A DNA stretch of 64,000 bases from Tribonema minus. Its lineage: Eukaryota > Sar > Xanthophyceae > Tribonematales > Tribonemataceae. Under the pieces are notes generated by a model. That model searched no databases. It was not told the DNA's origin and worked only from the letters and a program-made list of their open reading frames with translations. Positions 1 to 64,000 of this stretch are shown here, piece after piece. Each line of letters begins with the position of its first letter. Position 1 is the first letter of the stretch. The stretch lies in contig JAFCMP010000547.1 in assembly GCA_017506865.1 (NCBI GenBank), positions 124,001-188,000 of the forward strand, in the 5' to 3' direction. The translations under genes and the position numbers were made by a program.

Positions 1-723
1 ATGCGCACAGCAACGATCAAACAACAGAAAACATGTGCCAGTGAGATGTGCAACACTATGATTGAGCCAAAGCCCCGGTGTTGTTGTCCTGTGTGCTTGC
101 AGCACCGTGTCTGTGTTTGTCTGTAACATATATGAGCTGTGTATCATGTGCACTACCTGACTGGCGAAGGTCAGTAAAAGAAAGTAAGTTTTGGCGCTCC
201 GCAACGCTCAACTGCAAACGCGTAAAGCAGCTGTATCGCGCTTCTTGAGGCAGACCAGCACCTCGTCAGAAAAACGCAGCACCCCGAGACCCAAGCGCGG
301 CTTGCGTTGACCCTTTACCCTAAGCAGACATGACATGTAATTGGAGGCAGGCGCGCAACGATGCCCTCGCCAGTCGGTCTTGAGCACCAAAGCGGCGGCT
401 GCTGCCAGCTCAATTTGCAGCACTGCGCAAGCGGTTCGCGCTGACTGCAAAACCCAGGTGCACCTGTTGGCTGCGAGTCTCTGGGGGCTGTATCGCTGTT
501 CCTCTGCTGTTGGCCGAACCGCCGGCGATACTACCAAAAGGCACACAGGATCTAGCTGACGCCACTGGCTGTACTGCCAATGGGTGTACTGCTGATTGCT
601 GAGACGCTGTTGGCTGCACCGACAGGCTGTACCGCCACTGACTCCCTGTGTACTGCCACTGGCTCCCCCAGTAAATGAGCTGCACTGTCCAAGGCTGTAC
701 TGCTGCTGTTGGCTGTACTGCTG
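1..723. other. Non-coding flank with degenerate CTG-rich minisatellite
   Basis: No convincing exon is seen on either strand. From about 545 to 723 the sequence is an irregular short-period repeat built on a ggctgtactgctg-like unit, running up to the stop codon of the lumen-protein gene. Open frames here are short, overlap each other and have no recognisable domain. Confidence 0.5.
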
Positions 724-2794
724 CTATTGGCTGTATTGCTTGGCTTCCTCCTCTAGCTCTGCCCTGACCTCCTTCACAGTGGCCGCCGCATCAGCACCCA
801 GTGCCTTCTCAAATTCTGCGAGCTTATCGGAGGCTGCTGCTAGGGCATCAGTTACAAACAGCGCCTGCGTAGAGTCCAGCACCTTGATGCGCTGGCCCTG
901 GTTTTAAACAACAGCGGCAAAGAGACATGATGGCAGAGCGTGATGTTGTGATAAGGGCGAAGGGGCTTAATAAATAGTGTGAATGTGGAAGCTACATGTG
1001 AGGCATGGTGCTGAGCGCTGCCACCGTGTCGCTTGCACCTGCCGTGCCGCGCAGCAAAGCAGTGCTGAAGACAGTGTGCAAAACAGTGCAGCCGGGGAGA
1101 TTGCATACAGTTGAACAACCACAGCCTTGAAAAGTGCGGTCACAGTTGCTGGCAATTGAACCGTGACGTTTCTGTGGCGGAAAGTGCAATCATTGTAACA
1201 GGCGATTGAACCGTGACGCTTCTGTGGATGTTGTGGAGAATCGCTAGTGTGGTATGCTACATGATGGGCTACCGTTGCACGCATGTCCACAGAGTCCAAC
1301 CTACACAAGTACTTCGAAGTATGAATGTTCACTTGCGTTGAAGGCTTCTGGAGTGCGCATCAGCGCCTGCCAGTGACTGCGTGAAGCTACCGGTTGAGCT
1401 GAGCTGAAGCGGCCATGACAGAATGCATTCCACAGGGTAACTTGGCACAGGACTGCACAGCAGCTGTAAACCGTGTTTGGGTTCAACGCAAGCGGTCTGT
1501 ACAGACAGCCATCTTTACGCCAGATCATTGCACTAGCCTCCGCCGATTGAAAGTGACCCTGGGATACTTGTGATCTTTTGACATCACCATACGCAGTCCA
1601 ACATCTACTGCTGGCCCAAATCACCAACAAGAACACTCGCACTGAGCCTCGCACTGACCGTGGTGTTGTTGATGCGCTCCGGGAAGAAGGGTTAGGGTTA
1701 GGGTTAGCCTCGCACTGACCGTGGTGTTGTTGATGCGCTCCGGAAAGTAGCTGAGCATCAGGTCAAAAAGCTCCAGGCTGTCGCGCGCCAGCGTCCGCGC
1801 CTGCTCCCTGGACGCCGTATAGAGCGCTGCCTGCTGCAGCGACTCCTCTAGCTTGTAGTTCTTGATGAGGCCCTTCACCAACACCTGCGGTGCGGTAGGG
1901 CCACAATGAATGAGCAATCAGCATTCTCACTTTCGGCTGAAGCTCTGCAGTGGCTTGTGGACAGTAGATCCAAGAAGGAATGGCGCTGGTCTGCGATTCA
2001 CCAACTGTGTGTTGATGCACACTCCATGAACTACAGGCTGCTGAAGCAGTGTTCGATGCTAAGGCCCTCTGTTTTCGCTATTAGTGTTTGGGGCATTGGA
2101 ATCAGCGCACAGCATACTGGAACTCTGCACTGATAATCGACACCCATACCTTGAGATCGCCATACTCCCCCTTTGCGATGTCATCCTGCAGCTGCTGGCA
2201 GGACTGGCGCACCCTCTCCACTGACACGATGCAGTCCTGCGCACAAAGTAACAGAACGATGTCAACCAGGCCAACGTGAAAACTTGCTGCTACGATTGAC
2301 GGCACGAGTTGAGTGGCGAGGTCTGCAGACAGAGTCGTCCTGTGTGCAATAGTGCTCGCCCAAATTGACTGTCCCAGTGAGGTGTGGGGACGCAGCAGCA
2401 GCTTGAAGCAGGTGAAGAAGTGTGCGCTACCCCTGAAGTCAGCAAGATTTGAACACAGTTCAACACCCCCGACTTGTGAAGGCATTTCTTACTCATACAT
2501 CATCAATGCGACTACCTTGAGCGGCTTGGTAGGCGCCTTTGCAGCGTAAGCGGGGGCAGCAGCGAAGCTTATAGACGCCAACGACACAGCAGCGCTGCAT
2601 ATTTGAGACAGCGCCGCCCTTCTGCTGCTCCGTGGATCTTGAAGGGACATGATGTGTGTTGCTGAAGCTCTGGCTTGCATGTGGCGTTGCCGACAGCTTA
2701 TGCCACCGAAATCACGTAGAGAGGATGCCATGAAAGCATCCGCCACCGCTGCAAACGCCGATGCAAACGCCACCAACGCCGATCTGCGCATCAT
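724..2794 (-). CDS. Plastid-targeted thylakoid-lumen protein (PSII extrinsic-like helical protein)
   Basis: Four exons on the minus strand: 2794-2516, 2236-2150, 1884-1720 and 897-724, all phase 0, giving 234 aa. Residues 1-20 form a signal peptide ending ADA before Phe21, the hallmark of ochrophyte plastid import. Residues 56-85 form a second signal: SRR twin arginine, a hydrophobic stretch, then AYAA. This predicts Tat export to the thylakoid lumen. The mature ~149 residues are charged and helix-rich (VERVRQSCQQLQDDI, YFPERINNTT, and a terminal KLAEFEKAL helix). Size, targeting and helical character recall the PsbQ or Psb31 extrinsic photosystem II subunits, but no diagnostic motif is visible, so the family is inferred. 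ATG 2794 was chosen because it sits just before the signal peptide; the frame is open further upstream (to 2884), but that adds a non-targeting N-terminus. Divergent from the helicase gene at 3129. Confidence 0.75.
1645..1743 (-). repeat. Duplicated 3' edge of lumen-protein exon 3 with telomeric spacer
   Basis: The last ~24 nt of exon 3 with its GT donor and first intron bases (1707-1743) recur almost exactly at 1645-1682. The two copies are separated by a (TTAGGG)3-like tract at 1688-1707. The real exon end is the copy nearer the exon body. Confidence 0.85.
1688..1707 (+). repeat. Interstitial telomeric tract
   Basis: About three TTAGGG units, placed exactly between the two copies of the duplicated exon edge of the lumen-protein gene. 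Confidence 0.9.
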
Positions 2795-3128
2795 GACGTC
2801 AGCTGCGCACCAGGCACTCGCCAACACCAACCACCTGTTGCACGCTGTGTCAGCCAATGTGCAGCGATCCAACGGCCACTTCAACAGCTCAGCCGCTGAT
2901 ACAGATAGTAAAAAGAGACTGCAGCCTCCACAGGAACTTCACCTTCATACTTCCAATCCAAAGTTGATGTTGTGAAGTCCAGAGAGAGCTCTCACCCTTC
3001 TGGCACACCGTGAAGCCGACCGCGAACCTAAATACCTGGTGTAGATTCACAGATATCTGGTGCACCAAGAAAGGAGCCATTCCAGCAAGTAGGCAGAATT
3101 AGACTGTTCGGCTGGCGGAGCATCAACT
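2795..3128. promoter_or_regulatory. Shared divergent intergenic region
   Basis: The start codons of the lumen-protein gene (-) and the Mtr4-like helicase (+) face away from each other across 334 bp. This must hold both 5' UTRs and core promoters. No TATA box is evident, so the assignment rests on geometry alone. Confidence 0.45.
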
Positions 3129-6100
3129 ATGGACCTGGATCTGTTCAGTGCTTTCGATGGCGGCGAGACTGTTGCGGAATTGCCTGAGGTTGTAAATGAA
3201 GCGAAAGTGGAGAGCCCGAAGGCGCCAGCAGGAAAGCGAAAAGCAACAGCGCCAGCTGGCGCTGGCGACGGCGAGGATGGCGGCGATGTGATGGAGGACT
3301 CTGTGCTTGCTACTGCAAAGAAAGCCAAAGCAGCGGAGCCGGTGGCGCTGGTGCAGGGAGAGGAGACAGAAACTATACGGGAAGACGGCACACGCGTCAA
3401 GTCCTATTCTGTTGTCCCTGCGGACTGGGTTGCGCCGCCGTACGAGGCGCCGCCTCGGCCTGCGAAAACATACCCATTCACACTGGACCCCTTCCAGGCC
3501 CAGGCCATCAGCTACATTGAGCGGAATGAGAGCGTGCTGGTGTCTGCTCACACTAGCGCTGGAAAGACGGTCACCGCGGAATACGCGATCGCCAAGAGCC
3601 TGAGGGACAAGCAGAGGGTGATTTACACGAGTCCCATCAAGGCGCTGTCCAATCAGAAGTACAGGGACCTCCAGGTGGGCACCACAGACAATAGTCGTAT
3701 ACATTGGAACATCCTATTCATGCTCATTGATTTATCGTCATCTGACTGTTGTAAAAGCATAGAGACTACATGCTTGAGTTATACCGTTGCACCAATGCGT
3801 TGTCCGCTTCCACAAGTCAGGGACGGGCACGTTAGCATTTGCCATCCTGAATGTGTGCGGTACAAGTTCAGCAGTCATCAAGGAGCACTATATGGCTCTG
3901 CAACGTCATTTTCTTGATAGCATCACCATGCTTGTTATGGCATCCCCTGTGTGCCACGCACAACAGCACACTGAACAGAAAGCGCAGCGATGATGTGCGA
4001 CACTCTTGAGGCCACTACATCAGAATACAAAGCACAATTCCAATCATGTCAGCGCCCCTTGGGCAACACCACCGCATGGCTGGTCCTGGTGCGGGGAGTG
4101 GCAGGCGTGCTGTATCGTTGCCCATGAGCCCTGCTGCTGGAGCAGTTGAACTTCAGGCGGCATCAAGGTTTGCAAGAGTGACAGCAGATGCGTTTGGTAA
4201 ATGGTGAGGGCCGTGCAGAGAAGTCACTTTGTATTACCCTTTGATGTTGCTTCATGGGGCCTCTTTCAGACAGTGAGTGCCCCGTGCCGTGATGAAGGTA
4301 GCCTTCCTGCTCTGACCTCCAGGTTGTGGGCGCTGTCGCAGGCGCTCTTTACAGACATAGTCCCATAGGACTATGAATCCACAAGAACCTGTGTGTAACT
4401 CTGCTTGCCTCTGACCACGAGCTGGAGTCTGTGCCTCCACCTTCGCCCTGCCCATGACGTCGCGGGAGGAATTTACAAGACGTGGGTCTGATGACGATCC
4501 TTTTTATAAGAGCCTGTGCAATAGCACTCGCTCGCCATTAGCAATAACTCAAGTCTGTGCGTCCACCCTTCGCCCTGCCCACGACGTCGCAGGAGGGATT
4601 TGGCGACGTGGGCCCGATGACGATTCCATCAGAGCGTGTGCGACAGCACTTGCTCGCCATTAGCAATAACTCAAGTCAGTGCCACCGCCATTGTCTACAT
4701 CGGCCATGATGTTGCAGGAGGAGTTTGTGGGCCTGATGGCGCTTTCATAAGAGCCTGTACAACAGCACTTGATCGCCATGGGCACGAGCTCAAGTCTGTG
4801 CCTCCACCCTTGTCTACGCCGCCCACGATGTTGCAGGAGGAGTTTGGCTGCGTGGGCCTGATTCCATAAGAGCCTGTACAATGACACTTGATCGCCACGG
4901 GCACGAGCTCAAGTCTGTGCGTCCACCCTTGTCTACGCCGCCCTCGATGTTGCAGGAGGAGTTTGGCGATGTGGGCCTGATGACGGGCGACATCACCATC
5001 AACCCCACCGCCACAGTGCTCATCATGACCACGGAGATTCTGCGCAGCATGCTGTACCGCGGCAGCGAGGTGATGCGCGAGGTGGCGTGGGTCATCTACG
5101 ACGAGATTCACTACATGCGCGACAAGAGCCGCGGCGTCGTGTGGGAGGAGTCCATCATCCTGCTGCCGCACAAGGTGGGTGTGTATGCGCATGTATGTAG
5201 GGTATGTTTGCACTGTTTGCGTGGCCAATTGCGTCGTGTGGCAGGAGTCCATCATCCTGCTGCCGCACAAGGTGGGTATGTATGCACATATATGTAGGGT
5301 ATGTATGCACGGTTTATACACATGGGCACGCCGCCCGCAATATTGCACATGGACTGTTGTGGATATGGTGGCACTGTTTGACGCGTGGCCAATTGCCGCA
5401 GCAGCGGCGACCACGGTTATTGGTGGAAAGCCTTCAGCTTGACGGCTGACCGCACCTTGTCGCCTAGAGCTCTACGATCTCTTGATTTACTTCCATGTAT
5501 GTATAGTGGGGTACGGTACCATGGGCCGTTTGTGCGCGATCTGTTACATGAGGAGGACAGGAGCGAGGGGTGTGTGATGTGGGAGCACTTTTCCTTGCTG
5601 ATGCTGCACACTGTATGTAGGTACTTGCATATGGGCGTGTGCAGTGACGATGCTGGTGCATCAGGTGCATGCTGCAGAATCACGGAAGCCTCGTTGCGGT
5701 GCGCATGTGGCGTGGAGCACTGCGCACCGTTGAAAGTGGCAGCGAACAGCACAGGCGCGGTTGGAGCAGTGTTGTTTGTGTGAGGCGCGTTTTGATCGTT
5801 CTTATGTGGTTGTGTTGCGCACAACTCTTTGTGCTGGCGTCCGCCGCCATGTTTATCGTAGCTTCACTTCTATTTGAAGTGTGATTATTGTTGGCATGAA
5901 AACACGTCTGACAATGTGAGGATGAGAGTAGGTGAGACATGAAGAAGAAGAAAACGGGGAGCCTGTCATGCTGCTGCCGCATGATGTTGTTGCGCATTCG
6001 TATGCCGTCGCTACTTGAAGTGACGCGCTGACTGACAACTTCAAGGAAGCATGGATATCCTCAGCTCGAACTGCGCAAAGTATCCTACGTGATGTGAGAC

Positions 6101-9100
6101 ACTACTGCTACGTGCCTTCATTGCTTGAGGTAACCTGCCGTTGCTGCTTGCAGTACATCTGGAGAGACCTGGAGGGGCCATGCTATGAACTCAAATCACG
6201 TCTCTCGCAAGTATAAACAGATGCAGAGATGCTGTTGTTAGCGGATCAATATCTCCAGCAGGCCGAGGCCCTATCTACATCTATCAGGGACTCCTCACCG
6301 CCGAAGCACGGTGCTGCAGCGCACTATATGCATGCGACCTGCATATGAGACACTGGCGGTGCGGACGCAGCCCTACTGCAGCTGAGCGCGTGCGTCCCTT
6401 GCCAGGTGGTGCGCCAGAAAGCGGGCAGTTGTATCATGGACACGAATCAAAAGATCGTAGAGCTCTAGGTGACAAAGGATGGTTAGCCGCAAGTGCCCTC
6501 CACCAATAACCGTGGTCGCCGCTGCTGCAGTCATTGGCCACGAGCCAAACATTATGGTGTTGTCAATGCGATGCAATGCACGCACCTCGATACCTGCAAG
6601 ACACACGCCTAGTGTATTCAAGACTACTTTGTGTAATGCAATGCACACGCCTCGGTACCTGTAAGCCCTCAGTAAGACATACACGCTAGTGTATCTAAGA
6701 CTGTGTGTGCGTAAGGCGCACCAATGTGCGTGTTACAGGTGCACGCGCCGACAAGAGCTGGACGCACAGTAGCTTGCGTGGCGCAAGGCATCAATCACCG
6801 CCCGCGCTCGCCTCGTGGTGTTATTTGGGAAAGCAGAGCGTTTGGCAGCGGCTCCCGCGGCCCCATCTCATGGCAGCGCTTCGTTGATGAAGGCTGGCTT
6901 CTAGTGAGTGTTGGTAATTCCGGTCAATGCGTTCAGGGCCCCATTCACATGCCCCCAGTGCCGAGTACCCCCGTGCCGCAGCGGCAGGGGGTTGTGGGCC
7001 TTCCGTTGTCCAAACACACGACCCGAGATCTTTCAGCAGGCGGCCTGGCTCAGCAGCACTTCAACACCGTGCGTGAGGTTGTGGGTGGGGGGCGCAGAGG
7101 TTGCGCTTGATGCAACACGCATCGCACCGCAGTTGCTGGGGGACCTCGGGCCGTGCGTTTGCGCAACGGAAGACCCGCGATCCCCTGTGGCTGCTACGCC
7201 AAGGCCGCTGCGCGCTGGGGGCATGTGATTGAGGTCCTGAACGCATCGGTCGGAATCACCGACTCACGAAACAAGCTAGTTTGCTGATGAAGTGCTTGTG
7301 TGCGATGGACCCGCGGAACTGCTGGTGAACTCTGCTTCTCCAAATAGCAGCATGCGGCGAGCACCTAGCTAGATCGTGCCCGTGGATGTCGCATGCCCTA
7401 ACCCTAAGCCTAAGCCTAAGCGAGCCACCGGCCGCTCCCTGGCACAGAAGCCATTGGACTTGGCATACGCCGCTTGTTGCAGCTGCAGTAGTGCTAGGGT
7501 TAGGGTTAGGGTCAGGGTTAGTCCTCACCTCCAGCATCTGGTAGGCCACACGGGCGCGGTTGGCTGCAAATGCCACTAGCATGGTTCTGCAGCGACATTT
7601 GTGACTGCCTGTCCGAGATGCTGAGCGAGCATAGCGTAGCGCAAAAGTCGTGCAGCCTTCATCTATTACATTGCAACACGTGTATGTCTCAGAGGGCCAA
7701 AGCTCGCGTCCTGCACAACATTCACGCGAGAGATGGCCTGTGCTGTACCAGCGCGCATCAGAACGGTTCCTTGACAATCCTTGTACGGTCTGCTTCTTGT
7801 GCGCGCCAGATGGTCAACACTGCATGCATACGATATGCACAACTCTGCTTGTGTGGAATGTACATCTGCCCTCTTGTCCTCCCGAACATCGCCAATATCC
7901 CCGCTCATCGACATGGGAAAATGCTCAATTTGCAACAGACGTGTTCCTGTTGCACTGTGATTTGTGTGCACAGCACTGCAGGCATACGGTATTACACCCT
8001 TGCTCATGTGCACTCTGTTGATCGCCACGCCAGTACCTACCTACCCCGGCACATCCACCCCATGCGCACATCTCACCAGACCTGCTCATTGACATGTACG
8101 CTTTGCCATTTGGCAATGTCATTGAACAGTGATCATCAATGCGCTCTGAGACAGTTTCAAGGTCTGTACACGTAGAATCCGGCAGCAAGCTGGAGGACAT
8201 CCACATCTGGGCTTTGTCGTGCCCTAGGCGAGAATAATGAATGACAATGAATGACGCGCCCTAAGCGAGAATAAATACAAAGTGCACGCTCAATTTGTGG
8301 CTCGCTCTGTGTGCAGGTCCGGTTCGTCTTCCTCAGCGCCACCATCCCCAACTCGCGCGAGTTCGTCGCGTGGGTGGCCAAGCAGCACCACCAGCCCTGC
8401 CACGTCGTGTACACGGACTACCGCCCCGTGCCGCTGCAGCACTACCTCTTCCCCGCGGGGGGGGAGGGGCTGCACCTCGTGGTGGACGAGAAGGGCCGCT
8501 TCCTGGAGCAGAACTTCCAGGCTGCAATGGCGACGCTCCAGGTAACTGCCGCGATTGTTCAACTATGCATGACGCCCTAGGATTGCATCACACCATGTTC
8601 GTGCATCACACCATGTTCGAAGTATGTACTTTGAAGCACTAGAGAAGGGGCGCTTCCTGGAGCAGAACTTCCAGGCTGCCATGGTGACGCTCCAGGTAAC
8701 TGTCGCGATTGTTCAACTGTGCAAGTGACCACCCTCAGAATGCATCACACAAGATTCAGAGTTCACAGGGTATGCATCGGAAGAGGAGCGCTTCTTGGCA
8801 GCAGAACTTGAAGTTCCAAGCCGCCATGGCGACGCTCCAGGTACGTGTTGCGACTGTCCACGTACTTCACGTACCTGTAGGAGCTCCAACATTGCATGCA
8901 GTGTTTGACTGAAAGGTGCCCTCACCAAAACCATAGCCTGCAGAATTGCTTCGGTGGATCAGAGATTGGACAGTGTCTGGAGCAGAACTTCTTGTTTGCC
9001 ATGGCGACGCTCCAGGTAACTGTCGCGGTTTCTCAACTGTACATGACGCCTTAGTATTGCATCACACCATGTTCAAAGTATGTACTTCGAAGTATTAGAG

Positions 9101-12100
9101 AAGGGGCGCTTCCTCGAGCAGAACTTCCAGGCCGCCATCGCCACGCTCCAGGTATGTATTGCGATTGTTCAATTGATTCAAATCAATTAGAAGTACCATA
9201 ATATATCAGGGATCAGGCAGTGTGCAGAGCAAAACTTCCAGGCAGCCATGGCGACGCTCCAGGTACTTGTGGCAGAAGCAGACCGTTGTACTTGCAAGAG
9301 CCCAACATGGCGTGCAGTGTTTGATGCCAGATGCCCAGCTGAAAGGTGCCCTACCGAAACCATACCATGCAGATTTACTTCTGTGTATCAGAGATTGGGC
9401 AGTGTCTGGAGCACTTCCTGCCTGCCATGCCACGTTCCAGGTACCAATTATCTTCTCTTCGTACAGATTTGACATTTCTACAGCTAACGCCCGTGCTCTC
9501 TTCCCTTTCAACTGTCACATCGCTCTTGCATGTGCAGTGTACATTGCAGAGTTGCAGCCGAGGTACTTTGAAGTGCGCACATGTTTCATCTGTTATGGGA
9601 CACTTGCAAGTGGGCTGTTGTGCCCACAACCTACAGATGATCAGACGCTGGTGGCCAGCTCATCAACAAGCATCCTGCTGATCTACCTCCGAAAACATAT
9701 ATATGTGTGCTTACTGCCATACACATTGTGTATGCACGTTGCGGTGCGCGCAGCCCACGGATGAGCAGACGCTGATGGCCAGTCAAGAAGCTCAACAAGT
9801 GACACTCCGCTGCTGCTCATGTGGAGCTCACGCCTGTTCCCCGCACTGTTGTCCCTGCAGCCCACAGATGAGCAGATGCTGATGGCGCAGGGCAAGCAGG
9901 CCATTGATAATCGATTGATAAGTATCCTCTGATATACCTATGAAAGCTCATACGTGTGCTTACTTCTTTACACACGCTTGTGTATGCTTTTGTGGTGCCT
10001 GCAGCCCGCGGACGAGCAGATGCTGATGGCGCGGGGCAAGCACGTTATCGATACATATCCTTCTGATATACATATACATGCGCTTACTGCCATGCAATTA
10101 TTCATGCGTGTTGCCGTGCGTGCAGCCCACGGACGAGCAGACGCTGATGGCGCAGTGCAAGAAGCTCAACAAGTGACACTCCGCTGCTGCTCACGCCCTC
10201 CGTATAAACTTCACATTGCACCAGCTCACGCGTGTTCCCCGCACTGTTGTCCCTGCAGCCCACGGACGAGCAAACGCTGATGGCCCAAGGCAAGAAGCTC
10301 ACCGGCGCCAAGAAGCAGATGCAGACCGGCGGTCTGAAGAAGATTGTGGCCTTAATAATGAAGAGGCAGCTCGATCCCGCCATCATCTTCAGCTTCTCAA
10401 AGAAGGTGGGTGGGACAAGTGCAGACTTGCACGGTGTTTGCGTCTCCCGTTGAGTACTTTTTCGTTTTGAAAGTGGAGGTGGTGGCTGTGCTAGGTTAGG
10501 GTTAGGGCTAGGGTTATAGATGTGGTCCGAGGATGCGCAGCGCCTCCAGCTGTGAGCCGCCGATGCGCATACGCATATATACATATGTGTGCAGCATACA
10601 AGGCAGCGCAGAAAGCAGTTGCATCGCAATGCACAGCACCCTGACAAGTTGATGGGATGTTAGCATCAGCTCCACATAGTTGACTTCATGAATCACATCG
10701 ATGCTCACATCTCAGCTCTCTGGTGCAGACGGCTCTGCTCGGCTTCTGCCCCCTAGTCTGCTTTCCATGACAAACACAACTGCAACGTGCCTGGATGACA
10801 TGTACTCCGAAATATAGACATGCATGTGCTCTCACCAGCATGATTCTGCACTCGTTATCGTGCTCGCTTGTAGTGCAACGGCTCAGCATTGTCTTCAAGA
10901 GGCTTTGCACCCCCCCCCCCCCTCCCCCTTCCCCCCCTCCACAGGAATGTGAAGCCAACGCGCTGCAGATGAAGGGGCTCACTTTCAACGACCAGACAGA
11001 GGGTGACCTGGTGCAGGAGGTCTACCGCAACGCCATGGAAGCACTGTCCGAGGAGGACAAGACGCTGCCGCAGGTAAATACATGACTCAGAGTTGGCACT
11101 CAAGTATCGGACAAGTCTCAAACAGAGTCAGCATAGTTGTTGCTCGGGGGTTGAGAGCTCCGGGGCTTGTCAAGACGCTGTCCCAGGTACAGACCTTATT
11201 CAGAGTCGGCACTCAAGCATTGGACAAGTCTAACATAGAGTCAAGTAGAGTCAGTGCTCAGGTGCTTGACATGGAGGCGCTGTCTAAGGAAGACAAGACG
11301 CTGCCACAGGTACATAAACGACTCAGAGTCAGTACATAAATGACACAGAGTTGGCACTCAAGTATTGGACAAGTCTCACGCTGAGTCAGACACAGTCAGT
11401 GCTCAGGGCCTTGACAGGACGCTGCCACAGGAAAATAACTAACTCATAGACAGTGCTCAGGGGCTTGCCAGACGCTGCCACAGGTACATTGTGCTTTTCC
11501 AGATGTAAAGCAATGAAGTCGGCCTCAATTGGCATTGAAATCGTTACTCGAGCGCAGCCGACTTTGGGATGCAGAAGCAGCTGCTGCATTACATGGAGGC
11601 GCCTGACAGAGAGGCCACAAGAATGTCCCATGTAATTGTTTGCATTAGTCAGGTCTGAAGCTCTTCTGGGGCAACAGAGAGCAGACGTTTATTCAATGCA
11701 AAAATTATAATGTGACGTCATTGCTCATACAGAAGCCTTCCGAGCTCTTTCAATGGGCTTTGAATCGACCAGTTGTCAGTGTCTGTTGAGCATTGGTTGC
11801 GTGGCAGGTGGCCTTTGCAGCAGCCGCCTGAGACACATTGAACCAAACCGCTGCTGATCTCTCAAATGGCTTCTTGCAATCCATTGTGTGTGGCAGGTGG
11901 AGGCGCTGCTGCCGTTGCTGTGCAGGGGCATTGGCATACACCACGGCGGTCTGCTGCCCATTCTCAAGGAGGTCATTGAGATACTGTTTCAGGTATGTTG
12001 TAACGCAACTTCGCCCCATGGGGCGGTTTGTTTATTTTTGCGAGATTTACCCGATGGGCACCGGTTTTTTTCTGTTCGCCTCTGCGAATGGATTCCTTGT

Positions 12101-15100
12101 GTGCCTGATACACCGTCGAACGGTAGATCAAAGCTAACATTGCTATTCATACATGTCCTGGTCCACGTAGTCTGTTGCCTCACAGTGGTGTGTGTAGCCG
12201 TTTTAATGCGTGGGATGTCCACGAGGGGTTGCTTGTAATGCTTAAGGTTACGTGCTTCCCAAGGATGTCTTTGAGATTTTCACATATGGTGTGGACCACC
12301 TGGGGTAGGATTGGCACTGGTTAGGGCGTTCAAGGAGGGCATGGGGTTGCGTTAGGGTTGTGTTAGGGTTTGGTTCCTCCGGTCACAAATCACTACGTCA
12401 TGTTTCAGGTATGTGTACTGTTGAGGTGTTGAGTGCTTGTTCATGATGAAGATCTGCTACGTTGCTTGCTGACAAAGTGAGCCAGAACGACACGAGCAGC
12501 AGTGGCAGTGGCTGGAGTAGATGCGCTTTCCGTCAGTCTCGCACCCAGGCCACGTCACGCAGAAGCTCCCTTGCATGACACTGAACTGCATGACATACAT
12601 GTATGAAACTGTCTGGAACGTCAGTGGATGCCTCGAGGACGCGTTTATGTTCAATGAATGCGACTGTGAGTTTCACGTAGCCATGCTGTTTTTCCAAGAC
12701 CTAAAGTACTTGTTGACGCAAGTGAGATGGTTCCGGTCATAACCTTACCTCAGGGGGCCATGCACAATGCCGCAGTGTACATGGTGGTCGACAGGACACA
12801 CTGTGTAGGACCTGCTGTGTAGTGTGCCAGTGCGTCCAAAACCGGGGCGGCTATCCGTACTCCAAATACAGTGGTCGGATACCTCGATGCATATTGTGTG
12901 TTGCGTATACATCAATATACATGGTTGCTGTCAGATGGTGCCCATCATTACTTTGAAGTATAAGTACTGCTGCCGAATGGTGGCCTCAACCTCAATGCCA
13001 ACCTCAATCGGTGACCACCCACAGGAGGGGCTCATCAAGTGCCTGTTTGCCACGGAGACCTTTTCCATTGGCCTCAACATGCCCGCGCGCACGGTGGTCT
13101 TCACCAGCACGCGCAAGTTTGACGGCGCGGACTTCCGATGGGTCACCTCCGGCGAATACATCCAGGTGTGACACTCCTCTACTCTGTCTTCATCACATGC
13201 AAGGTGCATTGACTGGGCTAGGACTTTCTGTTTTTTCAATGCTGTCATCCGATGGGTCACGTCTGACAACTACATGTCAGACTTTTGATGGGTCACCTCC
13301 GCCGAATACATCCAGGCGTAACACTCCTCCACTTTGTTTCATGAGGTGCATTCAATGGCGTCTTTCAATGGAACACGTAAGTATTCACACGCACAGCGCA
13401 TCGCGACCGCCGCGACCCCTGCTGCTTCTGCCGCGGGGCGGCGCGGCAAGTGGGGTTAGCGTTTAAAAAGCTTGACGCCGCTTGAATCACCGCTGAGCAG
13501 TTCAGGGCTGTCTTGTACAGTACACCAGTGAACTCTCTGTTCATGCAGCATCACAAAAGACCATTTAAAGTCTGACCACCGGCCCCTTGCTGCTGTTGCT
13601 CGCGCTCGCGCTCAGATGAGCGGGCGCGCGGGGCGCCGCGACAAGTAGGGTCAGCATTTCAGCTTCATTTGATTGCCGTTGGGCTCTTGAGGGCTGTCTC
13701 GTGCAGCCACCAAATGAACTCTGCCTGACCACTGGGTCCGCTTTTGCGCTTGCACGTGCTGTTACCGCGCAGATGAGCGTGTGTGCTGCAGCAGACACCT
13801 GCACCTCACCCTTCGGGTCTCCTATACATGACAACGTAGTGCTGTACATATGCGCATGCTGCGGCGCATCGCTGACTGCCGACCCCCACTTCCGCTGTGC
13901 GCTCGCTGTTACCGCGCAGACGAGCGGGCGGCGCGGGGCGGCAAGTAGGGTCAGCATTTAAGCTTCATCTGATCGCCACCAGATGAACTCTGCCCATTGA
14001 ACAGCATCACCACGCAGAGACTGACAACTAATTTTGCGCTCGCCCGTGCTGTAGCTGCGCAGATGAGCGGGCGTGCGGAAGTCATGGTTGGGGGCACAGA
14101 TTGGAGTTAAATGAGGGTTAGAGTTGACCTACCTCCCTGGCGTTGCACTCACCCTCTGGTTGACTTGTGTACACACGCGCTGACCGCCAGCTCTAATCCT
14201 ACTCGCAATTGCCGCTGCTGGCCCACGCACGCAGATGAGCGGGCGCGCGGGGCGGCGCGGCAAGGACGTGGACGGCAAGGTGATACAGATGCTGGACGAG
14301 AAGATGGATCCAGATGTTGCTAAGGCCATGCTCTACGGCGACGCAGACCCGCTGCACAGCAGCTACCACATCAACTACAACATGCTCCTCAACATGCTGC
14401 GCGTGGAGGGTGCTGACCCGGAGTTCATCGTGCGCAGCTCATTTCATCAGGTGCGTGGGGGGTGAGCGCTGCTGCTGCTGCTGTGGGTGTTGAGCAGTGC
14501 TGCCTCTGCTGCGGCTGCTGCCGCTGCCGCTGCTGCTGCGGCGGCGGCAGCTTAGGGAGTTGAGCAGTGCTGCCCAAAGCAGTTATTTTTGACATCAACA
14601 GGGTGCAGGTTCATGTGATGCGTGGTTATCATTGCCTTCGCAGTTGCAGGAAGGGGGTTAAGGCACCGCTTTGATCTGGGCTCTGAACACTTGAGTCGTT
14701 TATTGTTGCTGCTTGCTCCTCTGCAGTTCCAGCAGGAGCAGGGGGTACCGGCCCTGGAGGAGGAAGCGGAACTTCTCACTGCAAAAGCGAATGCAATTGA
14801 GATCAAGGGCGAGGACGATGTTGTCAGGCAAGCAGCACTACTAACATGCTTCTTGAAGTACACACTTTTCAGAGTACACAAGAAGTACTATAGATGTGTA
14901 CTAATAACATGATTCTCACAGCACATGAGACGTACCTCAGAAGTGTGACTTACAGGACCTTCAAAGGTGCATTTTTCTTTCTTGCATGTGTCGTACATAC
15001 CTGCCCCTGGGCGATCTGCCTACCTACCCCACTTGTGTCTCAAGTTGCGACCATCATCACTGCCGTGTCTCGGTGGCGGGTGGTGCTTCTCTGTCGGTTT

Positions 15101-18100
15101 GTTTACTGGATTGGGATGTCGTTGTTTGTTGACTACTTTCGGGTGTTCTGTCGTCAAGGTACTGCTGAAACGGCACTTTCTGGCGCTTGTAAATGTCCCA
15201 AACAAAACCTCGGGTGTACGAATGGCGAGGTCTTGGTACTGGTCGTGCCTACATGCGTTGGCCTGGAAATAATGTTATACTAGCCTACCCCGCCTGAGTT
15301 GAGTTGAGACCCATGTTTCCGTCGGTTTGATGTCAGCGTCAGGGTTAGGCTTAGCTTAGATAGGTTCAGGCTTTCCTGGTAGGTTCAGGGGTGGACTCTT
15401 AAGGTTAGGGTTGTTGACCCCAAGGTCAACATAGGTTTGCTCATTAGGTTTGCTTAGGGTTTTTCTGTTGAGCGTTGAGCACACCTTGCAGCTCTGCCGC
15501 GTCTCGCTCACAACCAGCTTCTCTGTCATCATTGTGACGGTGAGGGTCACTCAGCGTATGTATACACCATGTATTTGAAGTTTGCGGGGTTTGAAGTTTG
15601 ACAAATTCGAAGCTCCACCTCTCTCGTGTCACGCATGCTGTTGTATAAAGGTCCACATCACCCTCACAAAGCGGGAGATTGACTTTAGGGTGTCGGGTTG
15701 CTTGTTATGTTGAAGGTTAGTCTGTTGAGCACACTGCTGAGCACTCGTACCCCGCGTCTCTGCCGTGTCTCGCTGGTCGCTTGCAGGTATCACACCACCC
15801 TCACGCAGCTGGAGAAGGTGCAGGAGGAGATACTCACCACCATTCAGCGCCCAGAGTACTGCATGGCCTTCCTGCAGGTAGGGTTTGGATGGCATCTTCT
15901 AGGGTTTGATGCCAGGGGGCTGCGCTCAAATGCACAAGTGGTTCATGTCAATACATATTCTGGGGGCAATGGCAGCGCTTGCTCTTTGTTCAAAGAACCT
16001 TCTCTCACCATGCATTCACAGCACGTTCTATAATTCATCGATGCGCGTCACCACTTGGTCTACATGCGCGATGCCCTCGTTCAGTCATCCACTCGTACAC
16101 GTGCTCTCACCGCACATTCATTTCACCCCTTGAATCCATCACAATATACTTACAAAGTTCAAACCACCCCCATGCGCGCACTAACCGCAGGTGGGCTGCC
16201 TGGTCTACATGCGCAATGCCCTCCGGCACTCATATAGGCGCTCTGATGGCATGTTCATTGCATTACCTTACAGCCATCACATTAATTCAAACTTCAATTC
16301 ACGCCCCCACGCTGCAGGTGGGTCACCTGGTGTACATGCGCGATGCCCTCATTCACTCATTCCCTTGTACACGCTCTCTCAACGTACTTGTGTTTCATCA
16401 TCACAATAGTTCGAAGTTCATTTCACGCCCTCATTTGCGCCGCCGCCGCAGGTGGGCCGCCTCGTCTACATGCGCGTTGCCGTCATTCACTCATTCGCTC
16501 ATGCATGCGCTCTCACCGCACTTGCATTCCATCCCCTTGAATCCATCACACCACTTCCAAAAGCAATTCACGCCCACACGCACCGCCGCCTCAGGTGGGC
16601 CGCCTGGTCTACATGCGCGAGCCTCCCACACCCTCCGCATCCAACCCCTCCGCACTTGAAGTTCGCGACTGGGGCTGGGGCGTCGTCATCAACGTCCAGA
16701 AAGTGCAGCGCGCCGTCGCACGCGCTCCGCAAGACAAGACCAAGCCACAGTCCTTCCAGGACAGGGCGGCCGCGGCGACGGCCGCCAGCGCCACAGAGTC
16801 CGTGTACACGCTGGAGGTGCTGGTACGGGCGGAGGCGGCGGGGGGGGGGGCGGCAGGGGGGCCGCCGCGACCTGTCAAGCCGGGGTCTTCCGGGAAGGTC
16901 GGGGAGATGACGGTGGTGCCGTTTGAGTTGGCGTCGCTGGCGAAGCTCAGCAGCATCCGCGTGCACCTGCCGAGTGATATACGCGCGGCCGCCAGCAGGA
17001 GCGCCGTCGGAAAGTCCCTCGCGGAGGTATGTATGTGTACCTACTGTGTACTTCAAGTACTTGAAGTATGTGCTCAGTAGTGCAGTCGGCAAGTCCGTGT
17101 TGGGGTACATGAGGTGCCGTCATATGCGGTCACGTTGCCTGAGAACTCACCTGTGCGGTGGCCAGCCAATTCCGAAACACACCATTACCCCCAATCGCAG
17201 AGCTCAACAACTTCGTCCTTGATTGCAGCAGCAATTAAAGGCGCCATCCGCAAGTCCCGCGCTGAGGTATGTATGTATGTATATGTATGGAAACGAATCA
17301 AAAGATGGTAGAGGTCTAGGTGACAAGGTGTGGTCAGCCGTCAAATTGAATGCCTTCCACCAATAACCGCGGTCGCCGCTGTGTATATCGTGCATGTGCT
17401 CAGTAGCGCTGTCGTCAAGTCCGTGTGGAGGTATGCCATTGCTTTCTATGCTTGCCTGCCAGCTAGTACTCTGCTACAGCTGTGTGCCCAGTCTTGCTGG
17501 TCGGTACCAAGCAAAGAGTGACTCTGAAGAGTCCTCTTCGCAAACACTTGGCACTCTTTAAGACCTGTTTCGCAGTTGCAGTGCTCAACAATACAGTCCG
17601 TGATTGCAGCACGAGTGCTGCTGGCAAGACCCCCTTGCGGACGTGCGAACGTTGAACTATGGGGACGGGAGGGGGGGGGGATTGGGTTCCATCCCAACAT
17701 GCACAGCAGCATCGCTCGACCGCTTGCTCGTGAGCGAACGGCGTCCGTGCGCAGTGCTGTGAGAAGGCTGCTAAGCCAAAGCCTAATCCAAGCTTCTTGG
17801 ATGCGAGCAAGGGGTAGCGACAGAGGTAGGGTTTGCAGTGGCACGTCACTGCGATGCATCAGTGCTCAGCAGTTGTCGTCACCATGGTAGCATTGCGCTA
17901 AGCTGACGTATGCGCCCAGCGTTCTCAATCTTGATGGCGCTACGTGTTTCAGTACACGACTGTACATGCGCAAAACGGCTGCTGCCACCCAAATGGCCGC
18001 TCTTCTGTACATAGTACCTGCTTTGTAAACTGCCACCTGAATAGCCTCCCTGATCTGAATCCCGTTGTATTTTTTTATGTGAATTTACTCATCACCAAGT

Positions 18101-21100
18101 CTTCCTGAACAAAAGGTTGAAGTTGAAAATGTGCACTGAGTAGCAACAACCGTACCAACTGATGGACAGCTCTCTCATCACCCCGTGTCTTGCGTGCGCT
18201 GCGCACGTGCAGCTCAACCGCCGCCACCCACATGTGTACATACGGTAGTACCCTGTGTTATTTTTTGCCACAAGGTTAATATTCAGACTCGCTGGCCAAC
18301 CCCATCACTAACCCCCATCCATACACTGACCACGCGGGCAGATCGGCTGCCGCCAACCCAGCCTCTCTTCTGTACACAGTACCCTGTTTTTCATGATGTT
18401 AAAACATTGGATCTCGATGCCAAACCTGCTAAACTAACTCTTACCCCATCCACACTGCGCACGCGTGCAGATCGGCCGCCGCCACCCGAATGGCCTCCCT
18501 GAGCTGGACCCCATCGATGACATTGGCATCAAGGGCAGCGCCTTTGAGAAGCTGGTGGGGCGCGGCGACGATCTCGAAGAGCGTCTCGAGGAGCTGCCGC
18601 TGCACAAAGCGCCTGACAAGCAGGAGCGCTATGCGCTGTACAAGGAGAAGGCGGATCTGCTTGCACGCGCTAAGCTGCTCAAGGCCGAAGCCAAGGTGAG
18701 TTTGATGATGCTGGGTAAGGTTCAGGGTTAATATTCGTGCCAGGCTGCTCAAGGTCGAAGCCAAGGTGAGTAGTGCAGCAGCGTGGCGAGCCATTGTGTA
18801 ACAGCCATTGTGTAACAGCTTGCGCTGTTGCTGTACAGCGTCAGAGGTAGACAGCGAGGTAAATAGATGATGTTTGCGGATCTGCTCGCACGCGCCAAGC
18901 TGCTTAAGGCCGAGGCCAAGGCGAGCAGTGCAATTATGTGGGGAGCCATCGTGTAACGGCTTGGCGAGCCGTTGTGTAACGGCGTGCGCTGTTGCTGTGC
19001 AGCGGTAGAGGTAGGCAGCGAGGTAATAGGTGACGTTTGCTGAGTCGTGTGTCGCTAGGAGGTGGGTGTATCGTGCCACGAAGGGTCTGTGATTGCTGTC
19101 AACGCGCTAAGCTGCTCAAGGCCATAGCCGAGGTGAGCAGTGCTCACCAGAGGACAAGAAATGCTGTGGTACGCGCAGAGAATGCGCCCCTGCTGGCACG
19201 AGCCATGCTGTTGTTGAGTCAAATCCCAAGTGGGTGCTCACAGCAACGCCCGTCGTCGTGCATAAGCGGCTGCTGCGCATGCAGCCTGTGCTGTGCAGCA
19301 CTCCTCCAACGGCGCGTCACGCAATGAAGCAGCACTTGAAGTGATCGCCCAACGCTGGCGCCGTCGCGCTAACCTCATCTCACGCTCTGCGATCAATTGT
19401 CGTAGTCGTCAGCATGTGCCGCCAGCTGCGCCGCATGAAGCTCGTGGTCTGGCTTGACGAAGCTATTCTTCTTCAAGTCAAACGCATTGCAATGCTGATA
19501 GAAAGTGTGCCTCGCCGTCGCTGCGCGCTGCGCGCTCCCGCCGCCATGACCTTCCACGCTCCGGTGGCGCTGTGCTCTCTGCGTGTCACAGGCAGCGACG
19601 CACGGCGCGATGCACCACCATCTGCACGCATGAAGCGCGTGCTGCGGCTCACTGAACTTGCACTTCAAGCAGCACTTCAAGTCGATGAGCACTTGAAGTC
19701 ATTGCTGAGCACTTACATGCTCGTGCTCTCCGCGCGCATCACAGTCGGCGACGCACGTGGTCATGCACGACCAGCTGCGCCGCATGAAGCGCGTGCTGCG
19801 GCGGCTGGGGCACTGCGACGCCGCGGGCATCATTCAGCTCAAGGGACGCGTGGCGTGTGAGATCAACGCATGCGATGAGCTGGTTGTCACCGAGCTCATC
19901 TTCAACGGCACCTTCAACGAGCTCACCATGGAGCAGACGGCGGCAGTGCTGAGCTGCCTGGTGCATCAGGAGAAGGGGAAGGTGCGTTGCGGCTCACGCG
20001 CGCGCTTAGGGTTATATGACCCCCTACCCTAACCCTAATCTGACCCTATCCCTAAGGTGCGCCGCCGGTGTGTACGATGAGTGGTAGAGGCTTCGCGACC
20101 ATAATTTGACCCTAACTTTTAAGGTGCGCGGCATGTGCGCGATGAGTCGTACAGGCTTCGCAGCGAGTGCTGGTGCCGGAGCTGAAGTTGAAACGTCGGG
20201 CTTTCAGAACTTGCAGGTCTGGGCTGCCAGCGCTGGCCTTTCGTGATTTGCGAGGACAGTGCGTCAAGGCTCAGCAACCAGCCGAAAGGCCTGTTTTCAA
20301 AATGGTGGCTTGATTGCTGCACTTGTTGCAAGCTCGCATTGCCGCATGCCCCCATGGCCAGCAAACAGGCTTGCCGAACTCGCTTCCGTACTCATGCCAA
20401 TGAACTCGCATTTTGCAAATCATGTCGATATTCATCGATGTCCACTAGGAGGATGGTGTGTCAAGACTCAGCAAGCCGTTTCAAGGCCTGTTTCAATTGC
20501 CGCACTTGTTGCGAGCTCATTGCTGCGTGCCCATGGCCAGCAAACTCGCACTTGCCAATCATGCCAACCTCCTGCTCTTGATTTCAGAGAATTGACCATG
20601 TTGCGCTCTATTTTAATCTTCACTTCTCATCATGTTCGCATCTTCAATTTTCATCGAATGCCCACTAGGAGGATGGAGCGTCAAAGCTCAACGAGAGGTT
20701 CAAGGGCCTCTTTTCTAATAGTGTTTCGAATCAAACTTGTGATTGCTGCACTCGTTGCGAGCCCGCATTGCTGCATGCCCATGGCCAGCGCGAACTGTGT
20801 CACCGAACTCTCATTCTGTTCTCATGGCTCAATTCACCCAATGCCCACTAGGAGGATGGTGCGTCGAAGCTCAACGAGCAGTTCAAGGGCCTGTTCAGGC
20901 AGGTACAGGACGCTGCGCGGCAAGTGGGCAAGATCGCCGAGGAGTGCAAGGTGGAGATAGAGGTGGAGGACTACGTGAATTCATTCACGCCTGACGTCAT
21001 GGAGGTCTGCCACGACTGGTGCGCCGGCGCCAAGTTTGTCGACGTGAGTGCTCGCTTTCTCCACAGTTAGTAATGGAAACGAATTTTGAATCAAACGGTC

Positions 21101-22469
21101 ATAGAGCTCTTTGTGACAAGGGGTGGTTAACGGCAAGTGCCTTCCACCAATGACCGTGGTCGCCGCTGCTGCAGCCACGATTTGAACAGTAATGATGGTC
21201 TTATGGTCGTCTGTGTTCCAAGTGTTTTGCATGTGACGGGGGGTGGAAGGGGGTGCAGCGGTACGGCAGTGCTCCGAAGGTCGACCAGGGTCAAATGACT
21301 GGCTCATTTGTCCATTGGCATTCAGGTCGACCAACACTGTTGAATGTCCTGCACGCGCATCCCACACAATCGCTGCTTTTTGGTTTGGTCACAAGCAATA
21401 GCCACCGCCGTCCAATTGCCCCCCTGTCTGTCGAGTGAGTGATTGGCATTGGCAAAGAGTGTGTTGACGGGCACTCTGCGAACCTCATGCCCTTCAACTC
21501 TGGTCGTGAAGAATGCAGTTTGGCAGGGACTTCAGTCACGCCATCATGCCCCTCGCTGAACTTCAACACAGGCCATGAAGAACGCAGTTGCCAGATGGCT
21601 GAAAGTTTTTGTCTCAGGCATCAGCTGCCATGATGCACTCTGCGGCTCCAGTCACGCCCTCATGCCCCCTTGCTAAACTTCAAAACAGGTCATGAAGAAG
21701 ACAACAACTGCCAGTTGGCTGAAGAAGGTATTGTTTCAGGCGTCATGATGCACTCTGCGGCTTCATCACGCCCTCATGCTGAACTTCAACCCCCTTGCTG
21801 AACTTCAACACAGGTCATGAAGAAGACGGAGCTGTACGAGGGCAGCGTAATTCGCATCATCAGGCGCCTCGAGGAGCTGCTGCGGCAGCTGTCATGTGCG
21901 GCCAACGCCATCGGCAACGTCGAGCTCAAGAAGAAGTTTGAGGCCGCCGCCAACAAGATGCGCAGGGATATCGTGTTCTGCGGCAGGCAAGTCACGTGGA
22001 ACGTTTGACGTGGTACTTCAACTGTGAACACTATTGCTGTAGTGCGCTGTTGTGTTCATCAAAGTTGAACAGACCGCGCATGAATATTGTGTACTGTGGC
22101 ATGCAACTTTGAGTGTCAAGTTGGTGTCAACTGCAACTTCAATCTGTGAAGGTATTTACGGCTCCATGGCCGCTGCCGTCTGCATTCATCACAGTAAGCA
22201 GGATGCGCCGTAATGGTGTTTTGCAGCAGGCAGTCGCACGCCAACTTGGACATATGCCCTCAACGTCTCTCATGTGGCTGCGTCAAATTACACTTTGCTT
22301 CACACTGTGCATTCAGTGAAAGCAAGTGTGCTGCTGCTGTTGTTCACTGATGCAACCTGTCTCGGCTGCTCAAAGCATTCCTCTGCTGACTGCCGAACTC
22401 CTTGCGCCTGTCTGTGTTGTGCCCTTTGCTTGGTCTTTCCTTGTTCGCCTTTGCAGCCTGTACCTGTGA
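3129..22469 (+). CDS. MTR4: Mtr4/Dob1 (SKIV2L2) exosome RNA helicase
   Basis: Sixteen exons: 3129-3674, 4956-5174, 8317-8541, 10259-10405, 10945-11073, 11897-11992, 13025-13165, 14235-14450, 14727-14827, 15787-15877, 16595-17026, 18471-18695, 19745-19981, 20852-21043, 21814-21986 and 22457-22469, joining to 1060 aa (human Mtr4 is ~1040). Motif I AHTSAGKT is at 140-147, DEIH at 231-234, SAT at 262-264, and MSGRAGRRG at 502-510. The arch/KOW insert lies around 638-781 and carries a G-rich low-complexity loop. The C-terminal DSHCT region ends DIVFCGSLYL, matching the family's conserved tail. Family knowledge: a 3'-5' helicase that feeds RNA to the nuclear exosome within TRAMP. Introns 9 and 15 use GC donors (CAG then gcaag), and the last exon is only 13 nt. 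Reading through the second GC donor would instead end at 22008 and lose the conserved SLYL tail. Start chosen as the first ATG of a long open first exon. Confidence 0.95.
4440..5000 (+). repeat. Acceptor-edge tandem copies before Mtr4 exon 2
   Basis: A unit of roughly 120-130 bp containing the intron end, the AG and the first ~25 nt of exon 2 (start coding EEFGDVGL) is repeated about four times before the true acceptor at 4955. Similarity rises toward the real exon. The copies are degenerate and most have lost the exon frame. Confidence 0.9.
5135..5310 (+). repeat. Donor-edge copy after Mtr4 exon 2
   Basis: The end of exon 2 (coding ESIILLPHK) with its gtgggt donor and the following intron start recurs once at about 5238-5305. 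Confidence 0.85.
5388..5492 (-). repeat. Dispersed intronic repeat, copy A
   Basis: Inverse-orientation copy of a ~100-bp element. One end reads aacgaatcaaaagatcgtag; the other reads ccaataaccgtggtcgccgc. Relatives lie at 6433, 17286 and 21073. It has no coding capacity and is located in Mtr4 intron 2. Confidence 0.75.
6433..6543 (+). repeat. Dispersed intronic repeat, copy B
   Basis: Forward copy of the same ~100-bp family, in the same intron as copy A but in opposite orientation. It runs from cacgaatcaaaagatcgtag to the gtggtcgccgctgctgcag end. Confidence 0.8.
6772..7396. mobile_element. Foldback (long inverted-repeat) element in Mtr4 intron 2
   Basis: The left half (from about 6772) is an imperfect reverse complement of the right half (to about 7396), with the centre near 7080. 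Matching landmarks include tgttatttggg (6819) against the complement of ccaaatagca (7338), ggtaattccggtcaatgcgt (6911) against acgcatcggtcggaatcacc (7238), and cttccgttg with its partner around 7165. The arms are close to 300 bp and visibly diverged. No transposase is seen. It could be a MITE/foldback transposon or an inverted duplication of local sequence. Confidence 0.7.
7396..7521. repeat. Two interstitial telomeric tracts
   Basis: A C-strand tract (CCCTAA and CCTAAG units) starts at 7396, exactly at the edge of the foldback element. A G-strand tract (TTAGGG) lies at about 7496-7521. The two are in opposite orientation, ~80 bp apart. Confidence 0.85.
8486..9270 (+). repeat. Donor-edge tandem copies after Mtr4 exon 3
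   Basis: The exon-3 end coding [15 protein letters not shown] plus its gta donor recurs at about 8644, 8790, 8975, 9105 and 9220. A much weaker copy lies near 9410. Several copies keep the reading frame over 10-15 codons. The true exon end is the first copy. Confidence 0.9.
9610..10300 (+). repeat. Acceptor-edge tandem copies before Mtr4 exon 4
   Basis: The start of exon 4 (coding [12 protein letters not shown]) with the preceding gcag recurs at about 9625, 9749, 9860, 10003 and 10124 before the real one at 10259. The intron thus carries both a donor-edge and an acceptor-edge array. Confidence 0.9.
10491..10517 (+). repeat. Interstitial telomeric tract
   Basis: Slightly degenerate TTAGGG units in Mtr4 intron 4, close to the exon-4 donor. 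Confidence 0.8.
11040..11490 (+). repeat. Donor-edge copies after Mtr4 exon 5
   Basis: The exon end coding EDKTLPQ with the following gta recurs in whole or part at about 11172, 11270, 11415 and 11468, each followed by a similar stretch of intron (actcagagt...). Confidence 0.85.
13120..13330 (+). repeat. Donor-edge copies after Mtr4 exon 7
   Basis: Two degenerate copies of the exon-7 end (coding [10 protein letters not shown]) lie at about 13245-13270 and 13286-13320. Each is followed by intron sequence like that after the true donor at 13166. Confidence 0.85.
13420..14275 (+). repeat. Acceptor-edge tandem copies before Mtr4 exon 8
   Basis: The start of exon 8, coding [10 protein letters not shown] (helicase motif VI), recurs with its gcag at about 13610, 13772, 13916 and 14060, with a partial copy near 13430. 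The true exon begins at 14235. Several copies are followed by a degenerate telomere-like ggttagcg or gggtcagc. Confidence 0.85.
15460..15815 (+). repeat. Acceptor-edge copy before Mtr4 exon 10
   Basis: Intron end plus exon-10 start (around 15725-15810) has a diverged relative at about 15468-15555, and a shorter match near 15650. Degenerate TTAGGG hexamers lie just upstream (15345-15460). Confidence 0.65.
16040..16625 (+). repeat. Acceptor-edge tandem copies before Mtr4 exon 11
   Basis: A unit of about 127-143 bp ending in the gcag acceptor and the exon-11 start (coding VGRLVYMR) occurs at about 16056, 16191, 16318 and 16452 before the true exon at 16595. The gtctacatgcgc core is kept in most copies. 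Confidence 0.92.
17000..17440 (+). repeat. Donor-edge copies after Mtr4 exon 11
   Basis: The exon-11 end (coding AVGKSLAE) with its gtatgtatg donor recurs at about 17080, 17245 and 17405. A dispersed-repeat copy is inserted between the last two. Confidence 0.8.
17286..17381 (+). repeat. Dispersed intronic repeat, copy C
   Basis: Forward copy of the ~100-bp family, in Mtr4 intron 11. It starts ggaaacgaatcaaaagatgg and ends at ccgcggtcgccgct. Confidence 0.8.
17945..18500 (+). repeat. Acceptor-edge copies before Mtr4 exon 12
   Basis: The exon-12 start (coding [14 protein letters not shown]) has degenerate relatives at about 17970, 18030, 18205 and 18340. Each shares the downstream ctcttctgtacacagtaccc-type spacer or the cgccgccaccc core. 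Confidence 0.75.
18640..19140 (+). repeat. Donor-edge copies after Mtr4 exon 12
   Basis: The exon-12 end (coding [13 protein letters not shown]) with gtgag recurs at about 18740, 18878 and 19100, each followed by the same agtgc-type intron start. The second copy keeps the frame over the whole segment. Confidence 0.9.
19390..19800 (+). repeat. Acceptor-edge copies before Mtr4 exon 13
   Basis: Two diverged copies of the exon-13 start (coding [13 protein letters not shown]) lie at about 19405 and 19585, ahead of the true exon at 19745. Confidence 0.8.
19982..20140 (+). repeat. Donor-edge copies after Mtr4 exon 13 with telomeric tract
   Basis: The intron start aaggtgcg recurs at about 20055 and 20121. 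Between the true donor and the first copy lies a mixed TTAGGG/CCCTAA tract (about 20008-20056). Confidence 0.65.
20250..20900 (+). repeat. Acceptor-edge tandem copies before Mtr4 exon 14
   Basis: The exon-14 start (coding [15 protein letters not shown]) with its cactag acceptor recurs at about 20255, 20448 and 20665. The spacing is about 190-220 bp, with the same intron filler (ttgctgcactcgttgcgagc) in each unit. Confidence 0.9.
21073..21179 (+). repeat. Dispersed intronic repeat, copy D
   Basis: Forward copy of the ~100-bp family in Mtr4 intron 14, from ggaaacgaattttgaatcaa to the gtcgccgctgctgcag end. Confidence 0.8.
21540..21845 (+). repeat. Acceptor-edge copies before Mtr4 exon 15
   Basis: The intron end (gctgaacttcaacacaggtc) plus the exon start (coding VMKKT) is repeated at about 21555 and 21673 ahead of the true acceptor at 21813. 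Confidence 0.85.
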
Positions 22470-24630
22470 CCTAGTAATACGAGATCTATCCCTCTACCAG
22501 GCTCTCTGAGCAACGTGTGCTGGCCGAGTCCTCCGCTTGTTTGCGCTGCCTGTGCACTTCTGTTGCATACGTACATGTCATGTGCCATGTGGCAATGACA
22601 AATTGCAGTTGTGCTTGCATTAGGTTACATGGCGCTGACCCTAACTAGGGTGCTCATTGCAAACTCCAGTTCTGCTTGCTAGTGCTAGAGCTACTTGTTG
22701 CAGTATACCCAAGTGTAAACGGGTGGTGACAGCTGCCTGCACAACAAATACATCATTCATATGTTCAAGGCACATGCGTAGAATGCTGTATGCTGTCGTC
22801 GTCTGTGCTTCAAACAACCGCAGCCCCTAGTTGATCAACACGATGACTTACGAACGGTTGTTGTTTGCATCAGGAACGCAAAACTGGCGGCGCATGTGTC
22901 CAAAGGCGCAGTGCGCACATGACTGCCAGAGAATGCACCAAGGCAGACCATCCACTTTTTTGATATAAATGGCACTTGTTCATAGCGCGAAACACATCGG
23001 ACTATGACTCGAGATCGGAGAGGCCGGAGTGCACTTGATTACTTCTGCGTCAGCGTGCAAAAATGCCGCGGATGATCCTTCTGTACACATTGTCCATGTC
23101 CTGTCACCAAACTACACGACGCTCAAGCCTGCTAAATGACACAAATTAACTAACTAAAAAAACTTTCAACTACTGTGGATGCGGGCATATGTGCACACTG
23201 CTTCGCTTAGTAGGGCAGTCTTTTCAAAGCACTGCACGAGCATTGGGTGATGCATTAATTGAGCTGCGCTCTAGTCCACAGCTTCACTGTGTGTGTCAGC
23301 CCCAAGGGTTTCAAGTGCATGGTGGACTTGAAGCGCAAACGAACAGACTCTGGAGCCGACCATACACTTCAAGTCAGCGCATAGGTGAAGCCATCCATTT
23401 GCAGGTTCTCAGTGACAAGAGCCCCGCGAGAATGGCAGAGCCAATCAGGGCTACCAGGTGGACATTTGCAGCACACAAGTCGTCAGCAACGCTCAGCGCG
23501 TGGTTGTGCATTCACGCGTCAGCACACTACCGACATGTCAACATGGGGTACGATTCTGCTCGTACCCATGCATGTGCCAACACGAGGCCGTCATCTGCTT
23601 CGGCATGCACATGCCTCAACAACTTCAAGTCGGCGGTACTACCGTCGCTTGCAGCACGCGCACTCCGGGCACAGATCCGGCAATCCGCCATCTGCAGGCG
23701 GTGATGCACGGTCTGCACACAGTGGATGGCCCAGGTTTGTGGCCAGGATGCGCGCTGCAAATAGGTTCGAAGTAGGTTCAGGCATGTGCGTGTGGTTGTC
23801 ACGTGCACGGGTAAGAGCAGAGCCGGACACAAGCGGGCATCTCAGCAGCGCGCGGCTGACGCCTGCACACGTTGCCGTGCAAAACTTAAAGCTGCTGACG
23901 ATTTGTGCGCCTTCTGGGGCCAGAGATGTCGACTCGCCAGTTCATATAGGTACACAGTTCGGATGGGAAGCTCAAGGTGCTCTGACTGATTCCTGCATCG
24001 AGAAAGGTGAATGCAGCACAAGCGGCATGAAGGGCACCGCAGTGAGAACATTCGTGTAGTGAGAGCTGAAAACGGTCGGCGAGGCAGCTTTTAAAACTGG
24101 GGAAAAGGGTACATAGTAAGCACGTACATGTGCGTGCAGAAATGCTGGCGACTTAGACAGCGAGAATACTGCGATTAGACAATATATGGCGTGCAAGCAG
24201 GTGCTAAACACAGTGACATTAGCGGTGTGAGGGTCGGCAACACCAAGAGCACACTGCTTCAGAGATCCTGTCAAAAGATTATTCGCCGCCACAGCCAATG
24301 CGTCATGCACAGGACCAAAGCATTTGCAAGAAGGAGTGTATGGTACAGACCGATCGCACATCAAGCACAGAAGAACATGAGGCTTAGCGACCCACCTGAC
24401 AAACACTATATTTTACATGGGGTGTGCGCTGGCGAGAGCCCGCTGCTGTTTCTCGCTACACGCCAACTGAGGTCTGATGAGATGGGCACACGCCTCCGCG
24501 AAAGCTCTCACCACTGAGCAGATAAGGGTGTGACTTGCCACACAAGGCTGTTGAAGTTATCTTGTGCGACACAACAAAGCTCCGCGCCTAGCGCCTAGCC
24601 TAGCCGAACCTCGGCTCAGCAGGTGGCGTC
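22470..24630. other. Intergenic region between the two helicase genes
   Basis: About 2.2 kb with no exon I can support. Overlapping open frames of 170-220 codons around 23189-24059 lack motifs, have biased composition and are open on both strands. No tRNA-like B box or other RNA signature was noticed. It should contain the 3' end of the Mtr4 transcript and the promoter of the second helicase. Confidence 0.5.
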
Positions 24631-27600
24631 ATGTATTCCGAGCCCAAGGCAACAGCTGGCGCTGGCAACGGATCTGTCCGCTCCAAGTATCAGCAGCATG
24701 TGAAAACAGAACTGAGAGGATACCAGGAGCGTATCTGTATGGACATGGCGAAGGGCAACCATCTGGTGGTGTTGCCAACTGGCGCGGGTATGTAACCCTG
24801 GATTGGTTTGCTGCTGGTCTCCTATAGCGCTTAGCAAATTTTGCATTAAACATCCTGCTGCGCTGAGCACATCATGTTGCCTGCCGCGACGCTCTTGCCC
24901 TTCAGCGTTGGCCCGCATTGTGCGTCGCTGCATCACTCTGCAAGTTTAAATCAGATGTGTCAGTGAAAGTTGAGCCACACAAGACCTTCATTAGGCCCGA
25001 TCTAGACTGCAACCTGGGATCCCGGCGAGAGTGCGTGTGGCATTCGGTCGATATGCGCCTATGTTCATCAGCAATTTCTACATCAGCAGCAGAGAAAGAT
25101 TAACCTATGTGCCAAGCCCATTGCGCATGGGCACCAGGACTTGCTTCACTCCTGTGTGTCCGAAAAATTGTCTTTGCCTCAACCTGGGTGCACAGTTGCA
25201 CGGAGTGTTGAAGTGCGGAGTGTGCGCACAAAGTCAAATGACCATTGCGCTTCTGGCCCTCTGCTGCAACTTTCAAACGTGTCAGGCAAGACGCTGGTGG
25301 CGGCAGAGTGCATCGCAGCAGAGCTGTGGAAACAACCCACGAAACGTGCGCTATTCCTGGTTCCGACACGAAATCTGGTGCACCAGCAGGCGCAAGTGAT
25401 CGAGGGGGAGACGGGGCTGGATGTGGCGGAGCTGAAGGGGGGAAATGCGCTGCGGATCGGCTGCCGGGTGCGTACGCACATCACCAATCCTTGGCAACTT
25501 GATCAGCATCAGCGCGTGGCGACTTCAACTGTTGCTGTAGCTGGTTGTTCGCTCTTGTTGCTTTTAATGACTCTCATTAGTTATTTTGTAGTTGTTCGTT
25601 GTAGTACTATGTTTTAAAATACTTATAAACGTACATGTGCGTTATTCTAATGTCAATGCTGCATTTTATTAGTGATTTCGGCCATCCTGAAGTCTGGTAG
25701 AAAATGAAGGAGCTCTCTTTTCCGTTCGAGTTGCAAATACTTGTTGATGCTTCAAGTTAGTTACACTTGCGCTCATGTCAGGTCCCTCAGTTCCACAGCT
25801 TGTATCAGCTTTACCCAAGGGGTTTGTCACAGCAACAGTGCAGCAGAGCGAGAGACAGGGATAAAACAACAAGAAAAACACGCGCTGACTATAGACCCTG
25901 GTCTAACTAACGGCACCTGAAACTGTCAGCTGAGCAGTCAGTAAAGAGAGCAAATGCGGGTGGTCTGGAATGTAGCATTGTGTGTGCTGCTGCCAACCAG
26001 TATGCACGCAAACACTCGGCGTGTGCCCTGGCAGCGCACTATGCACTCCAACTTGTGCGAAGGCAGGCAAGGCAAGCTCATCTGGTGGCAGCAGCCCTAC
26101 GCTGCAGCCATGGCTGCTGCCGCCACCGGTGCCACCAAAGCGCATTGTCGTACCTTTAGTCATTGCCGTCAACATGGAGCAGAGCCTGCAATTGACAGTA
26201 CTTCAACCTGCCTCAAAGCTTGCAGTTGACAGTACTTCAACCTGCCTTGTGTGCGTGCCAGTCAGCACGTCGCTGGGATGTGGACTTAGCTGCAAGTTGC
26301 GGGAACCAGGCTGCTGCACTCTGAACCTTCCACTACACATTCGGCACCTGAGCGCTGCCACTGCAAACTTCAACCCTAACAATACAGATGAACCCCTAAT
26401 GCGGACCGTTTCAGACAATGGCGTAGTGTGTGACTGCACTGGCGGACGCTCGTGGCGACGCCTACAGTGTAAGCTGAGCCCTAACCCTAGGTGCTGGCTC
26501 ACACACGACGCACTGAATTCAAATCAGATGCATCACGGGCTGGGTGTGGTGTCGCTTGGTGTATCTGATACAGCCGCAGGGCGTGTCATAGGGCGACGGC
26601 GTCCTGTCGTTGGCGGCGTCTGAATTCAACATAAGCTCTCACTTTTCCGCGTCAGTTGCTTCCATCGGGAGGTGCTGGTGGTGGAGTCTGGGGCACACGT
26701 ACACCCTCATTGCACGGCATACTTGTTGTCGCAGGGCGATTCTACATGGAATCGGTCCGGCAAGTTGAAGAACACAATGCATAGGCTCGAAGTATACTTC
26801 TTCAAGGTATGGTTTTGCCCATCTCATGTTTGCATCGGCAGGTGCTGGTTGCCTGGAGCATGCCATGTGGAATGCTTCATTGCGGGGCTCACTTGTTATA
26901 TACTTCGAAGTGCTTTCGTACAGAAACACCTTGTAAAGTGGGGCACGTTTCAAAGAGTCTAGCTCAATGCAACTTCTATTCTTGCTCACATTGGCAGGTG
27001 CTGGTGGCAACTCCCGGGGCCTACCAGCAGCAGGGCGCCTCTGTTTTGAAGCTTGCCTCTTTCTCGGTCATTGTTGTCGATGAGGTCCACCACACGCTGG
27101 GCAAGCACCTCTACAATGTCATTGCGAGGGAGCTGCGGGCGCTGCCAAAGAGCGAGCCGCGTCCCAGGATCGTGGGCCTCAGCGCGTCGCCGACGTACGC
27201 GGTGGGCGAACAACAGGTATGTAAGTATGCTTGACACGACCACGTATACCTACCCTGGTCAAATGTTGAAGGATTGTGGGCCTCAGCGCGTAGCCGACGT
27301 ACGCGGTGGGCGAACGGCAGGTATGTATGTGCGCACGATTATCACGTATACCTACCCTGGTCAAATGTTGAAGGACTGTGGGGCTCAGCGCATTGCTGAC
27401 ATACGCGGTGGGTACGGCAGGTATGTATGTATGCTTGACACAACCACGTATACCTACCCTGGTCGAAAATTGCAGGATTGTGGGCCTCAGCGCATCGCCG
27501 ACGTACGCGGTGGGCGAGAGGCAGGTATGTATGTATGCACAACTACCATGTATACCTACCCTTCACCACTTAAATCTCCCTTTCTCCTGCGATCGAATGT

Positions 27601-30600
27601 GGAAGCATGTGTGAGGATCGTGTAGAGAAGCACGCCACTACTTGCACTTACTGGCATTGTTGTAGTAATGTATACATACCCACTGGCTGCTGCTGAATGT
27701 TTCTCTATGTAAACGAATCAAAGGATCGTATGCCACATGCGCCTGTGAGGTAGCGTATGCTGAAGCGAGTCAGCACTTAAACTTTCTACTCTTCCGATAA
27801 CACAAGCTCGCATTGACTTCCACCTTGGCGCTCAAATCGTTCTTACTCAAGATACTGCAGCTTTCTCGGTTCACCCCCCTTAGCGTTCTGCCTGAGCCTC
27901 ACCGCACCGAATGTCCCTAATCCTAACCTTACCCCTACTCTGCCCAGTACCTTTGTGCCTCCCCCAACCCCATGCTCCCCCCCCCCCACCCCCCCCTCCC
28001 TTCCCCTGCCCCCACCGCCCCCCCTGCCCCCTCCAGGTGGTCGCCAAGCTGCGCAACCTGTGCGACGTCCTGTCCATCGACGCCGTGCACAGCGCCACCA
28101 GCGAGGAGCTAGTCGCCAGCGGCTACCACGCCGTGCCCGCCGCAGTCATCCACCACTCCGACAACGTGCCGCTCGTGCTCGAAGACGTGCGCAAAGCCGC
28201 GCGCCCCAACGATCCGCGCGCGGACCACGAGCTCCAGGACGCCTTCCTCAGGAGCATCGACAGCGGCAGCGCGCACCCTCTGCTGCTGCAGCTGATGGAA
28301 GTCGCGGCGGCGCTGGAGGCGGCGCTCGCGCGCGCGGACGCGGACTTTGTCTCGCCGCTGCGGCGCGCGGGCCCGGAGGCGCCGCCGCTCGCCAAGGTCA
28401 AGGAGTGGGGCGGCATCGCGCTGCGGCAGGCGGAGGGTGTGCACGCGGCGACGCCGGGGCTGCGCGTGGGGGTAGGTAAGGGTATCGGGGACGCGTCGGC
28501 GGGGCTCTCGACGGCGGGGCGGCTGCACAACGCGTACTACGAGGAGTACTACGGCGTGCCGGGCGCCAAGCGCCGCGCCGCCGCCGCTGCCGCCGCAAAG
28601 ACTGCGGAGGCAGCGGAGGCGCCGGAGGCAGAGTCGGTTGAGACGTGCCACGAGCCGCTGTACCGCGCGCTGGCGCATGTGTGCGAGGCGGCGCGCGTGG
28701 GCGTCATCTCCAGCCAGGTGGACGTGGAGCTGAGCGCTGCCTACGTGCACATGGCGTGGACGACGCTGGGCCTTGCGGCGGGGCGCTGCGGCCGCTGCGG
28801 GCGCCCGTGCGCGCCCGCGCTCAGCGAGACCCTGGCGCGGCTGGCCGAGGACTGCGGAGCGCTGCTGCAGAGGGACGCAGGCTGGGCGCCCAGTCCCAAG
28901 CGCAAGGCCAGCGCCAGCGCTGATGTCCTTGCGGGCAGCTCGAGCCCCAAGCGTAGGGCCAGTGAGGCCGAGGGCGAAGCGGGCAAGGCGGCGGGGGGTG
29001 CTGCAGCGGGCGACGCCGCGCCAGTGCCGCCGCCGCCGCGGCAGCAGCAGCAGCAGCAGCAGCAGCACGGCGCGGCAGAACCTCAAGTTGAAGCCATGGT
29101 GGAACCTGAAGCTGAGGTTGAGGTTTCGGAGGCTGTCACCGCAGCAGCACCTGAGGCGGCGGCGGGTGGCAGCGGTAGCGTCGATGCGCAGAATAGCAGC
29201 GCGGCGGTCGTTGAGGCAGTGATCGACTCACAGTCGCTGAGCAATGGTGACGGCGAGGCGAGTGTTGCCACGACGTCACGTCTCAAGGGGCTGAAGGCGA
29301 TGCTCATTGCGAGGCACAGGGACAAGGCGCAGCGCGGAGAGAGCTTCAAGGGCATCGTCTTTGTGCAGGTGCGTCATTTTCTGCTCGTTGAAGTTTGTAC
29401 AATGTGTACTTCAAGAAGTAGAGTCGATGTGGGCATGCGTGCATGTGCCGTAGGGGGGTTGTGGTGCTACACTGCCCCACCCTGATGCATACATAGAAGT
29501 TTATGTCGCTAGGGGGTGTTGTGTTGATACACTGACTTGGATTCGTAGGCGTAATGTTGTCAATTGCAAGTTCAGGCGATGGAGGCTTTACATGTCCAGG
29601 CCCAGGGGGCACAAGCAGGGCACAGCGAGCCACAGGGTCATGTTTGATCTTAAGGTTAGAGTGAAAGCCAGGTCTGAGGTCATGCTCTGCACCAACATCT
29701 TCGATCGCCAATAGCACAACAAGGTCGAAGACGCGTTTGTCTAACCGAACACCTCACCTCGAGACTTGTTGGCGCACGGCAGTATCAGAGGCGACAGCGT
29801 AGCACCAGCAGTCAACCTGATGCTTACACCATGTGTGCCACTGCCTCTAGGCACCGGTATCGCCCTCCGTCTTTTCCCCAATCATTACCCGAATATGAGA
29901 GCGCGCCTTCATCGTGTGTCCTGGAACTCAAACGCACTGCCGCCGCCGCCACCGCTGCTGCCGCTGCTGCTGCCACTGCTGCCCCCCCCCCCCCCCCCCG
30001 CAGCACCGCATCACCACTCACATCCTGAACCACTTCGTCGCGTCGGACGCCGAGCTGTCGGCGCTCTTCCGCTCCGCGTGCGCGTACGCCGCCGGCACGC
30101 CCGCCGCCGCAGGCCTGCGTATGAGCAGCACGGACCTGCGCGACCGCTTCACCAACTTCCGCCTCGGCCACTTCAACTTGATCTTCGCCACGTGCGTCGC
30201 GGAGGAGGGCCTGGACCTGCCGTGCGCGAACTGCGTCATACGCTTCGACCCGATGCACACGCCGGTGTCCTACGTGCAGGTGCGTATGTAGGTAGGTATG
30301 ACGGCAAGATCGCCTTGTAGGGTTGCACGAAAGCGTGCTTTGAGGTGTATGTCTGAGTTCAAGTACCCCTTTTGTGAGGGCTTGTATGTTCGGAATCGAA
30401 ATGCGTCATACGCTTCGACCCGATGCACACGCCGGTGTCGTACGTGCAGGTATGTATGTATGTAGGTGTGACGGCAGCATGCTTTGATCACGCACATTGT
30501 GCTTCTGCAGAATCAGCAATTGTGAGCAGACCTTAATGTGCGAGAATGCACCACCGCATCATCGTGCTGCTGTTCTGAAGTTCCGCATTGCATTTCCAAG

Positions 30601-31567
30601 TTGCGTTGCGTTGTGGGCTCTTTTTTTAGGATTAGGGTTAGGGTTAGGGTGAGAATAGGGTTAGGGTGAGAGAGACGCTTCCCGGAAGTGTCATGTGCAG
30701 CTGCTGCTTTTTCATCCATGCGTTGCTGTCACAATGCGTATGCCCATATCGACCATTTCTGATTGCACAGTGCTTCTGAGATCCAAAGTATGGTCGTGCA
30801 TCCTTGTCTACAGAGTGTGCCGTGGTACAGGTGTGTACAGTGCAGTGCACTGTATGGTACAATTGCTATGTTCGTGGACTGTAGTGCATGGACCCACTAC
30901 TTGTTCGTTGCGGTGCAAAGGTAGACTCGATCCGTGTATGCACTTTGGAATCTGCACAAACTGTGGGGGCCAGCTGAATGCCACCAATGGCGTGACCTCT
31001 GTTGCACATTTTCATCAGGCTACCATCGTGACGAGCATCACTGTGACAGACACTGTTATTGCGCTGTTACTCATAACATAGCATACTTCAATACTGCGTG
31101 CGCAGGGGAGGGGGCGCGCGCGCGAAGCGGGCAGCGACTTTGCGGTCCTGATGGAGATGCGAGCGCGCCCTGTAAGCCAGCTCAAAGAAGCGGAGGCCAT
31201 GCAGACCAAGGTGTTCGCGCGCAACGCCAACGCCGCTGCCGCCAGCACCGCCACAGCCGCCGCCGCTGCTGCTGCCTCGCCAGCCAATGGCAGCGGTACG
31301 TCCACCCCTGCCGCTGCTGCTGCTGCTGCCACCAACAAAGCTAGTGGTGGTTCTGCTGCTGTTGCTGACGCAAGCAGCGGCACTACCACTGGCAGCGGCA
31401 GCAGCAGCAGCAGCAGCGACAGTGAGGACGGCGGTGAGGATGCGACTGTGGCAGCGGCGGTGATTATGACGGCAGCAACGGCAACGACGGCGGCGGCAGG
31501 GGCGGTGACGAGGGCAGCAGCGGTTACGGCAGTTGCAGCACAGGAGGCGACGGGACAGGGCAAGTGA
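24631..31567 (+). CDS. Dicer/RIG-I-clade DExH helicase without RNase III
   Basis: Six exons: 24631-24787, 25286-25467, 26998-27216, 28037-29368, 30004-30279 and 31106-31567, giving 875 aa. Walker A PTGAGKT (49-55) is split across intron 1. VLVATPG is motif Ib, DEVHH (141-145) motif II and LSASPT (174-179) motif III. A long insert (residues 187-630) has a helical first half, as in the Hel2i of duplex-RNA helicases, then Ala/Gln/Glu-rich linker. The second RecA domain holds FKGIVFVQ, LIFATCVAEEGLDLP and the motif VI arginines in VQGRGRARE. These point to the Dicer/RIG-I/MDA5 group rather than DEAD-box or Ski2 helicases; FANCM/Hef is the main alternative. After motif VI comes only a low-complexity Ala/Ser tail, with no PAZ or RNase III. 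Likely role: duplex-RNA sensing or small-RNA biogenesis (inference). An exon upstream of 24631 cannot be excluded. Confidence 0.82.
26660..27025 (+). repeat. Acceptor-edge copies before exon 3 of the DExH helicase
   Basis: The start of exon 3 (ggcaggtgctggtggcaac) has degenerate copies at about 26665 and 26836, ahead of the true acceptor at 26997. Confidence 0.75.
27160..27545 (+). repeat. Donor-edge tandem copies after exon 3 of the DExH helicase
   Basis: The exon-3 end coding IVGLSASPTYAVGE, with its caggtatgta donor and the following intron, recurs three times (about 27270, 27372, 27474) with ~102-105 bp spacing. The copy ending near 27525 keeps the frame and helicase motif III. Confidence 0.92.
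27712..27736 (+). repeat. Fragment of dispersed intronic repeat (copy E)
   Basis: Only the first ~25 bp of the family (gtaaacgaatcaaaggatcg) is kept, in intron 3 of the DExH helicase. Confidence 0.5.
27916..28036 (+). promoter_or_regulatory. C-strand telomere-like tract and poly(C) before the exon-4 acceptor
   Basis: CCTAAT/CCTAAC units (27916-27945) give CTAAC branch-point-like motifs. A long C-rich stretch with pure C runs then leads to the ctccag acceptor. The tract probably acts as the polypyrimidine tract of intron 3. Confidence 0.5.
30215..30480 (+). repeat. Donor-edge copy after exon 5 of the DExH helicase
   Basis: The last ~50 nt of exon 5 (coding CVIRFDPMHTPVSYVQ) with its gtatgta-type donor recurs almost identically at about 30402-30470. 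The copy keeps the frame. Confidence 0.9.
30628..30670 (+). repeat. Interstitial telomeric tract
   Basis: About six TTAGGG units with small interruptions, in intron 5 of the DExH helicase. Confidence 0.9.
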
Positions 31568-32697
31568 TTTGGGGGTCTTCGCCGCCTGCAACAGCGGCGC
31601 CAACTATGCGGCAGCATCAGCGCCACTCTGCGCTGCCGCTGCTGCTGCTGCTGCCATCAGTGACGGCGCGCCACCATGGATGCCGGTGCACGATGCGCTG
31701 CGCGGCGGCAGCGGCGGCGGCACTAGCAGTCGGCAGCAGCAGGAGGAAAAAAGCAAGGGGGAACGGGGGCATGCATCAACAACCATGCTGAGGAGCCAGT
31801 CTCTGTGCAGACCGTGGCAGCCATAGCTGCCAGCAAAGGCGGCACTAGCCACAACATCACTGAGCATTCACACTCGGTCACACTCACTTGAGCAGCAATG
31901 CGCACTCTACATCAGCGGCACTGGACCTCTCATGAGTGGCATGAGGCCTCGCATGAGTGGCATTGCGCCTTGCATGACTGACATCTGGGTCTGCATGTTC
32001 ACATGGTACCGCACTTGCACTTGCAGTGCAAGCCAGCTGTTTCAGAGGCGGCTCACACAGGGTGGGGCACTGTCACCGCGAAATGCGAAATGTGAGGATG
32101 CATGAGGTATCCAGCAGAAACATGCACTTGAGTCTATTGAGCACAGCATGGCTACCACTAGCTCAAACTGCTCTTGCCACTCTGTCACCGGATGGAGTCC
32201 ATTCAATGGTCACCTTGCACAAAACGTGGCACTTGTGTTTGATGCTGTCTGCAGTGCTGTTTTGTTGTTAAAGTTGCATGTGGTTGGACACCAGCATTTG
32301 TTGCAGAGTAATAGTCCCACGAAGGCAGTTGGCAAGCGCTGCACGTGCTATGCGCATGCCCACCGATCATGTACTCAAGCCACAAGTCACCATTTGATCC
32401 GACTGCCCTGACGTTTAGCTGAGCTTGCCAAAATTGCTCGTGTAAATATACTTTGTATATGCTCGTCCTGCAGTCAAGCTGATGGCAGCGTGCAACATGA
32501 CACGATGTAAACGCCACACATGCAATGATTGTAGTCATCGGGTGACAGGGTTGGAAGACGCGACGTGCGCACGCAACCACACATGCACATCGAGCCACCG
32601 TGATCGACATACTATTTACAGCGCACTCTGACATGCGCCGCCGCTGCCGCATCGCTGCGCTGCACACACACACACACACACACCCCATGTCGTGGCC
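31568..32697. other. Convergent intergenic region with (CA)n microsatellite
   Basis: The DExH helicase (+) and the coiled-coil gene (-) end toward each other here. The sequence just after the helicase stop is still GCN/CAG rich. A perfect (CA)10-like tract lies at 32663-32683. No gene is recognised. Confidence 0.55.
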
Positions 32698-34982
32698 TCA
32701 CACGGCGGGGTTCCTGTGCATGTACGGCAGGTTGCTGACAGTGTTCTTGCCCCCCAGCCTCAGCCCCCCGTCGTCCTTGTGCTCCGCGACCTTCACCACG
32801 AACCCGCTCTCCCTCACATTGGCCACTGGCGAGCGCCCCTCCTGCTGCTGCTGCTGCTGCGCCACTGTTACGAGCCGCGTCTGCGCGCGCTCGACCACCG
32901 CCGCCAGCGACTTGGCCGAGTGCACGGAGCGCACGCTGCGGCCGCCCTCCGTGAGGACCGTCCGCGCCATGCTGAGCACTGATGCGGTGTCGTCTGGCTC
33001 GTCGCCGTCCGGGGCGCCATCGACGCGCCTGCGGGGGGGGGGGGGGGGGGGGGGGGGGGGGTCAGCGGCATGCAGCTGGGGGCGATGACACGTTCAGTGC
33101 GCATGCGGTCTTTGTCGTTGCAGGACCAATGTCGTAGGTCAGGGCGAGTTGTAGTCGCCAGCTGCTCGCGGCATTGCACAGCGACGCCATCCTGAGCATG
33201 CATTCCAGCTCAACCGATCTGGTCAGGGTAAAAGCTTGCTGCAGGCAGCCCAGCCCGACTGCTAGCCCTGACATTGCCCGGGCAGCTGACCACAAGGCCG
33301 CAGAGTTTGCGCCCATCAACTTTGCTACGTCAGGCACAGTGCATGATGTGACTTTCGCAGCTAGCTTTCCCCCGGTGTCTTGCTGAGGTTTGTTGTTGGT
33401 GACCAGCGCCATGTACTCGAGCACGCAGGTGGGTGACATAATAGACTATATTTCACCCTGCTCACACCGTCAACTCTGGTGGAGTGTTTTATCATCAGAT
33501 TTTAGAGGTACGGCACTCACTTCAAGTTTGCCGCCGTCAGCCGCAGAATTCTTTCGGCCATGGCGGCCTCTGCATCGTCCTCAGCACCATCGCTGGCTTC
33601 ATCCGGGTCACCATTCTCACCCTCCGTCGCTGCTGCTGCTGCTGCTGCTGCCGCTGCTTCTCGTTCCAGTTCCTGCACAGGATATCGATGAGGTTAGCAA
33701 AAGCCCTCCATGGCAGCATTATGCCATATTTGGCTGTAGCGAACCGCAACTGCCAAGTATTCATGAGCATTCCCTAGGGTTCGTCGTCGTATGCATGGGT
33801 TAGGGTTAGGGTTAGTGTTAGGGTTAGGGTTAGGATATTGACGCAGTCAGCAAAAGCCCTCCATCGCAGCATAATGCCGTCTACTAGCTGTAGCAAACTG
33901 CGACTGCGAAGTATTCATAATCATTCCCTAGGGTCCGTTGTCACATGCATGCATAATATTGACGAGATAAGTGAAAGCCCTTCGTGGCAGCGTTCTGCCG
34001 TCTGTTTAGCTGCAGCAGACTGCAACTGCAAAGTACTCGTAAGCATTCCCTGTCTGTTGTCATGTGCAGGGCATCGGAGTATCCGTTGCATGTGATGATG
34101 TGAGGTGTCGACAAGTCATGGCATCTGACGTGCGCGTGCAGGCTCTCTATTAGGCTTCTTGTAGTTTATGAAGTATGTGCTGCATTCTCCACGCACCTGT
34201 ATGCGTCGCTTGACCTGGTCGATCATGGCCTGTACTTCAGCATCCCTTAGGTACTTGTCAAAGTCAAGTGACTTCGTAAAAGCCAGCAGCTCCTCGACCT
34301 CCGCGTCCTCTGCTTCCTGATCCACTGCTGCCGCCTTTGCTTCGGTGAGCGCCCACTTCGGTCGAGCCGACGCCGACTTGTGCTTTCGGTCTTCCCGATG
34401 GTCGTCTGCCTCAGGACTGCTGCCATGTGATTGTTGCTGCGCTTTGTCTTCGTCGTATATGTGTTCTCGTTCGTCGTCGCTGCCAGCAACGTCAGCGGGA
34501 GCGTGAGGTTCGTGGTGTCGATCGGGGTATACGCTGCCTGTGGCGATGTACATCCTCCTCATGCGCGACTCTCGCTCTGAAAACTTCCTGGCAGCTTCCT
34601 CTTTTTGTTCCAGCTCCTCGATGTACTGCTTTTCTAGGGCATCCTTGGTTCTCTGCAGGTCGGCGAGCCATCGCCTGTGTCTCGCCAGCGCGTTGTCCTT
34701 CCTGACCTTCTTGCACACAACTCTGGTGCCCTTGCTGGCCGCCTGGGCAGATGAGTAGCCCACCTCTGTCTGCACAACGCCTGTAACAAATCGTCCCGCG
34801 GTAGCTGACACTGCTCCCTTCTCTCTCGTCTCCCTCGCAGCAGCAGATACGCCTCCAAAGGGACGATTGCACAGCATGACGCCCTTGTAGTTGCCGATGC
34901 TTGGCGCGCCACCCGCCGTACCCGCATCGTTCGAGAGACCAGACGGTCTCTCCGCCAGCATCATGCCCTGTGTCGCCGTCAT
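32698..34982 (-). CDS. Conserved-looking coiled-coil protein of unknown function
   Basis: Three minus-strand exons: 34982-34197 (262 codons), 33672-33521 and 33028-32698, joining in phase to 422 aa. Exon 2 ends with two bases of a Lys codon completed by exon 3. The N-terminus holds a compact motif YKGVMLCNRPFGGV. Residues ~88-145 form a strongly charged coiled coil (RHRRWLADLQRTKDALEKQY and following). Then come an acidic linker, a helical block (AFTKSLDFDKYLRDAEVQA), a poly-Ala stretch, and a C-terminus ending LPYMHRNPAV. No enzyme motif is present. The terminal motifs look conserved, and a cytoskeletal or ciliary role is possible given the coiled coil, but I cannot name the family. The exon-3 acceptor follows a very long poly(C) run. 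Confidence 0.78.
33032..33060 (-). promoter_or_regulatory. Poly(C) polypyrimidine tract at a 3' splice site
   Basis: On the sense (minus) strand an almost pure run of about 29 C ends directly at the gcag acceptor of exon 3 of the coiled-coil gene. The run length in the read may be imprecise. Confidence 0.75.
33673..34078 (-). repeat. Three ~120-bp tandem units with telomeric tract in coiled-coil intron 1
   Basis: Units at about 33677-33796, 33835-33953 and 33954-34073 share the frame gatattgacgag ... cagcaaaagccct ... gtattcat ... cattccctagggt. A (TTAGGG)n tract (33797-33834) lies exactly between units 1 and 2. The first unit abuts the exon-2 acceptor. Confidence 0.9.
33797..33834 (+). repeat. 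Interstitial telomeric tract
   Basis: Six TTAGGG units with one TTAGTG variant, at the junction of two tandem intron units. Confidence 0.95.
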
Positions 34983-35073
34983 GGTGGTGTGTCAAGCTAT
35001 GAACAAGCAAGCGCCCTGCCCAAAACTTTGACGGTTACAGATCGAACTTCTGTCATTCTCTGTAATTAGTGGT

Positions 35074-35130
35074 GTTCATGGCAACCCGGCCTCCCTTGGG
35101 CCTTTATAAATACAAGTCCATACGTTCATG
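35074..35130 (+). mobile_element. 43-bp solo LINE 3'-tail with 7-bp target-site duplication
   Basis: Positions 35081-35123 are the exact reverse complement of 48791-48833, the last 43 bp of the LINE. It is flanked by gttcatg on both sides (35074-35080 and 35124-35130). This is the structure of an extremely 5'-truncated retrotransposition product. A SINE sharing the LINE tail is an alternative. Confidence 0.8.
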
Positions 35131-36490
35131 TCGACCGCCAGCTGGGTGAGATTGACCCACCAATTACAATGTTGTCCCCCGATGTTGACTCTCCGGGGGC
35201 AATGAAACTTAGTTGGCAATAATTGTTAAGTGTGGACTGTAGATTTGCTGGGCAGTCCAGGCACTTTTGTAGGTACGAGCAACACTGCGTACAGTAATTG
35301 CATGCTTTATTGGCGTTCACAAATCGCATGCCTGCAGGTAATGTCATCAACAATGTAGTTACGCGCACAAGGAGCTCAGCTCGGCACGTGGCACTGCTGC
35401 GGCTAAGTGATGCGGCGCGTGCAGGCGACGCTACACGGCGCTACGAGAACCATGTTAGGATCGGCGCGCGCTTGCGCTGAGCACAGCATGACCGTCTGAT
35501 ATTGGTCAGTCCTACACGCACACTTTTTTATCCACATGTTTTCGTATGAATAACTAGACACATGGACCGTTGGTTCGTACGCAATTGCCTTCGATGGGTA
35601 GCTAGCTGCTCTCAGACTGATGGAATGATGGCATGTTCCACCGCAGCATGCACGTTTGTCAAAACATACAGAAATTTACTTCAAAAATTAGGCTAGGCGA
35701 CCACCGCATAAGCGTCGTTCAATGATCTTCAAGTTTCAAATGCACCAAGGTGTGTGTGGCGCTGTAATGTGGCTTGGTGCGCCATGGCAGTCGTTTTTGA
35801 AGTCATCAAAACCCCTTTACCGTAGATAATGTGAACAGATCCTGCGGCAACAGTTTTACAGTAGGCTTCACGATTCTGTTTTTTCCTTCTACCTCTAAAC
35901 TTGTGTTTCAATTGGGTGGTTTTGCTGTTGTGGTGGGTCGTACTTCATCTGTACTTGTAAAGGTGAGGCCGCACAGGCTGCAAGATTTTACTGCAAACCT
36001 CAGTAGAGCATACGTGCATGCATTGTGGGTGCTGACGGCATTCCTGCTGTGGTGGATGGTGTGCTGCTGCGGCAGGTGGCGAAACCACACAGGACTTCTA
36101 TCTGATCTTGGAGCAGGCCATACATGACAGACGTGGAACTGGGGGCTTGAGAGCAGCGCATTGCTGCAGGCCGGCAGCTCACAGGCCAGCAGTGCAGGGC
36201 ACTGCATTGGGCGTCGATTCATTGGCGTCACCGCTGACATCGGTATCAAGTGTGGCACAACACAGGTTAACTAGATGTTTGCATATGCATCATTGACACC
36301 TATCATCTAGGCCTCGCACTCGACAGCACACACGCAGGCCTACCCTAGGCGCTGCAGTGGTTGTCCTGTGGTGTCTTCAATGCATGATTTTTAAAACGGT
36401 ATGATGCGAATCGTTTTGTCCGCTGCTGCTCATGTCTCATTGTATTGCGTGCCACATCCTTGGCGAACGCACCTGCGTAGTGGAATGAAT

Positions 36491-36540
36491 GCATTGTACA
36501 GACGACTACACTCATGCATTGTACAGACGACTACACTCAT
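36491..36540 (+). repeat. Perfect 25-bp tandem duplication
   Basis: Two identical 25-bp units begin gcattgtacagacgactaca and lie head to tail. No function is apparent. Confidence 0.9.
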
Positions 36541-37798
36541 ACTTCGGGCAAGCAGACAACAGATATTGCTGTTGATGCATCAGCGTGCGTGAATCGATGG
36601 GCAAAACAACCTGTGCAGCACCACCTCGCGCGGTTTCGGTTATACGGCAGTTATACGGCAGTTGCACTTGTGGGTTTGCGCGCTCCTACTGCACAGTCAT
36701 GTGGCGCGAGACCACCCACTGTAGAGCGCAAAACACATTGTATCGTATGCTCGACACTGATCGTCACGGTCAGGTCCTGTGTGGCCCAAGCTGCACTCAT
36801 TAGCCTTGGTGACCCTGGGAGGGCGGGGCGGAGGTCCCCCCGCACCCACCGAATCCTGGTATGAATAATTCACATAACAAAAACAATGAGAGTTGTTCAT
36901 TATTCTAAAGAAAAGCGCAGATCATCAGACTACATTGCTTCAATACTGCGCACCTGTCTCCACAGCCCTCACCACCTTGTCTGGAGTTGGCAAAGCCGGA
37001 CAATGTGAGCAACTCATCCTGAGCAGCAAGGCAGAGAGTCCCCAGCTACTGTACTGCCCTGCAAACCCTACCTTAGGAGATGCATGAGGAGAACCATACG
37101 AAACCCAACAAAGTGCCTCCTCACACAAACGCTTCATCAAAGCGAAGGAAAGTCTACTCTGTACGCCTCGCACGCTGGATATCCATGCTATGTACTCCTG
37201 AGCGGATGCCTCAGACACCGGGAGTTATCACATGCAGCAACCCACAAGAGTCACTTGCCAAACGACTCATGGCGACGTCGGTTGTGCAGAATGTGCCGGC
37301 AATCAAGATGCACTGGTAGCACACATGCACAACACTGCCTACGCAGCTGCCCTGGTCAACATTGCACTAGAAATCGGCAAAAGTTGGAAAGGTTTTCCAG
37401 CCATTTTGTGTTTGATTATTTGGACAATCCCACTCTGCCACAACCCGCCCCCCTGCAGTGCAACAAAATGTCATGCCAAGCTCAGATGCCCCCTTTCTCC
37501 CCCTCAGTGACCCTCTTCCTCCCCCCCACTTGCCACCCCGGTACCGTGACAAAATTGAGGGCGCACACCAGGCCACACACTGTGCCCCGTGAGATGCGAG
37601 TCGCTACGCAGCAGCGGCGGCGATGGCACAACCAGTTGTGCAACTGCTGTTGGAGTTCAAGTGTTGAACTCCGCCCCCCCCTCCTCCCCCCCCCCCAACA
37701 CCATGCTGGCGACGAGCAACGCGCGCGTATTGGACTGCAATGCGCAGCTCCAGCCCTAGCTAACCCTAGTTAACGCGCAGCGCCTGCCTGCCGCACGC

Positions 37799-40700
37799 TT
37801 ACATGCCCATGCCCCCCATGCCCCCCATGCCTCCCATGCCGCCCATACCGCCGCCCATGCCGCTGGGCTCAGGCCCTGGCAATTCCGCTACGAGCGCCTC
37901 CGCAGTCATCATGAGCGCTGCCACCGACTGAGCATCCACCAGGGCCGTGCGGACCACCTGTCAGGGGGGGTTCAGGAAATCACAAAGGCAGTGTTAGGGC
38001 AGTTGAGTGTGGCAGGGGGTTTCAAGAAACCACAAAAAAAAATGCAAGTGTTTCAGGAAAGCACAAATGCAGTGTTAGTACGGTTGTGTGTGGCAGCACC
38101 TGTCAGGGGGTTTCAGGAAACCACAACCGCAGCATGAGTGCGTTTGAGTGTGAGAGCACATGGCTGCGGGTTTCTAAGAGTGCTGAGAGAGCATGCTTGA
38201 TTGTGGCAACGATGCTTTGTTTGCATCCTTAAGTTGTGAACGTTGGGGTGAGGACAAGAGGATGAGCCAATGTCGCCACGCGCACTGCCACTCTAGGTGG
38301 TGCGGACCTTCAGTGACAGAATTCGAGGGGGATTGAGACAGTACCGCACTACATTCAATCACAGCATTTTACGACGTGTTGCTCAAAAATGCATGTTAAG
38401 CTTGAAGTTGTGACGTCAAACTGGCACACACCACATCCACGTCTTCCAACCCTCCAATTTGCGAGTTCATATGTTTTTCATCAACTTCACAGATGAAGTT
38501 CAAACTAAAAATGGTGTTCACACCTTGGTGGGGTCGATGATGCCCTCTGCGTAAACGTCAGTTGAATGATATTACAGGACCCGAGAGCGTTGCGTAGCAC
38601 TTGAAATTGAGCACAAAGACTCCTGATGTTGTCATCAGCTTCACAGATAATCTTCAAACTTGAACTTGTGGTGCGCACCTTGGTGGGGTAGATGATGCCC
38701 TCCGCGTACAAGTCCACGTACGTCATGGACGTTGTTGCAGGACCCTAAGTAGGGGGCTACATTGCACTTGGCACTGAGCACAAATACTCATGGCATGAGC
38801 ACAAAAACTTGAACTTGTGTTTTATACCTTGGTGGGGTCGATGATGCCCTCCGCGTACAGGTCCACGTACGTCAGGTCAGCTGCGTTGAACCCCTCCTGC
38901 GGCGTCGCCTTCTTAAGCAGCTCCCCAATGACCACCGCCCCCTCAAGCCCCGCGTTGTTCACGATCGTCGTCGCGGGCGCCCTGATAGCGCGCTCGATGA
39001 TCTCCACGCCGATGCGCTGGTCCATGTTTGTGCACTTGGACTTGACATCCTCCAGGTGGCGGCTCGCCCACAGCAGCGCGCTGCCGCCGCCGGGCACAAT
39101 GCCCTCCTCGACGGCGGCGCGCGTCGCGTTGAGGGCGTCCGTGAACCTGGCAGCAGCAAGCAGAAAACGGTTGTTGATGGTCAGCCATTGTTGAAAAATG
39201 TATATGCTGGTCAGCCACTATTATAATGATGTACATGAACATAAAAAGGGTACTTCCATGCGTCTTGGGAGTAAATAAGTATATGTATACATCATACAAT
39301 GCCCTCCTCCACGCGGCGCGCGTGGCGTTGAGGGCGTCCGTGAACCTGGCAGCAGCAAGTGGAAGTGACTGGTCAGCCACTATTCAATGATGTACATAAA
39401 CATATGAATGGTACTTCCATGCGTCATGGGAGTAAATAACTGTATGTATACATCATACGATGCCCTCTCGGACGGCCGTGCGCGTGCGTTCAGGGGTGAA
39501 GGTCTGTCGCAGACCAACAACAGACGCTATCACTTGTTCTTCTACGTAGCTCCTGAACTCTTCTCTGGCCCTGCATGATTGATGATGACTTGAGTTTCCT
39601 CATCATAAATACAAGTGAGCAGCTCTGCCCTGGCAAAACTGTTACTGAGCAATCGTGACAGTCACACATGCGATATTACATGTACAGGGCATTGATGTCA
39701 ACTTCCGACGACCACTTGTCTCCTGGCAAAACATGTCATTTTCCTCCCCCTCTCCCATGTCGCTGCTGCTCTCACTTTCCAGCACCGCCGCGCCGCCACC
39801 TTAGTTTGATGCTTGAGCTTGAAAAGCTGCAGTGTCACTGGTCGAGACTCGTGAACTCTCAGCGCAAGTAACTGTCAGCGCCTGTAATTGTCGTTGTCTG
39901 GAACTGTCAGTGCCTGTAACTGTCAATGCCTGTAACTGTCGGTGCCTGTAACTGCCACATGTAACTTTTGGCGCCTCACCTGTCCTTCTTCTATCAGTGC
40001 ATGTACCTGCCAAGTGTAACTATCAGTGCAAGTAAACCGTAACTGTCAGTGCATGTACCTGCCAAGTACAACTGTCGCTGCCTCACCTGTCCTTCTTCTC
40101 GCTGACCTCCGCCTCGCTGCCGTCCCCCACTATCAGTGTATGTTAAATGCCCAGGCGTGTGACTGCTATGTGTAGCTGCCAAGTGTACCTGCCGGCGCCT
40201 CACCTGTCCTTCTCCTGTCAGTGCATGTAACTGCCTAGTGTGTCTGTCAGCGCAAATAAACCGTATAACTGTAACCATGTAACCGCCAAGTGTAACTGTC
40301 GGTACCTCACCTGTCCTTCTTCTCGCTGACCTCCACCTCGCTGCCGCCCCCCACCTTGATGACCGCCACGCCGCCAGACAGCTTGGCCAGGCGCTCCGCA
40401 AGCTTCTCCGCCTCATAGTCGCTCTTGGTGCGCGTGATGCTCTCACGCAGCAGCACGCACCGCTCCTCAATGGCATCCCTGCAACATGGGGGCAATTGGA
40501 AGGAAAATGCCGGGGGGGGGGGGGGGGGGGGTCATTAGGGCAGGTAAAGGTGGCGAGAGGCGGCCTGGAGCTTTGCAGTACATACAGTATAGTGCCCAAT
40601 GTATGTTGACGTACGAAGAATGATACAGAAGATATGCACACGCACACGTAAACCTAACGAGCATGACGATTGTCTGGAAGCCTTGCACAATTTGATATGG

Positions 40701-43700
40701 TATTGCCTGCAGATAATCAGTGTGAGGTACGCTTAACCCTGTCGAAAGCCTGCTGTGTGGGTCTGCACACGCCAGCATGCCAGCATGCCTGCAAATTTGA
40801 CCTTGCAACAATGTTGGGCTGTGTCGGGCCTTGTGCGCCAGCGATCACAACAGTAAAACTCATTGTCTCCACTTGCATTTGGTTCATGTTACAAGCTGAC
40901 GGCCGGTGCAGATTGTGCTAGGTAGATGCCACCTTTCCTGAGCTTTGAAGTTCAGGACACAAGGATGTAAGTTATGTCTCGTCAAGCGCTGTGCAAGCTC
41001 CTAGTCTTTCACCTGCTCATGAGTTTCCTGTTCATGAGTTTCCTGTTCATGCATTACCTGTTCGAAAATTGCCTGTTCATTAAAAACCTGTTTAACTACC
41101 TTTTGAATTCCATCTAATCCTGCACAAGAAATGGTGATCCTGCAAACAAAACATTGTTTCTGATGTTCTGAGTTCCTACAGTACTGTATCTACAGTGACC
41201 GGCACGGTTTCGGGAGTACCCGACCCTGATCAGGCATCATGCCCATCAAGGGTGAACTCGACATCAATGCTAAAGCAGACCAGCGCCTTGCATCTGCCGA
41301 TGCCATGCTTTCAGGCCATGTGCACATTGTCGCAATTATGCAAAAAGATGTTGCTTCCATGTCCGTTCAATAAAATGTACTTCTATGATGATCATCAATG
41401 AAATGGTTATTTGTGAATGCTTTGCAGATATGATGGAGTGAGTATAATAATTGAAGTTGGTGTTGCAGTTACCTGGCGCCATGTCCATCGAGGATGATGC
41501 TGTCGTCCTTGCTGATCTTGGCCAGCTTGCAGCTGCCGAGGTGCTGCTGCGTGGCGTTCTCCAGCGTCAGGCCAATGTCCTCGCTGATGACGGTGCCGCC
41601 TGTCAGGATGGCAATGTCCTGAGCGTTTGTGGCAGCATGAGAGAGGGTATGTAGGTATATGGTTTTAGGCAGCGTCAGACAGAGCTCATGGGAGATGCTT
41701 ATTTAGTTTAGATGGCAATGTCCTGAGCGTTGTGGCAGCAGGGGAGAGGGTATGTAGGTACGTTGCTTTGAGCAGCGTCAGACCAGAACCGGGGGCCTTG
41801 ACGGCGCACACCTGTCGTGGTATCACAATGATAGTGCATTGTACTAAGCAGCTGTATAGTGTACAGTACAGCAGCAGTGCTCAGAAACCGACCTGCATGG
41901 TGGCCTTGCCGTTGTCGCCGAAGCCCGGCGCCTTCACGACGCACACCGTGAGCCCCGCGCACAGCTCGTTGTGGACAATAGTACTACTGTACTTGCAGAA
42001 CAGTACGGCAGCAGCGCTCAGCACCTTTCGGCAGACTGACCTGCATGGTGGCCTTGCGGTTGTCGCCGAACCCCGGCGCCTTGACCGCGCACACCTTGAG
42101 CCCCGCGCGCAGCTTGTTGCGGTATGTATACGACGATAGTACACTGTACTTAGCAGCACTGTACTGTGTACAGTACGGCAGCAGTGCTCACCTGCATGGT
42201 GGCCTTGCGGTTGTCGCCGAACCCCGGCGCCTTGACCGCGCACACCTTGAGCCCCGCGCGCAGCTTGTTGCGGTATGTATATGACGATAGTACACTGTAC
42301 TTAGCAGCACTGTACTGTGTACAGTACGGCAGCAGTGCTCACCTGCATGGTGGCCTTGCGGTTGTCGCCGAACCCAGGCGCCTTGACCGCGCACCTTGAG
42401 CCCCGCGCGCAGCTTGTTGCGGTATGTATACGACGATAGTACACTGTTCTTAGCAGCACTGTACTGTGTACAGTACGGCAGCAGTGCTCACCTGCATGGT
42501 GGCCTTGCGGTTGTCGCCGAACCCCGGCGCCTTCACCGCGCACACCTTAAGCCCCGCGCGCAGCTTGTTGACCACCAGCGTAGCCAGCGCCTCGCTCTCC
42601 ACGTCCTCCGCGATGATGAGCAGCGGGCGCTGGCTCTTGACGGTCATCTCCAGCAGCGGAATGAGCGACTGCAGCGATGAGACCCTCTTCTCCACGAGCA
42701 GTATGAAGGGGTTCTCGAGCTCCACGAGCTGCGACTTGGCGTCCGTGATGAAGTACGGGGAGATGTAGCCGCGGTCAAAGCGCATGCCCTCCACGACCTC
42801 CAGCTCGTTGTGCAGGGTCTTGCCGTCCTGCACGGTGATGACGCCCTCCTTGCCCACGCGTTCCATGGCGTCCGCGATCAGAGAGCCGATCTCCACCTCG
42901 CTGTGCACCACCATTCGACGAGAACAACAGTTACATTTGAGGTGGGGTTCGAGGGGGGGGTGGGGGGGGGGGGCAAACTGCGCACGCGCATGAATGAAGT
43001 TCAAGTACTTGAAGTGATGCCCTCCTTGCCCACGCGCTCCATCGCGTCCGTGGTCAGAGAGCCAATCTCCACCTCGCTGCGCACAGGCAGCGCGATGAAA
43101 ACGGTTGCACTTGGTGCAGTTTTTACGGCGGAGGTCATGTTTTCACAGCACTTTGGATACGCGCATGTCCTTACACCAGTGTTGGTTGCCGTCAGTCTGG
43201 CTGCAAGGCTGTACGGAAACTTCAACTTCAATGCACCGTGCTATACCTATACAGAGCGTTGAAAGTTTGTGGAACATTTGACATTTGTGACAAGTGGATG
43301 TGGCGGCAGAGTGCAGAGCTTGCTCGTGGCAGCTCAATGCTTCTTGAACTGTCTGAACGTTCATGTAGTAACCATGCCTTTGCGACAGTGTTTGTTGTGG
43401 CAAACATATGGTGCACAAAGCACCGCAACAATCACCTGATGTTACACAAAGCGGCCATTCGGTGTAGTGTTGTAAATTACAGATCCACCTTTCCCATGTA
43501 CAATCGAGTATCGCCACCAAAGCTTCATTTCAAGAAGTGTAAGCAGTACGTGAAAGTCTGTACTCATGGCATTGACGCCTGTAATCACCTGTTGGCAGAG
43601 ATGGTGGCCACCTGCGCCACCTCCTCCTTGGTGGAAATTGTCTTTGAGATCTGCGACAGCACCTCCACAACCTTGTCCGTGGCCATCTGAATGCCCCGCC

Positions 43701-45642
43701 TCAGATCCGTGGGGTTCATGCCAGCCGCTACAGACTGCAAATACGGAACACAGAGAGTGCAGTCAGACATCGTGAGTGAACTAGGGCAGTAGCTGAAGTG
43801 CACACCGACATGTACGACTGCCTACAGACTGCAACCAAAACACACGGAGCCTGCGGCCAGGCATTGTGAGCGAATTATGCCAGCCACTACCGACTGCAAC
43901 GAGACACAGAGAGATTGCGGCCAGACTTTGCGAGTGAACTCGTTAACTGGCTGTAATGCACACCAACATCAAGTTGAAGTACAGTCGGCCTCCTGTGGAG
44001 CTGGCAGCGTTCAGCTGAGGGCAACTGTGGCAACCTTGGGCGCAGTAGCTGGCAGCAGTTGCTGCACCCTCAAACTGAACTTGACGAAGTGCAACCTAAC
44101 GTGGTGCTGCCATAACTTTGATGAATGCACACCGTTGCGGTGGTAGCGCACTGCGGCCTCATCCTTCACCACAGTGCCAGAAGAGAGCGGCCTTAAGCTC
44201 TCCAACACATGCATGCATGCGTACAACTGTAATTGACCACACACCTTGCGCCCCCCACAGATTGGTGTGAAAGCTCACAAAAGAGGGTAGTGGTGCATAG
44301 TCCATACGACTGTGGTTGACAACGCACCTTGCACTCCTCCCTGAATATGGCGCGCGTGAGCACTGTCGCGGTGGTGGTGCTCAATGACATATGCATGCAT
44401 ACCGCTGCCACTGACCACCCACCTTGCATCCCTCCCTGAAGATGGCGCGCGTGAGCACTGTCGCGGTGGTGGTGCCATCGCCCGCCTCATCATTCGCCTT
44501 GGAGGCCACCTGCCTCACAAGCTGCGCGCCCATGTTCTGGAACTTGTCCTGCAATCAGCCCACCAACAGCCCAGAGTAGTGCCACCGTAAGCGACCATAT
44601 ATTGCAGAAAAAAGTATGTGTTGCGTACAGACAAACTGACATGATGATGGCAGAACTTGTCCTGCAATCAGCCCACCACCAAATCAGCGTAATGCCGCCG
44701 TAAGCGACCATTTGTTGCAGGGAAAAAGACTCTGCTTGCATGCAGTGACATGATGGTGGTAGGCGACCGCGGTGTGAGCAGGTCCCGGTTCAATGCAGCT
44801 TGCCAACTTGGGGGTGGCTGCCTTAGTAGAACCCGCTGACACACAAAAAGATGTAGCGAATATCGTTGCTGCCGTTGCTGTTGTTGCAAGTGCAATGTGA
44901 AACTGTCATGCAAATGGAGATTCTGAAAGCCGCCCCCCTCGGCTCAAGTGCTAGACAAGTTCAACAATTGTCAATCAAGTGTGCGTGAAGTGTGCTTCCA
45001 ATGCCGACATTTCAGCCAGCACTCAAATCTGGAACGGCAAAGCAGTGACCATAACATACTATCCACAATCGCTTGTATGTGTTGCCTAGGCACAGGTGAT
45101 GCGACAGAGGCTCCTGACGTGTCCTCGGAGTTTTCGATAGCGATCGCGCCTGATAGCAACACTGACGGTAGCCAGTCGGCTGCGTGTACTCACCTTGAAC
45201 TCGATGTGCTTTGCAACGGTAACGCCGTCCTTGGTGATCTTAGGAGCACCATAGCTCTGCTCCAGCACCACATTACGGCCCTTGGGCCCCAGAGTCACCT
45301 GCCCCGCGCGTCAAACACACAACATGTCAATCATGTGTTCGCCGAGAAAGAGTGTTACAGTGATACTGATGCTGAAAAGCTACGGAAGCGCTGCAGACAA
45401 GACATATATATGACTATGCAATAGCTAATGGCTGCAAAGTTCAAGATCATCGATGGAGCATCCACCAGGCTATGGATCCTGCGCACCTGCACTGCGTCAG
45501 CGAGCTTCTCCACGCCCTGCAGCATAGCAGCGCGCCCTTCCACGCCGAACTTGAGATCTTTTCCAGCAGCCATGCCGCGGGTCTGCTGTTGCAGGCCACT
45601 GATGGCGCGCCGGGCCACGCGAGAAGAGGTTTGGCGGATCAT
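37799..45642 (-). CDS. HSP60: Mitochondrial chaperonin HSP60 (Cpn60, GroEL family)
   Basis: Nine minus-strand exons: 45642-45487, 45298-45194, 44548-44423, 43734-43589, 42900-42492, 41618-41473, 40478-40311, 39146-38828 and 37957-37799, joining to 577 aa, the normal family length. The N-terminus [14 protein letters not shown] is an Arg-rich mitochondrial presequence. Then come KDLKFG, the nucleotide-binding [10 protein letters not shown] and [10 protein letters not shown], and the catalytic [10 protein letters not shown]. The chaperonin signature [12 protein letters not shown] is in exon 8. The C-terminus is the flexible GGM repeat tail (MGGMGGMGG), typical of GroEL/HSP60. It forms the ATP-driven folding barrel in the matrix with Cpn10. 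The presequence and GGM tail argue for the mitochondrial rather than plastid paralogue. ATG 45642 is chosen over an in-frame upstream ATG at 45693 because it begins the presequence directly. Confidence 0.97.
37945..38165 (-). repeat. Intron-8 tandem copies at the HSP60 exon-9 acceptor
   Basis: The intron end cacctgtcagggggtttcag is repeated near 38098, and the ttcaggaaaccacaaa filler appears four times between 37970 and 38135. Confidence 0.75.
38510..38880 (-). repeat. Donor-edge copies after HSP60 exon 8
   Basis: The exon-8 end (coding [12 protein letters not shown]) and its donor recur at about 38522-38560 and 38680-38725. The second copy keeps nearly the whole frame ([10 protein letters not shown]). 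Confidence 0.92.
39085..39505 (-). repeat. Acceptor-edge copies before HSP60 exon 8
   Basis: The exon-8 start (coding [16 protein letters not shown]) with its acceptor recurs at about 39298-39350 and, weaker, 39460-39500. The ~160-bp units include similar intron filler (atgtacatgaacataaaaag and relatives). Confidence 0.9.
39860..40360 (-). repeat. Donor-edge copies after HSP60 exon 7 plus short minisatellite
   Basis: The exon-7 end (coding VEVSEKKDR) and donor recur at about 39975, 40087 and 40200; the middle copy keeps ~12 codons. Between about 39862 and 39960 a 16-18-bp minisatellite (tgcctgtaactgtcag-like) has been built from the same intron sequence. Confidence 0.88.
40512..40531 (-). 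promoter_or_regulatory. Poly(C) tract in the 3' part of HSP60 intron 6
   Basis: On the sense strand a run of about 20 C lies ~35-50 nt before the acceptor of exon 7 (40478). A second C-rich run lies at about 42952-42973, before exon 5. Confidence 0.6.
41005..41095. repeat. Degenerate short tandem repeat in HSP60 intron 6
   Basis: Five or six imperfect units around a cctgttcatgagttt core. Confidence 0.7.
41600..41730 (-). repeat. Acceptor-edge copy before HSP60 exon 6
   Basis: The exon-6 start (gatggcaatgtcctgagcgt on the plus strand) and adjoining intron recur once at about 41710-41757. Confidence 0.85.
41885..42635 (-). repeat. Donor-edge tandem array after HSP60 exon 5
   Basis: Four extra copies of a ~150-bp unit, with repeat phases at about 41891, 42041, 42191 and 42342 before the true edge at 42492. 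Each unit combines the last ~85 nt of exon 5 (coding [20 protein letters not shown]) with its donor and ~60 nt of intron. The three nearest copies are almost identical to the real exon and keep an open frame; the farthest is diverged. This is the freshest of the splice-edge arrays. Confidence 0.96.
42835..43100 (-). repeat. Acceptor-edge copy before HSP60 exon 5
   Basis: About 85 bp at 43013-43088 repeats the exon-5 start (coding [20 protein letters not shown]) with its cgcag acceptor. A few substitutions are present and the frame is kept ([12 protein letters not shown]). Confidence 0.92.
43705..43930 (-). repeat. Acceptor-edge copies before HSP60 exon 4
   Basis: The exon-4 start (plus strand atgccagccgctacagactg) and adjoining intron recur at about 43820 and 43880. 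Confidence 0.85.
44150..44475 (-). repeat. Donor-edge copies after HSP60 exon 3
   Basis: The exon-3 end (coding [17 protein letters not shown]) recurs almost intact at 44325-44375, with a weaker relative near 44145-44195. Confidence 0.88.
44540..44715 (-). repeat. Acceptor-edge copies before HSP60 exon 3
   Basis: The exon-3 start (aacttgtcctgcaatcagcc on the plus strand) and ~70 bp of intron recur at about 44650-44720, about 110 bp from the true acceptor. Confidence 0.88.
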
Positions 45643-47173
45643 AGCTATGCTGCTGCCGGCGACGATGTAGACAAGATCAGAAGGCGTTAACAAGAAACGG
45701 CCGTCGACTTATCAAGCAGAGCTTGAGCTGCCTCTAGGGTGGGATGATCGTATCGTGTGTCAGCCGATATTGATCTGGAAAAAACTCGCAGAGCCTGCGG
45801 CGCCGGGGCAGTGACTCGGCTCGCATCGGTCGAGAGGCTCGAGTAGAGTGTCAAGGAGTCAAGTACCGGGAGTTTGGCCCGCTCAACGTTCGCCTGACGC
45901 ATCCTCATCTACTTCTTTCACTCCATGAGTGCAGGTAAACGGCGTGGAGCTTGAAGCTCTGCGCAACGCTGTCAGCGGCGTGCGGCAGGTGCACTGCAGT
46001 TGAGGCAAGTGAGAGTTGCAGCGATGCTCAGTGACTTGCTCCAAACAGTAACGCAGTTCCTCACTAGTCAGTCAACTTGCTCCTCGCTCAAAGCAACAGA
46101 AAAGTGTCGCTTCAGCATGTAAACTCAGAAACGGGTGGCCCCGTTGCCTTGCCACCTGTAACGATGGCTGCTTCAAGATCTGGCCTGAACTGATTGGAAG
46201 TGCTGTTAGAGCCTTTTGCGCCCTAAGCGAGGTTCAATCAAAAGCAAGGTTTGCTCCACATGGCCATATGGCCCACTCCTTACGTGTGATGACACACATG
46301 GCAGAGTCTAAAGGGGCAGGCAGATGGACGAGGATGTAGTGGGGGGGAGAGCCTCGTGGCAACGTCGTGTAGAAGCGATTGTCATTGAGACACTATCAAG
46401 GTGTCACATTACACGTAGATTTGTGCTATAAGCTTTGATATCAATCATCTGGGCTGGTTGAGGAGCCACCAGCTTGTTCCTGGTATTTGAGGATGTGCAC
46501 TGAGTGGTATACGTATACCTTGTTTCCTTGACGGCAACAATGAGCATATGACTGACATGGCCTCCTTCCTATATATTTGCAAAGGACACTGTTCTCGTGA
46601 ACTGATCACCCCACTGCGCGACACAACTTCAATGGGCCTGCTACAGATCTAGTGCGTAGCTAATAACACCTGACAATATTGCATGTACCACGCACCAAAC
46701 AGAACCAGAAACAGCTCTAGAAGATGGTGCGATTGAGGGTGTTACGGTCAATGGTAAACGAAGACATACAGTAGTGACTTGGTCCCCAGCGACACTCCAT
46801 GAGTCCAGTGCAGTATCACACAGCATCAAATTTCTGCAGCACTTCAGAAGCACTGTGCAACTTTATTTACATGTGGTGGCAGTTCAGCGGCCCCGCCGCT
46901 GCTGGCCTATGTACTGCAGTGTCCTGCACACTGCAAGTCAGGCGCTACGGCACTGGATCTCTGTACACAGCTGAAGACCTGCTGTGATCCGGCAATTGCA
47001 ATCTGCTCAGCGACCTCACAGCCTCAACATCGCGCTCACTACGTGCAGTACATCCACCGCCCAGTGCCAACACAGCTCCCTCACGCACCGCCAGCGATGA
47101 ACCCCAGCTGCTGCAGCCCTAACCCTAGCTGCGTCCACGCCCGTCGCTCCATCCACCTAACCCTAGGCGCCAC
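45643..47173. other. Intergenic region between HSP60 and the DUF1990-like gene
   Basis: It contains the HSP60 promoter and 5' UTR. A 73-codon minus-strand open frame (45908-45687) overlaps the likely HSP60 leader and shows no domain. Short CCCTAA-like motifs are at about 47117-47133 and 47157-47166. Nothing else is recognised. Confidence 0.5.
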
Positions 47174-48478
47174 CTAGTGCCCGCTCCGCATGCTGAGGTC
47201 GTCCGAGCGCCGCGCGGCGCCCCACCGCGCCTCGCGCCCCCCCCTCCCCGACCCCCTTATCGCCGTGTCCTCCCCGTCCATCAGCACGTGCTTGCGCTCG
47301 TACTTCTCGGGGTGCAGCACGCGGTCACGCGCCTTGTCCGCGCGCCGCCGCTCCGCCTCCGCCGCCTGCGTCCGGAACCGCTCGCGCTGCTTCTCGCGCG
47401 CGTTGAGGAGCGCAGTGTCCTGCGCCGCGCGCGCGCGCGCGCGCGCCGCGATGCGCGCCAGCAGCTCCGCCTGCCTCCGCCCGAGCACGGCGCCGCCCGC
47501 CGCCCTGTGCAGCGTCGCCTCGAAGGCGACGTCATCCGTCGCGGCGTCGTACGACACCGCGAAGCGCCACTCGCCGCGCCACCCCGCGCCGCGCACCGTG
47601 CTCATGCCGTAGCACGTCGTGTACACGCGCGAGTCCGCCGCCGCCGCCTCTGCCTCGCCGCCAGGCGACTCTGCGGCGGCGGCGGCGGCGTCGGACGGAG
47701 GCTGCGAGCGCACGCGGTAGACGATGCGCAGCGGGCTGAGGCACCAGAATGGCCCCGCCCTCTGCAGGACGCCAACCGTCGCCCCCACGCGCGCCTTGGG
47801 CACGCCTCCATCCGCATCCGCTGCGTTGCCATCGCCATCGTCGTCGTCGGTGGCGGCGAGCACCAGCTCGGCACCTTCGAGGCCGTCCCACTGGTCAAAG
47901 TGCTCGAGGTCCGCCGCGGCCTTCCTGTACAGCGCGGCGCCCTTGCCGAGCACCACGCGCTCCGTCTCGCACTTCCAGAAGACGCCCCTGCGCCTGCCGC
48001 TCGTCCTGCCGCTGCCCGCCGCCGCTGCTGCCTCCGCTGTCGCTGTCTCCCCGTCCTCCTCTGACTCCTCCTCGTCGTCCTCCTCCCCTTCCGCCGCCGA
48101 GCTCCCTTCGCCGCTCTTGCGGGTGATGCGGGGCCTGGGATTGCTGAGCTCCGCCTCTGCGGCCAGCAGCAGCAGCTCGCACATGTAGGCGTCCGACGGA
48201 GGCGCGAGGGACAGGTGCGGCTCGTGCCTCACAGCGAGGCCGCTGCGAGGCAGCTCTCTCCTCACGTACAGCCCAGCGGCGACGCCAACCACTGCAGCAG
48301 CTGTCAGTTTGGGATGTTTGCGCGCCAGTGCGCTGATTGCTACGGAGCTGCGTGTCACCGTGTCTATGAGCTTGAAGAGCATCGGCTCTCCTTGCTGCTC
48401 CTGCTGTTGCATCATCTGGGCTGAGGCTCCAGGTGCAACCGCACACGCGATGGCCATGGCTCTTAATGGTAGTCTCAT
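47174..48478 (-). CDS. DUF1990 (UPF0548)-like protein with N-terminal hydrophobic segment
   Basis: Single exon of 434 aa. The frame is open further upstream to 48562, but that start would be TTG, so ATG 48478 (MRLPLRAM) is used. A hydrophobic Ala/Val segment (AAAVVGVAAGLYV) lies near residue 60, followed by an acidic low-complexity stretch (EEDDEEESEEDGE). The core runs from DLEHFDQWDGLEGAELVLA through VGATVGVLQRAGPFWCLSPL and RIVYRV to YGMSTVRGAGWRGEWRF. This matches the DUF1990 layout of a Trp-containing start, a central W-x-L/S-P strand and a GT..GH..GE-like turn, with some family residues replaced. The C-terminus is a basic helical tail (NAREKQRERFRTQAAEAERRR). Biochemical function of the family is not established. 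Possibly membrane-anchored. Confidence 0.72.
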   Translation of the reverse strand: MRLPLRAMAIACAVAPGASAQMMQQQEQQGEPMLFKLIDTVTRSSVAISALARKHPKLTAAAVVGVAAGLYVRRELPRSGLAVRHEPHLSLAPPSDAYMCELLLLAAEAELSNPRPRITRKSGEGSSAAEGEEDDEEESEEDGETATAEAAAAAGSGRTSGRRRGVFWKCETERVVLGKGAALYRKAAADLEHFDQWDGLEGAELVLAATDDDDGDGNAADADGGVPKARVGATVGVLQRAGPFWCLSPLRIVYRVRSQPPSDAAAAAAESPGGEAEAAAADSRVYTTCYGMSTVRGAGWRGEWRFAVSYDAATDDVAFEATLHRAAGGAVLGRRQAELLARIAARARARAAQDTALLNAREKQRERFRTQAAEAERRRADKARDRVLHPEKYERKHVLMDGEDTAIRGSGRGGREARWGAARRSDDLSMRSGH

Positions 48479-48790
48479 TGCACCAGCGGCACGCCTGCGG
48501 CTGAGATCCAAAGCTGCTGTTGATGAGTGTGCTACTGCAACTGCGAAAGGTGCTCCTGTCAAGATACCACAGGATACACAGCGACGATAAAAATTCCTGG
48601 CGTGCGTCGAATGAAGTGCCTGATAGACGGCAGCTGTTGCAATGCTTCAAAAACCAGTATCGTAGCTTCGATACGCGCTTGCTACAGAACTGCTGTTCTA
48701 GTTTCCAAGATTGGCGAACTTCAAGTGCGTGAGCCCTCCACGTGGAAGGCAGTCAGTGAGAGTACAGCTGAATAACGGCGCGTCTCGTAC

Positions 48791-51700
48791 GTATGGACTT
48801 GTATTTATAAAGGCCCAAGGGAGGCCGGGTTGCCTATGCAATCGAAAAGCTTGCGTCAACGCAGCAGCCTAGTCTGCGCTGTGCCCTAGGAGCTTGGATA
48901 CCGGCGCCGCAACACAGCCCAGCATTCGCGCTCCACGTGTGTACGCCATAACGCGCTCCGCCAACTCCCGCGCCAGCGATATGCTCAGCTCAATGAGGAT
49001 CTGACGCTTAGCTAACCCGGCCTTGCGTAACACATCTGCCTTCCCCCCCCCTGAGCACAGTGCTGAGTGCATTGCCAACTCCTTAACAAAAAGGCTTGTC
49101 TGCTTGCCCAGCCGTCCGTACGACTCCTGCACGAATGGCACAAAAGCCCAAGATGACGTCAAGGTGCCGGTGTGGTGCTTGACCTTCGCGTCCTCCCCCA
49201 CCCCAGCAGCATAGCCGTCCGTGTTCGAGGCATTTGTTCTGCCTGTCAGGTTCGAGCTCGCTGTGGGCGCGCGCACACTTGTGTCTAGCACTATTCCCTT
49301 GTTACGGTATGCACTGCTAAAGTGCAGACACCCTGGGTCAATGACTGTGTCCGCCCGATACCCCGGTACCTTGAAGACGCTAGCGTCCTCATTGCGGACA
49401 ATAGAGACATGGTGCTGTCTCAAGATGCGCTGCAGGCACCGCTTTTGGGCAGTGTGTGTCGCGTTGTGCCCCCGTATGTGCTGGCTGGGGCAGCTGATCG
49501 CATGCGTGGAGGTGGGGCTCACATCACTGCACCGCCATGGGCACACCTCGCCCTGTATGCCCCACCCGTCTATGAAGATCGCAATCAAAATCATCGTGGC
49601 TGCTGCCATACTGGACATGGGCGCCGCACCCGGGCGGTCATTGGCAGTGGGTGGCACGCTCATCCACGCCATTGCCCCGGACGCACGCTGGCTGCGCAGC
49701 TGCGCCAGGACCCGTGCGCTAGCCTGTTGGCGGCGGCGGCTGGTGTCGCGCGAGTCACCAATAGGTGCAGCCTGCGTCGGCTTGCCCACGGCACCAGCCG
49801 AGGCAGCCTCTAGGTCCTCCACCAGGCAATCCTCGTATTGACGTCGAAGAACATTTGAAAGGCCGGCTTGTAGTCCGTGCGTGAAGTGACCGCGCCGGCG
49901 GCGGGGCACTACCTTCCTGCAGATCTCATCAGCATAGGCCTCCCAGTCGTCGTCGTCGTCCTCCTGCCCGCCGCTGCAGCTGCTTTCTTCCGCGCTAGTT
50001 TGTGTTTTAGCGGGCGTGGAAGGGGCAGCCGCGGCAGCGGCTTGAGGGCCAGGTACGGTCGCCGCCGCAGCGGCCGCCTCGGCGCCAGGCACAATGCCGT
50101 GGGTGTGTGGGGCTGGCTCAGTGGTCACTGTCTCCGTGACGGCAGTTGCGGCGTAGATCGCTTGCACCGCAGTGGGGAGCGTCGACGCTGCGGCCGTCGT
50201 ATCTGCTGCCCACCGTAGCAACGATGCTGGGAGCTGCTCGGCCACAGCTGTGCGTGATTTTTCGCCGCCATCAGCTGTCAGCGCTCGCGTAGAGCGTCGC
50301 ACGGCCTCGATGATTGGCGGCAGTCCCTGGTCCTCGCGTATTGCGCATGAGTGCTGCGCGAACCAGGTGACTGCGCCGTGTTCGTCAGTGCCGAGCCTCA
50401 GGGCCCCTGCTGCCACAGTGGCATGAATTATTGCCGGCCTCAGTGTTGTGCATGCCTGGGCCGTGTATGCGGCTGGTGCCAGTAGCCCCAAAAGCGGCAT
50501 GCCCAGACCGCCTCGTCGCTCCGGCAACCGTGACGCCCGCAGTGGCACTGCGATGTCCGTGAGTTCTGGCGGGCCCAAGCGCGGCAATACCAGCACGCTG
50601 CCACTGCTGGCTTCCTCATTGTCACCAGCAGTGCAGGCGGCCAGCAGGTGTGACTTCATGGCTGCCGCGGTAGAGCAGCCGTGCAGATGCAGCATGCGTT
50701 CGAGCGTCCATGCACAGAACCCGTCAAACGCGTGCAACCATGTCTCACTCAAAGCCGTGTCAACGACCCGAGCTAAGAAGCCCATGCGCTTCGTCAGTGA
50801 CCTGCGTAGAATGAACTGTGCTGCCTGTAGGTGATGCCGCGCCATTCCAGCTAGCTGCCACGACAATCGCCATGTCCCTGCGTCGACAAGATGCTTGCTC
50901 ATGGCAGCGTGCACATAGGCTGGGTGCCCTACCGGTACCCCGACCGATGTAAAGCCCTGACTGGATTCTGGCATGGTGGTGTCCACAAACGGTATGTCAA
51001 GGGCGCGCAGGCGTGCTCTGGCCGCTTCATCAAACACTGTGCCGCGCATGGCGATGGCCAGCGACTTGTCTGGTCGAACGCGTAGGCCCCCTGCCGCCAG
51101 CCGGCGGATCACCTCTGCCACCCCAGCGGCCGCTGCATCGTCGAAGTAGGCAGCTTGCAGCACGTTGAGGTCATCCAGGAAAGCGCAGTGCGGGGCTGGC
51201 GGTTCCGCTGTGCTGTGGCCGTAGGCCGGCATACTGCCGGGCGTCGCATTCACTCCATCAGGGTAGAAGAGTAGGAAGGCCGCTGCCACTGCAAAGTACA
51301 GCGGCCCTAGAGGGTCCCCTTGCTGGCACCCTAGGTGGGAGCAGATAATGCGAGCTTCACCGTTCACCTCCACCCGCATCTCTGGGGCAGTGTCACCACA
51401 GTATACGGACTCAAAGTGCGGGAGCAGCTCCGGACAGAAGAGCATAAGCCCCCGCACAATGGCGGCGCGATCCACACTGTTAAATGCGTTCTCACAGTCC
51501 AGTTGGATAGTGGTGCCATACAGCTCGTGCCACACGCGCGCGCGCGCTGCCACATGCTCGACGCCAGACCGGTATCCTACGCCAAACTGCGACATGGAGG
51601 CCAGCAGCCCCGATATCTTGCCCTTGACACTCCGTGCCGCTGTGGACCCGAGGAGTCTGCGCCAGACACTGGAGCAGGCGATCGGACGCCGCTTCTGTCC

Positions 51701-53973
51701 TATGCCTGAGAGGGCCGCGGCGCGGAGAAGCCGTTGCGATTGCTCCGGCAGCAGTTCGGGCTCAACAAGCAGCGTCGTGAACACCTTGGCCAGGTGATGA
51801 GCGAATGCCGGTTCCATCACATCTGATTCTGAATCACCAGCTAGTCCTGGCGAGGCACTGCTCACGGGGCGGGTGGCTGCTTTCACTGGTGCACCAGGCC
51901 CAGCGGCCATCAAGAGGTGTTCATAGCGTAGGCCGTCCAGCCCTCCTGCCTTCCCCGCCCCTGCTGCGGACAAGGTCGACAGTATGTCTGCCGCCTCCAC
52001 CTCGAGGCGCCGTCCGGCTGCGCTGGCAGCATCCTCAGGCCTATCGCTGTGATCATGTGCCTGACCCGATTCGAAGACAGGACTGCCGCTGCCAGCTGGC
52101 CCGGTGGTCGTTGCCACCCCTGCGCTGTGTAAGCAGTGCCGCCGGGCGTCGCGTACCAGGCCGCGCACTTGCTCCATTGGCGTATCGACTACCCCCGGCC
52201 GGGTGCCAGTTTCAGGGTGCTTTGCTGCCAGCACCTGTGCCGTGACCTCGTCTGCTGGGGCGCATGCTTCACGCGCCTCTAGTCGTGCGGCAGCCAAGCC
52301 TACCCCCCGTCGCTTGCCTGAGAGGGCAGCGCATGCTGTTTGCTGCCTGGAGTCAGCCTCCGTCCAGTCGGCATCGAAGTTCGTTTGTGCCGACGCCATA
52401 GCTGCGTTGTTTGGTTTGGGGGCCCGCAGCGCCGCTGCTGCTGACAGCGTCTTTCTCAGTAGCTCCGCGAAGTCGCCAGACAGCAACGCTGCCAGCCGGG
52501 CCGCAGGCGGCATACCGGTTCCCTCCGGTTGCCTACCAAAGGCCATCGCTGCTAGCAGGTGCAGCAGCCTGTAGCCGCGCTGCACTAGAGTCTGAGAAAC
52601 CTGATGAGCAAACGCCCCGGCACCATGGTGGAGGCGCACCCGTGCCGCCTCACGTGCACTGTCTGTGGCGTCCGCCAGTAGTCGTGTGGCGTGCTCCACT
52701 AGCCGTGCCCACTGGGTGCACTGCAGCTGAGTGCGGAAGGGGTTGGCAGTCGTGGTGAACCGCAGCAGCAGTAGATCCGCCTCATTGGTCTGGTCAAGTG
52801 CGTGGACGACCGAGGGCGTCGAGAGGTCCCAAGCCAGGGATGCTCGTGCCTGGGGCTTTGAGGGCCTGCCACTGGTGGTGGTGGTCGGGGGGGGCGGTGA
52901 CGCGGCATCGTCCGGCGGGTCCACGTCCATGTCCGCCCATCCCACGGCCGTCCCGCGGGGGGGGCTGCTGTCCTGCAGCCTCAGGCTGTCAGACTGAGTG
53001 CGGCTGCCGGCGCTGCTAGGCGGTGCCGCAGCAGCTGCCGTTCGGCGCCGGCGTTGCGCGCCGGTTGCCGTGGCCGCCGGGCGTTTCTTGCTAGACTTTG
53101 AGTTGGCAGCGCCACTAGCCGGCACCGCCGGTAGTTTTGGAGGTGTCGCTGCGGCAGCCCCCGCCGCCGCGGCCGCGCCGTCGCTACCCGCACCCCCGCC
53201 CTCGGACTGGCCCGGGGGTACTGCCGGGCGTGCGCGCGTGGGGGCGCTTCCATTCCGTCGACACGTGTGGCATGGCGAGGTCAGCGCGCATTGCCTCTGC
53301 CCCGCGCTGGCTGACATATGGACCAGGCCGCAGGCACCTGTGCATGCACTCAGCTTCCTTACCGCCCGTAGGAAGTCTTCTGCCGTGCAACCATACATGG
53401 TGCTCATCTCCTGCACATGCTTGGCATGGTGTGCCCCAGTGCTGCAGGTACTGCTGCCTGAAGGGGCACGGTCACCGGATGGGTCGTGATCAACCTGCTG
53501 CCGGATGCCCTTGGCGTATGCTGCCGCCGGATTTTGCTGACAGTGTGATGTGCTCGCCTCAGGGTTCAGCATCGACCTCGTGCAGCTACCACCGTTGAAG
53601 TGGGCCACTACCGGTGCCATGCGGCTCGCAGCTGACAGTTTGCCTCGCTGTTTGCTGTCCTCTTTCTGACCAAGCTGCCAAAATGCCAGTGTGCATAGTG
53701 GACACCTCAGTGGCTCAGGCTGCTGTGGCAACTGCAGCGCAGTACGGGGCTGTGTCCGACTCGGAGCCGTGATGTGGGTGCTGTCAGCTTGAGTGGTCGC
53801 CGACGCTGTCATAGTGGTTGGCAAGGGCGGAGCTGCCGCAGGGGCGACAAGCAGTTCAAAGTGTCCCACATTTGTATATAGCCCAGGCGGCGTCCACAGC
53901 ACATCCAGATGGCAGTCAGGCTGAGCTGGAGTCGCCGGTGCGAATACCGCTGGCAGCCCCATCAGTTGTGCCA
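48791..53973 (-). mobile_element. LINE (non-LTR retrotransposon) with restriction-like endonuclease, apparently recent
   Basis: About 5.18 kb on the minus strand, flanked by a perfect 13-bp direct repeat gtacgagacgcgc (minus-strand sense; 53974-53986 and 48778-48790) read as a target-site duplication. It contains one uninterrupted ORF and a 78-bp 3' UTR. It ends in a 43-bp tail (48791-48833) without poly(A), and that tail recurs alone at 35081-35123. The long intact frame and perfect duplication suggest a young insertion. The 5' end may be truncated. It sits in the intergenic space between the DUF1990-like gene and the RluA gene. Confidence 0.9.
48869..53962 (-). CDS. LINE ORF: reverse transcriptase with CCHC finger and C-terminal endonuclease
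   Basis: 1697 aa from the first Met inside the element (53962). The open frame continues to an ATG at 54007, but those 15 codons lie in or beyond the target-site duplication, so they are probably flank. Order: an N-terminal Cys/His cluster (LRCPLCTLAF and following), Pro/Ala linkers, and a central reverse transcriptase. The RT shows RRPIACSSVWRR, then QLDCENAFNSVD (~residue 820), GCQQGDPLGPLYF and the active-site FLDDLN (~925). A C-terminal CPWRCSD...THAISC zinc finger precedes a restriction-like endonuclease with YRADTVIDPG and IVLDTSV. RT followed by CCHC finger and PD-D endonuclease is the order of the R2/CRE/NeSL/R4 group of LINEs. The exact clade needs a tree. No APE endonuclease or RNase H is seen. 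Confidence 0.9.
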   Translation of the reverse strand: MGLPAVFAPATPAQPDCHLDVLWTPPGLYTNVGHFELLVAPAAAPPLPTTMTASATTQADSTHITAPSRTQPRTALQLPQQPEPLRCPLCTLAFWQLGQKEDSKQRGKLSAASRMAPVVAHFNGGSCTRSMLNPEASTSHCQQNPAAAYAKGIRQQVDHDPSGDRAPSGSSTCSTGAHHAKHVQEMSTMYGCTAEDFLRAVRKLSACTGACGLVHMSASAGQRQCALTSPCHTCRRNGSAPTRARPAVPPGQSEGGGAGSDGAAAAAGAAAATPPKLPAVPASGAANSKSSKKRPAATATGAQRRRRTAAAAAPPSSAGSRTQSDSLRLQDSSPPRGTAVGWADMDVDPPDDAASPPPPTTTTSGRPSKPQARASLAWDLSTPSVVHALDQTNEADLLLLRFTTTANPFRTQLQCTQWARLVEHATRLLADATDSAREAARVRLHHGAGAFAHQVSQTLVQRGYRLLHLLAAMAFGRQPEGTGMPPAARLAALLSGDFAELLRKTLSAAAALRAPKPNNAAMASAQTNFDADWTEADSRQQTACAALSGKRRGVGLAAARLEAREACAPADEVTAQVLAAKHPETGTRPGVVDTPMEQVRGLVRDARRHCLHSAGVATTTGPAGSGSPVFESGQAHDHSDRPEDAASAAGRRLEVEAADILSTLSAAGAGKAGGLDGLRYEHLLMAAGPGAPVKAATRPVSSASPGLAGDSESDVMEPAFAHHLAKVFTTLLVEPELLPEQSQRLLRAAALSGIGQKRRPIACSSVWRRLLGSTAARSVKGKISGLLASMSQFGVGYRSGVEHVAARARVWHELYGTTIQLDCENAFNSVDRAAIVRGLMLFCPELLPHFESVYCGDTAPEMRVEVNGEARIICSHLGCQQGDPLGPLYFAVAAAFLLFYPDGVNATPGSMPAYGHSTAEPPAPHCAFLDDLNVLQAAYFDDAAAAGVAEVIRRLAAGGLRVRPDKSLAIAMRGTVFDEAARARLRALDIPFVDTTMPESSQGFTSVGVPVGHPAYVHAAMSKHLVDAGTWRLSWQLAGMARHHLQAAQFILRRSLTKRMGFLARVVDTALSETWLHAFDGFCAWTLERMLHLHGCSTAAAMKSHLLAACTAGDNEEASSGSVLVLPRLGPPELTDIAVPLRASRLPERRGGLGMPLLGLLAPAAYTAQACTTLRPAIIHATVAAGALRLGTDEHGAVTWFAQHSCAIREDQGLPPIIEAVRRSTRALTADGGEKSRTAVAEQLPASLLRWAADTTAAASTLPTAVQAIYAATAVTETVTTEPAPHTHGIVPGAEAAAAAATVPGPQAAAAAAPSTPAKTQTSAEESSCSGGQEDDDDDWEAYADEICRKVVPRRRRGHFTHGLQAGLSNVLRRQYEDCLVEDLEAASAGAVGKPTQAAPIGDSRDTSRRRQQASARVLAQLRSQRASGAMAWMSVPPTANDRPGAAPMSSMAAATMILIAIFIDGWGIQGEVCPWRCSDVSPTSTHAISCPSQHIRGHNATHTAQKRCLQRILRQHHVSIVRNEDASVFKVPGYRADTVIDPGCLHFSSAYRNKGIVLDTSVRAPTASSNLTGRTNASNTDGYAAGVGEDAKVKHHTGTLTSSWAFVPFVQESYGRLGKQTSLFVKELAMHSALCSGGGKADVLRKAGLAKRQILIELSISLARELAERVMAYTRGARMLGCVAAPVSKLLGHSAD

Positions 53974-54007
53974 GCGCGTCTCGTACATTCCAGACATTAC
54001 ATGACAT

Positions 54008-54498
54008 ACCATGTACTCATCTTCGTTGCATAGATATTGCAATGACTTGCACATTCGTCCGCGGGACATTGGCAGGGTCTGCAGCCAAAGCTGAACTGGC
54101 ACAGCAGCAGCCAGGCTGTGGGCACAAACAGGCAGCTTCAGGCTAGGATCTTGTTGTGCACATTTGCTCTTGGCGAAGCAGACAGGTGTGTGGCTGCAGT
54201 GCTGATCGTCTGGACATGTACGCTCACCACTGTTGCTGATGAACCTGAGGGTTGAACTGCTGGCCGTTCAGGTTCGCACCTGAGGCCCAGAGGGAACATC
54301 CAATGGTGAGGGCGTCTTGACATCAACCATGACAAGGCAACGCCTGATGGTCATGGTTCAAGCTGCATCCAGTCCATGGACACGCATAAAGCACGCGCCG
54401 TTAACTTTTGTGTGTCGCAATGATATGTCCTTCGAATCAACATTTGCAACAAAGACGCATCCAAGCACATCAGCAGCACCCGATAGGTACACCAGACT
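54008..54498. other. Intergenic region between the LINE and the RluA gene
   Basis: Contains the 3' end of the RluA transcript and the 5' flank of the LINE. No exon or repeat is recognised. Confidence 0.5.
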
Positions 54499-57400
54499 CT
54501 ATTTGTCGGACGGAGGGCCGATCGCGTTCTGTGCGAGCTTCGCCAGATTCAACGCGGCCGCAGCGTCCTTCACCCGGACCTTGGGCTTGGCCATCTTCAG
54601 TGCGCCAGGCGCGCTCGCTCGCGTCCGCTTCGACGCAGCAGCGCCGTCGGCCGATGGCCTCGCACCACCCGACGACACTGCAGCAGCAGCAGCACTGGCA
54701 CGAACGCCACGACCGCCAGCGGCAGCGGCAGCGGCACGGACGCCCGCGGCCGCGCCGGCAGCGGCGGCGGCAGCGGCGGCGGCAGCAGCGCCGTCCGCGT
54801 CGGCGGGCAGCTGCGGCAGCTTGCGCGCAGCGTCCGGCCCCACCACATCGCTCAGCACGCGCCACATGTCCGCGGGCAGCGGCGCCACCAGCACGAGGCG
54901 CGCGTTGGTGACGGGGTGGTGCAGCGTGAGCGACAGCGCGTGCAGCAGCGGCCGCGCGACGCCGAGCGCCGCCGCCGCCGCGCGCGCCGCGCCGGCGTCG
55001 CCGCCGGCGCAGTAGGTGACGTCGCCGATCACGGGCGCGCCCGCGTGCAGCAGGTGCGCGCGGATCTGGTGCTGGCGCCCGGTGGTGATCTCCACCTGCA
55101 GCGCGCGGAGGCCGCCGCTGCCGCTGCTGCTGCCGCTGCCGCCGCCGGCAGCAGCGCTGCGCGGCAGCGCCTTGACGCGCGTGAGCGCCGGCTTTACGTC
55201 TATTGCTGAAGCGGTTTGTTGCTGCTGCTGCTGCTGCTGCAGCTGCTGAGGCGTTGCCACCGCCATCTTGCCGCTGGCGCGCTTGTATAGGGGCGCGTCA
55301 ATGGTGTAAGGGCCGGTGCCGTCGCCGCCGCTGTCAGCGGGTTCGAGGGCGCAGCGCGCAGGGTTTGGCAAGCCAGCTGTGACCGCCAGGTAGGTCTTGC
55401 TGACTTTCCGCGACTTGAACATCGCCGAAAGAGTGCTGCTGGCCTGCACGTGGAGGCGAAGTAGGGTGAGGCCGATAGCGTTTCAGAGTGGCAAGGTGTA
55501 GCGCCCTGATGGATATTGGTGGACACATCTGCACCATGCGCGTACCAAGCGCGAGTCATGTAAAGCGCAAAACTTGTCTGGCCAAGCGCAGGTGATGAGA
55601 AGTGGAAAACTTGTCCGGTTGCACTGGTGCCATTGCAACTGAAGCATGACAGAGTGCAAACCTGCCACAACTGCCTTGCTGTCATAACCATGTCACTGAT
55701 ATCCAAATTTTGCGATGCGCAGCACGCCCCCTGCACGCAGAACCTTGCTGAAGTAACTTGAAGTTGCAGTTGACCCTGAAAACCCCTGCGACCATACACT
55801 TAATCCTGCTCTTCAGATCCAGATGCATGATAGCTCGTGCAGCAGCAGACAGGAGACCGTCAGCGCGCCCCGAGGTTCTTGTCCACAATTACGTCTCATA
55901 TACTTCCACTCAATTCTCTTCCTCAAATTCAGATGCATTGACTTGTGCGAGCTCGTGCAGCAGCATGCAGACACCGCCGATGCACCTCCTCAGGTTCTTG
56001 GCTACGATGCCAGAAAACCCCTGCAAACATACACTCATCCCTGCTCTGCGACCACGGATGCACGACAGCACATGCAGCAGCATACAGTGATGATCAGCAT
56101 ACCTCGAGGTTCTTGGCCACGATGACAATGCCGCTCGTGTCCCTGTCCAGCCGGTGCACCACCCCCTGCAGCAGCCCCTGCGCCGCCACCTCGTCCCCCG
56201 CCGCGCACTCCCCGCGCGCCACCATGTGGTGCAGCACGCCGTTCAGCAGCGTGCCGCGCGGCTGCGACGCCATCGGCTGCACCACAATGCCCGGCGGCTT
56301 CGCCACCACGATGATGTGCTCATCCTCGTAGACGACGTGCAACTTCAAATCTTGCGCGGGGAGCTGTTCGCTGGGCGGCGCAACGGCGTCCGCGGCGGCC
56401 GCGGCCACCGTGATGGTCTGCCCGGGCCGCACGCGCACCAGCCTGCGTGGTTTGACGAGAGGTGCGGGGTATGTAGGTATGGGCGCAGCGGGCTGTAAGC
56501 TTTTGGAACCCTGGTTGTGGGCAGTTGCCAGGGCCTAGGCCTGTGCCATGCCGTGGTGCCCCGACAATAAGACGTAAGCTGTGGGCTGGTACAATGAGCC
56601 TTACGCCTTGTGAACTATTTCATCACAGCCATAGCAATTGCAAATGCGGAGCAGGATGCTAAGCTGGATGTAGACTGGGCCGTGGGGTTGATTGTATCAG
56701 CGATGTGTCAATCCTGTCCATTGCCGTGCGAGGGGTTCAATAAGGCACCAAGTAGCCAGCATGTTGTGTACAAATCGATTTTGACTAGAACTCAACCAGG
56801 CGGTCGCATAATAGCGGTGCGGACGATAGGTCATAGCTACCATCAGAACGACAGACTTGACAGACAGGCAGCAACGCCCCATACTCCTGTTTCAGGCTGT
56901 AGGTCATACACTTGACCAAATGTCATGAGACATGCTATACAAGCAATTACAAAAACGTCACAGCCACAGGTGTAAACAGCAACTGCGGCTGCTCAACACA
57001 CCACTATAAAAAGCTGAACTACAATTAACTGCGTGTGGAATGCAGAATATGCAGGGTGACAGTGTGGTCCATAATACAAGAAACCCTTGGCGGCAATCCT
57101 AAGCCTGCGGCTCAACGCTACAACGCACCTCTTGTTCACCCTCCCGTCTATTTGCACATTCCCATCCGCGAGCTGCTTCCGAAAGAAGCGTCTGCATTCA
57201 TATGCAAGCAGGGAAGCGATTGATCACATTGGGCAACAGCTCAGGTGTCTGTATGGCAAGTTCACAAAATGCAGCGGCAACACTAACACTTTCACGTGAA
57301 AGCAAAGAAGCATGATTCTGCTGAACAGAGCAGTCGTGTTCAAATTCCTGTCAAACTGGTCAGTGCACATTGCCTGGCTCAGCAAGTCCCTGAGTGCACG

Positions 57401-57983
57401 CACAGCTATGATTTTCTTCGATTGTTTTGCTGAACAAATCATTCAGTCTTTTGATTCGTTTTCATTCAGTAGCTTGACGGCAAAGACTGCATGAAAGCTT
57501 CTTCCTTCTTATCATTAAGTGTAGTGCTATGGATGAGCAGTCACACCATATCAATCAATCGAGTTCTTGACAGACACGACGACAGATGAACTGCAGAACC
57601 TTCAAACGCAATAACATTTATGAACAAAATCCCCATCCAAAGTAAGCAAACTTCAACGCTGACTCTGGTCAAAAAGGCTTGCATGCTCCACAATAGTTTT
57701 TCTCGTGTCGTTCGCACCTGCTTCTATGCGGCAATTTCCTGCTCAGCAGCCAGTCGATTGGCGCATTGCCGTCCTCCTGCTCCACTGTTATCCGCTCTCC
57801 CGTAGCTGCCATTCGCAATGGGCGAACATTTCTGCGGCTCTGCCCAAGCCGATGGCACCGGCTGCATAAGGTTATAGAAGTTGGAGTAAGACTGGTGCGC
57901 CCATGATGTGCTGATTGAAAGCCGCTGCAGGACCTGCTGCTGAGTAATCCCAGAGAGATCAGCAATGATGGTGCGCTCCTCAT
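54499..57983 (-). CDS. Plastid-targeted RluA-family pseudouridine synthase
   Basis: Four minus-strand exons: 57983-57718, 57191-57129, 56442-56103 and 55443-54499, joining in phase to 537 aa. Residues 1-~24 (MRSAPSLLISLGLLSSRSCSG then Phe) form a signal peptide with Phe at +1, and a basic transit region follows, predicting the plastid. An S4 RNA-binding domain (APIDWLLSRKLP, RRFFRKQLADGNVQIDGRVN, LVRVRPGQTI) is built from exons 1-3. The catalytic signature HRLDRDTSG, with its Asp near residue 209, is in exon 3. Exon 4 carries the SKTYLAV strand, the VEITTGRQHQIRAHL motif and LHALSLTLHHPV. The C-terminus is a long Ala-rich tail ending PPSDK. It isomerises specific rRNA or tRNA uridines; the target is not predictable here. 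ATG 57983 is chosen because the frame's upstream start is TTG. An internal Gln run (QQLQQQQQQQQ) is unusual for the family. Confidence 0.93.
55870..56128 (-). repeat. Donor-edge copies after RluA exon 3
   Basis: The exon-3 end (plus strand cctcgaggttcttggccac) recurs at about 55879 and 55988 with ~110-bp spacing. Each copy has similar intron filler (gaaaacccctgcaaacatac, catgcagcagcata). Confidence 0.88.
57431..57480 (-). repeat. Possible fragment of dispersed intronic repeat (copy F)
   Basis: Contains cttttgattcgttttcat and a nearby cttgacggc, both matching the family in inverse orientation. It is in RluA intron 1. Confidence 0.4.
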
Positions 57984-58219
57984 AATATTCAACTTCAATG
58001 GCGAGGTTGAAAGGCGCGCCCAGCTAGCACGCAGCTACGCAGCGTCGCGCAACTCTTCGCCGGTGAGAGACCTGCGTGCCCTATACAACCGCTGCAATTG
58101 CCTGTGTTCTCAAGATCCACCACGCCTCAGTCGTGACACACACACACCTCATCAATCTTCAAGTTCCTGTTGAAGTGCCGGTGTTCAGTGTGTGTGTTCA
58201 CTCGTATTCCTCATAGCTC
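57984..58219. promoter_or_regulatory. Shared divergent promoter region of two plastid-protein genes
   Basis: Only 236 bp separate the start codons of the RluA gene (-) and the two-helix plastid protein (+). A short (CA)n tract lies near 58137-58147. Both products carry plastid signals, so co-regulation is plausible but not shown. Confidence 0.5.
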
Positions 58220-60413
58220 ATGCTCAGACAGGGTTTTTTACTGGTGCTGCTGGTGTGCGCCTTTGCGGCGCCATGCCTGGGCTTCGTGGGTGGTGCTAGA
58301 ACACTCATAGCGCAGCAGCAGCGGCAACTCTGCAGATCATGCGCATCAGGCATGACACACAATCGGAGGCCGTCGCTGTTGAGGGCGGAGTCAGGGGATG
58401 AAGACGCTGCCGCTGCTTCTCAGCCAGTGTCCGTGGCTGAGGAAAAGAAGGAGGAGACGAAACAGGAGGTGGTGCCCATGGACATGAGCTTGCCCACTAT
58501 AAACCTGGACGCCAAGGATCAGGACAAATCCTACCCCATCGGTGAGCAGCGTGCGTGTTTACTAAGCCACGAGTGGGCTGCACGGCAAGCTTAATCGTCT
58601 ATGTGAGCGAGCACTAGTTGGCCTCACCTTAACACTGACGGTGCAAGTGCCAATAGTCACGCCTTGAACGCTGGAGACATTCAACAGCCTGTACCTGTAC
58701 ACTCGCTGCCCCCCAGTCTTTTGGCAGAACTCTTGAAGTGGGCTAGGGGACAGTTGCGGAGGAGGCCCTATCTGAGCTTTACCCGTAGATAGCGTCATGA
58801 TAGTAGTGGGTGTTTGTGTGTGCTCCCAGAGCAGGGCTGCACAAGCTCGAAGGAGCATACGCATTGTATACGACGTGATGGAGAATAGGGTTTACGCCCC
58901 TCAAGCGGAAGTAATACAGTACACTGGTAAGGGTACCCCTGCATTGAAGCAAGTACCAACGGCCTCCTTCAGTTTTGGCAGAGGACGCTTCGCACAGTTG
59001 CATGTAAAGAACTTGAAAAAATATGCAACTGCAACCATATTGGTGCACTGTAGAGCATTGTCCACTAGTGCAAGGTTTGTGCTGTGCTTGCCACGACAGC
59101 ACCAAACGCTCAACCTAGGATTTGGATGGTCTAACGACTCACCTGGGACTCATGGGTACTCAACTCAACACTGCCAAACCTCCTGCTGCACCATGCTGCG
59201 AGCCTAGACAGGGGTTGCATTCTCGCTGCAGTCAGCATCATAAATTCTTTCAGCAAAAGCATATTGCCGTGCGCTGGTGATTTTGAACACTGCTGATATG
59301 CAGCGCTCGATCAATCAACACGCTGGTGAGTGTCACACTTCAAGTTGAAGTACTTTGTGTTGCATGCTGGTAGACCTGAGCTCAGAGGTTCGCCATTCAA
59401 GTTTCCTGCTTTCATGTTCTCAACCTCCATTGTATGCGGTGATTGTTCATTCTTCCCAGATTTTCCGGCCTATGGTCTCTTGAGTCTCTCAACGGTGGTG
59501 GCGATAGCCTTTGTGGGGAGCATATTTGAAGTTGCGGGGCCCAGCCCGCTGGTGAGTGCGCTGATCTTTTACGATCTTCCAGTGCATGTGCACCTACAAT
59601 AATGGTATAGATGTGCCCCAATGTATGTGCACGGCACAAATAGTGCACTCTGGCGTCTTGCAGAATGTTAACAATGATGCGTACTTGCATCTACAAACGC
59701 TGCTGCAACGCCATCGATTGGGAAACCAATTATTTCATGCCCTGCGCAAGGATGGCAGTGTGTGTTATGCAGGCGGGTAGAGGGGGTAATGTCCATGAAA
59801 ATGGGACATCGCCTCACTCTATTCGAGCAGGCATTTTCTGGTACATTGTTGAAATCCTTGGCATGCGCGGTTACTGACTGCTGGTATGCTGCGCGTAGTG
59901 ACTGACGTCTGCATATGTACAACAGGCCTGCAAAGCTGAGCCAGAGCGACCTCCCCCTGCAGTCCGAGCATCATCACCCTTGCGAATCAGTGAACTTCAC
60001 ACATTTTGGTGTGTACTAGTAATGCACAATACGCTCATGAATCAACGACTTCCACACACTTCTGGGCGTAACAACGCGTGACCTTGTGTGTTGTGATGCA
60101 CAATGCGCTCATGCATCAATGACTTACACACACTGCTGGGCGTAACAACGCGTGTCCTTGCTGCCTGTACAACACCTCTTTCACCTGCACAAAAATGTGT
60201 GATACTGCACAATGCGCTCATGAAACAACGCCTTGCACACCCTGCATTGACGTGCTCGTGCTGCCTGTGCAACGCCTTTTTCATTTGCAGCTGGGCTACG
60301 TGCCCACGTACATCATTGGAGCGCTGTCTCTGCCTGGTTTCATCTTCCTGTTCTATGCGGCAATCAAGAAGGGGCAGGCTGAGGCCGAAGAGGACGACGA
60401 CGACTTCTACTAG
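58220..60413 (+). CDS. Small plastid-targeted protein with two membrane helices
   Basis: Three exons: 58220-58541, 59460-59551 and 60291-60413, joining in phase (a GAT codon is split by intron 1) to 178 aa. Residues 1-21 are a signal peptide (LLVLLVCAFAAPCLG) followed by Phe22, then a basic Ser-rich transit region, so plastid import is predicted. After an acidic spacer comes a mature domain of ~75 residues starting DFPAYGLLSLSTVVAIAFVG. It has one hydrophobic helix in exon 2, a second in exon 3 (YIIGALSLPGFIFLFYAA), and a charged end KKGQAEAEEDDDDFY. This layout suits a small thylakoid or envelope membrane subunit. I do not recognise the family. No enzyme motif is seen. Confidence 0.78.
60005..60292 (+). 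repeat. Tandem units at the 3' end of intron 2 of the two-helix gene
   Basis: Three units of about 85-110 bp, each with atgcacaatgcgctcatgaa, an acacactgctgggcgtaaca-like block and ctgcctgtacaacacc, precede the exon-3 acceptor. The last unit ends in the real tttgcag. Confidence 0.85.
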
Positions 60414-62377
60414 GTCTTCTTTTGCACTAGATTTACAGGTGGCCATGATTATTACAGTGCCTGACATCACATTTCTACATGCTTCCAAATGTACTGACAT
60501 GGGAGACATGTGTGCGTGTCTTTGAATCTGCTTTTGCATGTTTGCTCGTGATGCGCATGCTAGCACACGCCCCTGTCAATGGATTCGGTACAGAAGTTGT
60601 AAAGCCTTCTGAGCCGGCAGGACAGTAACACTTCAAGCTGTGTGCGTCACATATGTGTGGTCTTGTTGTGGCAATGTGGTCCTTGTTTACTCATGACGTC
60701 TCTTAAAAGTACAGCCTGTGGCTGGTTGAGAACTCGCTGCAGCCTATCTTCAATGTCAGCATGATCATACTGCATTTTGTATGGCAGGTACACTTGGCGC
60801 CGGAGCGAGGGATGAAGCGCGCTTTGACTCTGTTTTATGAGTTGCTTCGTGCCAATATGAAGTCTACGCAGGTGCAACAGCCAGCCACTCCAATCAAACA
60901 TGCCGAACGGCAGGTACGCAGGTTGTAATCTTTACTACGAAGGGTTGGGTTGGAAAGTTTTCACGAGTGAATTCACGTGAACACGTGAACTGGCATAACG
61001 TCAACAGGCAGTTGCCGATCCTACCAGGCACCACCACAGGACAGGACATGCACATCAAGGTGTAAGTAGTCTGAGCTGCGGGTCAGCTGTTACTAGGAGT
61101 AGCAGCGTGAAAGCTTATCACCAACAGCAACTGGCAGTCTAAACCATAGGTAGATGCAAGTGAGCGCGACGTGTCCCGCTTGCGGATCTCTTGCATCAGC
61201 CAGATGTCGATGTGCAAGCCTATTGCATGTTGTGCAACAACATCGCCGCAGCGCCACATCAGCCACCGACAGGGGCAATGGCAGCAGCAGCGGCAAGCAG
61301 GCAGCAGAAATTGACCTGAGCAAGCGCCTCAAGGTTGGTCGAAAGGGAGGAAAGCACGGGTCCGGAGCTCCGCCTCAGAAACCCAGTAGCTCTGAATCAG
61401 CAGCGTACAGCCCACTGCGGCGGCGGGCCCTGCATGCTGCAACTTCACAGCCTGAGCTGGACCAGACAGGAGCAGCGACAGGAGATGCGGCAGTGGAATT
61501 AGGAGCAGGAGAAGCTGTGGAAAGCAGAGCCTGCAGGTGATCGTACGCAGTGAACTACTTGCTGATCAGTTGTTTATTTGACAGAAACACCTTCTGTCTC
61601 GTTGATATTCATTTCAGCAAGGTGCAAAAGTAGCTGGTCACTGGTATCGATGAGGTGCCAGCATGGAGGTTGTTCACTGCAGTACACCAAGCAGTGCATG
61701 CAACAAGTTTTGCAGTTCTGGAGGTGCCGTTCTGGAGGTGCCGCAAACAGTGGCAATCAAGCGGAAACAGGCTTCCCATTGCACTACTGCAAACCTCACA
61801 TCTGCCCGAGTAGTTGTTTGTTTCCGACTTGGATGTTGGCACCGGATATGTCACTGATAAAAAGTGCAACAGCATGGCTACTACCAGCAGGAGCCTGACA
61901 TACTTGCAGTATCTTCGCAAGTGCGCAGTTGCAGCACGCTGTAGTAGCTGTCCTGAAATCACGTTCTAGCCTGGACTGGATGCCATATTGCAGCCAGCGA
62001 GCGGCATGCTGCTGCATGCAGTTGCTTAGGTACGATAGTGTGCGAGGCTCTGAGCCGTCTATGCGCAATCCCCACTTTAACCATGGGTCGTAATTCTGCT
62101 GCCAAGTAGTCGATCAGTTGTACCCATACTGGCAAAAAAGTGTGCACTTTCATTAACTTTTGGTGATCAAGCTTGCTGGTCTTGAAATTGTGTACATCAG
62201 TGCCTCGTTTTGAACGCGCACGGGCACCGATCTGCTTGCAGGCCAGCGACCAGCCTGGGACTAGGTGACAGCGATCAGCAGCATGGGCCCAGTCACACAA
62301 CGCCACTGCCGCAGCTGGCACAGTCTCATGAATCAGGCCGTCCCAGAGCAACCACAGCTCACGCGAGTCCCGCACCT
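60414..62377. other. Region with possible unassigned exons
   Basis: It holds the 3' end of the two-helix gene, then coding-like pieces that I cannot join into a gene. One is a frame at about 60718-60913 (containing ERGMKRALTLFYELLRANMK, followed by a gtacgc donor). Another is a possible exon around 61011-61059. The last is the 128-codon frame listed separately. From about 61560 to 62377 only short frames without domains are seen on either strand. Confidence 0.35.
61154..61540 (+). CDS. Hypothetical 128-aa open reading frame
   Basis: ATG-initiated frame with an N-terminal Cys cluster (CPACGSLASARCRC) that could bind zinc, a basic stretch IDLSKRLKVGRKGGKHG, and a Ser/Ala-rich end. No family is recognised. 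Coding-like sequence lies upstream (60718-60913), and a gtag before the ATG could serve as an acceptor, so this may be the last exon of a longer gene. It may also be a chance frame. Confidence 0.3.
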   Translation: MQVSATCPACGSLASARCRCASLLHVVQQHRRSATSATDRGNGSSSGKQAAEIDLSKRLKVGRKGGKHGSGAPPQKPSSSESAAYSPLRRRALHAATSQPELDQTGAATGDAAVELGAGEAVESRACR

Positions 62378-63017
62378 ATGCTACTACAGCCCCCCACGGC
62401 AGCAGTTACAAAGGCAGTAAAGCAACGCTCGCGGCCAACCACAGCCCCCGCCCCTAGCGCCAGACAATCCCCTGTAAACGATGACCGCGCCAGCGGCGGC
62501 GGCAGAGCACTGGCAGCAGCGTCGCCGCACCACCGGCCGCCGCAGCCCCCGGACCAGCAGCAGCAGCAGCAGCAGCCGGCGGCACCGCTGCGCGCGCAGG
62601 ACCCGCAGCGCAGCGGCGCGCTGCCGCCGCGGCCCGCGTCGGTGACGAGCCAGCTGGCCGCCGCCGCCGCCGCGTCGCGCCACAACGACTTTCCCGCGCT
62701 GCTGGCGCTGCTGGCAGGCGAGGAGGGGCGCTTTGCGGGCGTGCTGTACGCGCTGCCGCGGCACGCGCTGGATGCGAACCTGCGCCACGACCCGTACCGC
62801 CTGGTCGTGGTGAAGGTGTGCTACGACGACGACGAGAGCGTGGACCTGGACGTGGATCTGGACCGCGTGCGGGAGGAGCTGGGGATGGGCGGCGGCGGCG
62901 GCGGCGGCAGCGGCAGCAGCGGCGGCGGCGGCGGCGGCGGCGGCGGTGACGGCGGCGGCGGCGGCGGCGCTCGACAGCAGCAGCAGTGCGTTACCAGCAC
63001 TCAGCAGCAGCTGCAGG

Positions 63018-63053
<36 letters not shown>

Positions 63054-64000
63054 GGCGGCGCGTCGTGCGCGTGACCGCCGCCGAGCACGCCGCCATCACG
63101 CTGCGCGGCGGCGTGCAGTACCGCAACGCGCACGGCGACGTCGCGTCGCAGCCTCTCACCAAGTGGCTCGCGGACGAGGCCGCGTTTCACGCGCTGCTCG
63201 CGACGCGCACCTTCGGGGCGTACCCGCTGTGGAAGTGCTTCGGCGCATGGCGCGGCGCCGCACGCGCGCGCAGATACGCCGCCGTGCGCCGCGCCGTCGC
63301 GGCGCGCCTCGCGCAGGGGCGCGCCGCCGCGCAGCCGACGCTGTGCCGCGTCGCCGCGCTGGTCGCGGAGGCGGTGGCGGCGGGAGGCATCGTCTCAGTG
63401 GCGGCGGCGGCGGCAACAGGCGGTGGTGGAGGGCGTAGCAGGGGCGGCGGCGGCGGCGGCGTGCGCCGCAGCAGCGACTGGCTCGCGCACCTGGGCTCTG
63501 ATCGCGGTAGCAGCAGCGGGAAGGCAGAGTCCGCGCCGTTGGCACTGGAAGCGTTTCTCGACGTGCAGTGGCGTCATCTCACAGGGGCGTTTCACCAGAT
63601 GCTGCAGGGCCTCTATCAGCAGTGCTCCGAAGCGCTGGCGGCGATGGCACGTCACCACCTGGAGTCGCTGGGCCTGATAGGCGACGCCGCGGCGGCGGCG
63701 GCGGCAGTGGCGGCAGCGGCGGCGGCGGAGCGGGCGGCGGCGGCAGAGGCGGCAGAGGAGAGCGACGGAGGCGACGGCGATGCTGCTGCTGCGGCAATGC
63801 TGCTGGCTGACTACAGGGCTGAGACAGAGGCCAAGGTGAGCGCGGTGGTCGAAGTTGAAGTTCTTGAAGTTGTAGCACCCGGCGCGTTGAGCACTGCTGA
63901 TGCAAGCCTTGAGCGCGCGAGCAGTGCGAAGGCAACTGAGCCGCCATTGGCTGCGGCGGCGGACCAGTCGTCCTAGCGCAGTCACTGTGCACAGCGCGGA
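62378..64000 (+). CDS. Dynein heavy-chain-like protein, N-terminal exon (gene runs off the window)
   Basis: The first exon appears to run from ATG 62378 (486 codons, MLLQPPTAAVTKAV) to 63835, where gccaag is followed by a gtgagc donor. The open frame beyond (to 63976) looks like intron. The frame extends upstream to 62210 but only with a TTG start, and an upstream exon is possible. Segments around VTAAEHAAITLRGGVQY, PLTKWLADEAAFHALL, FGAYPLWKCFGAWRGAARAR, PTLCRVAALV and LALEAFLDVQWRHLTGAF follow, in order, the N-terminal tail of axonemal dynein heavy chains of the DNAH6/DNAH14 type (WK-x-F-x-x-WR core). Low-complexity runs of Gly, Gln and Ala interrupt it. The motor domain would lie outside the window. 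Assignment is from remembered family pattern, so moderate. Confidence 0.6.

Follow-up and report, generated by a model that had tools for sequence, protein, structure and literature searches.

Long introns are usually explained by transposons. The stretch of the Tribonema minus genome analysed here (the window, 64,000 nucleotides) raises the question of whether introns also lengthen by duplicating host sequence across their own exon edges. The original prediction held that every multi-exon gene with sizeable introns is affected. This holds for the Mtr4, DExH helicase, HSP60 and RluA genes, all of which carry such copies, though not for every intron, with 15 of the 46 that we modelled being repeat-free. 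About one third of the intron sequence in the modelled genes is recognizably self-duplicated, and a single genome makes two questions testable: how introns lengthen with no help from transposons, and by what means near-perfect decoys are passed over in splicing.

Arrays of exon-edge copies in the window

Self-comparison of the window, accepting direct-repeat pairs at most 3 kb apart at E<=1e-3, gave 100 pairs, part of them low-complexity; a stricter run (E<=1e-5, low-complexity sequence filtered out) gave 70 pairs covering 15.8% of the sequence. At this stricter setting, dinucleotide-resampled versions of the window and of 20 arbitrary 10-kb stretches (one copy each) yielded zero pairs. Grouped by eye, the 100 pairs form about 32 arrays, part of them without an exon edge, and under a looser rule (at least 8 nt of exon and at least 4 nt of intron) 25 exon edges are copied in the four window genes modelled; the predicted figure of more than 25 arrays fits because of these 25 edges and ~32 arrays. 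The features of the Mtr4 and DExH helicase genes are listed below, where the junctions named as working, here and later, are the outermost ones, which we infer from homology to be those in use.

3129..22002, + strand: Mtr4 gene, 14 modelled exons, the last three from the gene finder alone
3129-3674, 4956-5174, 8317-8541, 10259-10405, 10945-11073, 11897-11992, 13025-13165, + strand: Mtr4 exons 1-7
14235-14450, 15716 or 15809-15877, 16595-17026, 18471-18695, 19745-19981, 20855-21043, 21814-22002, + strand: Mtr4 exons 8-14
4416..4985, + strand: 3' edge array, Mtr4 intron 1, ~119-126 bp unit; working acceptor 4955/4956
5134..5315, + strand: 5' edge in two copies at 97-bp spacing, Mtr4 intron 2; working donor 5174/5175
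8488..9443, + strand: 5' edge array, Mtr4 intron 3; donor 8541/8542
9668..10301, + strand: 3' edge array, Mtr4 intron 3; acceptor 10258/10259
11034..11433, + strand: 5' edge array, Mtr4; donor 11073/11074
13130..14264, + strand: Mtr4 intron 13166-14234, with a copy of its 5' edge and an array of its 3' edge
16052..16620, + strand: 3' edge array, Mtr4; acceptor 16594/16595
18651..19143, + strand: 5' edge copies, Mtr4; donor 18695/18696
21530..21827, + strand: 3' edge array preceding the last modelled Mtr4 exon
27165..27562, + strand: 5' edge array, DExH helicase, ~102-bp unit in four copies; donor 27216/27217
30227..30476, + strand: 5' edge copy, DExH helicase, 90-nt spacer with no detectable homology; donor 30279/30280

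Repeats cover 90% of Mtr4 intron 3. The remaining genes show the same kinds of copies:

39096..40354, - strand: arrays of both the 5' and the 3' edge, HSP60 intron flanked by exons 40311-40478 and 38822-39146
41607..41783, - strand: 3' edge copy, HSP60; working acceptor 41618
41820..42570, - strand: 5' edge array, HSP60, 151-bp unit in five copies; working donor 42492/42491
42839..43084, - strand: 3' edge copy, HSP60; acceptor 42900
44317..44762, - strand: HSP60, one copy of a 5' edge (donor 44423) and one of a 3' edge (acceptor 44548)
55775..56126, - strand: 5' edge copy, RluA intron; donor 56103/56102
60019..60289, + strand: tandem array of a 74-bp unit, running up to the likely 3' splice site that precedes exon 60291-60413 of a putative lumen-protein gene
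33679..34068, - strand: intron-only array, ~153-bp unit, in the coiled-coil gene of the original prediction; telomeric run 33796-33836 between copies

With its exons connected at the junctions listed, HSP60 aligns over its full length to Ectocarpus at 77% identity. Tandem Repeats Finder reports head-to-tail single-unit arrays at 4426-4981, 27166-27562, 42039-42570 and elsewhere. The units of the coiled-coil gene had been called intron-only, and no exon is seen at 33679-34068. As to the lumen-protein and two-helix genes of the original prediction, a likely 3' splice site lies at the end of the 60019-60289 array and a likely 5' one within 1645-1750.

Intron samples

The homology-defined introns number 34: nine of Mtr4, three of HSP60 and 22 of PF00118-family chaperonin genes (nine stretches). 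Adding 12 gene-finder introns of the window gives the full set of 46. From 56 PF00118 matches, 11 were left out (stretch not covered, or in the window), as were four more whose profile overlap with others marked them, in our judgement, as duplicate copies; two of 33 intron fits were left out for poor score. Gene-finder exons were discarded if they were shorter than 24 nt or scored below 9; in the straddle test the minimum score was 12. That test also left out repeat pairs over 700 bp apart, exons lying wholly within an array and arrays at least 2000 bp long. The gene finder fused Mtr4 with the DExH gene, and its exon calls on inner copies (5245-5271, 42192-42263, 42041-42112, 41893-41991) were taken out manually.

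The duplications extend past the window

Short-range direct repeats occur in 31 of the 46 introns and make up 32% of intron bases, the repeat load rising with intron length (Spearman 0.54); a splice junction lies within a repeat in 25, and a junction copy is absent from 21. Among homology-defined introns, 21/34 have repeats and 15/34 a junction inside one under the strict rule (at least 8 nt on each side), as against 0 matches in their resampled versions, so that the proposed comparison with shuffled introns came out in favour of the effect. The window is richer than the rest of the genome sampled, since repeats and junction copies occur in 9/12 and 8/12 of its homology-defined introns versus 12/22 and 7/22 outside it (tallied by hand from rows); outside, the self-duplicated share of intron sequence is 28% (a sum of rounded rows). 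Of the 73 arrays in 200 kb of genome taken at arbitrary places, 30 extend across a predicted exon end, where a shifting null gave 10.3 +/- 2.6. Protein-level double matches of one exon edge were found in four of six MCM genes elsewhere in the genome and in PF00118 genes on C5, C51 and C135. The effect is thus confirmed as real and as extending past the window.

The copies are direct, local and drawn from the host gene. Of 92 edges used as exon-only probes, 29 had a direct copy within the intron next to them and none an inverted one, and the probes gave one match in 4140 comparisons with other introns. Together with the junctions lying in repeats in 25/46 introns, these edge copies bear out the prediction that duplication leaves decoy splice sites and edges of pseudo-exons in the introns. 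Across the 46 introns, 15 donor and 16 acceptor junctions are affected, which rules out a one-sided (polar) model. Nearest copies are spaced 70-240 bp apart at all but one of the 34 junctions, the exception being 619 bp. They are tandem or diverged tandem in 22/34; in 12/34 the spacer lacks homology to the expected flank (P<=0.01; 4 of these borderline, 0.045-0.07), and therefore clean tandem units are not universal.

How far the arrays follow splice junctions

Minisatellites, too, are head-to-tail arrays of a single unit, and we weighed whether a junction-blind growth of this kind acts in all non-coding DNA, with exon edges included only since introns are short relative to the arrays. Arrays touch a junction in 37/46 cases against 17.3 expected, leaving nine that touch none; per position, repeats span 34% of junctions and 24% of mid-intron points, figures that speak for the junction-blind alternative. 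With exons masked, 19/37 arrays extend to an intron end, where the different nulls predict 8.4 to 14.2 (P <0.001 to 0.06). The widest null (14.2, P 0.06) favours the junction-blind alternative, and much of the excess at edges is explained by a process blind to junctions. A null sliding arrays inside the intron only (expected 1.7 edges) was dropped as too harsh. After removal of detection bias the edge preference is modest. These spanning rates and edge counts make duplication across junctions only part of the process: it accounts for much, but not all, of what is a wider process bound to introns. Of the predicted growth by tandem duplication across junctions, then, the tandem growth stands, while 21/46 introns lack a junction copy and 9/46 arrays lie off the junctions.

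Non-genic DNA speaks against junction-blind growth, as does the number of arrays touching a junction. The restriction to introns is seen in array density: 37 arrays in 38.6 kb of introns (0.96/kb) versus two in 26.8 kb of sampled non-genic DNA (0.07/kb; P 6e-7), a difference of ~13-fold. The spacer following Mtr4 serves as control:

22003..25389, no strand: repeat-free control, the spacer that separates Mtr4 from the DExH gene

It contains no short-range repeat, and 22100-25300 matches only itself in the genome. In the arbitrary stretches, repeats cover 16% of predicted introns, 13% of predicted exons and 11.5% of sequence with neither label, a class that includes missed introns; this last figure, and the 43 of 73 arrays there that straddle no predicted exon end, are what junction-blind growth would lead one to expect. 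The five most repeat-rich stretches each contain a Pfam match, found in six of ten reading frames tested. Unlike minisatellites, the arrays are related to gene structure through exon-end straddling, edge copies and intron bias, and we regard junction-blind growth as unlikely, if the strongest of the alternatives.

Fate of the copies

The copies mostly decay: most differ by ~5-33% plus indels. Their exon parts diverge less than their intron parts, the pattern expected when one copy is constrained. At 20 of 32 junctions a decoy scores at least as high as the real site, so that the genes are littered with splice sites scoring as well as those in use and apparently hold many look-alikes that are not used. 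Such scores would also suit a second alternative, in which inner edge copies are alternative or regulatory splice sites under selection. Decoy AG is kept in 25/26, above exon-side dinucleotides (P 0.02 for all pairs, 0.10 for one pair per junction), whereas decoy GT, kept in 27/31, does no better than the exon-side dinucleotides of the alignments. Selection against decoy sites was not seen either, decoy GT and AG not being purged. In decoy exon parts, codon positions 1/2 are changed in 5.8% versus 15.3% at position 3, the former (about 6%) being below what would follow from half the intron divergence (18%); indels are six-fold rarer, amino-acid changes number 76 against 118 expected, and the decoy-decoy ratio of position 3 to positions 1/2 is 1.73 (1.26-2.39), all figures biased by alignment selection and by silent change in the real exon, which mimic coding constraint. 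This low change is not predicted by pure neutral decay. Exon parts carry indels in 16 of 64 real-decoy alignments, and the other 48, which lack gaps, contain two stops (random expectation 3.9, P 0.22); both results count against function, and we hold general functionality of the inner copies to be improbable.

An assembly artefact, in the form of collapsed or stuttering tandem copies, is very improbable: copy numbers are known from the assembly alone, but the copies diverge as described on several unlinked contigs, show no inversion among the 92 probes and concentrate in introns. Least credible of all is an introner-like or other mobile element inserting at exon edges. An abundant dispersed ~95-bp element does occur four times in Mtr4 introns, yet 42/46 introns have no match beyond their own locus across ~322 kb of DNA, three of the other four share that element and one has a 44-bp match, and the HSP60 unit (the only one searched genome-wide) matches nowhere in the 158-Mb genome but in its own array. 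As predicted, the units are host sequence and differ per intron, which led us to reject introners. Compared with introners as covered in one source (PMC9860276), the effect on introns is likewise genome-wide, but the alga has no shared family or insertion unit, each intron using its own sequence.

Origin of the duplications

We therefore favour, with fair confidence, a model in which introns grow as short stretches of host DNA are repeatedly duplicated in tandem or nearly so, probably via staggered-break repair. Many units straddle a junction, comprising exon tail, donor and intron head, or intron tail, acceptor and exon head; the outermost junction, still attached to the whole exon, would remain in use, and inner copies would turn into intron and mostly decay. 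Most likely, staggered breaks would lead to fill-in and end joining, sometimes with telomeric filler, and unequal exchange would then multiply the copies. Breakage linked to transcription or splicing is our leading guess for the intron bias. More tentatively, splicing or transcription may make the introns of this lineage a hot spot of staggered breaks, with junctions seeding the duplications, growth proceeding outward-in from both edges and a minority of edge copies selected as usable sites.

Gao and Lynch reportedly described intron gain by tandem genomic duplication in 2009. In the portions of the accounts covered, an exonic segment with AGGT is doubled and yields a new intron (PMC3443670, PMC2891723). 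The likeness lies in short intragenic tandem duplication of host sequence neutralized by splicing; the difference is that the alga's units (exon edge, splice site and existing intron sequence rather than an exonic segment between two AGGT copies) hold an existing exon-intron junction and lengthen an existing intron. The open-licence PMC literature, as far as covered (most subscription papers lie outside this scope), lists no paper that presents such lengthening as acting on introns throughout a genome.

Staggered double-strand breaks give small tandem duplications, the commonest short (<100 bp) insertions in human and mouse cells according to the parts covered of PMC8355091. There, too, local sequence is copied head-to-tail, in direct orientation and adjacently; the alga's copies differ in lying mostly 70-240 bp apart, in being multiplied into arrays and in concentrating in introns. 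In one array telomeric filler lies between the copies with no gap:

1645..1750, - strand: 5' exon edge doubled once around a filler of telomeric hexamers, in the order copy, (CCCTAA)3, copy, with gaps of 0 and 0
1687..1708, + strand: interstitial telomeric run exactly between both copies

This array straddles a likely 5' splice site. Its arrangement of copy, telomeric repeat and copy resembles interstitial telomeric repeats inserted in break repair, for which the passages covered give target duplication in 4.6% (rodent) and 16% (primate) and no tie to exon edges, unlike the alga's case (PMC2246262, PMC7215372). Strict flanking by a duplication is found at 6/72 telomeric runs versus 34/1500 random points (P 0.008); the excess rests on few cases, because scrambled-hexamer controls gave 1/29 strictly flanked (4/29 with any duplicated flank). 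The alga's nearest named protein relatives are a brown alga and a xanthophyte.

Direct repeats and exon edges in introns

Intron growth by local duplication, often across splice junctions as put forward in the original prediction, is real in Tribonema minus, genome-wide and bound to introns. Self-comparison of the window (part of contig C544; genome of 158 Mb in 554 contigs) gave 100 direct-repeat pairs at most 3 kb apart, some of low complexity; 70 of them passed a filter for complexity combined with a tighter cut-off. The direct repeats are real: they cover 11.5% of the bases in 20 arbitrary 10-kb stretches, placed at round coordinates on contigs picked up by a pattern search, and are absent from dinucleotide-matched resampled sequence (one copy each of the window and of these stretches).

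Exons were derived from homologues for Mtr4, from sequence reading and Pfam matches for HSP60, and by placing PF00118 matches one by one for other chaperonin genes; intron bounds were set from GT/AG, the reading frame and a splice-site matrix trained on the same introns. This gave 34 homology-defined introns (33 fits, less two poor ones, and three manually read HSP60 introns), 22 of them outside the window in nine stretches taken as seven genes. A small gene finder based on codon usage recovered the Mtr4 exons with one exon start differing; it also merged Mtr4 with the DExH helicase gene and labelled some inner copies as exons, which we removed by hand. Its 12 further introns, all within the window, brought the set to 46 introns on predicted models. 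Joining HSP60 at the named junctions yields a product that can be aligned with the Ectocarpus protein along its entire length (77% identity), and the closest named protein relatives of the window Mtr4 and HSP60 are from Heterococcus, Ectocarpus and Phaeothamnion, which most likely places the host among ochrophyte algae, in the brown-alga/xanthophyte group. RluA has PseudoU_synth_2 Pfam matches; a Pfam scan of one exon of the gene that the original prediction calls a DExH helicase found no match.

Repeats are present in 21 of the 34 homology-defined introns, and in 15 the junction itself lies inside a repeat; resampled introns gave no match at any of four thresholds. By row count, 9 of 12 window introns have repeats and 8 have a junction copy (splice site with adjoining exon and intron), versus 12 and 7 of 22 outside, and hence window introns are the more often affected. 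Among the 46 introns, 31 have repeats and 25 a junction copy (15 donors, 16 acceptors, both in six introns), and 37 of 46 arrays touch a junction, versus 17.3 expected under random placement across the intron and as much as 150 nt of exon. With exon-only probes, 29 of 92 edges (17 at donors and 12 at acceptors) have a direct copy in the neighbouring intron and none of the 92 an inverted one, and a match in another intron arose only once in 4140. The HSP60 unit of 151 bp, the one array unit compared with the whole genome, has no match elsewhere in it, which speaks against a unit shared between unrelated introns.

Copies of exon edges stay recognisable for longer because exons are constrained. 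With exons masked, 19 of 37 arrays come within 10 nt of an intron end, versus 8.4, 11.3 and 14.2 expected for permitted overhangs of 60, 112 and 150 nt (P <0.001, 0.002 and 0.06), the 150-nt null additionally drawing from longer edge arrays. Per position, arrays span 34% of junctions and 24% of mid-intron points. In light of these two results, the preference for exon edges is modest and depends on the null chosen.

Distribution across the genome

Of 73 arrays in the arbitrary stretches, 30 cross a predicted exon end; circular shifting gives 10.3 +/- 2.6, and none of 2000 shifts came up to 30. The location of arrays in introns as such also contributes to this result. Each of the five most repeat-rich stretches (L007, L008, L014, L016, L018) has a Pfam match, on 6 of 10 reading frames altogether (ABC transporter twice, WD40, FGGY kinase, tubulin, AAA; four blank). 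Ten other frames, of which nine belong to repeat-poor stretches and the tenth to L020 (13%), yielded three matches, two of them under the curated cut-off. Profile searches matched one exon edge twice at neighbouring sites in 4 of 6 MCM genes, in PF00118 genes on contigs C5, C51 and C135, with further examples among the kinesins of C246 and C511; no doubled edge was seen in the HSP70 profile-match table.

In the four modelled window genes, 31.8% of intron bases lie in repeats, versus none in four window intergenic stretches (5.9 kb) and none of 9704 window positions lying deeper than 90 nt within an exon. When pieces of similar size were searched, 37 arrays fell in 38.6 kb of introns and two in 26.8 kb of non-genic DNA (P 6e-7): none in the 5.9 kb between assigned genes, one in 10.9 kb of unassigned window sequence and one in L019, a 10-kb stretch without a predicted exon. 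Counter to this, the arbitrary stretches show 11.5% repeat coverage in sequence labelled neither exon nor intron, versus 16% in predicted introns and 13% in predicted exons, although that label takes in introns missed by the gene finder. A 3.2-kb piece of intergenic spacer matches only itself in the genome and is thus not a recent transposon. Two long reading frames of the window are:

48869-54016, minus strand: 1715-aa frame resembling a retroelement reverse transcriptase by eye, without short-range repeats
47174-48646, minus strand: long single frame, DUF1990 match of 26.8 bits, just above the curated cut-off of 23 bits; no array seen in the window self-comparison

Structure and origin of the copies

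The distance between nearest copies is 70-240 bp at 33 of 34 junctions and 619 bp at the remaining one (middle values 145 and 150), and the exon part of the copies is 9-112 nt. The 34 comprise 14 clean tandems, eight diverged tandems and 12 with a spacer lacking homology at P<=0.01, four of these being borderline. The HSP60 unit is present five times, each time with exon end and donor; the first copy, which holds a 26-residue protein segment, is joined to the whole exon, and one inner copy is frameshifted. Other repeats of these genes are:

38475-38874, minus strand: direct repeat that takes in the 3' end of HSP60 exon 38822-39146 and probably represents a 5' edge array of a further intron
5402-5487, 6436-6530, 17287-17381 and 21088-21174: ~95-bp dispersed element in Mtr4 introns, in both orientations; also at 4410-4510 of stretch L015

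For the ~95-bp element, 40 of 2184 first-look candidates in the genome were scored, and all except the query's own place have 91-95% identity; it may be a small mobile element of the non-autonomous type.

The duplication at 1645-1750 consists of two copies of ~43 bases, each an exon edge with the first intron bases, separated by three telomeric hexamers. The gap is 0 on both sides of the hexamers, and the second copy has no telomeric run behind it. Short telomeric runs number 72 in 322 kb, with 12 in 38.6 kb of introns versus two in 16.8 kb of non-genic window DNA. Examples are:

1687-1708, 7493-7521, 10493-10516, 30626-30670 and 33796-33836: short telomeric runs

Duplicated flanks accompany 19 of the 72 runs, versus 188 of 1500 random places (P 0.002) and 4 of 29 scrambled hexamers; for strict copy-run-copy the counts are 6 of 72, 34 of 1500 (P 0.008) and 1 of 29. 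Published work describes telomeric runs inserted during break repair in mammals, sometimes with target duplication, attributed to staggered breaks (PMC2246262, PMC7215372), and small tandem duplications arising through fill-in at staggered breaks (PMC8355091). Given these reports and the copy-run-copy data, we favour a scheme in which repair of staggered breaks would generate a local duplication, with unequal exchange then following. A one-sided RNA-based route is disfavoured by the equal donor and acceptor shares. The duplications are of the same kind as known tandem duplication within genes, the unusual by-product being many decoy splice sites.

Fate of the decoy splice sites

Decoys, the inner copies of exon edges, kept GT at 27 of 31 donors (25.3 expected) and AG at 25 of 26 acceptors (20.9 expected), counted in alignments that reach 12 nt or more to either side, against exon-side dinucleotides of the same alignments. 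Decoy sites are thus not purged, and a slight preference for decoy AG is possible (P 0.02; 0.10 when each junction contributes a single pair). At 20 of 32 junctions the decoy scores at least as high as the real site.

The decoys mostly decay; partial function is a possible but less likely reading. Between real and decoy copies, codon positions 1 and 2 diverge by ~6%, position 3 by 15% and intron parts by 18%. For a neutral decoy and a constrained real exon, our own arithmetic gives roughly 9, 15 and 18%, so that the value for positions 1 and 2 is low. The way alignments are selected, and silent changes on the real exon's side, bias toward the same coding-like pattern. Amino-acid changes in exon parts number 76 (118 expected), and between decoys the ratio of position 3 to positions 1 and 2 is 1.73 (1.26-2.39). 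Indel events per base are 0.006 in exon parts versus 0.0365 in intron parts; exon indels occur in 16 of 64 alignments, some decoys possibly counted twice, and exon parts contain two stops, versus 3.9 expected at random.
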